Both the position numbers and the translations under genes were made by a program. DNA of 64,000 bases from Antedon mediterranea (lineage: Eukaryota > Echinodermata > Crinoidea > Comatulida > Antedonidae). Below are positions 1 through 64,000 of the stretch, in pieces (positions within the stretch are counted from its first letter, which is position 1; each line of letters opens with the position of its first letter). Location of the stretch: the NCBI RefSeq assembly GCF_964355755.1, contig NC_092677.1, positions 5,337,001 through 5,401,000 on the forward strand. Direction: 5' to 3'. Under the pieces are notes generated by a model that saw only the letters and a program-made list of their open reading frames with translations, had not been told where the DNA came from and did not search any database.

Positions 1-335
1 ATCAAAGGCGCTGGGCATGTTAGTGGTCGAAAAAATGAGTTTTGAGCAATTTTTTATATAAGGCAACAGAAGAGCAGTGTTTAATTTGGGGGGGGGGGGG
101 AGTGAATTCCAGAGTGTGGGTGCTGCAAAAGAAAACGATCTATGACCAAAGGTTTTAGTGGCTATGCGTGGAACAGAGAGTAAAAAATCATCAGATGATC
201 TAAGAGTCCGTCCAGGAACATAAAAGGTAATTAATTGACGGATGTAAGCAGGTTGGTTGCAAAGAAGTGCTTTGATACTTCTCGACTTCCGATGGTGAAC
301 TGGTATCGCAATGTCAAATGTATATTTTAAATTAC

Positions 336-3300
336 CTCAACTTTTGCGATACATTCTGCTTCAGACATAGGCTTGGCATATCCCTCGTCATCTATATTTA
401 CATCAGAGTTTGTCGAAATTTGCAGACATTGGTTCTGGGGAATTGGAAGTGCCATTCGTGTTACTTCTCTCTGCAAAACATGCAATAAATCATTAATTAT
501 GTTTTGTATATTTTGTGTTGAATTTTGACAGCCAACTGGTAACTTGTCAATGAATAATAATTATTTTAAACTCCATTCTGTATCATTTTGAATCAGTTCG
601 CATTTGTCGTAATGGGAAAATAACTGCTTTTGAGTGTCAAGTCCGACCATAAAGTTGAAATTTAGTTGAGTTTTAGTATTAAACAATATTTACCTGTATT
701 CTTGTTCTAGGCCTTTCTTTATTTGTCGTCCTGGTATCACCGGCGTCCACGGTATGCTCTTTGTTTATCTCTTTGTAATCTCCAACATTTGAAGGAAATT
801 TCAATGTTTGATATTGAGGATTTTGATAATCAAAATGGATTTCTTTTATTTTTCTTACCTTAAAGAAACAATACGGATAACAGTAGATATAATATCGATT
901 AAAATTGCATTTTAGGCCTAATTTTCTTTTGTAGTTAACTAACTGTCGTTCTATATTGTATTAATATATTAATAAGTTTTATTGATTTAAAATTACTTAC
1001 AAAAATATAACGGGTTATTAGAAACGTCGGGACGGAGCAAAGAATTGCAGTTAGGGCTACAGTTATCACCACAGTTATCATCGTGCCTATTGTATATAAA
1101 GCATAACCTAAAAAATGCAATGTGAATGTTGAAATTGGCCTATACACAATTGAACAGAACGTACAATATGTTAATTAATTATTATTATAATATATTGGAA
1201 ATCTCACTCTAGTAACAGTGGTACACTTTGTTGATAAAGTTGCGTCCAAATGATAAGTTAAATGAATGAAAATAAATGAAAAAATGTGTAAAATACAGCA
1301 TAGGCATACAAAAATAAGATTAATAACTTAAAATGAATAAAAATGATTCAAAGTAAATATGTTATTAAAAAAATGAACTGTAATAACATAATCTAACACA
1401 ATTTATACAAAAAAACAATAAAGAATACTGTGAATGCAGGTAATTTATTTATTTTTTTAAAATTTATTTATTCGACTTCTCACTAACTCAGTTAGTGAAG
1501 GATCTGGACCAACAGGTGGTAAACACCTCTAAAACGGTCCAGTCCCAATTTGCACAGTGGCTGTGAGTGACAGTGGCTGTGTTTGTGTGGACTAGTACAC
1601 CGGGGTAACCCCCTACTCGTCTCGAAAGATGTACTAGGTTCTTTAAAGTGCGCATGAGCTATGTGTACACTGGACCTACGGTTTATAGTCCTTATCCGAG
1701 AAGACTCGTTCTACCACCAGAACCATGGAGCGAGTGAGCCTCGAACCCTTGCCGATGTTATGGCTACTTAATTACGGTTCCACTGTCTTAACCGCTCGGC
1801 CACTCACTCACTCAATTTGAAATATTTTCCTTTTTAGTCAACTTTACCTGTATTGCAGTTCTCTAGTAATGTTGTTTCATTAAATATTTCGTTCTCTACA
1901 TAACATGTACAATTTGATTGATATATCTCATCATTGATTTCTATAGTTTCTGAATAGTTTTCTTTCTTAGTCACTTCTCCATTTTGCAATATCAATAGGC
2001 CTACTGATGATGTTTTTGGGTATCCCTCTACTGTAAATGTTGCAAGTCCATCTTCAGTTTTTAATGTTACAATGATATCTAAACAAAACAGAAGCTAAAA
2101 ACGTAACTATTAAACTACTATTAAAACACTGCTTGTTAAATCTAAAACACTGACTAAAGAACTTTTTAAAATGTTTAAATTTCTTCTACCTTAACATGCT
2201 CTACTGGTTTTTTTTTACATTTTGTTACGTCGATTAAGCTTTGTTACGTTAGTGGTTAATGTTAAATTAGCGGTTGATTGTTACGTTTACATACAATATA
2301 TGCTCAACTGTTTTCCTTCACTTGTTTTAGCATCTTCTCCTTTAAACTGATCACTTTCTGCTTTGCATGTGTAATCCCCATCATCTTCTTTAGTAGCTGA
2401 CGTAATCTTAAAAACTGACTCTGTACTGTTGTCTGTGATATTAGATCTAGAAGTATTAACTGTCTGTCCATCCTTATACCATGTAATGTGAGGAATAGGA
2501 TAACCATCAGGTTTTCTACATGTAAAGGTTACTGATTGACTTTTAAAGACAGTGCTTTCTGTTGCACGAAGACGTGGTTGATCCAAATCTAATAATAAAA
2601 AGTATCGTCTACTCAAAACACTTACGTTACAAAGAGTAAAGAGAATTATGTAACTTAACTTTCTGTTTAATTGTTATTAAAATAGTTATTACATCAAGTG
2701 TAACTGGAATTTCCATAGATGTGATATTTAATGTGTAAAAGGATGCCATTTTATTTCCATTTAAACGCAAATATTTGAATTACTAATTCTAGGGAATTAT
2801 TTACATAGCTGGATGTTGTTACTCACAATATACAGTTAGTATAGATGTGTTTGATCTTTCAATATCTCCATCTGTTGTCGTTACCTCACACTGAAATCTT
2901 CGTTGAGAGTCATATCTCATTGGCTCTAAGATCACCAAGTCACCTTTCCCGGGTGATGTGATTAATTTAAAACGGTCATTTTCTGGCTTATTATCATTTA
3001 CAAGGTTTATGGTAGATCCATCTTCATTTATTTCATCCCATTGTATTCCAGCAAATGTAGAAGTAACTTTTAAATAATCACAAGTTATCACCACTTGGGC
3101 ATCACCTTCCTTGGATTCCTGGTCAGATGTTGTCACCAATTGACCACGTGATTCTAACAAATGAGAATACAAAACGTTAGCCTCATTAGGTAGTAAAATG
3201 ACTAATTAGAACTATTTAAATATACTATTTTCATTGTTAGTTTAGCAACACAACTGAAATGTGAACTGCATTATTCAAAGTCATTTTCATTTTCAAAATC

Positions 3301-4022
3301 ATTTTCATTTTCAATTGCTCTAGTACATAAACACGCAAGTTGGAAAGGTTGTTGAAAAACATCAAATGACGTAGGCCTACCGTTAGCCTACTTCCATTAT
3401 TCGTCGAATAATGACTGACTACTTAGAAACATAGTAAATATCTAACCTTATATTATTTCATTATAAACAATAATAAAGATATTTATTATAATTACCAATT
3501 AAATAATTTGTAACAATTAGCACCGCCAACCATATCTGAGAAATACAAAATAGTTAAGCCATTTATTGAATAAAAAAAGTAATATTCAACTTCACTATAG
3601 TATTTTAGAGTTTACATAGACATAATGATATATTGCTACTCCCCCGGAACGACCTTCTTCATCCTCATCTTATGTATAATCAGAATGAATTTTGGTTTAA
3701 CATCTAACATCCTCATACAAATGCAATTGTATCGACTTCGTATAGCAGTTGCAATAAGAGACCAGTACTTCAAAATAATGCAAGATCATTCGTAACACAT
3801 AATAGAAATGTCATCTTGCTGGTATCATTGTTCACCATGATACATCATAGACCAATCAGCATTAAAAATCAAGATTGTCATCAAAATCAAATGACACATT
3901 TGTAGATGCCTTTGTCATTATCGATATTTATTTCATTATGATCATTGTTAATTCACATCAGTAGGCCTACCCCACCGATCATAATAAAAAGATTAACTTA
4001 TAAATGATTAACTTACCGCCAT
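336..4022 (-). CDS. Three-Ig-domain transmembrane receptor, copy A (last exon outside window)
   Basis: Single-pass surface receptor of the Ig superfamily. Exons in coding order: 4017-4022 (ATG GCG), 3496-3535 (hydrophobic signal peptide), 2827-3153 (Ig1, V-like, ITCDY and FQCEV cysteines), 2295-2588 (Ig2, FTCRK, ITWYKDG, DYTCKAE), 1848-2078 (short Ig3), 1001-1107 (transmembrane), 694-858 and 336-470 (cytoplasmic). All have GT/AG borders with matching phases and sum to 1305 bases, 435 codons without a stop. The tail exon 336-470 carries DDEGYAKPMSE, a Tyr-x-x-Pro motif matching copy D. Copies C and D end in a further exon coding HYCGQFYD; nothing like it is seen in 1-335, so the stop is probably beyond the window. 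The ligand is unknown. The two-codon first exon is an inference, though it completes a good signal peptide in frame. Confidence 0.8.
1455..1812 (-). repeat. tRNA-derived SINE in an intron of gene A
   Basis: On the minus strand the right end begins with a tRNA-like head at about 1725-1806: an A-box-like TGGCCGAGCGGTTAAG and a B-box-like GGGTTCGAGGC about 40 bases later, resembling a Ser/Leu-type tRNA start. An unrelated body follows to about 1455. It lies between the Ig3 and transmembrane exons of gene A, where the other copies have nothing comparable. The boundaries are approximate and no clear target-site duplication was found. Confidence 0.6.
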
Positions 4023-5196
4023 CTCTACAGTTAGGCCTATAATATACCACCCGCAACACGCTTGTTAAAATTATAATTATGCGATAAGATTTACATGGCA
4101 GTCTTATAAACTGTGTAATTGTTTATTTCGCTTTCGTGGAAAGACATCCTACTAGTAACAGTCGTAAAGTAATTACGTTGTTGAATTAAATTGTTATTAC
4201 TAATTATATCGTTTAATTTGATTCAATTATACCATGAGACAATAAAGACAGTTATAGACCTATTAGTATTATTATTATTAAAAAAAATCATGTCCTTAAA
4301 AAAAACAATAAAGCAATAGTAGCCTAATATTAATAATTGTATTTAATATACTTTATTCAAACACTTACTAACTATCCTACGCAACTAGAGGGCGGGCAGC
4401 CTCCAAAGATCGAATCGAACTTCGCTCTCTCCACCTCCTGCACCACCCAACCCACACCTACACCACTACAAAACAAAAAAGATGGGAGTGTTTGGTAGGC
4501 GTAACCTACATAACGTAAGCAGATTGATCTTTTATTTTAAACGGGAGCTACAGAAAATCCATTTGTTTGTAACTGTACCTCAAAGCTAGGTCTGGTTAAG
4601 TCGGCCCAATAATTTTATTTTTAAATCATTGTGATTGATTTTGTGCCGATATGGTGAAACTGAAAGTGAAGGTTCAAAGTCCCATTCCCAGCGAGACTGG
4701 GTGTGGTAGGCCGGGTGGGCTAGCTAGGATTAGGATAAGTTTTTAAGAATGTGCCATTTGGCATCTGCTGTCTGGTATTTAGGCCTACTGTAGGCCTACT
4801 TCCACACCTTGAAAACTCAATTTAAAACATTCACCAACTGTACAATGATGGTTTTCACGCAGCTGCTGCTCTAGCCCGCTACGTCACAAGAGATGACGTA
4901 ATCCGATATAAAGCAAGCAGCAGTAGTACTGAAGCCTGGTTTCCAGTCGACGTAAGAAATTAGAATTTCTTACGATTGCGTCGTTTTTACATTGGAAATT
5001 GAAAATCGACAGGAAACCGGTTGAAAAAAGCTAAATGTCAAAACGACGTAACGCAAGTAGAAATCGTCGTAGTACAAGTGTTTGACAGGAAACCGGTGAC
5101 TGAAGCTTCCGTCTGTTACGTCGATATTCGACGGTTCGACAGGAAACCGGTGAATTTCTGGATGAACATGCCTTACGATTCGATTTTTTACCCTTC

Positions 5197-5247
5197 CGCT
5201 TACGCTTACGAAAGTTGACTTGAAGTCAACTTTCGTAAGCGTAAGCG
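5197..5247. repeat. Perfect 51-base palindrome inside the Harbinger left end
   Basis: Bases 5197-5221 are the exact reverse complement of 5223-5247 around a single G at 5222. The arms contain two copies of CTTACG, a motif also present in the terminal repeats (CGTAAG). Just upstream, GACAGGAAACCGGT occurs three times between about 5009 and 5152. These may be transposase-binding or hairpin-forming subterminal sequences. Confidence 0.85.
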
Positions 5248-6204
5248 CAATGATCGTAAGAACCAGCCAATCAGTGACGAGGATTATGTGACGTTGGCAA
5301 GAAGGTCAAAGCTTCGAAAGGTGATAGAAAGTAGAAAGTACCGTATATATTAAGAATTGTTGACAATAATGATACGTAAATAAACATGAACCACTTTTTT
5401 TTTTTCAATTCGTGATAGAATGTAATAATTTAGGTGGATGAAATACGAAATAGATGTAAGAAATATACAAAATTGTCTTGCTTGTTACTTATTATAATTA
5501 TATAAACATTATAAAAATACGATATAATGGGTAAAAATAATACACACAGACGGACTAAATTAAAAACGTTATGGCAATACCATTTCATAAAATGTCAGAG
5601 AACAGTGTCATCATCAGGATCATCAGTATAACAATACGTTCACCTGGCATAGTTTGCGTTCAAAAGCAGGTGAGGAAAAGTTACGTAATGATTTTGTTTT
5701 AATTGTATGATGAAGGTAGGTTGGGAAATAAATTAATGATATATATTTATTAAATTCACCGAAGTGTTTGCTTGAATCATGGATTAAAGAATAGATTCTT
5801 TAATCCATGCTTGAATCTAAACACAATTTATAGGCATATGATAATTCATTTGATAATGAAAATAAATAATTATAATTAGCCTACATCATTTGAATTTATT
5901 TATAAAAAAGGAAATAAAAACCGGGTAAAAAAATCCAATAGATGAACTGTAGGCCTATATGTAAATAACATCGCTGGGTAAAAAAATCCAATAGATGTAA
6001 AGAAGTCCGTGTGTTTGACGCTATTCAAGCTTATCTTTGTCTATATGACAAAAATACCAAAGAATACAAAAGTGGAAAACGGGGAAAAAAAATGCGTGGG
6101 AAGCTGTTTCTAAAGATGTTAACGTCGCAGTAGAAGAGTGCCAACAAATTTATAACACTCGAAGAACAGCATTTTCCAGGTAGAGTGTAAGGCCTAGGCT
6201 AGGC

Positions 6205-6297
6205 CCTTATTATTATTATTATAATCATAATTATAGTTATTATAATAATCGTTATTATTATTATTGTAATAATAATTATAATTATTATTACTTTTGT
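6205..6297. repeat. ATT/AAT microsatellite
   Basis: An imperfect run of ATT, AAT and TAAT units fills the short intron between the first two blocks of the MADF-like gene. No other signal is visible in it. Confidence 0.8.
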
Positions 6298-6990
6298 AGA
6301 CATCTAAAGAAGGTTAGGGCTAGTGTCCGTAGTGGTGCAGGCAGGGATGACATCCTCCCAATTGGCCATGAGTGGGAACACATGAGATGGTTGATTAAAC
6401 ATATAAATCATAGGAAGACACTAGAGTCCGAAGAAATGTCGATTTCATTAACCGAGTCGGAAGCTTCATCTGAATGCACACGGCTTTTTTTCCGAAACTC
6501 AACAAGTGTTGGAGCTGGACTTTGACGACTCAGGTAAATAATTGTATTTATCAACCACCACACACTAAATTTTTTATCACACTATTTGAAATGAGGATAA
6601 ACAAATAAAAGTAATTTTACATCTCAATATCTCATTAACAACATTTAATAACATCTTCAAGTAGCAATCAAATATAAATATTTGTTAACGTTCTGCAACA
6701 TCAGCAATATATTTAAATAATTTTTGCTCATGTGAAATCGATTTTTATTTGGAATGTTTGGAAATGTAAACCATAGTACAAGGACAAGACAACAAAAAAT
6801 AATTATGAATGCAAGTTATAGCAAGCATAAACTACAACATTGTTATTTTTTTCTTCAATAAACAAGATTTGTCAATATTAAAAATTACTCAGAACATATT
6901 TGAAAATAGATTTAAAAAAATGTCATATAGATTATTTACAAAACAGGAAGATTACAAATACATATTTTAAACAATTTACTAACAACACTT

Positions 6991-8083
6991 TTAAGATGCC
7001 AAAGGACCGCAATTGTGTACCACATCATACTGCCAAGGAACAGCACCTTCCTGGCTGTTAAAGTAGTCTCGAAACCTATCTCTTGTTTCTTTGGCAGTAG
7101 CCGTATAATTGTTTGACCCCACACTTCTTATATTTTGAAGGCCAGTTTCATCATCTTACACAACACTGCGCCATTCCTCTTCTTTAAATTCTGCATTGCT
7201 CCAGCTGTCAACAAACCCGCTGGGTATGTAGTGTGCGTTATCAGTTTGCATTAGGTAATTGTGTAGGCAGATTACAGCTTTTGTAATCTGGTCAACAGTT
7301 TCAATATTTGCTCTTATAGGACGCCTAAATATGCGCCACCTTGCAGCCATTACACCAAAGGTGTTTTCGATGGTTGGGCGTCCTCTCGATGTCCTATAAT
7401 TTGCCACTTCCTCTTCATCAGTCAAATTGTTGCCACCATATGGTTTTATTAACCAAGTTTTAAGAGGAAATATATCATCCCCTAATAAAACATAAGGCAA
7501 TTGTTGACCACCCACAACCGATGGTGGTGGCAGCTTTAGCGTTCCAAAATCAGCTCTTTTGAAAAATGATGACGCACCAAAAATAGCGGAATCATTGTCC
7601 CGCCCATATGAGCCAATGCTTGTCCATACAAATGAGTAACTGGCATCACAAATTGCCATTAATACTGTACTATGAAAGCCTTTATAGTTATAGTACATCG
7701 AGCCGCCAAATTTGGGACACTCGATAGCAATGTGCTTACCGTCTACTGCACCAATCGCATGAGGAACATTCCAATCATTTTCAAATTTTTCTGCAATTGT
7801 CATCCATTCACTCTCACTTGAGGGTAGCCTTAGGTATTTCTTATTTAAAGCTGTCCAAATTGAATCACAAATTTCCCGGATTATGTTAGAAACTGTTGCA
7901 CGACCAACCCGAAAGTTAAATGTTTGTGATGCCATCGAATCACCCGTAGCCAGATAACGCAAAGTTATCACAAGCCTTTCTTCTGCTGAAATTGCAGTAC
8001 GACCTCTGTCTTGTCTTATCTTTAGATAGGGCTCAACCGCAGACAGAAGATGACTAAATCTTTCCGGCGTCATCCTTAAATAC
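6991..8083 (-). pseudogene. PIF/Harbinger (HARBI1-like) transposase with one in-frame stop
   Basis: DDE nuclease of the Harbinger superfamily. Starting after an acceptor at 8084-8085, it shows a helix-turn-helix-like N part, then GAVDGKHIAIECP (first Asp), AICDASYSF (second Asp), YVLLGDDIFPLK, and GRPTIENTFGVMAARWRIFRRP (catalytic Glu). An in-frame TAA at 7156-7158 ends it, but the same frame continues 54 more codons to TAA at 6991, with a typical Harbinger C end (ETRDRFRDYFN and a Trp-Gln pair). The first stop is therefore a single nonsense change rather than the natural end. The N-terminal exon upstream of 8083 was not identified. Outside its transposon the gene has no link to the Ig genes. 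Confidence 0.8.
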
Positions 8084-8724
8084 CTGAAGACAATAAACAA
8101 AATTATAAATAACAAAAAATAATATTTTACATTTACATTACTACAAAATAGTTTGTACCAACACTACATACTTTCAAGGCTTAAAAATAAAAAAAAAACA
8201 TTATTTATTGTCATTTTAGGAGAAGGTACTGAGTTGCAAAATGAAACAGAAGAAGCCGACTTATTGGGTAATGTCTCGGACGACTTGGAAGACAAGGAAG
8301 ATATGGAACTACAAATTATGCAATTGTTCCGTGACTATTTTAAGAAGTAATAACAGAATTGATTTGCCAAATGTCAAAGTTAATTCATGATTAGTAAATG
8401 TATTATTTGTGATTATGTTATGTATTCAATCTTCTACGGCAATAAATGCACTTTTGTTTGGGATATTTTATTTAGACTACAATTGTTCATTGTGTACTGC
8501 ATGCACTATTTAATCAATTTAGATTTTAATTTTTCAACATAATAATAACAGTAGGAGTAATACATACTTCCTATCCGTTTAGTACTTCTCTAGGCTACCA
8601 CTGTAGATGGGTGTACAGTAGTAGTAGTAGTGTAGACCATGTGTGGACTGGATTCTAGTTGTAGTAACCTACCTACTTTACTAGCCTAGAATAAAGATCT
8701 GTCTAGGAGTGTCTTGATCATAGC

Positions 8725-9010
8725 ATATAGGCCTAAATACTGTAAGCCTATATAGGCCTATCCTAGCCTAGGCCTATTTTACTCACCATCGTCTTTATAT
8801 AGACGCCAGCTCGGCGGCTGAAATGAACTGTGACCTTCATCTTTATTTAGCCAGGTCCATGTATGATGGCCATGTACTCTACTAGGCCTAGGCCTAGGGC
8901 CTTTATAATTATAAATGCAAATTACAATTAAACATCTAGGCCTAGGCCTAAAAGTAAAAAGATATTAATAATAATTAAATGTTATTAATATATATAGGCC
9001 TAGGCCTACC
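8725..9010. repeat. Cluster of AGGCCTA palindromic repeats
   Basis: Many copies of TAGGCCTA and CCTAGGCCTAGG, often overlapping, occur within about 280 bases inside the Harbinger element. The same motif is scattered across the window, with another cluster near 28.9-29.35 kb. Confidence 0.75.
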
Positions 9011-9265
9011 TAAAAAACCATTCTCTGTCGTTTTTTATCAGGGTCTTAAATAATGTATGGTACTGCCCGAACTCTATTCTTTCTTTTAGCACTTTCCTCT
9101 CCCAGAACTTGTGGATTCTTGGTTCTTTGTTCAACTCCTTTCTCCTCTAATCCTTCTCGTTAATATTCTTAAATATAGTATCTTTTTGGCCAACTCACGT
9201 CCTCTCCTACGAATAACCATATTGAAATCGCACTGCACTGTTTATGTTTTGGAAAATGGCCTCCT

Positions 9266-9413
9266 CTCTTTTCGCGAGGAGGAATTGTGTGAGCCATGTG
9301 TTGTCGGAAGGAAAAAATTCAACTCGACGTAAGCGCAAGCTCTTTTCGCGAGGAGGAATTGTGTGAGCCATGTGTTGTCGGAAGGAAAAAATTCAACTCG
9401 ACGTAAGCGCAAG
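9266..9413. repeat. 74-base tandem duplication near the Harbinger right end
   Basis: Two adjacent identical 74-base copies, 9266-9339 and 9340-9413, each start CTCTTTTCGCGAGGAGG and end CGACGTAAGCGCAAG. The unit carries the CGTAAG motif of the terminal repeat. Confidence 0.9.
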
Positions 9414-10279
9414 AAGGACAGACTTGCGATAAATTCAACTTTCGTAACGACGGAATCAGCACATGTAATAATCTAAATTTTTGCGGTCCAACGCGATTAT
9501 GACAATTTTGTGTCGACGTTAGTTTTTTGTCTACTGATCGGAACGCAAGCGTAATCGTAAGAAAACGACGCAATCGTAAGCGGAAGCAAGTCTTACGTCG
9601 ACTGGAAACCAGGCTTGAGAGACTGACATTTTTGTGAAAATGGAAACTCCACTATAATTTATAGGTCCCAGCTGCTAGACCCAAAAAACGTCTGGGAAAA
9701 GAGTCTAATGGTTGAATGACAAATCCCAAAGCATTTCTGGTATTTATGAGTCCCATGATATTATATAATACTGTAAATCAAAACAGTCCATGGAAGTTTT
9801 TGTTTGTACCATAGAACTATAATTATAGTTCCATGTTTGTACTAAAGTGACAGAAATTGAGTCTGTATTAGTCATATCAAAGTTATTCACTTCTGTAACA
9901 AAAAAACAATATTTATTCACATATAAAGAGAAAGAAACGTTTAATTATAACTAAAAAACCATTGTCTGACAGACAATTTAAGTATTTTTTGCTTTAAATT
10001 ACATTTTTTCAGGTTAACTAACTATTATGTGACAATAAAATGACACATTCAAAAACAAATTTGAAATATATATATCTTTAAAAGCGATCAGCATTTTTTG
10101 TAAGAAATATTTCTTGTTTATCTGTCAACAATGAACATATCCACATCAGTAGTAGTAGTAGTATAAACAGCGAAGTTTTACTGTCCAAGCCTTCATTTTT
10201 CTTAAACTGGAAGGTCAAATTGTTTTTATTTTTCACATTTCACATGAAGTAAGCATTTTACACAAAAGTGTTATTACAG

Positions 10280-13200
10280 TTGTGTTCTTTTCAGTTGTGT
10301 GTTTACTTTCTAGTAGTACTATTGCAGCTGGGTATTGCCAAAATGGGTAAGTTCCTGTTTAATGTTTTTAAAAATATGTCACAGTTGGTGCTGAAAAAAA
10401 AAGAATTATCAGCTTATTATCATTTCAGTCTTAATATTTGTTGTTTGTACTTACAAGCCCTATCATTCACATCATTTTCACTGTCTAAACTCAAGCCTAT
10501 GGTAGATATACTGTAGTTCATTCTTAACTTACTTTCTTTAATTTTAAGGAGTACATGGTCAATCTGTGACAACATCTGACCAGACAGCCAAGGAAGGTGA
10601 TGCTGAAGTGGTGATAACTTGTGATTATTCACAATTTACAGCTGATGTTCCGGATGAAATACAATGGGATGAACTAGATCAAGATGGAGTAAACATTAAT
10701 CCTGGTTTTGTTAATAATAGAAAAAAAGAAAATGGTCGTTTTAAATTACTCATAACACCTGGGAAGGCTGACTTGGTGATGTCACAGCCAATGAAAAATG
10801 ATTCTCAACGAACATTTCAGTGTGAGATACAAACAACAGATGGAGATATTGAAAGATCAAATCCATCTATTCTAACTGTATATTGTGAGTTAACAAGTTA
10901 AATCAACCTTTAAATAGAAACATAATTTTGCACCTTTAATTTATCATCTGCTGGAGTGGAAATTGTTATTAAATTAGAAAATAGCAACTAACTTTAAAAA
11001 TGTAAAAATTAATAAAAAGCTGAAAAAGACAGATGTAAATTGCCCATAACCCCTTAATTCCAATGGTGTCCTCTTAAGGGAAAAAATACAAATAACAAGC
11101 GAAAGCAAAACACATCTAAATACACTAATACATTTTATACACAGTAATCTGAACACGAGTTAAAGATTTAAAGTAGTTGGCCATAAGTCACAGATAACCA
11201 TAGAATGTGCAGGGTTTCGTGTAACGCAGTGAAGGTTCAGACCTAACTTTTGGGTTTTTTTTTTCAGATTTAGATCAACCATTTCTTTCTGCCTCTGGAA
11301 GTGCTGTCTATGAAGGTCAATCAGTGACCTTTACCTGTAGTAAACCTGATGGTGATCCTATTCCTGACATTACTTGGTATAAAGATGGACAGACAGTCAA
11401 CACCAACAACCCTTCTAGATATGAGATTGCAAATACCAGTACAGAGTCAGTTCTTAAGATTAAATCAGCTACTGAAGAAGATGGTGGGAGATATACATGT
11501 AAAGCAGAAAGTGATCAGTTTAAAGGAGATGATGCTAAAACAAGTGTTGGAATACAGTTGACTGTATATTGTATGTAAACAGCAAATATTTAAAACACAT
11601 AGAAATATTTACAAATCACTATCACAATTAAAGACATTAATAAGGAATATATAAAAAATATAAAAAGATAGACAAAATGTAGGCTTAACTAGGCTTTAAT
11701 GGACTAATTATTGCACTAAATCATTTTTTCTAATTTATAGGCCTACTAACCTAATATAAATACAACTATCTATTAATGAATATTTATTAATTCATAATTA
11801 ATGAAAAAATATTTTAAGTGAAATATGAGTAGGCCTATAAGTTTTTTTTTTTCTGTTTCATTTCTTTTGTTTTACTTGCTTACTATTAATTTTTGTAAAC
11901 AATTGTTGTTTATATTAGATATTAATGTTACATTTATACCTGAAGATGGTATTGCAACATGTACAGCAGAGGGCCATCCCAAGCCATTATCAATATTGAT
12001 ATTACAAGATGGAGAAGTGGTTGAGGAAGGAGAAAATACAGCAACTATAGACATTAATGAGGAGATATGTCAATCAAATCTTACATGTTATGCAGAGAAT
12101 GGAAAGCTTAATAAAACAATGACACTAGAGAACTGTACAGAAGGTAATATAGTATATTGTTATAAGTAGCTTAACTTATATATAACATTGAAATACTTGT
12201 TGGTGAGGCTTGTAATTAATAGAATACTAAGAAATGACAAAAACTAGGGATCCACTGCTATTACCTTTTACCTTTTTAATTTTAAAATTGTGGCCTCTAG
12301 TTACAGTAGATGGTGCTAATTCAAAAAAGACACCCGGATTAACATTATCATACTTTTGTATCATTCTAAAAATCTGTAAACAGCAAGACCTTTTTCTTCG
12401 AAATGCTAATGATGGTAGTTTCATAAAGTTCATGCGGTCACTGTATGGTTGAGATTTAATTTCAAGAGCAAGTTTTGTGGCTTTTGAATCACCAGCAGAC
12501 TAGCAGACTAAAGTATGAATAATAATTGTAAAAACGGCAACCAGATATGTTACTGTTATACCTGTTTCACATCCGCAAAAAGTAACGTGTTCATGTAGTG
12601 TGAATGCAATTTTGAAAAAATTAGGCATTTTTAAAGGGAATTTTTTTACACATTTTTTAAATAATTGATGATAATGAAAAGACATTTGTTTACAGCTATT
12701 CCAGCAGATTCATACGTTATCTTGATTGTGATGTTGGTTGTTGTTGGTTTGGTTATTGTGTGGATAATGCTTCTTGTTTGTAAGTAAACCATATTCTTTA
12801 TATTACTGTATTCTTTAGAATGGCATGCACATAATATGTTAGTTGGTCTTCTCATATTCATCAATATATAAATTTTTCAGATATTATAATTACCTATTAT
12901 AACACATCTGATTGTATTTTTGATTGGCCAATTATGTATCATTTTAAATTAGCCCTATCTTGTAAAAAAGTGATATCTGATGGTGATAATAAACCCGCTC
13001 TAATGCACTTTCAGCTTTTTGTATATCATTTGTCAATGATTTACAATGAATAAATTGAATAAAAGTAGTAGTATAAATGTATACAAATTTTATACTACTA
13101 CAACAAATACCTCAGTGTATCCTACTAAATGGTAAAGTGATATTTGATAATGAATGCTACAAATTGTTGTTCAGGTTTTGTAAACTCGAGTTCTGTATAC

Positions 13201-15134
13201 AATTTTCAAAAATCAGTTTTTAGCCTAATTTTTAATATGAATAGTTATTAGGTTTCTTTTATAAACATTCTTATCTAAACGTTGTTGTTTTGTAATTTTA
13301 TTTACATACATACAGTATTAGATAAATATTTGCTACCATGGCTAATTGTTTTTTATAGATTTTATGTATTGCAAGAATATTGAGTGGAGCAATCAAGATA
13401 TTGATACAGAGACAGTTGAAGGTGGTAATCCAATTATGATGAGTTGGAAATACCGTCCAAGTATTGCAAGGTTCAAGACAGTTGAAATAAAAAAAGACGA
13501 CAAGGTGGTTGGTTTAAATCAACAGCAATTCAGTAGTTGTAAAACAGTCTGTCAGTATGTCTGTTATTGCTGTCGTTACTTTTGTGGATTTTGTTGTAGT
13601 GAATACTTTGACAAATCGTGTAAGTAATTTTAAGTTTATTAGATTATCATTTTATTATTCTAAGACATTTTATGTTAGTGATTTAGGCTTTACTGTCAGA
13701 ACAGTTTATATTTGCTGTAGTAACCTGTACATACATTCAGTAAATTAAATAATCATTCAATTTAAATCAAATCATTTTTATTTCATAGTTGAAAACCAAC
13801 CGAATGCAAGCAGGTGAGTTATTTCTATACTGTTTTTTGATTAATATAAATGAGTACATCACTACGACACTAATAACATTGAAATTGAAGATTGATGATA
13901 AATGTGGTGGTATATCAATGATCAAAAGTTAAAAAAAAACATTTGATTGTGTTAACTACAGAAGTGGAGGAAAAGTTCCTGATGGTACAGAGGTTCCTTT
14001 TGATGTAATCAAATCAAGTTCACCAAACCAGGTTGGCTATAAAGAGTATTTACAACTTAATTAAAAGTTTTACACAATTTTACAGATGCGGTTCCGCATA
14101 GCTTCATATAACCATCGACTTTTCTATGTAACGCAAAACAAAAGACTGTCGACTCCATTTTAAGAACGATCAACAATTGGCAATTCCCACAGAACACGCA
14201 AAAACAAAATTGTGTCACTTGTATTTTTACTGGTGGAAAATTTGATTTCTGATTTGTTGGTAATACATGGAAGTTTCATTTCATTTCGGGCCAATTAGAG
14301 GTTCCATGCATCATGAATTTTATGTGTGAGTACCAGGTGGGGCTGTGGCTCATGTGCTTAGTGTCTGGTCTGGCCCCCTATCCCCTATTTCAACATCATG
14401 GACCCACCCCTGATTTTTAAACAAGCTGATTGTTGTGTGTTTTTGGGTTTCACATTAAAAGTAAATATGCAAAAATACGGTTTTGGGTGTAATTTCTGTG
14501 GTCCACAATACTTGTTAAAGCTTATTAAATTCCATTGGTTTTACTTTTAACCAGTTACATCCAGACGGTAACAAAGCACTGCAGCATAGAATTTGTGAAA
14601 GTGTTTACATTATTTGAAAACAATGTTCTTAATAAATTCTTTTTTTCAGACAACTTCTGATGATTGTGAAGACAGCAAACTTTTAGCAGAACATCAAGAA
14701 GAACAAGGTAAACTTTGACATTATTCTCTATACTTTCAATGTCAACATTCTATGAGAATGCATTCAAACAATAAAAAACAACTTGTGCGTTTAGTTTTGG
14801 CTTATTGAGTGTACTATATTTTTTAGTTTGTCTTTTATAAACATTTTCAATTTAATGAGAGAAGTCTGTGTTTTATTGAGCCAATTATTTTACTATTATT
14901 GGAAGTACAATTGAATTTTCCTATGTATACATAACTACAGTAAGAATTTATATAAGAAAACATAGGAAAGCTTTTAAATGGTTAAACCTGAACTAAAATG
15001 TATATAGTATAGAATAATAGTATATTATAAAGAAATATATGCTATGTCATGTCATTTTTTTAATTGATAGTATTTTTTAGTGTAGACTTTATTAATTTGT
15101 TTGTTTTTGTTATAGCAAAAGGCTTGAATGAAAG
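10280..15134 (+). CDS. Three-Ig-domain transmembrane receptor, copy B
   Basis: Paralogue of A but on the plus strand with a different transmembrane/tail type. Exons: 10280 or 10295 to 10346 (signal peptide, FLVVLLQLGIAKM), 10549-10884 (Ig1), 11268-11570 (Ig2, ITWYKDGQ, RYTCKAE), 11919-12143 (Ig3), 12696-12779 (transmembrane, VILIVMLVVVGLVIV), 13359-13619 (unusual exon, listed separately), 13789-13813, 13962-14031, 14650-14707 (acidic, SDDCEDSKLLAEHQEEQ) and 15116-15134. Every junction keeps phase. The tail lacks the Tyr-x-x-Pro motifs of A and D. The exon with the start codon was not found, because the signal exon is open upstream without an ATG; it probably lies 5', possibly across the Harbinger insertion. 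The reading frame can continue into 15870 and the Ig array beyond, so the 3' end is uncertain. Confidence 0.72.
12890..13010. repeat. Dispersed repeat, copy 1 of 3
   Basis: Shares a diverged block with 16985-17130 and 30415-30530: a TTGATTGG(T/C)(T/C)AATTA core followed by a 'CAT...AAAGTGATATC' section. It lies in an intron of gene B. The family is unidentified. Confidence 0.45.
13359..13619 (+). CDS. Exon-like block encoding an Ig N-terminal half plus Cys-rich end, gene B
   Basis: Good acceptor (TTTTTTATAG) and donor (CGT|GTAAGT), 261 bases, phase 1 to 1, so it fits between the transmembrane exon and the tail exons of B. The first 45 residues resemble strands A to C' of an Ig domain (VEGGNPIMMSWKYRP, then VEIKKDDKVVG), with no cysteine where strand B should have one. 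The rest is very Cys-rich in this frame. In the frame that opens at the ATG at 13557 the same bases read as a hydrophobic stretch. No equivalent exon is seen in gene E. It may be an inserted Ig half, an alternative exon, or the start of a second gene. Confidence 0.45.
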
Positions 15135-15869
15135 GTATATAGTTTTTCGATAAAGATACACATATTGCTTACACTTAACGCAATGCTAAAATTACTACCG
15201 TACCTTTATAATGTGCAGTATCACATAAATTACATAATGTTTTTTTCAGTATCACAAAAGACCATTGCTACCAGCCAATCAAATTAATGTATAAATACAT
15301 GATCCAAATAAAAAAGCCGAACTATAGGTTTACTATCACACAAAATAATCTCCAAATATAAAATTCAATCTCAAACTCAGTGTTCACTATTTATAAACAC
15401 AAAAATACAGAAATACTGATTTTTATTCTCAGTATCTTCTACGAAATACATCATATGTGTCATTACGTTTTTTACTGTGAGCATTAATATTTACACGCAC
15501 TTAACACAAGCCATTAAGGTGTTGTTGGTTAAAACTGTTACTCTGCATCCAAGTTGGAGCTCTTTCTTTATTAACAGTTTTAGCCTTTAAAAATCATGTA
15601 TTTTTAAATTCCATGATACAACTATCAAAATAGAACACTTATCACGCTCATGAAATATTCTTGCCATTCAACTCATAGGTAGTAGTCAAAACGTATATTG
15701 TTGTTTATAAATTGTTTCTCTGTACTCCCTCCTGATATTAATAATCACCACTGATTCATTGCAAAGCATACATACAGTACTCATGGCAACATTTTTGCAA
15801 CCACTTCATAAATTTATTTTATTAGTTATTTTTCTGAATAATAATTTTATGTTTATTTTTTTTCTCTAG

Positions 15870-18800
15870 ATCTGAAATGTCATACTCAAGTAAGTAACAC
15901 CAATACTATTTCGTTTCAATTTGTTATATTTACAAAGTGAAAATTGTTAGACCGTAAATTATAAATCTGTAAAAAGTCTTGGTTGATTAATTATGTATTA
16001 TGTGCGGGTGTGTATAGTTTAACTTAACGAAAAGTTTAAAATTGTACTGTGGACGTCCAGCTGTTTGTAAACATTTGGAAAATAGAGGCTGGAGATTTGC
16101 GGATCTAACCAACCTGTAGTGTTCTCCGTCTATAACTTTTCTCATCTTCTTCCAAAATTAAAGTGCTGTCTTTTTAAATAACCTTGTTTAATAAAACAGT
16201 CAACTCATAAACATTCACTACTCTTGGTTTAGGTTATCAATATATGTCCTTGAGCAGTAAGCATAAAGTGTATAGCAATATAAGCATTTAGTGAATTGCA
16301 TAGAAACAAAATACATCAAATTTACAAATATTTATTTAACTTAAAATGTTTATTTGTACTTAGTTAGTAGAGGAAGAATCAACCTAAAATTTACAAAGCC
16401 TGAGAAATCAGATTCAGGGAAGTACAACTGTAGCATACAGGGCAGTAGACAACAGGGTTCAGATGTCAACAAGTTGTCTGTTCGTGGTGAGTTTTAAATA
16501 AATGGTACTTTTTGTTCATTTTTTCCTAGGTACAAAAAAATGTTTTTCTTGCGTACGAACAATTTTTCGAGACCATTACTGTGATTCTAAACGTGAAATC
16601 TAATAGCGCCGCCTATTTTTAAACGACAACAACAATGAATACTACTGTATTAATTTAGACTAAAAAAGCATTTAAATTAGCATGAGATCACTAGTATGAT
16701 TTTGATTAATTAATAGGAACAACTCTACAACAGTTGGAATTGTTGAAAAATTAGCCTAGATTAGTTTCAGTTGGCTGGCAAAGTTTTGTCATGGTATCGA
16801 TGCCTTTCTAGCCTAGTAAGCCTAGGCAATATGGCTTAGGATTTGCCTCGTGGAAATATTTGTACCGTTCCACTAATTAACATTCATTATTTGTATAATA
16901 ATTTGTGCTCTGGGAAAATAATTCGTCAAGAAAAATATCATTCCCTCAGGGATGTCAATTGTTTCATCTCTATAGCAGGCAATATTTGTATATTATAACA
17001 CATGTGGGTGAGTATTCTTGCAATTTGATTGGTTAATTACGCATCACATGCCATTCGTTATTAGTTCTACCCAATGGAAAAGTGATATCCAATGGTAATA
17101 ATGGTTTGAATGCATGTTAACGAACAAAAAATTGTTCTTGCGTACGTACTGTATTTCAGCTCAAAAGTTGCGGTTCTTCAATTTGTTTTGCTTGATCAAT
17201 CAAAAATGGGTGCATCACAGAACATAAAATGCAGTTTGTGACCTTAAATTAGATCGAAAAAACGTAGGGAATGTGTCTTTAAAAATGTTTTTTTTTATTA
17301 GGTCCATTGTACTATGATTCTTTGTCTTCTATCATTTCCTTTTTACTTGTTGTTTTTTCTTTTATTTTTTTACTTTTGTTCATATCATTTTTTCATTTCT
17401 TTACTTTTATTTTAAAATGTTTGATGAGTAGATCAGAAGTTTCATACAGAGAAAAAAAAAATTAAAAAAAGACGTGTCTATAATAGCAGTAAAAAAGATT
17501 AATATTACAATAAATTAATAAAGTCTATCCCATTGTTTCTCAAAATCATATGATTCTCCATTTTGCCTTGAAATATACCTTAACATCATTAAATAATTTC
17601 GTAAATAAATATTTAAAGCCTTAATACATGGCAGAGTTTTACCAATTCTACATTTATAAATTAAATACTTTGTAAGAATAATAATTGTAATAACAGAAAA
17701 ACATTGTGAAATATCTCCAAACAAAATCGAATCAATTGTAAAAGTTATTTTTTTAAAGGAAATACTAATTTTTTGTTCTATATTTGACCATAGTGGTTTT
17801 ACATATTTGCAGCTTACAAACAGATGAGGAAGTGTTTCAAGTACAATGTCACAGAAAGTACATGCTTCATTTTGTCGAATACCAAATCTTGTCAAAAAAA
17901 CATTTGTTGCAATTATTCTATTATTTTTCTATATTGGAACCATTGTAGGTTTGTTTGTCTGACACATTTAAAAGGAAGTTTGTACATTTGTTTCAGTTCA
18001 TCTGTTTTAATGACATTAATTTTCTCTTCCAATTTTCTCATACTTTTCGGTCTGACAAAAACATTTTCTTTAAATTTGTTGTAAAAAGCTTTACACCCTG
18101 TTGGATTTTTAATAAAAATATCTAAATGAAAAGGAATTATTGGTGTTTGCAGTTTAGTCAAATTACTTATATTGTAACTATGTTTTATTGAATTAATTAT
18201 ACCTTGGTACAGTAAAAAATTATATTGAATATTATAATGTTTTCTGAAATGTTCCCAAGACATAAAAGAATTTTTTTCTGAACGTAATACATCGTTGATA
18301 TAAACTATTCCCCTTTCATACCAATTTTTTAAAAACACTGGCCTTGGCAACTTTTATTTCGTTATTTCCCCACAAAAATATTCTTGGGTAGTAGATGGAT
18401 GTTGTTGGATGCATTATAGCCTATGTTTTATAGAAATATATATAGAAATTATCTTACACATTTTTCTTTGTATATGAACGTTGTAAAACAATACATTTTG
18501 CTATTTCATAAAATGAGGTGAACTTTTGTTTAAAGGATTATTGTTTCTCTGTTGTTTTTATAGATGCTCTCAAATTGGAGATTACAGATGCTACTACATA
18601 TGGGGGAAGAGATGTTAAAATGGTCTTAAACATAACATATGTTGATGATTCAGTTGAAATATCCAATATCGAGTGGTATAAGCAAGGTGACGATGGAGAA
18701 AAAGTCCTGTTGACAACACCGTCAGAGAAGTATGAATATGAAAATGAGGACAAGTACAATGGATATCTTAAAATAAAAAATGTCCAGTTTTGTGATAGAG

Positions 18801-21800
18801 CAGAATACATATGTAAAGTTCATGTTAAAGGAAGACCAAGAATATATGAATGTTCTGGAAGTTTAACAACTAAAAGTAAATAAACCATCCTTGAAATGGG
18901 TGTCATGTAAACTCAGATTTTAGTTTCATTAAAAAAATAATTTGTTCTAATCAGAGGGATTTCAAAAAGACTGTATCTTTTTATAAATATTTCATTAAAT
19001 ATATTATTACTGTGATAATATAATAATTTTAGTTTAGATACTCTAAAGTAATAGTATTCCACATAACCTACCCTCTGATTATAGAGCAATCCATTTTAGT
19101 TATATGAGTTTTTTAATAGCAGGATGAAACTAGAATCCTTAACCTTGAAATCTGACTTTTCTAGATCTAGAAAAGTCAGATTTCTGCAAACTATATATGA
19201 GATCTGAGTTTTCTAGACACCCATTTGAAAGATTTTATTTCAGTCAAATCTAAAGTGAGTAAGTATGTAACATGATTCATTGAATAGGAACGTTCTGACA
19301 GTTCAAGGTAATAATCCATTACATTCATTAATGAATCGTATTCATGATTTTTATGTTTGGCCATGTAGAGGCTCTTTAGTTTGTGTCATTATATACTTTG
19401 TATTTAGCCTACTTCTCATTATTTACTAGAAATGTACAACCAGAATACTGATTGAGAGTCAATTGCAAAATAATAACATAATTAATAAAAGTTCAATTTA
19501 AAAAAAATGCAGGGTGCCTCTAAGCACTAAACAATCAACAGAAAAGAACAAAGATTTTGAGGAAAATTAAAAAGGTGGGATTTAAAAAGTTTTTTTTAAA
19601 GTGGTGAGAGATTCAGCTTTCCAGATTGATGGGCGTTCCAAAGAAAACCAGCTGACCAGGAAAAGGCACATTGTCCATAATATTTTGTTGACGGCTGTGT
19701 AGATATAGGCCTGAGTAAAGCCTCTGATGATCACCTCAGTTTTTGTTTTTTTTGTGTTATAGCATATGTAAGTAGTGGCACCGTAGCTTCATTGCTTAAT
19801 ACTTTGAAAGTAATGTATAATATGGTTCATATAATTCATTTTGCAAAAAAAAAACAATGTGAATCAATTATTGTCTTTGTTTTGTTTCTATAGATGGTTT
19901 GGAAATGAATATTCCTGATGTTACTGTTACTGAATTTGCAAGTCATGCTAAGTTATTGCTAAACCTAAAAATTGACAAGTCCGCTAAAATTATCAAAGTC
20001 GAGTGGGATAAGTTTCGTGAAAATGGAATGCCTATCCCGCTGATAGCATGGCCTTCACCTAATCAAAAGTCAGATTATGAATGTGGATTTGAGGATTATG
20101 ATAATAGCAAGATATATCTTAGGTTCAGAAATGTTATATCTAGAGATGCAGGAAAATATTTATGTGAAGTGAAACTTGAAAACAATCTGGATGTATCCAT
20201 TTGTCATGGAACATTAACAGTTCAAGGTAATTATAAAAAGATTTAAATAATATAGTAATTATTGCACAGTACTGTCGTAGTATAGTAAAAATTGCATTAA
20301 TTATTGCAAACAAAAATGAACTATCAAACATAATGTTATGTGCAAAGTTGTTATTTAACAGACGATTAGGTGTAAAAGGTGTCTTATCTAGTCACCTAAT
20401 TTATAGGTTCCATAAAGTGTGTATGTACACAGAATTAAATTTATTTGAGCATATTCTGTGCTAAAAATTTAAACATTTTGTTTGTTAATTAGTTTCAAGT
20501 AGATTTGGATGATAAAAGGAACGCTAGTCAATCAAACCAAGTCTCAGTACCCTTTTGATTTTACAAACATTTGGAAAATTATTTGGTGTATTATTTTCTG
20601 TGGAAATAAACATAGGATAAAATAATACATTTTGCTAAAAATCATAAAATGAGGTGATGAACTTTTGTTTTATTTTTTATTTATTGATGAGTAGGTAAGA
20701 ATTTGTTGGATGCATTATAGCCTATGTTTTATAGAAATATATATATAGAAATTACCTTACACATTTTTCTTTGTATATGAACGTTGTAAAACAATACATT
20801 TTGCTATGTCATAAATTGAGGTGAACTTTTGTTTTAAAAGATTATTGTTTCTCTGTTGTTTTTATAGATGCTCTCAAATTAGAAATCAAAGATACTACTG
20901 TCGATGAGCGAGGCGATGCTAAATTGCTCTTAAACATAACATATGTTGATAATTCAGTTAAAATATCCAATACTGAGTGGTATAAGCAAGGTGAAGAAAA
21001 GATGTTGACATCAACAGGATCGAAATCAAAGAAATATAAATGTGGAAATAAGGATAAGTACAATGGATATCTTAACATAGACGATGTTCAGTTTACAGAT
21101 GGAGGAACATACATATGTAAAGTTAAAGTTAAAGTTAAATTTAATGATGAAGAAAGAACATATGAATGTTCTGGAAATTTAAAAGTTCAAGGTAATAATA
21201 ATAATAATCTCTTTATTGTCAACAAACAAAAATAATTTACAAATGGTGATACGGTATAGCCATCCTTTTATTTCAGTCAAAACTAAAGTGGCTAATTACT
21301 GTACTGTACGAAATGAAATGATAAATCATATTCATGATTTTTATGTTTGGCTCTCTGATCTGTGTCAATATATACTTTGTATATTTACTATTAGCCAACT
21401 TCTCATTATTTACTAGAAATATACAACCAAAATATCTTTTGAGAGTCAATGGCAAATTAATTATTTAAATGAATTTCATAATAATTGGTTTTCTTACATT
21501 AATTGATCTGTACTATTCAAATTTCCTAAGATCTAGTTTTTGTAATTCTAGATTTTAAAAATGTATCTGTGATTTTGAAATAACGTGCAGATATGGACCA
21601 GCAGAAAGATTAAATGCATCATTAAGATGTGTGTTGTGATTTGTAATGAGCCTAATTATTATATGTATAATTTGTATATATAGTAATGAAAAACAATGTT
21701 GATGTGCAAATTATAATTAGGTGTGCATTTTCCACTCATTTCTTCCCCCAGTCCTCTGGCACACCTCTCACCAAAGCCACCAGCAGTTATTTTTTTATGA

Positions 21801-22088
21801 TAAAAAGAAAAGGGATGTTTAAACATAACTGTTCTAAAATTGTCTTTGTTTTTTTGCTGTTGAAGGTTGTAAATTCTGTTTATGAACAATAATATTTTGT
21901 GTCCTTACCTGTTAATGTTAACATGCATGATGAATCTAAATGAAATTCTTTAGATCATTTTGAATAGAAATCATCCATACTTTTCTTGTTTTACATTCAA
22001 AACTCAACAATTATTTTTTCTTTTCTCTTTTTTATTTCTACCAGGTACATCTATATTTGGCGAAGATGAAATAAGGCAAATAATATAA
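15870..22088 (+). CDS. Non-canonical Ig-domain array 1 (T1-T3), possibly continuing gene B
   Basis: Exon chain in consistent phase: 15870-15889, 16364-16486 (C-terminal half of an Ig domain, EKSDSGKYNC), 18564-18875 (T1), 19894-20226 (T2), 20868-21191 (T3) and a possible last exon 22045-22088 with stop TAA. The three whole domains share the WYK/WDK tryptophan, a YLKI/YLNI strand and Y-(I/L)-C-(K/E)-V in strand F, but have no strand-B cysteine. The chain also joins in phase to the tail exons of B, so either one transcript runs through or the array is a separate gene with an unseen first exon. No transmembrane exon was found after T3. Confidence 0.55.
16364..16486 (+). CDS. Exon coding the C-terminal half of an Ig domain
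   Basis: TTAG acceptor, CGTG|GTGAGT donor, phase 2-to-1 length. It reads SRGRINLKFTKPEKSDSG, then KYNCSI and KLSVRG, the E-F-G strands of a V/I-type Ig domain with the strand-F cysteine. Its N-terminal half would have to come from upstream; the only candidate seen is the block at 13359-13619, 2.7 kb away across four small exons. Confidence 0.6.
16985..17130. repeat. Dispersed repeat, copy 2 of 3
   Basis: Contains ATTCTTGCAATTTGATTGG and TTAATTACGCATCA, nearly the same as 30433-30460, followed by an AAAAGTGATATCCAATGG section matched at 12967-12985. The flanking sequence at 16540-16565 and 17123-17147 repeats TTCTTGCGTACG. Confidence 0.5.
17515..18350 (-). mobile_element. LINE 3' fragment (C-terminal zf-RVT region), frameshifted
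   Basis: Two reading frames on the minus strand, 18350-17913 and 17895-17515, are one protein broken by a single-base loss in an A run near 17925. The downstream part has the zinc-ribbon-like CxFC-x(8)-HLFVSC-x(5)-LW pattern typical of the region after the reverse transcriptase in many non-LTR elements, and ends in QWDRLY. The upstream part (KNWYERG, LRSEKNSFMSW) is also LINE-like. The fragment is 5'-truncated, as dead LINE copies usually are, and sits just upstream of T1. Confidence 0.75.
18564..18875 (+). CDS. Non-canonical Ig exon T1
   Basis: One exon, 104 codons, phase 1-1. Order: DALKLEI start, VKMVLNITY where strand B should have Cys (here Leu), IEWYKQGDD, YLKIKNVQFCD, YICKV (strand F), YECSG (strand G). 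Unlike most siblings it has Tyr instead of Cys in the middle YxC motif (KYEYEN) but gains a Cys in the E-F turn (QFCDR). With its flanking introns it is near-identical to the T3 region, showing a recent duplication. Confidence 0.75.
19894..20226 (+). CDS. Non-canonical Ig exon T2
   Basis: 111 codons, phase 1-1. GLEMNI start, LLLNLKI in strand B (no Cys), VEWDKF, DYECGFEDYD (middle Cys), RDAGKYLCEV (strand F), SICHGTL (strand G). It is the most diverged of the array around strand C, where WDK replaces WYK, and most like T7 at its start (GL.EMNI / GLIRMDI, IPDV). Confidence 0.75.
20868..21191 (+). CDS. Non-canonical Ig exon T3
   Basis: 108 codons, phase 1-1. DALKLEI start, KLLLNITY (no strand-B Cys), TEWYKQGEE, KYKCGNKDK (middle Cys), DGGTYICKV, TYECSG. 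It carries an internal Val-Lys repeat (KVKVKVKF) after strand F. It is a duplicate of T1, offset about 2.3 kb, with homologous introns on both sides. The donor TTCAAG|GTAATAATAATAATAA is followed by a short AAT repeat. Confidence 0.75.
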
Positions 22089-24519
22089 TAATAGTATACG
22101 GCAGAGTGTCATCATTATTGTCTGAATATAGTTCAACTCTTCTCTGACAAGAGAGGTCAATGCACATTTCCCTTACAGTTACAAACAGTTACAACTATCA
22201 AACATACAGTAGTACATTGTTTGAGATGAGTTGAGGTTTGGTACTCTGTCTCTGTGGAGTGTCGTTAGAAAATAGGTGACTGTATATGGCTGTCAAGAGG
22301 AAAAGAATGTTATTGAAAAGTTGTTCCATTGCGATAACATTGAGCTTTAAAATATCTTTTTAATATCACATTAAGTGTAGTAGTCAGAAATTGTGTGTAC
22401 GCTTGTATTTTAGTCAATCTGATGATTGAAACGGCACCTATAAATAATGTAATAGTATAATGTAACAAGAAGCAAGAATAATAATAATTATTATAATTAT
22501 GCAATAATAATTTTAAATTCAAAAGTAAAATAAAGGGGGTCATTGATTTTTATCCAAAACCACAACTCTTTAATAAATAATTTACTTAAAATGTCAATAC
22601 AATTTTAATTTTACTGATTTACATATATGCTCTATGAAAGAAAAAAAAGTAAGTGTACAGTAGATATGTAGGAATAAGGAATTTAGTTCACTCAGTGTGT
22701 AGTTAAGGAAGTTATTTAGAATAAATTTAATTTGTTTATGATAAAAGAAAAATAATTGTGAGACAAAATCTGCAATATTATTCCAGTGGGCCAAAAATGT
22801 TATAATTATAACTTTACAAGGTCACACACTAGAACGGATCTAACGGCAGTATACTGCTATTTATGGTCATGCATTATTCACAATTAGTATTTAGTATTTG
22901 AAATAATTATAGGCCTTGGCTACATCATACCATTAATATACCATAATAACAGTGAAACCTACAAAGTGTTATTACCGGGTGGTCTGTAATTGAATTGTCG
23001 GCTTAGGCCTATAGGCCTACATGTAATATTTTGTTATTCTTAACACCTTGGGAAACAATGTTTACGAATTGCGTTTTTAACATCTTTTATTGCTTTTTAC
23101 GATTCGCGGCTCTACACAATTTGAAGTACATTATTTCGTTAAAAAAAAAATAACGAGTTGCGTTTTTGTTGATTTGTTCGTTTTAATTTTACGATTTGCG
23201 ACTCTATACCAGCAACAAACGTTTTACATTCTGATAGAAATCGTGACACTGGTTTGGGACGTTGTAGTATTGATTTCTAATGTTTATAGTTTTATTTCTA
23301 TACCATTTTTCAATTTTGCAGTTTTTAAATTACACTACAAGTAATTTGGCTTTACTTTAACCCGCAGTTTGTAATGGTTTGGAATTTTTCATTTTTTTTT
23401 CTTTTCAGTATATTTAACACCACTGGCGCCAAACATAAATTTTAAAAGGCCCAGGTAATATTCTGAAAATTAATTATATAATATACATATATTTCTTTAT
23501 ATATTACTTTATTATCTTCTTAATTACAATTCATCATCAAAATAATGTTGTTTTTAATGGAAACAAACAACTCAACTACATTTGGATTATAGACTTTTGC
23601 ACATTACTTGTATTTTCTTTAGTAACTATCTTTTTTTCTATTTTAAAATTTAAAGTTTGCATCATTTACTTCATTTTACTTAATAATAAGTAATCACATA
23701 CAGTTATTTTATTAATCAATTTACACTGCTGAAACCCCGATATTGTTTACCGTTGTATCTAGGCCTAGTCGAATGTTATCGTGTGAGACAAACGCATACC
23801 GATAATATGTGTTTTCGGTTGTTTGCAAAATGCTTTTATTAACATCAAACTTTGTACAGAAACTACACAGAGCAAGCTTCTATCTGCTTTTTTACCAAAG
23901 GTACGGGTAATACAAATATTTTTCTAAAGCTTCTGAGAGTGGGAAGTATTGAAATACAATTAAAAATACAACCATTATTGTTATCTTACCTTGTATATCA
24001 AAATACAATTTGTCTCGGGAAGCATTTCCCATCATTAGGGTTAAAAGCTAATTACAAGGTGCGTTATACTAATTTGCACCGGTACTTAAATGAAGTTATT
24101 ATTTAACTAATACGTTTTCAGTGTGACTTTCTATTACTACTTTCTATTATCTTGCATAACAATTTTCTAAACTTTTGCAATAAGCAAATGTTTATTTTAA
24201 AAAGTATAAATAATGCAGTTATAACTATCGTATAATAATAATGTTAGAATGTATTATGTACTGTGCATTATTACATTATCTATCTATCTACTTCTTCCTG
24301 GATTCTTATTTAAAAACTACGTTGTTTGTATATCCTACATCAATATGTATTAAGTTTTAATACCAAGTGCATTTTTCATTTCATTTCAAAACATATACAA
24401 AACGACAAGACAACTAAAAAAAAAAGTAAGCAAGCAAGTGCATAATTTATCTGACTAATTTCACTAATCATGTTTAGGTCTGTATACTATTAACATTAAA
24501 CACAATTATTCAGGATTTT
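21192..24519. other. Gap between array 1 and gene C: mostly non-coding, duplicated flank
   Basis: Holds a possible last exon at 22045-22088 and two weak exon-like blocks, 23408-23455 and 23866-23900, with plausible splice sites but no recognisable product. The part from about 23090 to 24300 is a diverged copy of about 55450-56780: shared blocks include the CAGTTTGTAATG region, the TTTCTATTAT/ACAATTTTCT region and a CATTATTAC stretch. Both copies lie just downstream of a minus-strand receptor (C and D), so this is duplicated gene flank. Confidence 0.5.
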
Positions 24520-27500
24520 TTAGTCATAGAACTGTCCACAATAATGTGCTTCTGTAACCTTTCCTTTGTTTAACGTACTAGTAACAACATGAGGTTCTTC
24601 GTAAAGCACCTCAGCATTTTGACATTGTATCTCAATTTCTTCTCTTTCCTAAAAAACAATAGTTAATTGATTATTATCACCAAATGTGAGCAAAACTGAA
24701 TGTTTTTAGTTTAATTCAAATCAATACATGTGGCATGTGATAGACAAAAATGGTTAATGATTATTCATTTTTGTACCGTCGCCGTACTGAATAAAAACAT
24801 TTTTAATTATAAAATTACCCAGAACAATAATTAATAATTGTAGACCTACAATTGAGTTATTTTACTTATGAATTTGGGGATTGCTGCATGAGCCTATGGA
24901 TAATCGCTGATTTTGTTTTGTTCACTGATTTTTGTGATCGATTTTTTTTTATTTCTTTTAAAATTGTAAGAAATGTTGACTGTTAGTAAACTATTTTCTA
25001 TTATGTTGTTTTGTTGCTGTTCATGTTTTCAAAACTTCATCAATCATTCCACAATGTACATCATTTGTTAGTATATTAAAACATATTACGTTACCATTGG
25101 GATTGGCCTGTATGTATTTTGTCTTGACTTAGGGTCTACCATATGGCCTAGTGTGTTGAGCTCATTGGAAACTCCAGAATGGGATGGAAATGTGAGTTCT
25201 TGATATTGAAGATTTTGACAATTTGACCTGATTTCCCTTAATCGTCTTTGCTAAAAAAAAAAATTATAGGAGTAAACCAAATGAAACATCTAACATAATA
25301 TTTACTGTGTGAGTAGCTGATTCCCGGTGCTGTATATCCACATACTATAATATTTGCCCAGTATCATAGAAGCTTTGGTGATACAGCGTATCTTTTGTAG
25401 CACATGGTGCTATTTTATGTAAGGTTGGTTAAAAATTATGTTATAGTATATGTTACTAGGAGATAATGTGAAGAACATTTGATGTTTTATTACCAAATAT
25501 TCATATGATTATGGAGAAATCCAGATACTCTTTGAGAATCGGTTGTGTTAGTGAATTCTTGTTAGTATTTTATTGAATGAATCTTCTGACATACTCAAAA
25601 CAAAAATACTCACATAAATATAACGTGAAGTTAACCAAGTAGGAACAGAACCAAGAATTAATGCAATGATGATAGCTACAGTTAGAACTGTACTATCTAT
25701 TGGAAACAAACCATCTAGAAAAGAAGTTGTATATAAATTATTAATAGGCTACCATCCAGATAAAAAAATTATGTTGCAATATGTTCTAGCATTGCAGGAC
25801 TAGAATACAGTTAACGTTTATGATCGTGTTGTTACTCAAATGTAATGTTTATTTTAATACTAACGGCATTTCAAAACGTGCAAAAATTATTAGTAACGTT
25901 GATTATGTGGCTTAGTAAGCAAGAAGTCATATCTAATCCACAAAAATGCAAGGTGTAATAATGATTATAACATTATAAATTTTTCAATTAAATAGTGCGG
26001 CATATTATGTGGATCGTGAGAAAAAATAATGACATGGCCTTACCTTTCAAATTACCTGTAGGCGTATCTGAAGGCCTACCTATAGGCCTATCTGTAGGCA
26101 AAGCTTTAGGCTTACAGTTCTTTAGTGTTGTTGTGTCATTAAGTTTTCCATTCTCTACATAACATGTTATATTTGATTGACATATCTCATCATTAATTTC
26201 TATAGTTGCTGTATTTTCTCCTTTCTTAACCATTTCTCCATCTTGTAATATCAATACTGATGATGGCTTGGGATGGCCCTCTGCTGTACAGGTTGCAAAA
26301 CAATCTTCAGGATTGAATGTTGCGATAATATCTGGAAAATTAGAGAATTAGAGAGAGAATTGATATAGACCTGGCGGCAAACCAGTCGCTCCATTCATGT
26401 TCACGTTATTTTTCAATTGGCTATCGATAGTTCATATTGTATTTAAAACGTTTCCTGAATTTGTGATGTGTTTTTATGATGAAAAAATAAATATTGGTGA
26501 AAAAGAAAGATTATATTATAGATTGAGAAAAGTATCATCAACTGCTAACAATGTACCACGTGATATGAAAAAGTTGATTTTTACATACAATATATATTTA
26601 ACTGGTTTTCGGCACTAGTTTTGCCATTATCTCCTTCAAACTGATCACTTTCTGCTTTACATGTATATCGTCCACTGTCGTCTGCAGTGGCTTCTTCAAT
26701 CTTAAGAACATATTTAGAATTGTCGTTGATTATCTTCTGTCCATCTTTATACCAAGTGATGTAAGGAGTTGGATCTCCACCATGATTACTACAAGTAAAT
26801 GTGATTGTTTCTCCTTCGTAGATAGTGCCTGTTGAGGCATGAAGAAGTGGTTGATCCAAAACTAAAAAAAGGGAAAACAAATCAACAAAAACACTAGACT
26901 AACACACATAAGACAATTTACAAAATGAATAACAGAAAGAAATGTAGGTCTATGCAGGTTTTTCTACATTCATAACCGTTTTTAGTGCCTACTTTAGCTA
27001 TAAAAAAACTGTTTTACGAATACTCACAATATACAGTTAATATAGATACATTTGATAAAATATGTAATCCATCTGCGGTTTGTATCTGGCATCTAAATCT
27101 TCTATGAGAATCGTTTCTCAGAGGCTGTAAGATCACCAGGCTAGCTTTACCAGGAGCAGTGTGTAACCGGAAACGTCCATTATCCATCTTTTTATTATTC
27201 ACAATTCCCGGGTTAATATTTACTCCATCTTCACTTAGTTCATCCCATTGTATTGTTTCAGGCGTAGATGTAACTTGTAAATAGTCACAAGTTATCACCA
27301 CTTCAGCATCGCCTTCTTTTGTTGTCTGGTTATAAGTCGTCACCAATTGACTATGGGCTTTTAAATTAGGAACATTAGAGTTATTAAAACATAACCACAG
27401 TTTGTTTTCAAACCACTGAATTGATGATAATCAAATCAAGTCATAACGTACTTTTACAGTACAAGTATCAGTATACTGTAGAATCGGACCCAATGAACTA

Positions 27501-27646
27501 TACTAAGTAAATAATGATAATATGCCTTTGAGTAACCGGTAAGTGCATTAACATTGTTTTATTAACATTTAATATCAATTCAATAAACTCTTACCGACTA
27601 AAAAGTGTAGACATTGAATAAATAGGAGTATCACCTTCAAACCCAT
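24520..27646 (-). CDS. Three-Ig-domain transmembrane receptor, copy C (complete)
   Basis: Exons in coding order: 27595-27646 (ATG, signal peptide MGLKVILLFIQCLHFLV), 27028-27357 (Ig1, ITCDY, FRCQIQT), 26589-26861 (Ig2, FTCSN, ITWYKDG, RYTCKAE), 26044-26331 (Ig3 plus a Pro-rich stalk), 25614-25714 (transmembrane), 25095-25250 and 24520-24648 (tail, stop TAA). Total 1329 bases, 442 residues. The tail keeps LYEEPH, a Tyr-x-x-Pro motif, and the end HYCGQFYD shared with D. The middle tail exon of A and D (135 bases, phase 0-0) is missing, which keeps the frame. A probable 5' UTR exon has its donor at about 27958-27963. It is head to head with gene E. Confidence 0.82.
26050..26112 (-). repeat. AGGCCTA-type repeat inside the Ig3 exon of gene C
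   Basis: The end of the Ig3 exon contains imperfect AGGCCTATAGG-like repeats, read as a Pro/Arg/Thr-rich stalk (PKALPTDRPIGRPSDTPTG). Copy D has NACNLK at the same place, so 17 to 18 extra residues have been gained here from the genome's common simple repeat. Confidence 0.7.
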
Positions 27647-27964
27647 ACCTAACTGATGAGAAAATATTTATACTATATTAATGTTTTTGTCGATAATGAT
27701 ACCGTCATGAACCATTAGGAATTACGAACTAAACTAAAAGTAAAGGACGTCTATTTCAAATTAGTTGTTATCGAGACATTTTATCAAGCTAATAACAAAA
27801 ATCCATATTGTTTTTCCGATTTATGACTTATGACTTTACCGATATTTTAATTTATGCTATACCACAATCATCTTCTTCGTTTATGAACATTTTATAGTAA
27901 TTTCTATTCATTACTTTAATAGGCCTATCATTCAATTATTCTAAATTAACAATTAATACTTACG

Positions 27965-29788
27965 CTACCTTTATCGCATCTGAAATAAATAAATAAAATG
28001 TTGACAATATATGTTATTTTATATGTAATTTCCTGTCAACAATCAGATGTACTTTCAACTTTTTTGTTTCATTTTCGATAGATTTCAACGACAGTTTAAA
28101 TCAGCACAGATATTGATGTAAACTGATGATTGATTTATATCGGTATCGACGTACCTCTCTATTGATTCACAAACAATTGTCTAATGAAATTTGTTTAGGC
28201 CTACATTTTTTATTATTTTTATTTTTGGTCACAAAGATTTACATTTCTTATTTTTAGACCCTACTTTTACTTTAGAGTTTTTCCTTCCGTTATAATAGTA
28301 AAGTGAGAGTAATAAATATACAAAATAACTATTAAATCATGGAGGTATAAAAATAGTTACCTCCTCATGATTAAATCTACATTTCCATACCGAATGCCGT
28401 TAAATTAAAACTGTTCGATTCGATGCATTGTCGAAATTTTCTCACACCGATGTCAACTACTTCATCTATTTATAAACCACTACTTATTGATTTTAAATGT
28501 TTATTTTCTTATGTTTAACTTCATACTTAAATTTTTTAATTTTTACAAATGCTAAGTTTGGTTTATTTTAGGCCTTTCATATTAATTATTTTATCACAAC
28601 ACTTCAGTTATGGAGGTTTCTTCTTAAACATTTATATTCATTATAACTCTTATAATAATAATAATGAATAAATATACTTATATACAGTAGGCCTATACTC
28701 CATCAAAAGTTAAGTGTTGTACTTTTTCACTTTTGTATAATTCATTTCCTTTCCTTTTTTTTCTTTCTTTAAACTTATGAACGCACCGTCATAAAACGTG
28801 TGCCGCTGTTCTAAAAGCGTCTGTTCAATAAAGTTATTATTCTTATTATTATGGCACTTCGGGCGTTCCATACTAATTTATTTTCATTCTGGAAAAAGGG
28901 CGTAGCCTAGGCCTATTCAGTTCTCTTCCTCTTCCTTCAATTCAAGCCCTCTTCTTTTGCGCAGGTACGGTAGTCTAATTAGGCTAGGCCTAGGCCCAAG
29001 TCTAGGCGTTTAAAAAAAACAGTTTGTGTTTAATTTTCATATGAGAGTGAAGTAAATAGGCTGTCGGCCAATGTTTAAGTAGCCTAAATAAAGGCCGGCC
29101 GGCCGCCTAGGGCGTCCTAAGGGCCTAGCTAGCCTAGGCCTAATACTATCTACTAAACTATCTATTACAAGCCTAGGCAGGCTATATGTATGGCTTTGAA
29201 TCAAGCCAGCGTACTATCTAGGCCTAGTCTAGTAAAACTAAAGTAAAATATTTTGTATTACTGGTTGGGGATAATTAAAAGAAAGGTAACCACAAACTTT
29301 ACTAGCCTAGGCTAGTACTAGTAGGGCTAGCCTAGGCCTAGGGCCTAAATAATTAAATATACAACAATAGTCAATACATTAGTTAGTCATTACAGAGCTT
29401 TGGATAAATTTACAGCTAGGCACTAACAACATTTTATCATTAATCTAATCATTTTTAATTTATTATTATTAACCTGAATTGTATAACAACCTGCGAATGT
29501 GATATAAGACAAACAATTATGCCTGTTGATTGAAAAACAACTAAATTCAGTCTTTGAAATTCAATCATATTTCACAAGACTAAAAACATCAGCAAAGGCA
29601 TAGTACTGTAGTTGATAGCCTACACCAGTACCAAGTTGGACCTAGGTCCTAGTGTGATGTTCTTTAATTCCACTATATATAAGTATAGTTATTACTGCAT
29701 ATTATATTTAACAATTTTTCATAATACATACTGTAAATGAATAAATTTTAACAATCATCATTTTTGTTGTTTTATGTTATTTATACAG
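27965..29788. other. Spacer between divergent genes C and E
   Basis: About 1.8 kb with no coding signal. It starts beyond the probable 5' UTR exon of C and ends at the signal exon of E, so it probably holds both promoters. It contains the AGGCCTA-rich cluster at 28900-29345 and AT-rich filler. No TATA box or other site can be called with confidence. Confidence 0.5.
28900..29345. repeat. Second cluster of AGGCCTA palindromes
   Basis: Dense overlapping copies of CCTAGGCCTA, GGCCTAGG, GGCCGGCC and CTAGCCTAGG in the C/E spacer. It is GC-richer than its surroundings. Confidence 0.7.
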
Positions 29789-29790
29789 AG

Positions 29791-32700
29791 ATGCATTTGC
29801 TAGTAGGTGTAGTCATATTCCTTTGTCTGATTAAATATGGTAAGTATTTTTTTCATAATTGTTTTAATTATTTATTTGTCTAACTATACAGTACAGTTTA
29901 TATACTTTAATTTTTATTTTTTTAAATTATGTAGTAGCTGACTACAGCAAATACATGAAACATCTCTGGTGTATAAAAATGGACTGAACAGTAAAAATTA
30001 ATTACTTTGCCTCATGTATTCTTTAATTTCTAGAGGCCCAAGGTCAGTTGGTGACAGCATCTGACCAGTCAGCCAATGAAGGTGATGAAGTGGTGATAAC
30101 TTGTGATTATTATTTATTAGTCATTAATACTACACTTCATGCAATACAATGGGATGAAGTAAATGAAAATGGAGGAACTCTCAACGCAGGAATTGTGAAT
30201 AGTAACAAATTGTATAATAGACGTTTCAGTTTAGACACTGATCCTGATCGTTCTACAGCTAGCCTGGTGATTGCACACGTTTTCAGAAATGATTCTCAAA
30301 GAAGATTTCAATGTCAGATAACAACAAAAAGTGGAGAAATTGAATTATCAAAACCTCCATCTATTCTAACAGTTTACTGTAAGTAAATTAAAAAAATTGT
30401 TCTTTAACATACCTCCTATTCTTGCCATTTGATTGGTTAATTACGCATCATGTGTCATTCAACGACAAAGTGCTACCTAATGAGAATAATTTGTAAACAT
30501 TGTGCGAATTTGCCATGCACGGTTGTTGACTGATCAACTTGTGCACGCCATCTAGAATTGTTAAAACTCCGCACCAAAAATTGATGCATTGCTTCCTGGC
30601 CCTATGTAGCCTTCCAGCATAACCTAGATAAATTGAATAAAAGTTTATTTTAAGCATGTGTGTATTATAAAACAAATAATGAATGTTTTTATTCATTGAA
30701 AGGTGAGAATATTTCTAACTACACATAAACATTCCTTATTTGTATACTATATCACTGGAATCTTTTTAGGTGATATCTAGTATAGTTAGTATACCCAGTG
30801 TGATACACTGCAGTTTTTATTTTTCTGTGAAATTTAGTCTTTAAAGGCCAGAGGAGATAATGGTTGTTGTCAGCATTCTAAATATTTCTGTGTGCGATTT
30901 TGGTAAACTTTAAACTTTCATTCAGGGTGTAAGAGCAACCAACAATTGAAACTCTTGACAATAGGCATATTTTCATTTATTCTGTTGACATATTTTCAAA
31001 ATATGATTTGTTGTACAGTATGTTATATTAGTAGGTCTAGACCCAGGGCCAATTCAATTTCAATTTTTCCCATCCTGCTTCATATATATTTTTTGAAAAA
31101 ACAAAGATGAAAGAAAATATTTTTGGATACAGGACAAAATTCCACAAGTAATCTATTACGATGGCTTATAGTAAATAAAGAAAATTATTTTTCGTAGACT
31201 TGAACCAACCACTTCTTAAAGCAACAGCAAACACTGTCTACGAAGGTCAATCAGTGACCTTTATCTGTAGTAAACCTGATGGTGATCCTACGCCTGACAT
31301 TACTTGGTATAAAGGTGGCCAGATAGTCAACACAGACAACCCTTCTAGATATGAGATTGTAAATAACAGTACAGAGTCAGTTCTTAAGATTAAATCAGCT
31401 ACTAAAGAAGATGGTGGGAGATATACATGTAAAGCAGAAAGTGATCAGTTTAAAGGAGAGGATGCTGAGACAAGTGTTGGAAAACAGTTGGATATATATT
31501 GTATGAAAACAAACATCTTTGAAATGTTTTATTATAACTACTCTTATAGACTTTTTTTAATGAAGTATTGAGTAATTAGCATGTGCTGTTTTTATATCAA
31601 ATCACAACTACAAATAACCAGTTTTATTTTAATCAAATTCTATATTAAAAAATGAAATAAACAAACTGCAGTCCTTAAATTGTTTTCAAGCTATAAATAA
31701 GGAAGTAATAACCAGTTAATTGGTATTTAAAAATAAATGTTAACTTTTTTGTTAAGTTAATTTGTGTTTTGACCAGTCATTTGAAATTTCTGTTGAATGA
31801 ATTGTAGATGTACAGTACCGTAGATCAATTTTGATGAGATTGACAATAACTGCTGTCCCTTTTTAGATATCATTGTTACTTTTACATCTGAAGATGGTAT
31901 TGCAACATGTACAGCAGAGGGCTATCCCAAGCCATCATCAGTATTGATATTACAAGATGGAAAAGTGGTTAAGAAAGGAGAAAATACAGCAACTATTGAA
32001 ATTACTGCAGAGATATGTCAATCAGATCTCACATGTTATGCAGAAAATGGACATCTTAATAAAACAAAAGGAATCAAGAACTGTGATGCAGGTATAATAC
32101 ATAGCAATTTTGTTATGCTTAATTAGCAATGGAACTTGGTTACCTTTATTAATTTTTATTTTTTTTTGCACATAAAATTCTTTGAATTATTTGTTTGTTG
32201 CTTAATTGTTCTCTCTATCAGTGACCACAAACAGTTGAGGCATGTAGTATGCAAATGTTTAGCAAACCAAAGACTTGCCCCTGTTTGTGGTGAAGGTGAT
32301 GATATAAGAAAATCAACCAAATGTACAGTTGTTTTTAATTATAGTAATGGTTGTATTGCAAAAATCTAAATCTTAAATCAGTTTTATTCTTTGTGATATT
32401 GATTTATATTTTTTATGATACATTAATTTTGTTTTATTGATTGTAATATTAATTGTTACATTTACAATGCTTTCAGTTTTGTATCTGTTTTGGAGAGAGT
32501 TGAATTTTTGAATGGATAGAATAATAAAACACCTACTGTATGTAAATTGGATTAACTCATACCAGGAGAGTTAACTCTTCCCTGCTCATACCAAGGTTTA
32601 TATGTTATGGTAAATACTATATTTTTTAAAATGTTTTTTTATAAATTTTTAATAAAAATAAATAATTTTTCTTATACCTGTTGCAGGCAGTTCAGGATCA

Positions 32701-35359
32701 TCAAACACCGTCTGGATTATTTTTGTGGTGATTGTTGTATTCATCCCTTTCTGGTTTCTGTTACTTCTTGTTTGTAAGTAATATCTTAATTTTTTACTTC
32801 TCATAGCAGTTGCACAATGTAAACATTATTCCTGATTACAATCTTTCTTTCATATTAGCATAAAAACGGCTTGTTCAGACCTAAAAGAAGTTTGCACTTC
32901 TTGCTATAATTCCTAGTCATATGAACTTAATTAAATTACTTTTATTTCATATTATATAAGAGATAATTCATTTTTTTTTCATTTCATATTCATTTCATTT
33001 TCATTAAAAGATAAAAAGAAATTTGGAAGCTGGTGAGTTTAGTCTGATAACTTTAAATTACTGTATTTTGATTAGGATTTACAATACTGTAGTATCACTG
33101 CAGTACAAACACTTTTATTGCAATCCATAATGTAATTTTGCACAAACATTCAATGCTCTCAGAATCGCCTGCCCCACATCCTGATTTCTCATTTTATAGA
33201 TAAATAGCAGGCTACCAATCCAAAGGCCTTTGGTTCGTCAAATCCTGTCATGTCAGTACTTATGGTTATCCTTGGCAATTGGCCTAATGAACAAAACGAT
33301 AAACATTATTATTTTGTATTGTACCCTAAATCACTTGTTAGTGGTGGTGGTCAACGAAGAAGACCCTTGTATGGTGCACAGCTTCTTTTAGTTATATTAT
33401 TGTTTTCTATTTTATTAATCCTACAGCATTGGTACTAATTGCAGTGGTGGAGTTACCCATGTGGCTTTAGAGGTTGGCTATGAATATTTGTGATTTCTAT
33501 TAAAGTCTAGTTTGAGGAGAAGATGGGGATTTTTTGTTGGGCTAGTAGGCTATCAAATTGACCAGATTTGTAGTAGGAAATTGTTAAATATTTTAATTAT
33601 CCCTGGGAAGGGTTTTAGTTTAGTGTGGGGTTGTACTGCTATCAACCTCTGTGGCGCAGTGGTTAGAGCATTAGACTTGCAATCGAGAGGTTGCCGGTTC
33701 AAGCCCCGGCCCCGACCAGCACTCAACATTTCCGACCAGGATTTACAGGCTGCCGACCACCACTATTATTTATTAATCATTACGATATTTATATTTAGGC
33801 CTAGGCCTAACTAAAATTCGTACTAAAACATTTTACCTAGCACATCGTTAATAACAGACAAGCTAGCCTCATATAGATAAGACAAAAGACTACAGCAAAT
33901 GTTTCCGTGGTTACGTACGTTACTTTATTTGTAACACAATACCAGGCCTACCCTGCCCTGGTATTCATTGTTACAGCTTGTGAGTCATGGCGAACAACGT
34001 GCTACACAGCACAGTGTACAAGTTTAAAGTTCACATAGCGACCATTCAAGCGTTTTATTTTGCACAGATTAAAAATACAAACAACTAGAAAGCCACTCCG
34101 AGAGTGCATACCTCCGCCTACTGTAAAATTCTCCTACATATTGGGGTGATGAAGTACAACATGATTAGAATTATACTTGGAAAATTTACTACATTTGAAT
34201 TATCCTGGGATGGCCTGGGAGAGGAAAAAGAAGGCTGGGGCAGAGGTAATTCAGTCGTATCAAAATTAGATATTTTAATCATTAGCCAATATGACACCTA
34301 TCCATTTACACAGTTGCAAGGAACTTTAAACTATCATACAGTAGTTATGTATCGCCCTCTCATTATGAAGCTAAAGTTTTTGAATTGAGATTTGTACTGG
34401 GTAGTGAGGGGCGTGATTGTAGAGGGTGGAGGTGGGTGAGTATAGGGAGATACTGGCGTCCAGGGGTTATGAGGTATCAACATATGGGAATTGTACTGAG
34501 AAGGTTTTAAACTAAATTTGTAACCTGCCCTGTGTGGGTATATTTGGTAGTTTATGATAAGTAGTTGTGAGCAATTTTGTTTTATAATTAATAATTACTT
34601 TACTTTTTGAACCTTGTACCTGGAAAAATTTGAAAATCAGTACTAAAGTATTTTCTGGAAATGCAATCAAAGAAATAAACTAACTAACTTTAGAACAGCA
34701 GTCTAAACACTCCACATATTGTGTGTCCTTGGGAAATTTAGATAATGATTAAAAGAATAACATACCTTACATTTTGGTAAAAGAGATACTGGATGCTATG
34801 TAAGCTCTGCTATCTTTTCTGGCTGTTTTACTTTATCGTTTTCATTTAGCTTTTCGCTTTTTTTTTTGTATCTCCATTGCGATCCAGCCACTGATACCCA
34901 CAGCATTGTCATTTTTTCAATAATTTGCCTTTGAATTTGTATATATGCTATGTAATATAAGGTTTACTATCAATCAACTATAACAGTTATTCTATGCAAA
35001 ACTAATTTTGTATTATGCTTTCAAAGACAAGTCGTATTGATGATCCTGAGGTTGCAACATCATTCATGGTACGTCCAGAAAATGAAGGTAAACTTTGCCA
35101 TTAATATCCCTGAATAATAAAAGACATATGGCTATAAAGGTCTCAGAGAAAAAAGATAGTATATGCATTATAATTTATTATAAATGGCATTAACTTTTGA
35201 TTAGAAATTTAAAAGGAAAGGAACATGTGGTTGCTTTAAAAAGGCTATTATTTTCAGTAATGTTCCCATGCAGTATGCTATTAATTTTTGCCCTTGCACA
35301 GCAATTGTTTATGTGTTGTCTTTGTTATTATTCTATCTAGAAACAGATTCGATTGAAAG
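29791..35359 (+). CDS. Three-Ig-domain transmembrane receptor, copy E
   Basis: Closest to B. Exons: 29789-29839 (ATG at 29791, signal peptide MHLLVGVVIFLCLIKY), 30034-30378 (Ig1, ITCDYY, FQCQITT), 31198-31500 (Ig2, FICSK, ITWYKGG, RYTCKAE), 31867-32091 (Ig3), 32687-32773 (transmembrane, VWIIFVVIVVFIPFWFLLLLV), 33011-33032, then tail exons homologous to B at 35027-35087 and 35341-35359. The exon matching 13962-14031 of B should lie near 33199-33245, but joining it gives TGA, so the protein may end just after the membrane (YKKKFGS) or use splicing I did not see. No Tyr-x-x-Pro motif is present. It has no counterpart of the 13359-13619 block of B. Confidence 0.75.
30415..30530. repeat. Dispersed repeat, copy 3 of 3
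   Basis: Matches 16985-17130 through TTGATTGGTTAATTACGCATC and the following CATTC...CTACC(C/T)AATG section. It lies in the Ig1-Ig2 intron of gene E. Confidence 0.5.
33645..33800 (+). repeat. tRNA-derived SINE
   Basis: The head is tRNA-like, with A box TGGCGCAGTGGTTAGAGC and B box GGTTCAAGCCCC, arranged as in a Cys/Ala-type tRNA. The acceptor stem does not pair and there is no 3' tRNA end; an unrelated tail follows. It is therefore a SINE or tRNA relic rather than a working tRNA gene. It lies in a tail intron of gene E. Confidence 0.65.
34083..34145 (+). repeat. CTCCGCC/GGCGGAG SINE family, fragment 1
   Basis: Has the left-end signature of the family, ACTCCGAGAGTGCATACC followed by TCCGCCTACTGTAAAA, as at 37689 and 46409. 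The right end with GGCGGAGG was not found, so the copy is truncated. Confidence 0.65.
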
Positions 35360-35487
35360 GTAAATTGTGGTATTTAAAATTGTCTATTTCAAGCTTTGGA
35401 AGTGTACTTCACTTTTCTCTTCTAAAATTGACTGAAAAAAAAAAAACAACTATGCGTAAAGTAGAATTATTAATGACATTTTTATTG

Positions 35488-35775
35488 CCAAGGAATCATT
35501 AATTAGTAATTAATTGCCTTTATTCTTCGCAAGGTAAGGTGGACGTGACGCCTTACTAGGCAACCATATTTAAAAATATTCTACTGATATTTGGCTAAAT
35601 AATATAACAGATATCACCTTTTATATCAGTGAAATATAAGATTTGAAATCCCCTTGGGAATGATATTTTTCTTTTGAGGATATGTATTTCTCTTTGCTTT
35701 GCTTCGGAAAATATATATTCCCACGAGAAAAATATCATTTCCTCTGGGGATGTCAAATCTTTTATTCATCTTTAA
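35488..35775. repeat. Inverted-repeat element, copy 1
   Basis: Internal arms at about 35638-35672 and 35725-35760 are near reverse complements (AAGATTTGAAATCCCC against GGGGATGTCAAATCTT). The left half, GGAATCATTAATTAGTA...CAAGGTAAGGTG, reappears in inverse orientation at 45290-45355. Unidentified family. Confidence 0.55.
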
Positions 35776-36497
35776 GCATAGTACTGTATCTCCATTTTCC
35801 ACTTTCTCTGGGAAAAATTTAGAAAAGTTTTTCTCAACTAATTTGTGTCATATGGGGTCTTGAAAAACCAAAAGGTGACCATTTAGTAAACTTAAAAATG
35901 TTGTATTTGGATTCCTTGACCCTTAAAACATATACTTTTCCACTAAAATCATATCCATACATGACGTAGAAGCTGATACTGTATGAGCAAAAATCTGTAT
36001 TTTATGGTGACCATTTTAAAAAACCAAAATGGTTTTTTTTGGTGGATAAATAGTGTACACCCTTTATTGGCCCATTTTAGACATTTATAAAATTTAGACT
36101 AGGATATTGGCAGGCAATATCTATATAATACCAATTTACTATTGCTAACCTAAAGTTGGTTACTGTCTTTTTCCATGCATATTATAATGTTCCTTCACTG
36201 CTACCTATTGTCATATTTATAATGGTTTTCTTCATTGTTGGTATACTGTTTACTGTGATATACTATATATTAACATTACTCATTACTCATACCTATGACA
36301 AATTTATTGTAACTGTATACTATTGAAATATTTGTACTACAGTATATAAGTACTATCTAAATTAGTGCCAATTTGTACCAAACATTAAATTACAAGTGTA
36401 TTTATCTTTGACTTGACATTTTCCCATATAATAACATGCACCCCTGCCTTCCCTTTCAGCACTGTTTTTTTCCTGATATTTACTTTTTTTCCATTAG

Positions 36498-36811
36498 ACC
36501 TCTTAGACATGAAACTGCTTATGAGGGTCAGAAGGATTTTAAGTTACTCCTAGACCTACCAAATCTGGACATTTCTGCTGCAATATCCAATATTGCATGG
36601 TATAAGCAAAATGGAGCAGAGAAATTGCTGACATCTTTCCCATCACATAATACAATGTCATGCTATCAATGTGGATTTGTGGATAAGTCGAGTAAAGTGT
36701 ACCTTAAGATCAGTGATGTTGAATCTAAAGATGCAGGAAAATACATATGTAAAGTGGAAGTTAAAGGAAAACCGGATATATATGAGTGTTCTGGAATGTT
36801 GACAGTTACGG
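36498..36811 (+). pseudogene. Non-canonical Ig exon T4 with a 13-base deletion
   Basis: The domain is clear (IAWYKQNGAEKLL, CYQCGF, KDAGKYICKV, IYECSG), but the exon is 314 bases where its siblings are multiples of three. Against T5, about 13 bases are missing right after the DLLDMK start, between ATGAAA and CTGCTTATGAGGG, throwing the phase-1 entry out of frame. Adding 13 gives 327, 109 codons. The main frame is also open upstream through the intron to an ATG at 36436, so an alternative start is possible. Confidence 0.65.
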
Positions 36812-39800
36812 GTAATACTGTATATCTATACATTAAATCATCCTTGAAACATTTTATTTATTCAGGATTAAAGGGGGTAAACAAAACAATTGAAGAAGGG
36901 CTTGTCATTTCATGGGTAGGTGCTGATACTGTACTCCCAAATTGCCTGGGAAATGCTTTACTTCAATACACTACTAAAAAATGATCCGAATTATGAAATT
37001 AAAGGCACAGTACCAAAGTCAAAATTTACCATGTCCATTTCAGCCTCCAGAAATAAACTTTCAAGTTTTTTTTATGTTTAAAAAAAAGAATGATGTTTTA
37101 ATACAAATGTTCTGAATTTTTCTATCTTGTTTTGTTTTTATAGATGTTGTCGAAATGAAGATTGTCAGTGTTTCTACTTATGAGGGAAGAAATGCTGCTC
37201 AATTGTTTTTAGACCTAGAATGGTTTGATAATGCTGCTAAAATATCCAGTACAGAGTGGTATAAGCAAGTTGAAGGTAAAGATATCCCACTTATGGAAAT
37301 GCAGTCACATAAGAAACGCTATAAATTTGGATATGTTACTAAAAACAAAGGATATCTTAACATTAAAAAGGTGAATTGTAAAGATTCAGGAATATACACA
37401 TGTAAAGTGCAAGTTAGAAGAAGAGAGAAACCATATACATGTTCTGGAGAGTTAACAGTTGAAGGTAATAAATCTATACGTATCTTTGAAACTTTTTCAA
37501 TTCAGTTGCAACACATTTGCTTTAATTGATTTGTCTAATATATCCAAGTTTCTTAAAACTAGATTAAACAATTTTTATAATGCATGGTAGACAATCTTTT
37601 AAAGAAAATTAATGAAAAATCTCATAAAAATATTATTTAAGTAAAGTACTCAAGAGAACATTTTATTGGTGATTTTAAAATAAAACTAGAGGGTACTCCG
37701 AGAGTACAAACCTCCGCCTACTGTAAAATTCCTCTACATAAAATGCCCCCTGAATATTTTTTTTTAACATTTTTTTTTATTAGTTCTAAGTGTAAATATG
37801 TTAACTGCACACTACAAAGTTGTGGATGACAGTGTGGTGAAATGGTTATGTATCCAGCCTCTCACAGTTGAGGTCGCTGGTTCCAGCCCCACTGATGGTT
37901 TTTTTTTTTTTAATTATTTTTTTATTTATTTTTTTTTTGGTGGACCTTGATCTTTGACCCTGACCCTTCAAAATGTAACCACAATTATATGATGTGTCAT
38001 TGATCATTGTGGCTAAGTTTGGTGAGAATCGGATCAAAACTGTGGTCTCTAGACAGTAAAATAGTTTTTTGTTAGTTGTGACCTTGACCTATGACCTTTC
38101 CCCCTCAAATTCGAACTCGTCCGAGCTTTTTGGGCATAGATCATTGTGTCCAAATTTGGTTAGAATCGGATAAAAACTGTGGCCTCCAGGCTGTTCACAG
38201 ACACACACACAAACACACAAACACACACACAAACACACACACAAACATACAGGGGTGAAAACATAACCTCCTTGGCGGAGGTAATAACATGAAATCTTAC
38301 TATATAGGATGATGAATATTAAGAGCCATTGTCTGTAAGGATCAAAGAAATATCAAAAAGAGTGGCAGACTCAAAAAAGTGGATTTCTTTCAAATTTTGC
38401 ACATGGCTATATATGTGTTGAGAGAAATCAAATATGAAGTATTTTTTATTTCACACGTATATTTCTATGGCAACAGCCAAATTTGTGTTTTTGACAAATT
38501 TTGTCCTTTTTTAAGGTTTTTTAAAATGGATATTGGTACTACTTTGATGAACGATATTTTTGTTTTGTTCATTTAATTGTGTACCTGTTTCATATTTTTT
38601 TATTTTTTTGGATTTCATACTTTGGGAGATACCATTTATTTAAAAAGGGGTGTTTTTCACTTTTTTTAAATTGTTCAATGCAACTAAACTTTACTTCACC
38701 ATAATGCCCAAAGTGGTGTATTTTTTTAGCTGATTTATTACAAATTTGGTAGGTAGTTCTAATGTTTAATAATTGATTTCTAAAATAAAATACTGGGGTA
38801 ATTCTAAAATCTACAAGCAGTGTTGCGAGAAACATAGGCATTTTTATAAGAAAAAAAACATGGTATATTAGTAAAAACTTTTTATTTTCTTTGATTATTT
38901 GATTTGAAATTCATTGGTCAGAAAAATCCTCAATGTTTTATATAGTTCTAGTTGTGTTGTGAGAAAAAAAAAATTTTAATTATAGATTCTGTAATTCCCA
39001 GTTTTAATGTCATTTTATAGGTTATCCTCTGGAAATTTGAATAAATTATCAGATCGTTGTGAATTTTAATCTTTGCAACAGATTACTCCTCTCTTATTTT
39101 GAAGCTCCTCTTTCATTTGTTTACTTCTTTTATTTGCTAACCTAAGCAGATCCCACATGCCCATCCACCACCACTTTCGACTACCCCCCCCCCCCCCCCC
39201 CCCCGACAATAACCACAAAAAGATAAACTGCAACACTTTGGTCGATCATCCACTATCCACGATCAAATGCATGCATTCAAGCACCACCCACACTGCCGCT
39301 ACCATCGCCCCAATGAATAGACGGATTCAAACTCCTCCATCCCACCCCTTCCCCCTTTCTCCAAGCCCCCACCCACCCCAATTTAAAAATTGCAATGCAA
39401 AAGATAGGACATAAAGTTAAGTTTTTAGACCCTCGCCTTCAACACTCTAACTATTTCAAAGTCCTGGATCCACCACTTTCTCCTCCCCAAAATAGAACCA
39501 ATCAAAAGTCAATGATATACTCAGGTATGTTAATGCTGGGTCATTCTTCAGTAAGTGTCTAATTTCAGGTTTATAAAAAATCGATTTTAAAATTTGCATT
39601 TTTTAAATTTTAAAAGTTTATTCAGATAAATGAACATGTGTATTACATGGCAAGCGTATGTTTGGCGCAATCTTATTATATATTATATATTTCGTATTTT
39701 ATTCGTATTTATAAATACATGGTTCTATATTACTGTCATTTCCGTCACCTTTATGGAATATACAAAGATAGAAAAAATAACGGTTTAGGAATTATAAAAT

Positions 39801-42800
39801 TATTTCCATTCCATTATTAATTCTTTGATACTATATATTATTTTTGTCTCTATTCATCAAAAAATGATTGTTTTAACATTTATTAGTATGATGTTATACG
39901 TTCAAAACCATTTACTATTCCAAAAAATAATAATTTTCAGAAAATAGTATGACTGTCACTGATGTTTTACAAAATTCTGTTGAACTAATATTACTATCCA
40001 TTGACATAGTAGAAGAATATTGTTTATATTTCAATATACCACATAATTGCGTTCATTACTTAAATATTTTAGGATTTAAAAGGATAAAATATCCATGTGA
40101 CGGAGATGAAACCGTGACGGATATGACGAACTTTAAAAATCATGTGACGGAGATGACTTTAAAATATGATTTGATTATGTTTATTGACCAGAGTCACATA
40201 GATACAATGTAATAACATAATAAAGATATACAAAACAAAATGTACAACAAAAAAAGGCCCTGGCAAAAGCAAAAAGTCATATCCGTCACGGGCCGTCATC
40301 TCCGTCACAACGAAACATTGGGAAATGTGACGGAGCTGACCGTGACGGAGATGATGTATTTAGCATTGGACAGCCTAGGATCACATCGTAGGCATGTCTG
40401 ACAGCGGAGACGGATTGCATACTTCTAGATACCATGAATAACTTGTACTTCCAGTTGAAAAAAAAACAGAAATTATAATTATTTAATGAGTTCTATACTG
40501 TTCGGATATGACATTCAATAAAGGTACGCAACTGTAATTTTTCTAAAACCTCGTTTTATTAGCTTTTTTCCTCTTTTATTGAAAATGATGTGCGGCTAGT
40601 TTTATTTCAATATCTTCGCATGTTTACAACGCACAGTCAATTTCTTTCCCCGCCGTTCATTAAACTGTAGACGGCACATTTAAATTATGTGACGGAAATG
40701 ACACAAAACTGCGGGACAAGCTTTTTCCAAACAAAAACTTTAAAGTTTGAGATTTAATGTATGTAGAGATGTATTTCGAAGAATATAATCGCATGAAATC
40801 ATGATTAACTAACTTTTTACAATATTTTCGATAACAAAAGTCCTGTTATCAAATATATACGGCGATCATAAAATTGAAGATGTACGATCGGGACATAGGA
40901 TTTTAGGGGGTTGCCTGAAAAATTTTTATAAAAATTAACAATATCAATGTTATTATCTTTGTTTTATGTAATTAATTATATTTACAATAATGTTGATTAT
41001 GATTTAAGTCAAGAATTTTTATTTTTTAATGATGAATTTTCAGTCTCTATCCCACCAAAGTATCGGGACACGATTTTAGACACTTACTGAAGAATGACCC
41101 TGCTACTTAACAAATATTGAAGCCCTGATGTGAAATTTCATTTCATTTAAAGATGTACAGTATTGTCCCTTTGACTAATTCCCAACAAATTTTTTGTTAA
41201 ATTTCGAAAAAAAGTGGGTCATTTTGAAGTATCATAATAGTTATTAACTTTCATCAAAAATCAGTCGAAAAAAAAAATAATTTAACCGAAATACAGATGT
41301 TTTTTTGTTCAAAAAATAACTTTGACTTCCAGTCAAAGTTTTCAATCAAAACATATCTCATAATGCAACGCGCTTGTTTGGCTACTCTGTATGCATAATC
41401 ATAAAACTTCCTCGCGATCTGTGTGAAAACACCTTCTCAACCGTGACGAGTTGTAAACAATCCTAATTAGCATCATGCATAATGCATACTCATGGTTTGA
41501 AATCTTTGTTTACTTTCGCTTGTGACGATTTCCCAGACGAAATGTAATCAAATTAATTTACCTGTTAATTATGTAAACTTGTTGTTTTTGGCTCGAATTT
41601 TCGACTTAAAGTGAATAACTTTAATATTACTTTGATATGGCCAATTGAAATTTAGAATATCTTTTTTTTTCATTTTTTGTGTTTCAAGGGACAATACATC
41701 TTTAAGGTCAGCATGTAAATATCACACTTTTTTTTATTAAATATTTGTTGTAAATTCTATATTTTTTTTACTGTGATGGTTGGATTCAGTATTAATTATT
41801 AATTAATAATTATCTGATAATTATTTAATTTCCCTTAGTTATGCATAGCAACAGTTACTATGGTAACTAAAATTGAAATATTCTTTAGATTTTGCATATT
41901 TATCTTATACAAATTTAAATTTGTAGATTATTAGCAGGCATGCCTTATTTGCATTTTCAAATTACCGTTTCACAAGGTCATACTCGTAAGCACTTTCTTC
42001 TGTGATTATTTTTATTCATGAAAACCCCATATTTTATTTACAGCGGGCACTTCCCCCGTAAGCGGCCACCTCCCTTAACGGACGCACTTTGAAAAGCCTG
42101 TTTGTTCTTCCTATCTAATTAGTGCATTTGATGCTTACCGTAAGCAGCTGAGGGCACCTTTTTATACTAAAAATGAGATTTTTTGTAAGCGGCCAATCGA
42201 AAAATGGGATACTTATTGCATGGACCTATGAATTAGAAGTCCATGTTTATTGTATTTCTTTATATATTAGCTTTATTTTGAAGAGGTTTTAAAAACATTA
42301 CTGTGAAGAGATGAGAAAACTACACAGATTTTCATATGATAAAAGCTTTTAAAATGTGTCTGAAAATGCTAAAAAATACTAAACCACCTGATCATAAATA
42401 ATAATAGGCCTACAATTAGCTGGAAAATTGAGAGGCTCGTTTCATTAAGAATATCGTATATAGCCATAATACATGATTTTGGCCCTTTATCGGCAGAACC
42501 TCCCGTAAGGGGTCACCGCCCGTAAGGCGTCATGAAACCCCATATTAAAAATATTGTACTTGGTTACGTATAGAAACAGTTGCTACAATACACTATAGGT
42601 AAAATGTTGATGTCATTTGACCTCAATATGTAAAATATTTTTTTTTTTCATGAAAACTCCATATTTAATTAAAAAAAAAATATCCTTAGTTACGTAAACA
42701 GGCTTAAGATAACACTAAAGGTCAATGTTTTACCTTTATTCAGATTTGTCAAGGCTTTCTTTCTGAGATTATTAGGATTCAGTATTTAAAGTAAATTTGG

Positions 42801-45800
42801 CAAAAAGTAGAAATGTAAAACTATGTAGAAAACATGTTTTGTATTTATGAAAAACCCCTTATTTTTTTGAAATTTACGCATAGAAACAGTTACTATGGTA
42901 AATGTTGACCTCATTTGACCTCAAAATGAATGAATTTACAGGGTCAAGTTTGTCATTAATAGAATGCAGTAGAAGTAAAATTGAGAAAAATTACAAATGC
43001 AATCAATTATTTGTATTTATAAAAACGCCATTTTTACGTTTAAAAAAAAATTACTTTCCTTAGTTACACATAGAAATGGTTGCTAAGGTAACACTATAGG
43101 TAAAAAATGAAAATTGTTGAGAATTTTTATAAACTATCTTGTAAATTTTGATCAAACATTAATAGTTGTAGTAAAGTGGGGACCTGTCCTGTTTGCGTGT
43201 TTTTTTTTTCCAGGACGAACGTGGGCAGAAATCATGAATAATTCATTACCTTAATTATTTTCTATTATAAAAAATTGCAAGATAGCTGATCTACTCCCTA
43301 AATATACTAAACCTAACCCTCTAAATAATCTCTCTCAATTATAAAAAAAAACATGTTCATAAAGGACCTCGAACCCAGAGCTCCAGTGTAATAGGTTAAA
43401 GCCTTTACCACTAGACTAAACATTTCGGTTGGCAAACGCTGTTTACACTAATTATTTAATCTCTCTGCATGCTTATAAAGCGCCCTCTATAATGTTCTTT
43501 ATTATGTCATAATTATTCATGAATTATTCATGATTTCTGCCCACGTTCGTCCTGGAAAAAAAAATTACGCGTCCCGTTTTGCATTCTGACCTCTTTTGAC
43601 CTCAAATGACCTATTTACAAGGTCAGATTTTTTGGGAGGTCTTTCTGTATCTCTTTACACAAAATAGATTAAAAAATTTATAAAAACCATTGACGCAATT
43701 ATTTCAAAGTTTAACAATATTTTCCATCAACTAAATATTTCAATGCAAAATACTGTTTTTCTGGCAATTAATTGAAATAAACCTGGCAACACATTCTCCT
43801 ATTTTATCTAAACTATTCGTATGACTCTAGAGTAGCATTATGACATTTGATTAGCCATATTTAAATTGTGTTTCATGTGTTTTGTTTGTTGATATTTTGT
43901 TTGTATTTTTTTGTATTTTTCGTATTTTCCTGGCAACACAAAACATATGTACGAAATTTACCCCAGTGTTTTTTTCGTGATTATTGTTGACAAACCTATT
44001 GACTATCAAATTAAAAAACCTCTTTGATTTAAAAACACCACTTTGGAAGTTATAAGTACGTTTATGAGGTATACTTTTATAAAAAAAAATATTTTTTAAA
44101 AACACCCCTTTTTAAAATAGTGGTATCAACCAATACATGTTGTTTACACTGCTATAATCTGTGAAAAATGGCAAAAACATCAAAATTTGGATAATTGACC
44201 GTTGTCATGGCAACGGATGCTAAAAATTAAAATGAATGTTGTAGATATGCTTGTTATTGAAATGTCTATTCATGGTAAAAATTTGAGAGAAATCCATTTT
44301 TTTACATCTGCCACCAAATCTTTGATTTTTACAGACAATGGCTCTTAATGTCTCTGTTTTTTTATAGCTCCTATTGAAATGAAGATTGATAATGTTACCA
44401 CCAATGCAGGGAATGATGTTCAATTTACATTGGAAATAAGATTTCTTGATAATTCTGCTGAAATATCCAATATCCAGTGGTATAAATGTGTTGAAAATAA
44501 ACCAGATATTCCACTAAGGCATCGAGGATCACGGTATCATTGTGAGTCTACGAATAAATACATGAAGTATCTTACAATCACAAACGTTAATTCTAGAGAT
44601 GCAGGAGAATACGTATGTGAAGTGCAAGTTAAAGGAGTACAGCAAAAATATGAGTGTTCTGGAAAGTTGACAGTTACAGGTAATATATCTATACATAAGC
44701 CATTGTAAGGACGTCTTGTCATTTTCGGTGAAAAGAGGATGGATATTGTTACTACTACTGTCAATATAGGGAATGGGTAGTTGTCCTAGGTGGTAGTTGT
44801 CCTGGAGGTAGTTGTCCTAAGGGGTAGTTGTCCTAGAGGAGTATTTGTTTTAAGAGGTAGTTGTTTTAAGGGGTTCTTGTCCAAGGACCTAGGAGGAGCT
44901 AATTGTCCTAGTGGGTAGTTGTCCTAGAGAGGTAGTTGTCCTAGCGGGTAAATTCAGAATGTAAACTATTTTTCTAAAAAATTATTTAAACAAAACACAA
45001 AGTACACATTTTGTCATATTTTATTCTTTATGATAATATGGAATGTCTGTTCTGTGTAATATTATACAGATATTACCTGCTTAGAAGTAAAATATAAGAT
45101 TCTACATCCCGAGGGAATGGTATTTTTCCCGAAGCGCTAGTTGAGGGAAATATAATCCTTGAGCATAATATCTTTCCAGAGTGAATGTAAAATAAAAGGC
45201 AATATCTATTACATTATTTAGCCAACAAGTAGAATATCTACTGGGTTGGGTAGCTAGGCCTCCTTTATGTAATAAGCCTGCCTAGTTAGGCGTTGCATTC
45301 ACCTTACCTTGCGAACAATAATATACAGATAAGTACTAATTAATGATTCCTTGGCAATAAAATATTCACTTAGGTCTACGTCTTATCCATCAATAATCCA
45401 TTAATAATAATAGTATTATTATCAGGTAGGCTGAATAAATAATTCTTCTTCGAGCCGGACCACCGGATATTCAGCGCGACGCGTGTACCAGGTTACTACC
45501 GTGAGTATTGACGAATCACAAACAGTCTGTCGTCACATCTGTAGAGGGTGAATAACAAATGAGGACGCTATGTATGCATAGTTTAAATAGTTTAGTTGAT
45601 TAATTACTTCAAGCAAGTTACGTGGTACAGCAGGTAAAACATTGTATTGTGATGATGTGGACTACTTGACGAGTTCGAGTCTCAGTAGATGACTTTTGTT
45701 TATTTATCGCCCAACGCGAGTGTTGCCACACGAAAATTACACAGTCAATATCATCGTACTTGAGAATTTACTGAATTTATATGTTTAATGATAGGGACAC

Positions 45801-47306
45801 AATGATCACAAGAAAATTACTCGGTCAATATCATCGTACTCGAGGAAATATACGATGTACGATCCTCGCAGCAGTAGTCATGGGATGCAGTTTCAACCAA
45901 TCACGTTCACGTATTTACATAGGCTATTTAATATATATGCATACAGTATTTATAATCTGTAATTTATTTACTAACAAATTGTGATGTCAAATACTGTATT
46001 AAGGCAGATGAAAATGTTTTATTGAATGAAATTTTATCCTGACGATTTTTTTTTAGGTCTCATCAGAATGGATATTCCTGATGTTATTACCAATGAGGGT
46101 GTGAATTATGTTAAAGTAATGTTATTTTTAACATGGCGTGATGATTCTGCTATAATATCCAATATCAAATGGTATAAGCAAGATAAAGATGGAGCAAAGA
46201 AGCTGCTGACATCATTGCAGTCACCTGATCCAACCTCACGCTATCAATGTGAATATTTGGATTCAAAGTACAATGTGTGTTTTGAGGTCAAAAATGTTGT
46301 CTCTGAAGATGAAGGAGAATACATATGTGAAGTGCAAGTTGAAGGAATACAGAAAGCATACAGTTGTTCTGTAAGATTAACAGTTGAAGGTAATATAAAA
46401 TTAACTAGAAAGCAACTCCGAGAGTGCATACTGTACCTCCGCCTACTGTAAAGTTCTCCTACATAAGATTTCTCTGGGAAAATATATATATATTTGTGTG
46501 TGTCTTATGGTGTTTGTGATTTAGGCTAATTTCATTACAAGCATATGCGAGTTTGGTGTAATGGTTATGTAACAAGCCTTTTAATTAACAATAGCTTCCG
46601 TTGACTAACAATAGAACAGCAACGCGAAAATAAAACAAGGGAATTTGAAAAGAAATAGGTTTTTTAAACTACTCGCATCAAAAAACCTGTACATTAAATC
46701 AAATTATCTATTATCTGTACATTCATTTTGGTAAAGATCTTAATTACTTTTTGAGTAATCCTGCTAACAAACACACGCGACCGATTACATATACCTCCTT
46801 GGCGGAGGTAAATAAGTTCAAGAAGATGTAAATGTTGTGATTTGTAGTGAGCAATGTAAATAAAGGAAAAATGCATAATTATAAAGCCACTTTACCTATG
46901 TTTTTTTCCGATCTAATTTAAGGTCACAAACTACATAAATACCAGTACTATTATGGACCTATTATATTGCGATAATTTTGTTTGTCATTTAAAAATGTGA
47001 AGAACAAGTTGATTTTAATAATTAAAGCGGCCCCCCTATAAATACCAGAATGCATCTCGCGCTGATTAATATTTTCATATTGCTTATGTGACGCACTGAC
47101 TTTCAACTTTTCTAAATTGATAATTGATTTCTTTTTATTTTAGAAAATTTCTTTTGTTTATTGAAAAACATTCTCAGCAATCTCTAGAAAATTATACTTT
47201 GAAATTATTTTTATTGTTAGCTCAAGAGTCTGAATTGGATCAAATGACACCAAGTGGTCAAGCAGCAGCAGCAGGAGGTACTACTGAAAGAGAATCTGAA
47301 AAGTAA
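36498..47306 (+). CDS. Non-canonical Ig-domain array 2 (T4-T7) with terminal exon
   Basis: Exons 36498-36811 (T4, damaged), 37144-37464 (T5), 44368-44679 (T6), 46057-46389 (T7) and 47221-47306 (stop TAA), all phase 1 at both borders. The last exon encodes a short polar, Ala-rich end (SGQAAAAGGTTERES) without a membrane segment, so as read the product would be secreted or intracellular. The possible alternative exon 47818-47868 is Ser/Thr-rich (ITSEPSSQATS). The 6.9-kb intron between T5 and T6 is filled by a transposon. No signal peptide exon was found upstream of T4 other than that of gene E, 6.7 kb away on the same strand. Confidence 0.6.
37144..37464 (+). CDS. Non-canonical Ig exon T5
   Basis: 107 codons, phase 1-1. 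DVVEMKI start, AQLFLDLEW (no strand-B Cys), TEWYKQVEG, YKFGYV (Phe replaces the middle Cys), YLNIKKVNCKDSG (Cys in the E-F turn), IYTCKV, YTCSG. The swap of middle Cys for an E-F-turn Cys is the same as in T1. Confidence 0.75.
37683..38284 (+). repeat. CTCCGCC/GGCGGAG SINE family, fullest copy
   Basis: The left end is ACTCCGAGAGTACAAACC then TCCGCCTACTG; the right end is ACCTCCTTGGCGGAGGTAA, so CCTCCGCC and GGCGGAGG form a short inverted pair. Between them lie a tRNA-like block (about 37829-37895: GTGGTGAAATGGTTATG and TGGTTCCAGCCCC), two diverged copies of an 'AATCGGATCAAAACTGTGG' section and a CA-rich run. Confidence 0.7.
38199..38262. repeat. CA/CAAA microsatellite
   Basis: Runs of ACACACACAAAC units near the right end of the SINE-like element. 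Confidence 0.85.
39185..39204. repeat. Poly-C run
   Basis: About twenty consecutive C on the plus strand, in a CCA/CCC-rich stretch of the 6-kb element. A similar poly-G run lies at about 90-100. Confidence 0.9.
39538..41100. mobile_element. 1.56-kb non-autonomous inverted-repeat element with GTGACGGAGATGAC motifs
   Basis: The ends are about 25-base inverted repeats, GGGTCATTCTTCAGTAAG inward from 39538 and its reverse complement ending at 41100, flanked by TGCT on both sides (39534-39537, 41101-41104), a 4-base duplication. Inside, GTGACGGA(G/A)ATGAC-like motifs occur about nine times in both orientations between 39735 and 40700. A short open frame at 39949-40212 translates these as VTDMT/VTEMT and is probably not a gene. 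Four-base duplications are known for superfamilies such as Chapaev and Sola; assignment is open. Confidence 0.75.
41151..41701. mobile_element. MITE with AGATGTATTGTCCC ends and TTAA site, copy 1
   Basis: The left end is AGATGTACAGTATTGTCCC, the right end the inverse of AGATGTATTGTCCCTT, each flanked by TTAA (41147-41150, 41702-41705). There is no coding capacity. It is nested in the 6-kb element. A second copy lies at 51643-51964. Confidence 0.75.
41832..43640. repeat. Diverged tandem array, unit about 170-200 bases
   Basis: The same blocks recur in order: CATGAAAACCCCATATTT (about 42017, 42530, 42648, 42848, 43017), TTAGTTACGTATAGAAACAG with GTTGCTATGGTAACACT (about 41837, 42560, 42690, 42873, 43070) and TTTGACCTCAAAATG (about 42620, 42910, 43590). 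Spacing is irregular and copies are degenerate. It is part of the 6-kb element. Confidence 0.65.
43210..43555 (-). mobile_element. Small inverted-repeat element enclosing a tRNA-like sequence
   Basis: 37-base perfect inverted ends, 43210-43246 and 43519-43555 (CCAGGACGAACGTGGGCAG inward), extended outward by a T run and A run. The middle, read on the minus strand (about 43363-43430), has an A-box-like TAGTCTAGTGGTAAAGGC and a B-box-like GGGTTCGAGGTCC. A SINE-type promoter therefore sits inside a foldback element. Confidence 0.75.
44368..44679 (+). CDS. Non-canonical Ig exon T6
   Basis: 104 codons, phase 1-1. APIEMKI start, VQFTLEIRF (no strand-B Cys), IQWYKCVEN (an extra Cys after the Trp), RYHCES (middle Cys), RDAGEYVCEV, KYECSG. 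Its acceptor lies 20 bases beyond the end of the 6-kb element, so the polypyrimidine tract is just outside the insertion. Confidence 0.75.
44775..44950. repeat. Minisatellite, unit GGTAGTTGTCCTAG
   Basis: About nine imperfect copies of (A/G)GGTAGTTGTCCTAG with units of 15-22 bases, directly after T6 in the intron. Confidence 0.85.
45060..45365. repeat. Inverted-repeat element, copy 2 (inverse of 35488-35775)
   Basis: Contains AAGATTCTACATCCC...GGGAATGGTATTTTTCCC, then TTAGGCGTTGCATTCACC with TTACCTTGCGAA and AATTAATGATTCCTTGGC, the reverse complement of the start of copy 1. Confidence 0.55.
45612..45695 (+). repeat. Possible tRNA-like SINE head
   Basis: TACGTGGTACAGCAGGTAAA followed about 40 bases later by GAGTTCGAGTCTC resembles A and B boxes. 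The fold is poor and no boundaries were found. Confidence 0.35.
46057..46389 (+). CDS. Non-canonical Ig exon T7
   Basis: 111 codons, phase 1-1. GLIRMDI start, VKVMLFLTW (no strand-B Cys), IKWYKQDKDG, SRYQCEY (middle Cys), NVCFEVKNV (extra Cys in strand E), DEGEYICEV, AYSCSV. Donor GAAG|GTAATA. The intron that follows contains a copy of the GGCGGAG SINE family. Confidence 0.75.
46402..46812 (+). repeat. CTCCGCC/GGCGGAG SINE family, copy 3
   Basis: The left end ACTCCGAGAGTGCATACTG is followed by CTCCGCCTACTGTAAAG; the right end is ACCTCCTTGGCGGAGGTAA. A tRNA-like GTTTGGTGTAATGGTTATG lies in the middle, as at 37829. It is internally shorter than the 37.7-kb copy. Confidence 0.7.
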
Positions 47307-49679
47307 CCAACATCAATGTATGCAACTACCACAACTACTGGATTGTCAACAATGTAAGCCTTCTTTCAAAGTGAAAGTATAACATTCTCTAGAATTATTG
47401 AATGTAACATTTAATGCTCTACTGCTCTATTCAACAATGCTGAGCTGAGTCAATTTATCTATTTTCACTTTTTTTTGTTTGGTATGTAATATTTATGAAA
47501 TTTGGTATCTATACGTATACAGATGTATAACTGCATTCATACGAGAATTATGTAGATAATGCCAGATAATCTAAAACACAATCAAAACCTCTTTGTATTT
47601 ATCATTAATATCCAAATTATACCAATTATTTCAATACCTTCTACTAATGTAAAAAACATATCTCAAAATTAATTATTAATATTTATACTTGTATTTTTGA
47701 ATTTTAAAGTGGTTAAACAATTTTACTGTAGTGAGTCCTCAAACAGGTAGTGGCCTAATAATGTTATCTATACACTATTCATTTAATTCACTGGCTTCGG
47801 ACACTCTTTGTTTTCAGGACTTCAAACAATTACATCTGAACCATCATCACAAGCAACCTCATTCACAAGTAGATTTACTCTAGCTGTCTATTATTTTTAT
47901 AGAGTATAATAATTTATTATTAGAATTGTTGTTTCTTATTTAATTAATTTAGACAATATTCTATTCTTATTGTGATAATTGTTATTCATTATATGCTACA
48001 TGTATCCATTATTCCTTTATCTCTAGAATATGATACAAGAAATATTAATTCACTGATTACGGAAGTTGATAAATTCTGGCAACATCGTGGAAATTTTAAG
48101 CTCTTGAAATTGTTTCTATATTAGTTTAAAAGTAATATAGCATTTAAATTGAAATACAGAATGGTAAAGATGCACATGATCTGTTCAGACTACTTATTGG
48201 CCCAGGGATTATCAGCGATTCTGATGTAACTGTTCTTATTGGGTACATCTGGTCAGTAATTGTATATGGTATCTACTCTATAAACAAGGTGTTAGAAAGA
48301 AACAAATATGTTTTATTTATTGTAAGTTCATTTAGGAATTTATCATTGAAGTAATGTTTATGTTAGTAAAATATCTTGATGCATAATGCAGAACAGATAC
48401 CAGATACATTCGTCCCCTTTTCTATCCGATCTTTCAATGACAACTATTGACTCCTCTTTTGTTTTTTTGTAAATTTTATATTCAATTTATAATTTAATAT
48501 TAAATAATATATATTTCATATCATTCAGTTTACTGAAACTGAAACTGAAGTTTAAAAAAATCAAAAAAGTTAATTGGAAAAAAAAAAATATTACTAATCT
48601 ATTCACCGAGAGTACATCTTGGATTCTTTGAACTTGCCATAACATTAATGTACAATATAACTACAGAGTATTGCTACTTGAAGCAGCATGGTGAATTCCA
48701 AACAGGTTTTCTGTCCCTATCAAGCCTCTAACAGTCTTGCCAGCATGTCTAAACAGCAATTTTTCAGAGACCTCATGTGGACTTTTTAAACTTAATTAAA
48801 AAAAAAAGAAAATGTTGGTAAATCGCGCGTAACTAGATGGTAAATGGTACTAAGTTGGTACATACACTTGGTTCTAATTTTTACCACCTAATGAAAACCA
48901 GTACACTAGTTAAGGTAATAATTATCTATTATTATTGTTGTTGTCGTTTTTAAGCGTTGATTTCAGACAGAAGAAACGACAAAAAGATAGAAACTGTTAA
49001 AAGAACATAAATATTTAGGAACAGTAGATTGTGAATTAAACTGGAACGCTAATACTGTAAATATTGTTAAATGATCTAATCAACGACTGTACGTTCTCAG
49101 AAAGCTGAACTCTTTTAAAATGAATAATAGGCCCACTTTTTTTGTTTTACAAGAGTGTTATTCTTAGTGTTGTATTTTTTAATTGTGTTGTCTGGTACAA
49201 TAGCAAAAATAATTAAAAGAAACCTGACCATATAATGAAAACTGAAAGTAAAGTAATATGTAGAAATGTCAATGTTATTGACGTAATATACAGGCGTGAT
49301 GTTATTAGCCAAGTTAAGAAAAAAATGGATAGCTCACACCCGTTAAATGATAAATATTTAGTTAATAATTCAGGTAGAATCATTTGTCCATAACTTAATA
49401 CATGTCTCCAGCTCAACATTTCAAAGGGATTGATAGTTGTTTTGGTATGTCATGTTTTCATTTGATTTGGTTTTATTTATTTTAAAGGATGCACCTTTGA
49501 ACTACTGTATAAGTGTGCCACCGGTGTAAATCCAAATAAATAAATAGTTAGCATTGTAACAATGTGTTTCCACAAAACAATTGCTTAATTTCTTAGGTTT
49601 TTATCTTTATGGTTTATTCTATTTGAAAATTGTGATACCATAGTAACATGGTAAGATTAAATTCCAGCATTTAGTGCAC
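47307..49679. other. Gap between array 2 and WD40 pseudogenes
   Basis: One possible alternative last exon (47818-47868) and, at about 48416-48556, a degraded non-LTR-type end finishing in GAAACTGAAACTGAA, like 53797-53915. Otherwise AT-rich sequence with no recognisable gene. Confidence 0.45.
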
Positions 49680-52240
49680 TTAACATGGCGTATACATGCT
49701 GTCAACTGAGTAGTTTGGATTGTTTGCTGTATGACGTGAATTCTCATCTCGTTTCTCATCCAGTTTCTGTAAACGTTTCTTCTTGGACTGTTTGTATGCA
49801 TTCCAAATGCGTATTGTCTTATCCCATGAGGCTGATATATACTGTGTTGAAAGAAAGAAATACTATGTATGTTAAGCTCTGTCTACACTATCAAACATGT
49901 TCTCACTTCTGAGGACGATCAAAGCATATGATTGAAACGGCAACTCAAACTTTCAGAACTAAATATACGTGGTTATCAACATTTGATTTCGCCATGACCT
50001 TCAAACAATATACTGTACTTATCAAACTAGTCCATGTATGGGCACATAACATTTTTTTGTCATATAAAGTTTGATAGTGTGTGATCCTGCATGACCCTTA
50101 GACATAATCGTAAAGTGGAAAACTATAGTTATAAAACAAAACGTTTCCAAACTAGTCCTGTCCCTTTTATGGTTGAACTTTTGAACAAACTGTAACTTTT
50201 TTATTTTTTTTTGCTTGTATTATTTGAGGTAACTGCAGTCTAATTTATTCGTTTTTATATATGTATGTATTGTTGATAGTGATTATAGTTTAAATAGTTT
50301 TTATAATGTAATACATATGCAATTCAGCCATGTGCTGCCATGTATGTAATTTGTATGTGAATTTTGAATAAATATACCGATATATATATATAAGTGTAGA
50401 CAGAGTTTAGGTTTATTTAAAATACGATTCATTGTTTATAAAAAAAAAGACATGTAAATATTTGATAATACTGTTTACAATATTAAAGTAAAATTTATTA
50501 AAATAAACATTCATGAATTATTATTATAGATTATAATATATATTAGAAAGCTTGTTTTTGACGCTACATTAAAAATAATTAATGTTTATTTATATGCTAT
50601 GTGTAACTCCTTTGTAACAAGGAGTAATATATTTTTTAGACTCATTTAAATAAATTACCTGATTTCTATCTGGGATGTGGATGATGCTACGCACTGAGTC
50701 ACTGTGTCCGATATTGAACATTAGTTTAAATGTTTGAGAGTGGTAAACTCTGAAATTTAAATTGTTATGTAAAGAACAGAAATTTTTTTTTTTAAGGTAG
50801 TAGTAAAAGAATGTTAAGGTTTTCATTTAATATATTTTAGAAATGTAGTTTATATTATATTTTAAAATTAGAAAGTAAAATTAAAATTAAACTCTTCCAT
50901 TATTTCAGTTTCCTATTCTAATTAACAATTGCATTAAAGTATAGTAGAAATAATGTATTGCATTTATTATAAACAAAACTGTTGTGTTAAATGTTTTTGG
51001 ATAAAAGTTGCATCTGCAAAATATAATTTTACATACAGTATCACCAATCATTGGTGAGCTTCGGCTCATTGCATACCCGTTTTGTATCAAATAAGTTTAT
51101 AGAAATATTCTTGTGAAAGAAATACTGTATTATTTTGTTGTTGATACAAATAAATGGTACGTATATAGTACCGCGAATGATGATGAAGATCTGATGAAAC
51201 ATAACAGTAGGCGTAACGTACTGTATACTTAAAGTTTATTGTGGCTTACTGTACTTTAATTCAATTTCTACATCCACAGTTAATAGTATAGAGAGTTTGT
51301 TTCTTTTATTTTGTGTTTGTTATGAATAATATTTCTGAAATAAATGTTAATGAATGGTTGGTTTAATACTAGTAATACTAACTTAATTGTGTTCTGCACT
51401 CCAGCCACTATGCTGCCATTCTTCAAGTCAATACTGTACACAGTGCCAACACTGCTCCATGAGTTGCTAAAATCTGATCACATAACATGCCATCCTCACT
51501 CTTTATATGAAAAATATAAAGTAAATTAAAAAATTGTTTTAACATACTGTACCAATTAATACATGCACGCTATTTTTCATAGCATTATAGTACAGTAGTT
51601 GGAGATGATGGCATACAAAAGCTTCATAGTGAAAAGTATTAAAGATTTATTGTCCCTTAAAATGTTTTTAATATGCCATTTTAATTTAACATAATAGTTA
51701 TCCACTTTGACCAAAAATTGGATCCAAAAAAAAAATGTATTTTACTTGAAAAAACTGTAATGTAAAGCAAAAAATGATTAAATTGGCTGCCAGCCAATGG
51801 TTTTTAGTTGAATTTAACCATTTATTTTGTCATTTTATACATGAAAACAGTAATATTTTTTTCCTACATTAGTGATTAACTTGATTAAAACTACAAAACA
51901 TACTGTATTCAAGGCCTGATTTATTTAATCTTCATTTTTCATGTTTTTGGGCGACAATACATCTTTAAAGTATACCTGTCACCCAATCACCCTTGAGTTT
52001 CCACTCCATGTACAGATAAGATCATGTTCTATTTGTAAAGTTAATATAAATTACTGTACAGTAGGTAATAATATTCAATTTGACAAAATGTATTGGGTGT
52101 ATTTTTACCCAAATCCTAATACTGTAGTGCCATCTTCAGAGCCTGTGATCCACTTATCCGTGACTTTATTCCATCTAACTTGAGTGATTTCTGCATAATG
52201 ACCTTGAAGGGTGTTGCACAAGGTCATGTCACTGCCAACT
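49680..52240 (-). pseudogene. WD40-repeat gene, 3' part, copy 1
   Basis: Exons in coding order: about 52109-52236 (HYAEITQVRWN, ITGSEDG), 51383-51500 (CDQILATHG, then VYSIDLKNGSIVAG and VQNTIK), 50659-50749 (VYHSQTFKLM, GHSDSVRSIIHIP) and 49680-49841 (YISASWDKTIRIWNAYKQ, ending MYTPC, stop). This is a run of WD40 blades with a polar C end. The 51383-51500 exon changes frame after ATHG by two extra bases, and the 52109-52236 exon carries an indel before its IRIW end, so the copy is dead. The parent gene was not identified. Confidence 0.65.
51643..51964. mobile_element. MITE with AGATGTATTGTCCC ends and TTAA site, copy 2
   Basis: Left end AGATTTATTGTCCC, right end the inverse of AGATGTATTGTCGCCC, with TTAA outside each (51639-51642, 51965-51968). 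Same family as 41151-41701, with a shorter body. It sits in an intron of WD40 copy 1 and is absent from copy 2. Confidence 0.7.
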
Positions 52241-52737
52241 TCACTGAGTGTCTACTTTTCCGTCTCGTGTAATTGTGTACTGTACATCAGAAATTGATGA
52301 GATTTGTGTTCGTGAAACAATTAAAATTACCTTATTGCTTTAGAAAAAGAAAGCTGATCACCCATCGTTAATAATTGAATAAGATTCCAATATACACTTC
52401 TTTGATGTATAATATTATCTTTATTTTAAAAGTAGTCGATTTGTCCATAACGGTTCAAAACATAAAGGTAGCTTATTTTTTGTATAAAGGAGTTGTGAAA
52501 CTAGCCAATATATCTTTTACTCCATGTAGTACGGCATTTCAGATTATTCGTTTATACAATAGTGACAGTACTATCACATCACAAGTGAACAATAAATGAA
52601 TGAGTGATAAACATATATTCTTTATTTTTAGGTTGTTATCTTAAAGTTTTTTCTATTAAAAATTGTTAATTATACCATAGTAAAATATTAATTAATTATT
52701 ATTAATTAAATTCCACTGTTTAGTGTAATATCAACCC

Positions 52738-54240
52738 TTAACATGGTGTATACATGCTGTCAACTGAATAATTAGGATTGTTTGCTGTATGACGTGAATT
52801 CTCGTCTCGTTTTTCATCAAGTTTCTGTAAGCGTTTCTTCTTTGACTGTTTGTAAGCATTCCAAATGCGTATTGTCTTGTCCCATGAGGCTGTACTGTGT
52901 TGAAAGAAGAAAAAACAGTGGTTTCCAAAGGTAATATACGTTTAATGCATATAATTTTGGGAACACTATGTATGTTTTTGTGTGTTTATCAAAAAATAAT
53001 TGATAAAGCTGTTTTACCTGGTTTCTATCTGGGATGTGGATGATGCTACGGACGGAGTCACTGTGTCCAATATTGGTCTGCATTAGTTTTAACGTTTGTG
53101 AGTCATAAACTCTGAAAAGGAGTATATAACAAGTTAAATTTATTTGAATGGTATAAACAGAAAAATAACTCTATAACTCTATCTTACCTATAGTAAACAG
53201 AGAGCCTAAGCACATACATAGCATGAAAATGTTATTCCACTGTATTCAAGTTTCTCATTTCTTTTCTCAATTACAGTAGTAAAAAGTTTTGGTTTTAGGT
53301 CAGTGAATACATATTCTATTCAAATTGTGAACAAAAATGCTTTAAAATGTTTTTTTTTTGTCTACATAGTTTTTGTTAGTTAATAGTAAGATACAAAATA
53401 TTGTGTTTGCTGTGTTTTTAACTTGCTTATATTCTATGAACACTATTTTGAAATAAAAATGAATTAATGAAATGGAGTATATTATTATATCTCGATTAGT
53501 GTGTTCTTACATCAATGAATACACTCTGTTTGAATTGTAAACAAAAAAAAATACATTATCAATCAAGTGTAGGCCTACTAACTTGATTGTGTTCTGCACT
53601 CCAGCCACTATGCTACCATTCTTCAATACAAAGTGCCAACACTGCTCCATGAGTTGCTAAAATCTGATCACATGACGTGCCATCCTCTAGTCTGGGCTCC
53701 AGACGGAGTTTTTTCTTAATATTAGTAAAAATATAAATATTTTCTTTTCATAACATACTATATACTACTTTATATATATATATTTTATTTTTCTTAGGTG
53801 ACCATCTGTTACGAGCTATGCTCTTATTGGTCTTCCTTTCGTTCACAATGCTTCTTATTTTATCACCGTCCTGTTTTATATTTTGTGTTCGATAAATAAA
53901 CTGAAACTGAAAATAAAGTGGTTGGAGATGATGGCATACAAAATCTCAGAACAAAACAATCATCCTTGGTTTAATTGTAGTGTCCATTCCATGCGTATAA
54001 ATAAGATCATGTTGTAATTGTACAGTTAATATTGTTAATTATTGATTTAAATACAGTACCGTAAATATAAATTACTGTAGAGTGAATAATAATATTCAAT
54101 TTGACAAGTTATAGGGACTATTTTAAAACTGCATGTATTGAAATTAATGTTTACCCAAATCCTAATAGAGCCATCTTCAGAGCCTGTGATCCATTTCTAT
54201 TCCATCTAACTCTATAGTGATCTCTGCATCACAAGGTCAT
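52738..54240 (-). pseudogene. WD40-repeat gene, 3' part, copy 2
   Basis: Tandem duplicate of copy 1: exons about 54150-54235, 53582-53690, 53018-53111 (VYDSQTLKLMQTNIG) and 52738-52894. The last exon has lost bases at its start (TACAGCC where copy 1 has TATATATCAGCC), shifting its frame. The 53582-53690 exon shares the two-base frame error of copy 1 and has a further deletion. The 54150-54235 exon ends in an intact SEDGSIRIW. The shared error shows the gene was dead before it was duplicated. Confidence 0.65.
53797..53915 (+). repeat. Non-LTR retrotransposon 3' tail
   Basis: A short stretch ending GATAAATAAACTGAAACTGAA, a typical tail of LINE-like elements, with no coding part. It lies in an intron of WD40 copy 2. 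Confidence 0.4.
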
Positions 54241-56880
54241 TTCACTGATACGGTAATTATACAATATCTCACAATACAGCACTACTATAATACTGTATAT
54301 ACTGTATTTATAAAGGTGTTCATTCCAAAACGTTAAAGTTACTGGGAATTATGAGTAGCTAACATTATCCAGCATTGTATTATTATATTGTTTTTATTAT
54401 GAATGTGTTGATAATTGACGATGCTTTAAAACTTTTCTCTGTCGGCAAATTAAACGATCCTCTTTCTGGATTTCAAACTGCCATTAATTATTTTAAGCTT
54501 CGTTTCTTTTGAAGTCATGATTACTTGTGCTAATAGCAAACAAAATGATTAAACCAACACAGTGTACATCGTTATATAACATTAAAAAAGCTTTTATTGT
54601 GTTTGCATACTATTGTTTTCCGCGTGACTTTCATATACAAATTTCTTTATTACTTATAGTTACTTATTATTACTTTACAGTTAACATTATGAGTTATACA
54701 GTTTTCTATTGAAATATACGGTAATTACATACATTTAAAGCTCGGCTATAGGCATGATTTTATTATTTTATTTGGTTAATCTTTGACCAGGTCCATGAAA
54801 ATGTAGGACTACATAAATTAAAAGCGTTTAACAAAAATCTGAAATATTACATTGCATTTGTTTATTGTTATTTTTATTTTAACCATCTTTAAAAAGTGTA
54901 ACCCTTCCAGTTTAGCACAGTGGGTTAACTGATATTCAGGGGGCCTCTTTAATAAAATTAAAATGTATTGTAACCATTAACAATAACACGTAATTACCAT
55001 AAACATTAAATTATGAATATCAGAATCAATATAACATAACATAACATACATTTCTTTCTATGATCTCAGTGTATTATGCTGCCACTTAATGTCATTCATT
55101 AGTACTGTAATTTAAAATAATTAAATAATATTAATGTCAAGTATAACATTAACGTCTGTATACGTGAAATCAAAAGAACATGTGAAAGTCTCTGTATTTT
55201 ATTATTTTTTTATTTATTCTTTCTTTTGACTGGATTGCATTTTCAGTAAACGCAGTACTGCTTTCCAAAATGGTCCAGTTATACGTTTAAAAGTAAATAA
55301 AATTGATAACATATATAAATACAAAGTAGGCCTAATTTAAAAGATATACAGAACAGTTAAAAACAAATATTTAAAAAAATGTAGGATCACTTAGATGACA
55401 ATAGAGTTGCTATATTTTTTAGTTTATAAATATTTTTCCCAGTTACTTTTGTTCCAGTTGTATGCATTTTGAAACACTTGTCACAATATATTTGCAGTAC
55501 TTTCTTATGATGTATATTATATATTATAAAAATGAGAACGCATGTCTTTTAACGTTATCAATTGTCCACAGTGAAATTATACCTCCATGTTTATACAGTA
55601 CACTTTATCTTAGTACTCTAGGCTGTATGTATTTTAAAGTGTCTGTTTTTGATATATTATTTTATGTATATCTAATTTTATATCTAAACCAATGTTTTTC
55701 CATAATTATACTGTTTTTTAAAATTACAATTAAGTAATTTAGCTTTATTTTAGCAGCAGTTTGTAATGCTTTTGGATGTTTTTTTTTAAATAATAAGTAA
55801 TCATTTTAAGTTATTTCATTAATGAATGCATGAAATTTACACTTAATAGTCTATAGTACACATTTTATGTTTCATCGACCTATGTCGGATTTTTTTTTTT
55901 CTAGGCTTGTTCTCGGTTAACTTTGTTCAGAAATTGATTTCTAAAACGATTTAATGTGGAAATAAATAATCTGTTTATTGCATGTCACTAATCATACAAT
56001 ACAAACTACTAGAATTGAACAGGGAACAATTACGAAACAATTATAATTTTGTTTGCTTAGTTGATCATTTTCTGTGTGACTTTCTGTTTCGTTTCGTTAT
56101 TTGATCAGCATATCAACATAATAACATACATTTATTTAACAACATATAAAGCGGCTGGACACGGGCAGCTATACGGCTGAATAATACACCACTGTATATT
56201 AACTCAAATGAGCCAGCTATATACAAGTAAATAAGTAAAATTTAAATAAATTGCAATAAAATGTATGAAGTTACTACTTTCTATTATATAAAATAACAAT
56301 TTTCTCAACTTCCTTACTTATTTATTTATGGATGTATGTTGCAGTAACAACATTAAAAACAAAATACTGTAACAAACAAACTGCAGAATTATGAACCGTC
56401 CTGAAACATAATATATTGTGTAAGCATTGTTGACTATTTTACACTATTCGAATGTTCTCTGTGTTAAGGTAAATAACATGAGTAGGGTTTTTGAAATTGG
56501 TTGACTGTATCGGCAACTACACACAACAGACCTCTATCTAATATACAGGCCAAAAGGTACGATTAATCAAAATAAATATTGCGTTTTGCTTATATTTAGA
56601 CGTTTTGGTGTACTATCTATGCAGTTTAAATTACTTTATATTATCTTACATAACCAAAAATGCAGTTATAATTGTCGTATAAGTATTGTTAGATAATGTT
56701 TTTTTTTGGGGAATGTAGGCCTACTGTACATTATTACCTTCCATATCTACCTCTTCCTAACCTGTAATTTGTAATTATCGTTTTTTATTTGTTTACATAA
56801 TTTCTTATTTTCACTAATCATTAATATTATGTAGTCATTTGTATGCCTATATTGAATTAAACACAATTATCCAGGGTTGT
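54241..56880. other. Gap between WD40 pseudogene and gene D
   Basis: No gene seen. The part 55450-56780 is the diverged partner of 23090-24300 downstream of gene C. A block at about 55200-55330 (TTTATTCTTTCTTTTGACTGG, CAAAATGGTCCAGTTA) recurs at about 60610-60700 upstream of D. Confidence 0.5.
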
Positions 56881-59800
56881 TTAATCATAGAACTGTCCAC
56901 AATAATGTGCTTCTCCAACCTTTCCCTTTTTAAACGTACTAGTAACAACATCACGAGGCTCATCATAAAAGACCTCAGTATTCTCAATTTCTTCTCTTTC
57001 CTCCTAAAAAGAACAACACATTGATTATTATCACAGAGTGTGAGCAAAGTTAATAATAATTGTAGGCCTACAATTGAGTTATCCTTACTTCTGATTTGAC
57101 TTGGGATTTTGCTAAATGTGTCACGAGTATCAGATCGGTAATCGTTGGTTGTACTTACTTTTGTAATGCTTACCATGTTATCAGAAATAGGTCTAACATA
57201 TCCATCGTAATCAGTGTCGTCATCATCAGAACTTGCTAAAACTTGCATACCTTGGTACTGATTTTTACGTTCGATTTCTTTTGCTTCTTCCTTCTAAAAT
57301 AAGATATTAATTAATACTAATGTAAAACTCTGTCTACACTACCGTACCAAACTAGTTTGACAAAAAAGGTGTGATATGTCCAAATATGGTAGTGATATGC
57401 CCAAACCTGTGTTTTTGCTTTTGATACACCTTTACTTGACGTAACACTACGGTCTACCGCCGTGTGGTCTGTGTGGAGTTCGTTGTAAAAATAAACGCCA
57501 GATTGAAGTGTTAGTGATTGATATTGAAGATTTTGCAATGTTGACTTTATTTTTCTTAATCGTCTTTTCTAAAGAAAAAATTAAAAACTAAACAGTTCTT
57601 TAATCTAATATATTCATGGGTAAAAGCATTTTAGTTGAAACTAACAATTTCATTATACGAAATGTTGAATAATATTGGAACAAATACTTACATAAATAAA
57701 ACGTGATGCTAACCAAGTAGGAATAGACCCAAGAATTAATGAAATGATGATAGCTACAGTTAGAACTGTACTACCAATTGAAAATGAGCCATCTAGAAAA
57801 GAAATTGTATATAAATACCAACCAGATAAGAAATAATTCGGTTGCTATGTTGTATAGGGTCAACTATTTTTGACTGTACTAAAAACAGAGTTGCGTTTAT
57901 TTTACTAGAATTCAAAACGCATTAAAATTACTAACGTTAAAATTACTAAATCACAAAATAATCGTTTAGTAATTATATATTATAATTTAATGTTTTTCAA
58001 ATTAAAATGTCAACAAATCCTGAGCATTCGTTAAGTTGTGAAATCATTGCAAAATAGTGTCTAGGCCTACAGAAAGTGCCAGTAAGTAACTAATCCCACA
58101 CACTCTAACCATGGAGAAATAAGTTATTTCTCCATGCTCTAACTAATAACAGTATTGGTAACATGAGCTTACCTTTCAAATTACATGCGTTACAGTCCTT
58201 TAATGTTGTTGTGTCATTAAACCTTTCATTCTCTGCATAACATACTAAATTTGATTGGCATATCTCATTATTAGTCCCTATAGTTACTGTTATGTCTCCT
58301 TTCTTAACTACTTTTCCATCTTGTAGTACCAATAGTGATGATGGCCTGGGATAACCCTCGGCAACACATGTCACAAAACAATCTTCTTGTTTGAATGCTG
58401 CGATGAGATCTATAATGAGTAGAGAGAAGTAATGCCTGTTTAAGAAGGAGATTACAAAATGGTTTTTGGAATTGAAAACAGTTGTAAGGAAACAATGTAA
58501 CATAAGACATGTTCTACATACAAAATATGTTTAGTTGTTTTCCGGCACTTGTTTTGGAATCCTTTCCATTAAACTGGTCACTTTCTGCCTGACATGTATA
58601 TCGGCCACTGTCTTCTATAGCGGCAGCTTCAATCTTAAGAACATATTTAGCCTTTACGTTTATCTTCTGTCCATCTTTATACCAAGTAATGTAAGGAATT
58701 GGATCTCCATCAGGTTTAATACATGTAAATGTGACTGTTTCTCCTTCGTAAATAGTTATTGGTGAAGCATAAAGAAGTGGTTGATCCAAAACTGAGAAAA
58801 GGTACAATAGCGGTAACAATTTACACAAAAGGAAGAACAACGAAATTTATAGACTATGGTCGTGCATATTACCGTGAAAGATATGTATGGGTCTACTGGT
58901 GTTTGAATTATGATTGGAGGCTAGGTTAAGAATATTTTTAAAATACTATTACTATTTAATTAAAAATAATTCGATTAATGTTAAATGAACAAATCTTTCT
59001 TTATTGCATAAGATGTTGCTCTTGGTAGCTGAAGTGAAACTAAAGTTTCAGTTTCGAATGTTACTCACAATATACCGTTAGGATGGATGGACTTGATAAT
59101 TTATTCAATCCATTAGGCGTTTGTATCTGGCATTGAAATATTCGTTGAGAATCATTTCTTAAAGGATGCGAGATCACCAGGCTAGCTTTACCAGGAGCAG
59201 TAAGTAACTTGAAGCGTCCACTTCTTACTTTGTTTTTATTCACAATTCCAGGTTTAATATTGACTCCATTTTCATCTAGTTCATCCCATTGTATTACATC
59301 AGGTGTAGATGTAACTTGTGAATAATCACAAGTTATCACCACTTCAGCATCACCTTCGTTGGCTGTCTGGTTAGATGTTGTCACCGATTGACCACATGCT
59401 TTTAAATATTAATATTAAGTTAAGAGTTTTTACATAACATGTTTTTTACATCACTGAAATATAACTGGAAGTACTTTCAGTATTTTTTGAAGTATTTTCA
59501 AATGTTGATAATGCCACTATTTTACACTAAACTAATGATCTACGACACAAATATTAAAAAGAGTACGCTACCTAAACTATAATAGCCACTTTTGAGTTTC
59601 TCGCATTCCAAAACTGAATATTAGAGATAATTCAATACAGTAAGCGGCCAGCTGAAAAATGTACTTGTTTTACTCTTAATTCATTAACTATATATTTCAA
59701 TGTTGTGTTTTAATTGTGATCCTAATTTATAGAACAAGCTCTCAGATAATTTGTAAAATTAAACATTCGTTATAGGCTTTAAATAATCTATGGTCTGTGC

Positions 59801-60133
59801 CGGGACCTACATTTCTTAAGATACTAGTTTGCATTAACGTTATAATAAATATAAGCTTCTGCTAAATTCACTTATGATGTGTTAAATATTATTTTAAGTT
59901 ATACAGTAATTTAGATAGCCCTTATTTTGGTTTACAGTATATGTTTAGAATTTATATTTATTCATGTACTATTGGATTGTATTGGAAAATTAATGCTATT
60001 ACATTATTACATTAAAATAAAATTTAAAAAAAATAAAATAAAAACATTACATTCACCAAATAAATCAACTCTTACCGACTAAAGATTGAAGACATATCCC
60101 TACAATAAATACAAGTCTCCGCTTCAAACCCAT
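56881..60133 (-). CDS. Three-Ig-domain transmembrane receptor, copy D (complete)
   Basis: Exons in coding order: 60076-60133 (ATG, signal peptide MGLKRRLVFIVGICLQSLV), 59069-59398 (Ig1, ITCDYS, FQCQIQT), 58522-58791 (Ig2, FTCIK, ITWYKDG, RYTCQAE), 58173-58409 (Ig3, FVTCVAEG, LVCYAEN), 57692-57792 (transmembrane), 57407-57568, 57159-57293 and 56881-57003 (tail, stop TAA). Total 1416 bases, 471 residues, every junction in phase. The tail holds two Tyr-x-x-Pro motifs, DYDGYVRPI and FYDEPR, of the kind bound by Crk/Nck-type SH2 domains, and ends HYCGQFYD. It is the most complete member. No head-to-head plus-strand partner is seen upstream before the retrotransposon at 61.5 kb. Confidence 0.85.
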
Positions 60134-60959
60134 ACCTGAAGATAAAGTTAGTTAACATAAGTTTATTATGCCTAAATTAATTTAGACTCATCACCATTAT
60201 CTTCATCATTAGGCCTAAAAACGTAACCAACAAACTAAACTAGAAGATATCTATTTCAAGTAAGTTAGTGAACAACATAGGGTTTATCGACACATCAAGC
60301 TATGGAAAAAGAATCCATTATATCTGATGCCACAACCATTGCTCATGAACTTTTCATTGCTATCTTCAATTAGGTATCTTCATCATACTTATCTTTTAAT
60401 ATTTTCTTTTTTCTATATGTTAGGCCTATATAACTATAATATTTTAAGCTTCTTACCTTAATATCCTATTTGTGAAAATAGCATGCCGATGAAGTAGGCC
60501 TACTCGTTATTTTATAAGCACTTCCTGTCAATCACAAAATTAATTATTGTATAGAATATGTTTCATTTTTGATATGTTTGATTGATAATAATCATTGATT
60601 CATCGATATTATTATTTATTCTTTCTTTTTACTGGATTGTATTTTCAGTAACGTAGTATAGGCATAGCTTTTCAAAATGGTCAAGTAGGTTTAAAAAGTA
60701 GGCCTATAGGCCCTAAGTAAAGCTATAGTTAACATACATAGCATTATACAGAAAAGTTACACGACTAGTCTTACAAATTTGTTTTTGATGAAACAATACA
60801 TATACCAAATAATATATACAAAGATTAAAAGTTAAATGAAATAAGTAAAAGTTAAACGAAAGTTAAGTAGTTTTTATTTTATCACGATAATTATAATTGT
60901 TTTAGTCACTCTCAAGTTTACTTGTGTTAATTTATTATAGGCCTACTTTTGAAAAACCT

Positions 60960-61285
60960 CGTCCATTGGCCAAATCTGGCATACTGGCATAATTTGTCCC
61001 GTCTGACATCTAGCATTTATTATTTTAGAAAATCTGGCATAATTTGAAAAACGCAGTTCTACAGCATATTCACCACGATTTAGCTTATTATCTGGCATAT
61101 TTTCGAAAAAATCTGGCATAATTTGTACGCAATCTAGCATAATTTGACCGAAAACCTGAAGACATTTTTGTGGTATAGGCTATACATAAAACATTCACTT
61201 ACATCGCCCTCTAATACATTTTTTTTTTGGTGCTATTTTGGGCCGTAATTATTAATTTGCCATTTTGTGCTGCCACCTAGCATAA
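60960..61285. repeat. Irregular repeats of TCTGGCATAATTTG
   Basis: TCTGGCATAATTTG or one-base variants occur at about 60974, 60985, 61028, 61091, 61111, 61131 and 61276, with uneven spacing. No open frame or known element accounts for it. Confidence 0.7.
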
Positions 61286-61510
61286 TTTAATAACTTAGCA
61301 GAGTTCCTCGCGTCCAAAGAAAAAACGGCGTGTCCACGACAGGTAACTAAAATTGTTTAATGCATTTCCCCACAATTTGCATATTAGGCCTAGTGTACTG
61401 TTTTCTAATCAGTGGGTTAATTTGTATAGCGCCATCGTGCGGGTCTTTTTGGACAGATGAGAACGTGATAATTAATTGTTTGTTTAGAGGACATATTAAT
61501 AAACCAAAGT

Positions 61511-61705
61511 TGTTATGTTGAATTTGAGCTATGTCGTGTATCGTCGTAGACAAATTAATAAGTACGTTGAGATGAGTATAATAATGAACGTATTTAATGA
61601 AACCAACTAGTAGTCATGAACAATAGTATAGAACGTTTTGTAGGCTAACCTCGTCAGAGCATATGCGCAGTACGCATATATATATGTGCGCGTGCATATA
61701 CTACA
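61511..61705 (-). repeat. Probable 3' LTR of the Gypsy element
   Basis: On the minus strand the sequence after the polyprotein stop runs into a purine tract (AAGAAAGGAGGAG, plus-strand 61706-61718), then TGTAG, the expected LTR start. A TG...CA-bounded stretch ends at 61511 in ...AACATAACA. The partner LTR is outside the window, so the inner border is a guess. Confidence 0.5.
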
Positions 61706-61948
61706 CTCCTCCTTTCTTATTTTAACGTTAACATTATATCAATAAGCACAATAAACTTTCGTTAATTATTTTGTTAATCAAATAGGTTAATCATCGTGAT
61801 TAAATTACTGCTTCTATAGTTCCAGATAGTTCTTATTTGGTTCCTCATAATAATTAACAAATGTGAGTAATTCTCACCATTATAATTTTGTGTAAAAACA
61901 TGAACAACATAACTTTAACGTTCATAATAATAACATTGTTCACAAGTT

Positions 61949-64000
61949 CTATATCTCTTCGATAAGTCGTGTTGGCTTCCTTCGAAGTCGCGTGGAGCGT
62001 CGTGGAATAACCTCAGGCGATGAAGACAATCTATGTTCCTCTTCAACCGGTTGGTTGGTGGATGTTTGCTCTTTGTTCGCAATCGTTTCGCTCGCAATCG
62101 TTATTGGTACTGTCTGTTTAATCTTGTGTTCCAACTCGCTATGTGAAGTAGGGGTTTTACTCGCGTAAGCGTCCGCGTCTGTCGCTTTCAACTGGTCAAT
62201 GTGTCTTTTCCACACTCGGCCATCCTCAACACTAATTACGTATGATTTTGGAGCGGTACGTTCTATCACGGTACCTGGCCACCACTTTCCCTCTTGTCGG
62301 AAATCTTTCACTAATACCATTTCACCTGGGTAAAATTCTCGTAGATCTTTCGTTTTGTCGTGATGAAGCTTCTGATCACTCTGCTTGTTAAGTACCTTGT
62401 TTTCTGTACTGGGATGTAAAAGTGATACTCGCGTTCTCAACTCACGGCCCATGAATAACTTCGCTGGCGTTTGTCCCGTAGTTGCGTGTTTTGTTGTGCG
62501 ATACGATAAAAGAAATCTGTCCAAACATTGTTGGAAATCCTTCCCATTAGCTCGGCTTGCCGCTAACGATCTTTTGAAAGATTGAACCATTCGTTCTGCT
62601 GCTCCGTTGCTTGCGGCGTGATAAGGTGCAACCTTTACATGTTTCACCCCGTTTTGCTTTAAGAAGAATTCAAATTCGTCGCTAACAAATTGAGGTCCAT
62701 TATCGCTTACAAGTTGAACAGGCAATCCGTATCTACTGAACAACTCTCTCATCGCTTTGATGGTCGCTGCACTCGTCGTACTGTTCATCTGAACGACTTC
62801 TGGCCATTTCGAATATGAGTCAACCACTACTAGATAATCTCGTTTATCTTTCTGCGCATAGTCAATATGTATTCGTGTCCAAGGCTGATTTGGCCAGATC
62901 CAGGGCATCATTGGTGCTACGCTTGGTCGACTTCGTGTTTGGTGACATGCTTGACATTGCTTCACCAATCGTTCAATGTCGGAATCTATCTGGGGCCACC
63001 AGACATGACTTCGCGCAATCTCTTTCATACGCACGATTCTGGGGTGAGCACAATGAAGCTCCTCCAGAACTGCCCCTCTGAGTTTCGGTGGAATCACTAC
63101 CCTGTATCCCCACAGCAAACAGTCCTGTTCTACACTCAATTCGTCTCTTCGGTGTAGGAATGGTTTTAGATCGTCGTCGTTTTCTGACTGCCATAAACCT
63201 GTCTGTACCATGTATAACACTTTGCTCAATAGCGGGTCTTTCCTGGTATGCTGTTGTACGTTCGTACTCGTGACTGGCAAATTGTCTAATGTATGCCCCG
63301 CTATGTTATATACTGCATCGTCTTCCCGTCCTTCGTATGGCATTGGGAGACGTGAGAGTGCGTCGGCAATTACGTTCTGTTTTCCAGGAATGAACTTTAA
63401 ATCGTATTCGAACGCTGACAGCACGATTGCCCATCGCTGTAATCTCTGTGCGGCCAGTGTCGGAATAGCTGATTTAGGTCCTAGAATGCGTTCGAGTGGC
63501 TTATGATCAGTTCTTATCGTGAATTTCCGTCCGTATAAGTATGTTCTAAACCTTTGAAGTCCAAACATGATGCTTAGGGCTTCCTTGTCTAGTTGTGCAT
63601 AACCCTTTTCGTGTTTATGCAGGCTTCGCGATGCGTACGCGATCGGTGTTTTGATATTGTTCTCGTTTACGTGGCAAATGACTGCGCCAACTCCGTATAG
63701 TGATGCGTCCGTGTATAGTTCCAGTGGTTTTAATGGGTCATAATGCGTCAACATCATGTCTTCGCTAATAATTCGCTTTACCGCGTTAAACGCTTTACTA
63801 CAGTCGACAGTCCATGACCATGGTTTGCTTCCCAACAGCTCATTCAAAGGATGTATCATCGTCGATAATCGTGGAATAAATGACGCGTGATAGTTAACTA
63901 GTCCTAGCCAGGATCTCAGTTCTGTTGCATTCTGTGGTGCTCGTGCATCCTTGATGGCTTTCACTTTATCGTTTGTCGGTTGAATTCCTGCTGCTGATAG
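61949..64000 (-). CDS. Ty3/Gypsy polyprotein, RNase H and integrase part (5' end outside window)
   Basis: Open without a stop from the window edge to 61949. In order: end of reverse transcriptase (LRSWLGLVNYHASFIPRLS), RNase H (LYTDASLYGVGAV, LDKEALSIMF, IRTDHKPLE), linker (GKQNVIADALSRLPM), integrase zinc motif (H-x-H with CQACHQ), integrase core with IHIDYAQ, LVSDNGPQFVSDEF and the Glu of SNGAAERMVQSFKRS, and a basic C end (RRSTRLRRKPTR). The metal-binding Asp/Glu residues are all in place, so this part looks intact and the insertion young. Its GC content is clearly higher than the surrounding host DNA. It lies upstream of gene D, where a partner receptor might be expected. Confidence 0.92.
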   Translation of the reverse strand, partial: LSAAGIQPTNDKVKAIKDARAPQNATELRSWLGLVNYHASFIPRLSTMIHPLNELLGSKPWSWTVDCSKAFNAVKRIISEDMMLTHYDPLKPLELYTDASLYGVGAVICHVNENNIKTPIAYASRSLHKHEKGYAQLDKEALSIMFGLQRFRTYLYGRKFTIRTDHKPLERILGPKSAIPTLAAQRLQRWAIVLSAFEYDLKFIPGKQNVIADALSRLPMPYEGREDDAVYNIAGHTLDNLPVTSTNVQQHTRKDPLLSKVLYMVQTGLWQSENDDDLKPFLHRRDELSVEQDCLLWGYRVVIPPKLRGAVLEELHCAHPRIVRMKEIARSHVWWPQIDSDIERLVKQCQACHQTRSRPSVAPMMPWIWPNQPWTRIHIDYAQKDKRDYLVVVDSYSKWPEVVQMNSTTSAATIKAMRELFSRYGLPVQLVSDNGPQFVSDEFEFFLKQNGVKHVKVAPYHAASNGAAERMVQSFKRSLAASRANGKDFQQCLDRFLLSYRTTKHATTGQTPAKLFMGRELRTRVSLLHPSTENKVLNKQSDQKLHHDKTKDLREFYPGEMVLVKDFRQEGKWWPGTVIERTAPKSYVISVEDGRVWKRHIDQLKATDADAYASKTPTSHSELEHKIKQTVPITIASETIANKEQTSTNQPVEEEHRLSSSPEVIPRRSTRLRRKPTRLIEEI

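Follow-up and report, generated by a model that had tools for sequence, protein, structure and literature searches.

The window analysed here is a stretch of 64,000 nucleotides from the crinoid Antedon mediterranea (bases 5,337,001-5,401,000 of contig NC_092677.1, hereafter C8; genome size 354 Mb), and positions within it are given in window numbering. It contains five Ig1-Ig2-Ig3-transmembrane-tail exon chains, from left to right A-, B+, C-, E+, D-, with AG acceptors and GT donors at all exon junctions inspected in these receptors. The first-pass annotation of this DNA had described five paralogous three-Ig receptors of alternating strand, and these were recovered, as was the head-to-head placement of A/B and C/E, whose Ig1 exons are 7.7 and 3.0 kb apart. 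Its division of the minus-strand copies A, C, and D (type 1), which share one transmembrane and tail type with Tyr-x-x-Pro (YxxP) motifs (A has YAKP, C has YEEP, and D has both YVRP and YDEP), from the plus-strand copies B and E (type 2), which have another transmembrane segment and no YxxP, was likewise reproduced. Seven interleaved exons of a further Ig family (IgX), all on the plus strand, were absent from that annotation. The features of the window are:

333..473, minus strand: A YxxP tail exon (YAKP)
694..861, minus strand: A first tail exon, ITAM YQTL-x8-YKEI
992..1105, minus strand: A type 1 transmembrane exon
1855..2079, minus strand: A Ig3, one canonical Cys lost
2293..2589, minus strand: A Ig2 (I-set/Ig_3)
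2822..3142, minus strand: A Ig1 (V-set)
3496..3535, minus strand: A leader (signal-peptide homologue), ATG out of frame after 8-nt deletion
10295..10346, plus strand: B leader candidate, type 2, without in-frame ATG at the expected place
10560..10886, plus strand: B Ig1 (V-set)
11267..11572, plus strand: B Ig2
11918..12136, plus strand: B Ig3
12705..12779, plus strand: B type 2 transmembrane exon
13358..13618, plus strand: B 'NIEW' exon, phase 1-1, type 2 marker
13933..14061, plus strand: B tail exon candidate, homologue in 4858708+
14648..14703, plus strand: B tail exon, acidic di-leucine EDSKLL, boundaries approximate
18512..21232, plus strand: IgX exons (3), block 3' of B
24523..24648, minus strand: C terminal tail exon, YEEP ... 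QFYD stop
25098..25250, minus strand: C first tail exon, LQYQEL, second ITAM Tyr lost
25605..25724, minus strand: C type 1 transmembrane exon
26114..26332, minus strand: C Ig3
26587..26862, minus strand: C Ig2
27026..27349, minus strand: C Ig1
27595..27652, minus strand: C leader
30045..30380, plus strand: E Ig1, divergent
31197..31502, plus strand: E Ig2
31866..32084, plus strand: E Ig3
32687..32773, plus strand: E type 2 transmembrane exon
33011..33032, plus strand: E basic juxtamembrane exon, KDKKK homologue
36412..37526, plus strand: IgX exons (2), block 3' of E
44349..46448, plus strand: IgX exons (2)
56881..57003, minus strand: D terminal tail exon, YDEP ... QFYD stop
57150..57290, minus strand: D YxxP tail exon (YVRP), 3' end approximate
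57407..57568, minus strand: D first tail exon, ITAM YQSL-x8-YNEL
57683..57802, minus strand: D type 1 transmembrane exon
58192..58410, minus strand: D Ig3
58520..58792, minus strand: D Ig2
59067..59390, minus strand: D Ig1
60076..60135, minus strand: D leader

Candidate leader exons were found in A to D and none was located for E; the ATG is not kept in the type 2 leader exon. Receptor A is probably degenerating and may be a pseudogene, because an 8-nt deletion shifts its leader ATG out of frame and one Ig3 cysteine is lost; its additional YxxP exons and its terminal exon are situated left of the window. In C, YQEL is present and the second ITAM tyrosine is gone. The partner of D, C8:5416141+, lies 20 kb to the right, outside the window, and is of type 2 by its marker exon.

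When the whole genome was searched with the Ig1 sequence of B, approximately 50 family copies were recovered, of which 47 form a 1.1-Mb cluster (C8:4.70-5.80 Mb), two are located on C3, and one on C4. Weak Ig1 relatives (29-34% identity) occur at C8:1.08-1.59 Mb, and some family copies are degenerate. The cluster begins with ten minus copies, followed by near-strict strand alternation, and each of the 17 plus copies has a minus copy immediately before it, head to head (strand shuffles mean 10.8, P = 6e-5, a value that describes layout and not independent origins, since units were copied as blocks). The arrangement noted in the window is thus far beyond chance. Median Ig1-Ig1 distances are 7.7 kb for divergent and 29 kb for convergent neighbours, and head-to-head distances range from 2.8 to 43 kb. 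The IgX family (V/I-set, 29 matches) is confined to C8, where its exons lie 3' of most type 2 genes, on the type 2 strand and typically 6-15 kb away. Since this position is common, the repeating unit is type 1 <- -> type 2 -> IgX.

Tail types were assigned by reading the 3' part of most copies for transmembrane and tail exons, and then by genome-wide searches with a one-exon marker for each type. Before the marker searches, type 1 stood on the minus strand in 23 copies and on the plus strand in two, and type 2 in three and 12 copies, respectively (Fisher P 6e-6, again a statement on layout; the transmembrane types were assigned from short exons). All 12 head-to-head pairs fully typed at this stage combined type 1 with type 2. 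The marker searches added the pairs 5313441/5317644, 5396064 (D)/5416141, and 5789001/5800818, and 4922640/4927009 is a further mixed pair only if the tandem Ig1 at 4923204 is part of that gene. With the latter included, each of the 16 typed pairs across the cluster consists of one gene of each tail type. No transmembrane type was found for copy 5498111+, and the leading block comprises about ten type 1 copies without a type 2 partner. Near-identical blocks (4749681/5213921; 4787934/4893596; 4956269/5285077) indicate copying of whole units, and the pairs therefore are not independent of each other.

From 4.70 to 5.50 Mb the tail type follows the strand as in the window, which upholds the coupling of tail type and orientation proposed in the first pass for this part of the cluster. 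The coupling fails in a distal block of 0.15 Mb (5.65-5.80 Mb), where the type 1 marker, the type 2 marker, and IgX all lie on swapped strands. As all three markers are swapped together, one inversion explains this block, within which the divergent unit is preserved. The possibility that strand determines tail type is thus ruled out, and the invariant is the head-to-head unit. Homogenisation within pairs was also ruled out, as partners show no excess of identity; Ig1 identity is 0.639 within pairs vs 0.634 between pairs, and the partners are therefore not matched one to one.

The Ig1 copies are 55-76% identical, and identity between type 1 and type 2 (0.63) equals that among type 1 copies. Cys21, Trp36, and Cys88 are invariant. 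Although no Pfam match above cut-off was obtained for Ig1 in the window copies tested, the predicted structure (pLDDT 93) has a V-type Ig fold, with TCR V-alpha and antibody VL domains as its nearest matches (VIA Z 15 to TCR V-alpha, rmsd 2.0, 101 residues, ~20% identity), so that the predicted fold together with the canonical Cys and Trp qualifies Ig1 as a V-set domain. Ig2 is an I-set/Ig_3 domain by Pfam. The Ig1 exon ends with SILTVYC, without a J-like FGxG, and the WYxQ interface motif does not occur in the Ig1 alignment. Variability peaks at residues 32-33, 44-45, 56-57, and 93-99, which fall in BC, C'C'', and FG-type loops, and at residues 78-80; on the predicted strands these are CDR-like loops. 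Pairwise dN/dS values of 0.47-0.58 indicate that the receptor exons are maintained coding sequence.

Trees were calculated for each domain from sets of 42-43 copies, and the AU test was applied to type 2 as one clade. The Ig1 data rejected a single type 2 clade (AU p 0.0013; 10 label changes, bootstrap range 8-11), and those for Ig2 (AU p 0.18; 5 changes) and Ig3 (AU p 0.22; 4 changes) did not. The nearest relative was of the other tail type for 11 of 43 copies in Ig1, compared with 6 of 42 in Ig2 and 4 of 42 in Ig3. This contrast implies that the tip moves between tail types and each stem remains tied to its tail. The first-pass expectation that domain trees would segregate with tail type was accordingly contradicted by Ig1, and for Ig2 and Ig3 separation was not rejected. 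An earlier Ig1 tree with 31 rows had given no clustering by type (8 vs 8.0 shuffled), whereas the tree with 43 rows gave some (10 vs 13.9 shuffled); because these two results differ, the AU test is the one to rely on. Paired receptors are known to exchange their ligand-binding domain across tail types, and rejection of a single type 2 clade for Ig1 but not for Ig2 and Ig3 thus favours an interpretation as paired receptors.

Type 1 receptors (A, C, D, and others) have a transmembrane segment such as GSTVLTVAIIISLILGSIPTWLASRFIY and the stop-transfer sequence KRRLRKIK, followed by phase-0 tail exons. The first tail exon contains an ITAM (Yxx[LI]-x6-12-Yxx[LI]) in 10 of 16 type 1 copies, with eight distinct strings and a spacing of 7 or 8 in every case (shuffled exons gave a mean of 0.08 and at most two in 2000 shuffles). 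The middle tail exon, of which there are up to four or five per gene, carries YQ(G/D)L and GY(V/A)(K/R)P, with YxxP in 24 of 29 exons vs 1.5 after shuffling, and the last tail exon has YEEP or YDEP. An ITIM ([ILVS]xYxx[LIV]) also matches in 6 of the 16 first tail exons, overlapping the ITAM position; an ITIM-like, inhibitory type 1 was considered and dropped, as the YxxL-x8-YxxL spacing test fits an ITAM. Type 2 receptors (B, E, and others) have a transmembrane segment such as YIILIVLIVGLFLWLLLLV, followed in many copies by 'NIEW', a basic juxtamembrane exon, and the tail. The putative 'NIEW' exon would encode a half-Ig-like stretch and a Cys-rich hydrophobic helix (model pLDDT 51); an open frame and splice sites in seven copies are the grounds for taking it as coding, and its codon bias is weak. 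All four homologous type 2 tail exons read contain YxxM, which is absent in B and was not seen in E, whose tail is mostly unread; an acidic di-leucine ([DE]xxxL[LI]) is present in 5 of 6 readable type 2 tails. The type 2 tail exons read contain no ITIM ([ILVS]xYxx[LIV]), and type 2 segments such as the one given contain no basic or charged transmembrane residue. Opposite polarity of the two types is for these reasons conjectural. Established partners are Syk-family kinases for ITAMs, Crk/Nck-type SH2 domains for YxxP, and PI3K p85 for YxxM, and endocytosis is signalled by acidic di-leucine and by YxxM/YxxPhi motifs; the crinoid motifs presumably have these functions as well. Syk homologues are present in invertebrates with CARD-CC/Bcl10 (PMC5978004).

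The divergent layout, the shared tips, and the split tails are properties of the genome sequence itself, and the cluster has the general marks of paired receptors, namely highly similar ectodomains on two signalling types and an exchange that is confined to the ligand-binding domain. Judged by these sequence features, it probably represents a germline family of paired immune-recognition IgSF receptors in many copies, a reading held with moderate confidence. The first-pass view of paired recognition receptors is thus sustained in its two-tail divergent layout, and opposing signals may or may not apply. The repeating unit comprises two head-to-head three-Ig type I membrane receptors, commonly with an IgX gene after type 2 on the same strand. 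As read from the sequence, the V-set tip of type 1 is followed by two further Ig domains, a membrane segment, the ITAM-like exon, and YxxP exons in several copies, and type 2 combines the same ectodomain plan with a different, uncharged membrane segment and a YxxM/di-leucine tail; the V-set tip is swapped across types, with the proximal domains remaining with their tails. The variable tips might bind overlapping microbial or cell-surface ligands, shared by two co-expressed types. Type 1 could then elicit an activating-like Src/Syk-family ITAM response, and its YxxP motifs could engage SH2 adaptors of the Crk/Nck type, as in phagocytic or cytotoxic responses. Type 2 would route the common ligand pool to PI3K binding and/or endocytosis and might tune, clear, or compete with the type 1 response. 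Several observations weigh against this reading: type 2 shows neither an ITIM nor a basic transmembrane residue, B lacks YxxM, partners resemble each other in Ig1 no more than other copies do, the units were duplicated in blocks, about ten leading type 1 copies are unpaired, and part of the family is degenerate.

The pairing could also be a by-product of an ancestral inverted duplicate that was block-copied, with the two types acting as independent adhesion or recognition receptors without functional pairing. The near-identical blocks, the resulting non-independence of the pairs, and the varying head-to-head distances (2.8 to 43 kb) agree with such an origin, but both types are kept in every typed pair despite much divergence, tips are exchanged across types with tails kept apart, and the tail motifs are preserved far above chance, which renders it rather unlikely. 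The nearest invertebrate parallel, fester/FcoR of Botryllus, suggests instead an obligate heterodimer, in which the pair would form two chains with jointly binding V domains, type 1 signalling and type 2 serving as co-chain. Botryllus resembles the crinoid as an invertebrate deuterostome in which two types of receptor genes, with V-type Ig domains and tyrosine motifs, are clustered side by side, and its adjacent, co-expressed, V-bearing FF and FcoR have been proposed as heterodimer chains for allorecognition (PMC12065747). However, FcoR has a sushi domain and ITIM/hemITAM motifs and FF no signalling domain, and among the exons between leader and transmembrane segment, where three Ig exons were found, no sushi domain was seen.

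Strict one-of-each pairing, a divergent arrangement suited to co-expression, and an Ig1 fold nearest to V-alpha and VL, domains that pair, would all be expected of heterodimer chains. Dedicated chains should, however, keep separate V lineages, and Ig1 is exchanged between types; divergence between partners is not matched, the extra type 1 block has no type 2 copies, and Ig1 lacks both the J-like and the interface motif, so that obligate heterodimers are unlikely. Homophilic allorecognition or self-recognition of the Alr kind, in place of pathogen recognition, is very unlikely. The Hydractinia complex has clustered, diversified Ig receptors with ITAM/ITIM-like tails (PMC12065747), but the crinoid is probably solitary, with no known colony fusion, and homophilic allelic matching does not need tip exchange between tail types. 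The Alr genes of Hydractinia and Podocoryna (22 genes in the latter; PMC13119343) share clustering, IgSF domains, and such tails with the crinoid cluster but are cnidarian, and strict head-to-head pairing of two types is not reported in PMC12065747 or PMC13119343. The probabilities assigned to the four readings overlap in part.

For the paired-receptor reading, the nearest precedents are the SIGLEC11/SIGLEC16 and CEACAM pairs. SIGLEC11 and SIGLEC16 lie head to head ~9 kb apart, have a V-set tip, and have ectodomain exons homogenised between signalling types (PMC5701461), and the crinoid cluster shares the head-to-head layout, the V-set tip, and the ectodomain exchange across two signalling types. 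They differ in being one pair of an ITIM receptor and a partner using an ITAM adaptor, whereas the crinoid has at least 16 pairs, in which one type bears an ITAM in its tail and the other type YxxM/di-leucine; beyond the Ig fold, the two systems showed no relationship in sequence. In CEACAMs the distal, V-like N domain is exchanged between members with different tyrosine-motif tails, and tail exons are modular, according to the passages considered of PMC2832619, which describe no repeated divergent cassette; ITIM/ITAM pairing and the domain plan also set them apart. The KIR, LILR, FcR-like, and XFL families are similar as large Ig clusters with two transmembrane/tail classes on similar ectodomains (PMC2413239), but their inhibitory ITIM class and basic-transmembrane class were both not found in the crinoid cluster; type 1 carries its own ITAM, a departure also from the Siglec-type arrangement.

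The best-known paired receptors are those of vertebrate leukocytes, where they balance immune responses, and the cluster addresses whether shared tips, split tails, and binding-domain conversion also arise in other animals. It displays the genomic signature of paired receptors in an echinoderm, with the ITAM within the receptor itself; in the open-access literature, no publication on crinoid paired receptors was found. More tentatively, an invertebrate deuterostome may have independently evolved multi-pair divergent ITAM and PI3K/endocytic receptors with one pool of V-set tips and a three-gene cassette of type 1, type 2, and IgX. If so, the counter-receptor would work via internalisation or PI3K and not via ITIM phosphatases. 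The 16 pairs offer natural replicates, and the inverted block is an internal control for strand effects.

Apart from the receptors, the genome has one Hox cluster of 0.38 Mb with twelve homeodomains (Hox1-8, 9/10, 11/13a, 11/13b, which is inverted, and 11/13c), a class set that we take to be ambulacrarian. Cnidarian and lophotrochozoan affinities of the genome had been considered and were discarded once these homeodomains were read; a search for COX1 gave no hit. Homeobox matches together with contig sizes point to 11 large chromosomes, a number in keeping with crinoids. Hox4, which is missing in sea urchins (PMC3308324), is present in the crinoid cluster.

The distal block of the receptor cluster (C8:5.65-5.80 Mb, on the same contig as the window) is switched in strand jointly for type 1 genes (ITAM/YxxP tail), type 2 genes (YxxM/di-leucine tail) and IgX, a second Ig family interleaved in the cluster. 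Because all three gene types swap strand together, this pattern points to one segmental inversion within the cluster. A search of the whole genome yielded 29 IgX matches, exclusively on C8, and most type 2 genes are accompanied by IgX located 3′ on the shared strand; no membrane anchor and tail belonging to IgX were found. The window contains the following features:

1-336, minus strand: non-LTR reverse-transcriptase element fragment
13358-13618, plus strand: 'NIEW' exon, with 18 further sites in the genome
17518-18353, minus strand: non-LTR reverse-transcriptase element fragment (zf-RVT match at 17518-17928)
18512-21232, plus strand: IgX exons (V/I-set Ig family)
36412-37526, plus strand: IgX exons (same family)
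44349-46448, plus strand: IgX exons (same family)

The strongly conserved 'NIEW' exon (phase 1-1), which some type 2 genes lack, is half-Ig-like at its start and continues as a hydrophobic helix rich in Cys; it may represent an alternative membrane anchor. Two exons for the third Ig domain (Ig3) were present in the receptor copies C8:5289371+, 5317644+, 5416141+ and 5313441- (named by position and strand of Ig1, the distal V-set exon), and the domain number is therefore not three in every case.

Elsewhere in the genome, Ig_2 matches were located as follows:

C8:0.46-1.63 Mb: dense exon cluster
C4:23.19-23.21 Mb: dense exon cluster
C2:12.58-12.86 Mb: dense exon cluster
C11:16.16 Mb: dense exon cluster
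C5:20.71-20.78 Mb: within long open frame
C9:22.13 Mb: within long open frame
C10:4.10-4.15 Mb: within long open frame
C6:22.91 Mb: within long open frame
C1:24.08 Mb: within long open frame

Similarity of the exon cluster at C8:1.08-1.59 Mb to Ig1 is weak (29-34%). The long open frames (~1340-1380 codons, one of 842) apparently encode large Ig proteins without introns at several loci. The Hox cluster (C2:7.83-8.21 Mb) is compact, its 12 genes lying on a single strand except for one posterior gene, an unusually regular order for an echinoderm.
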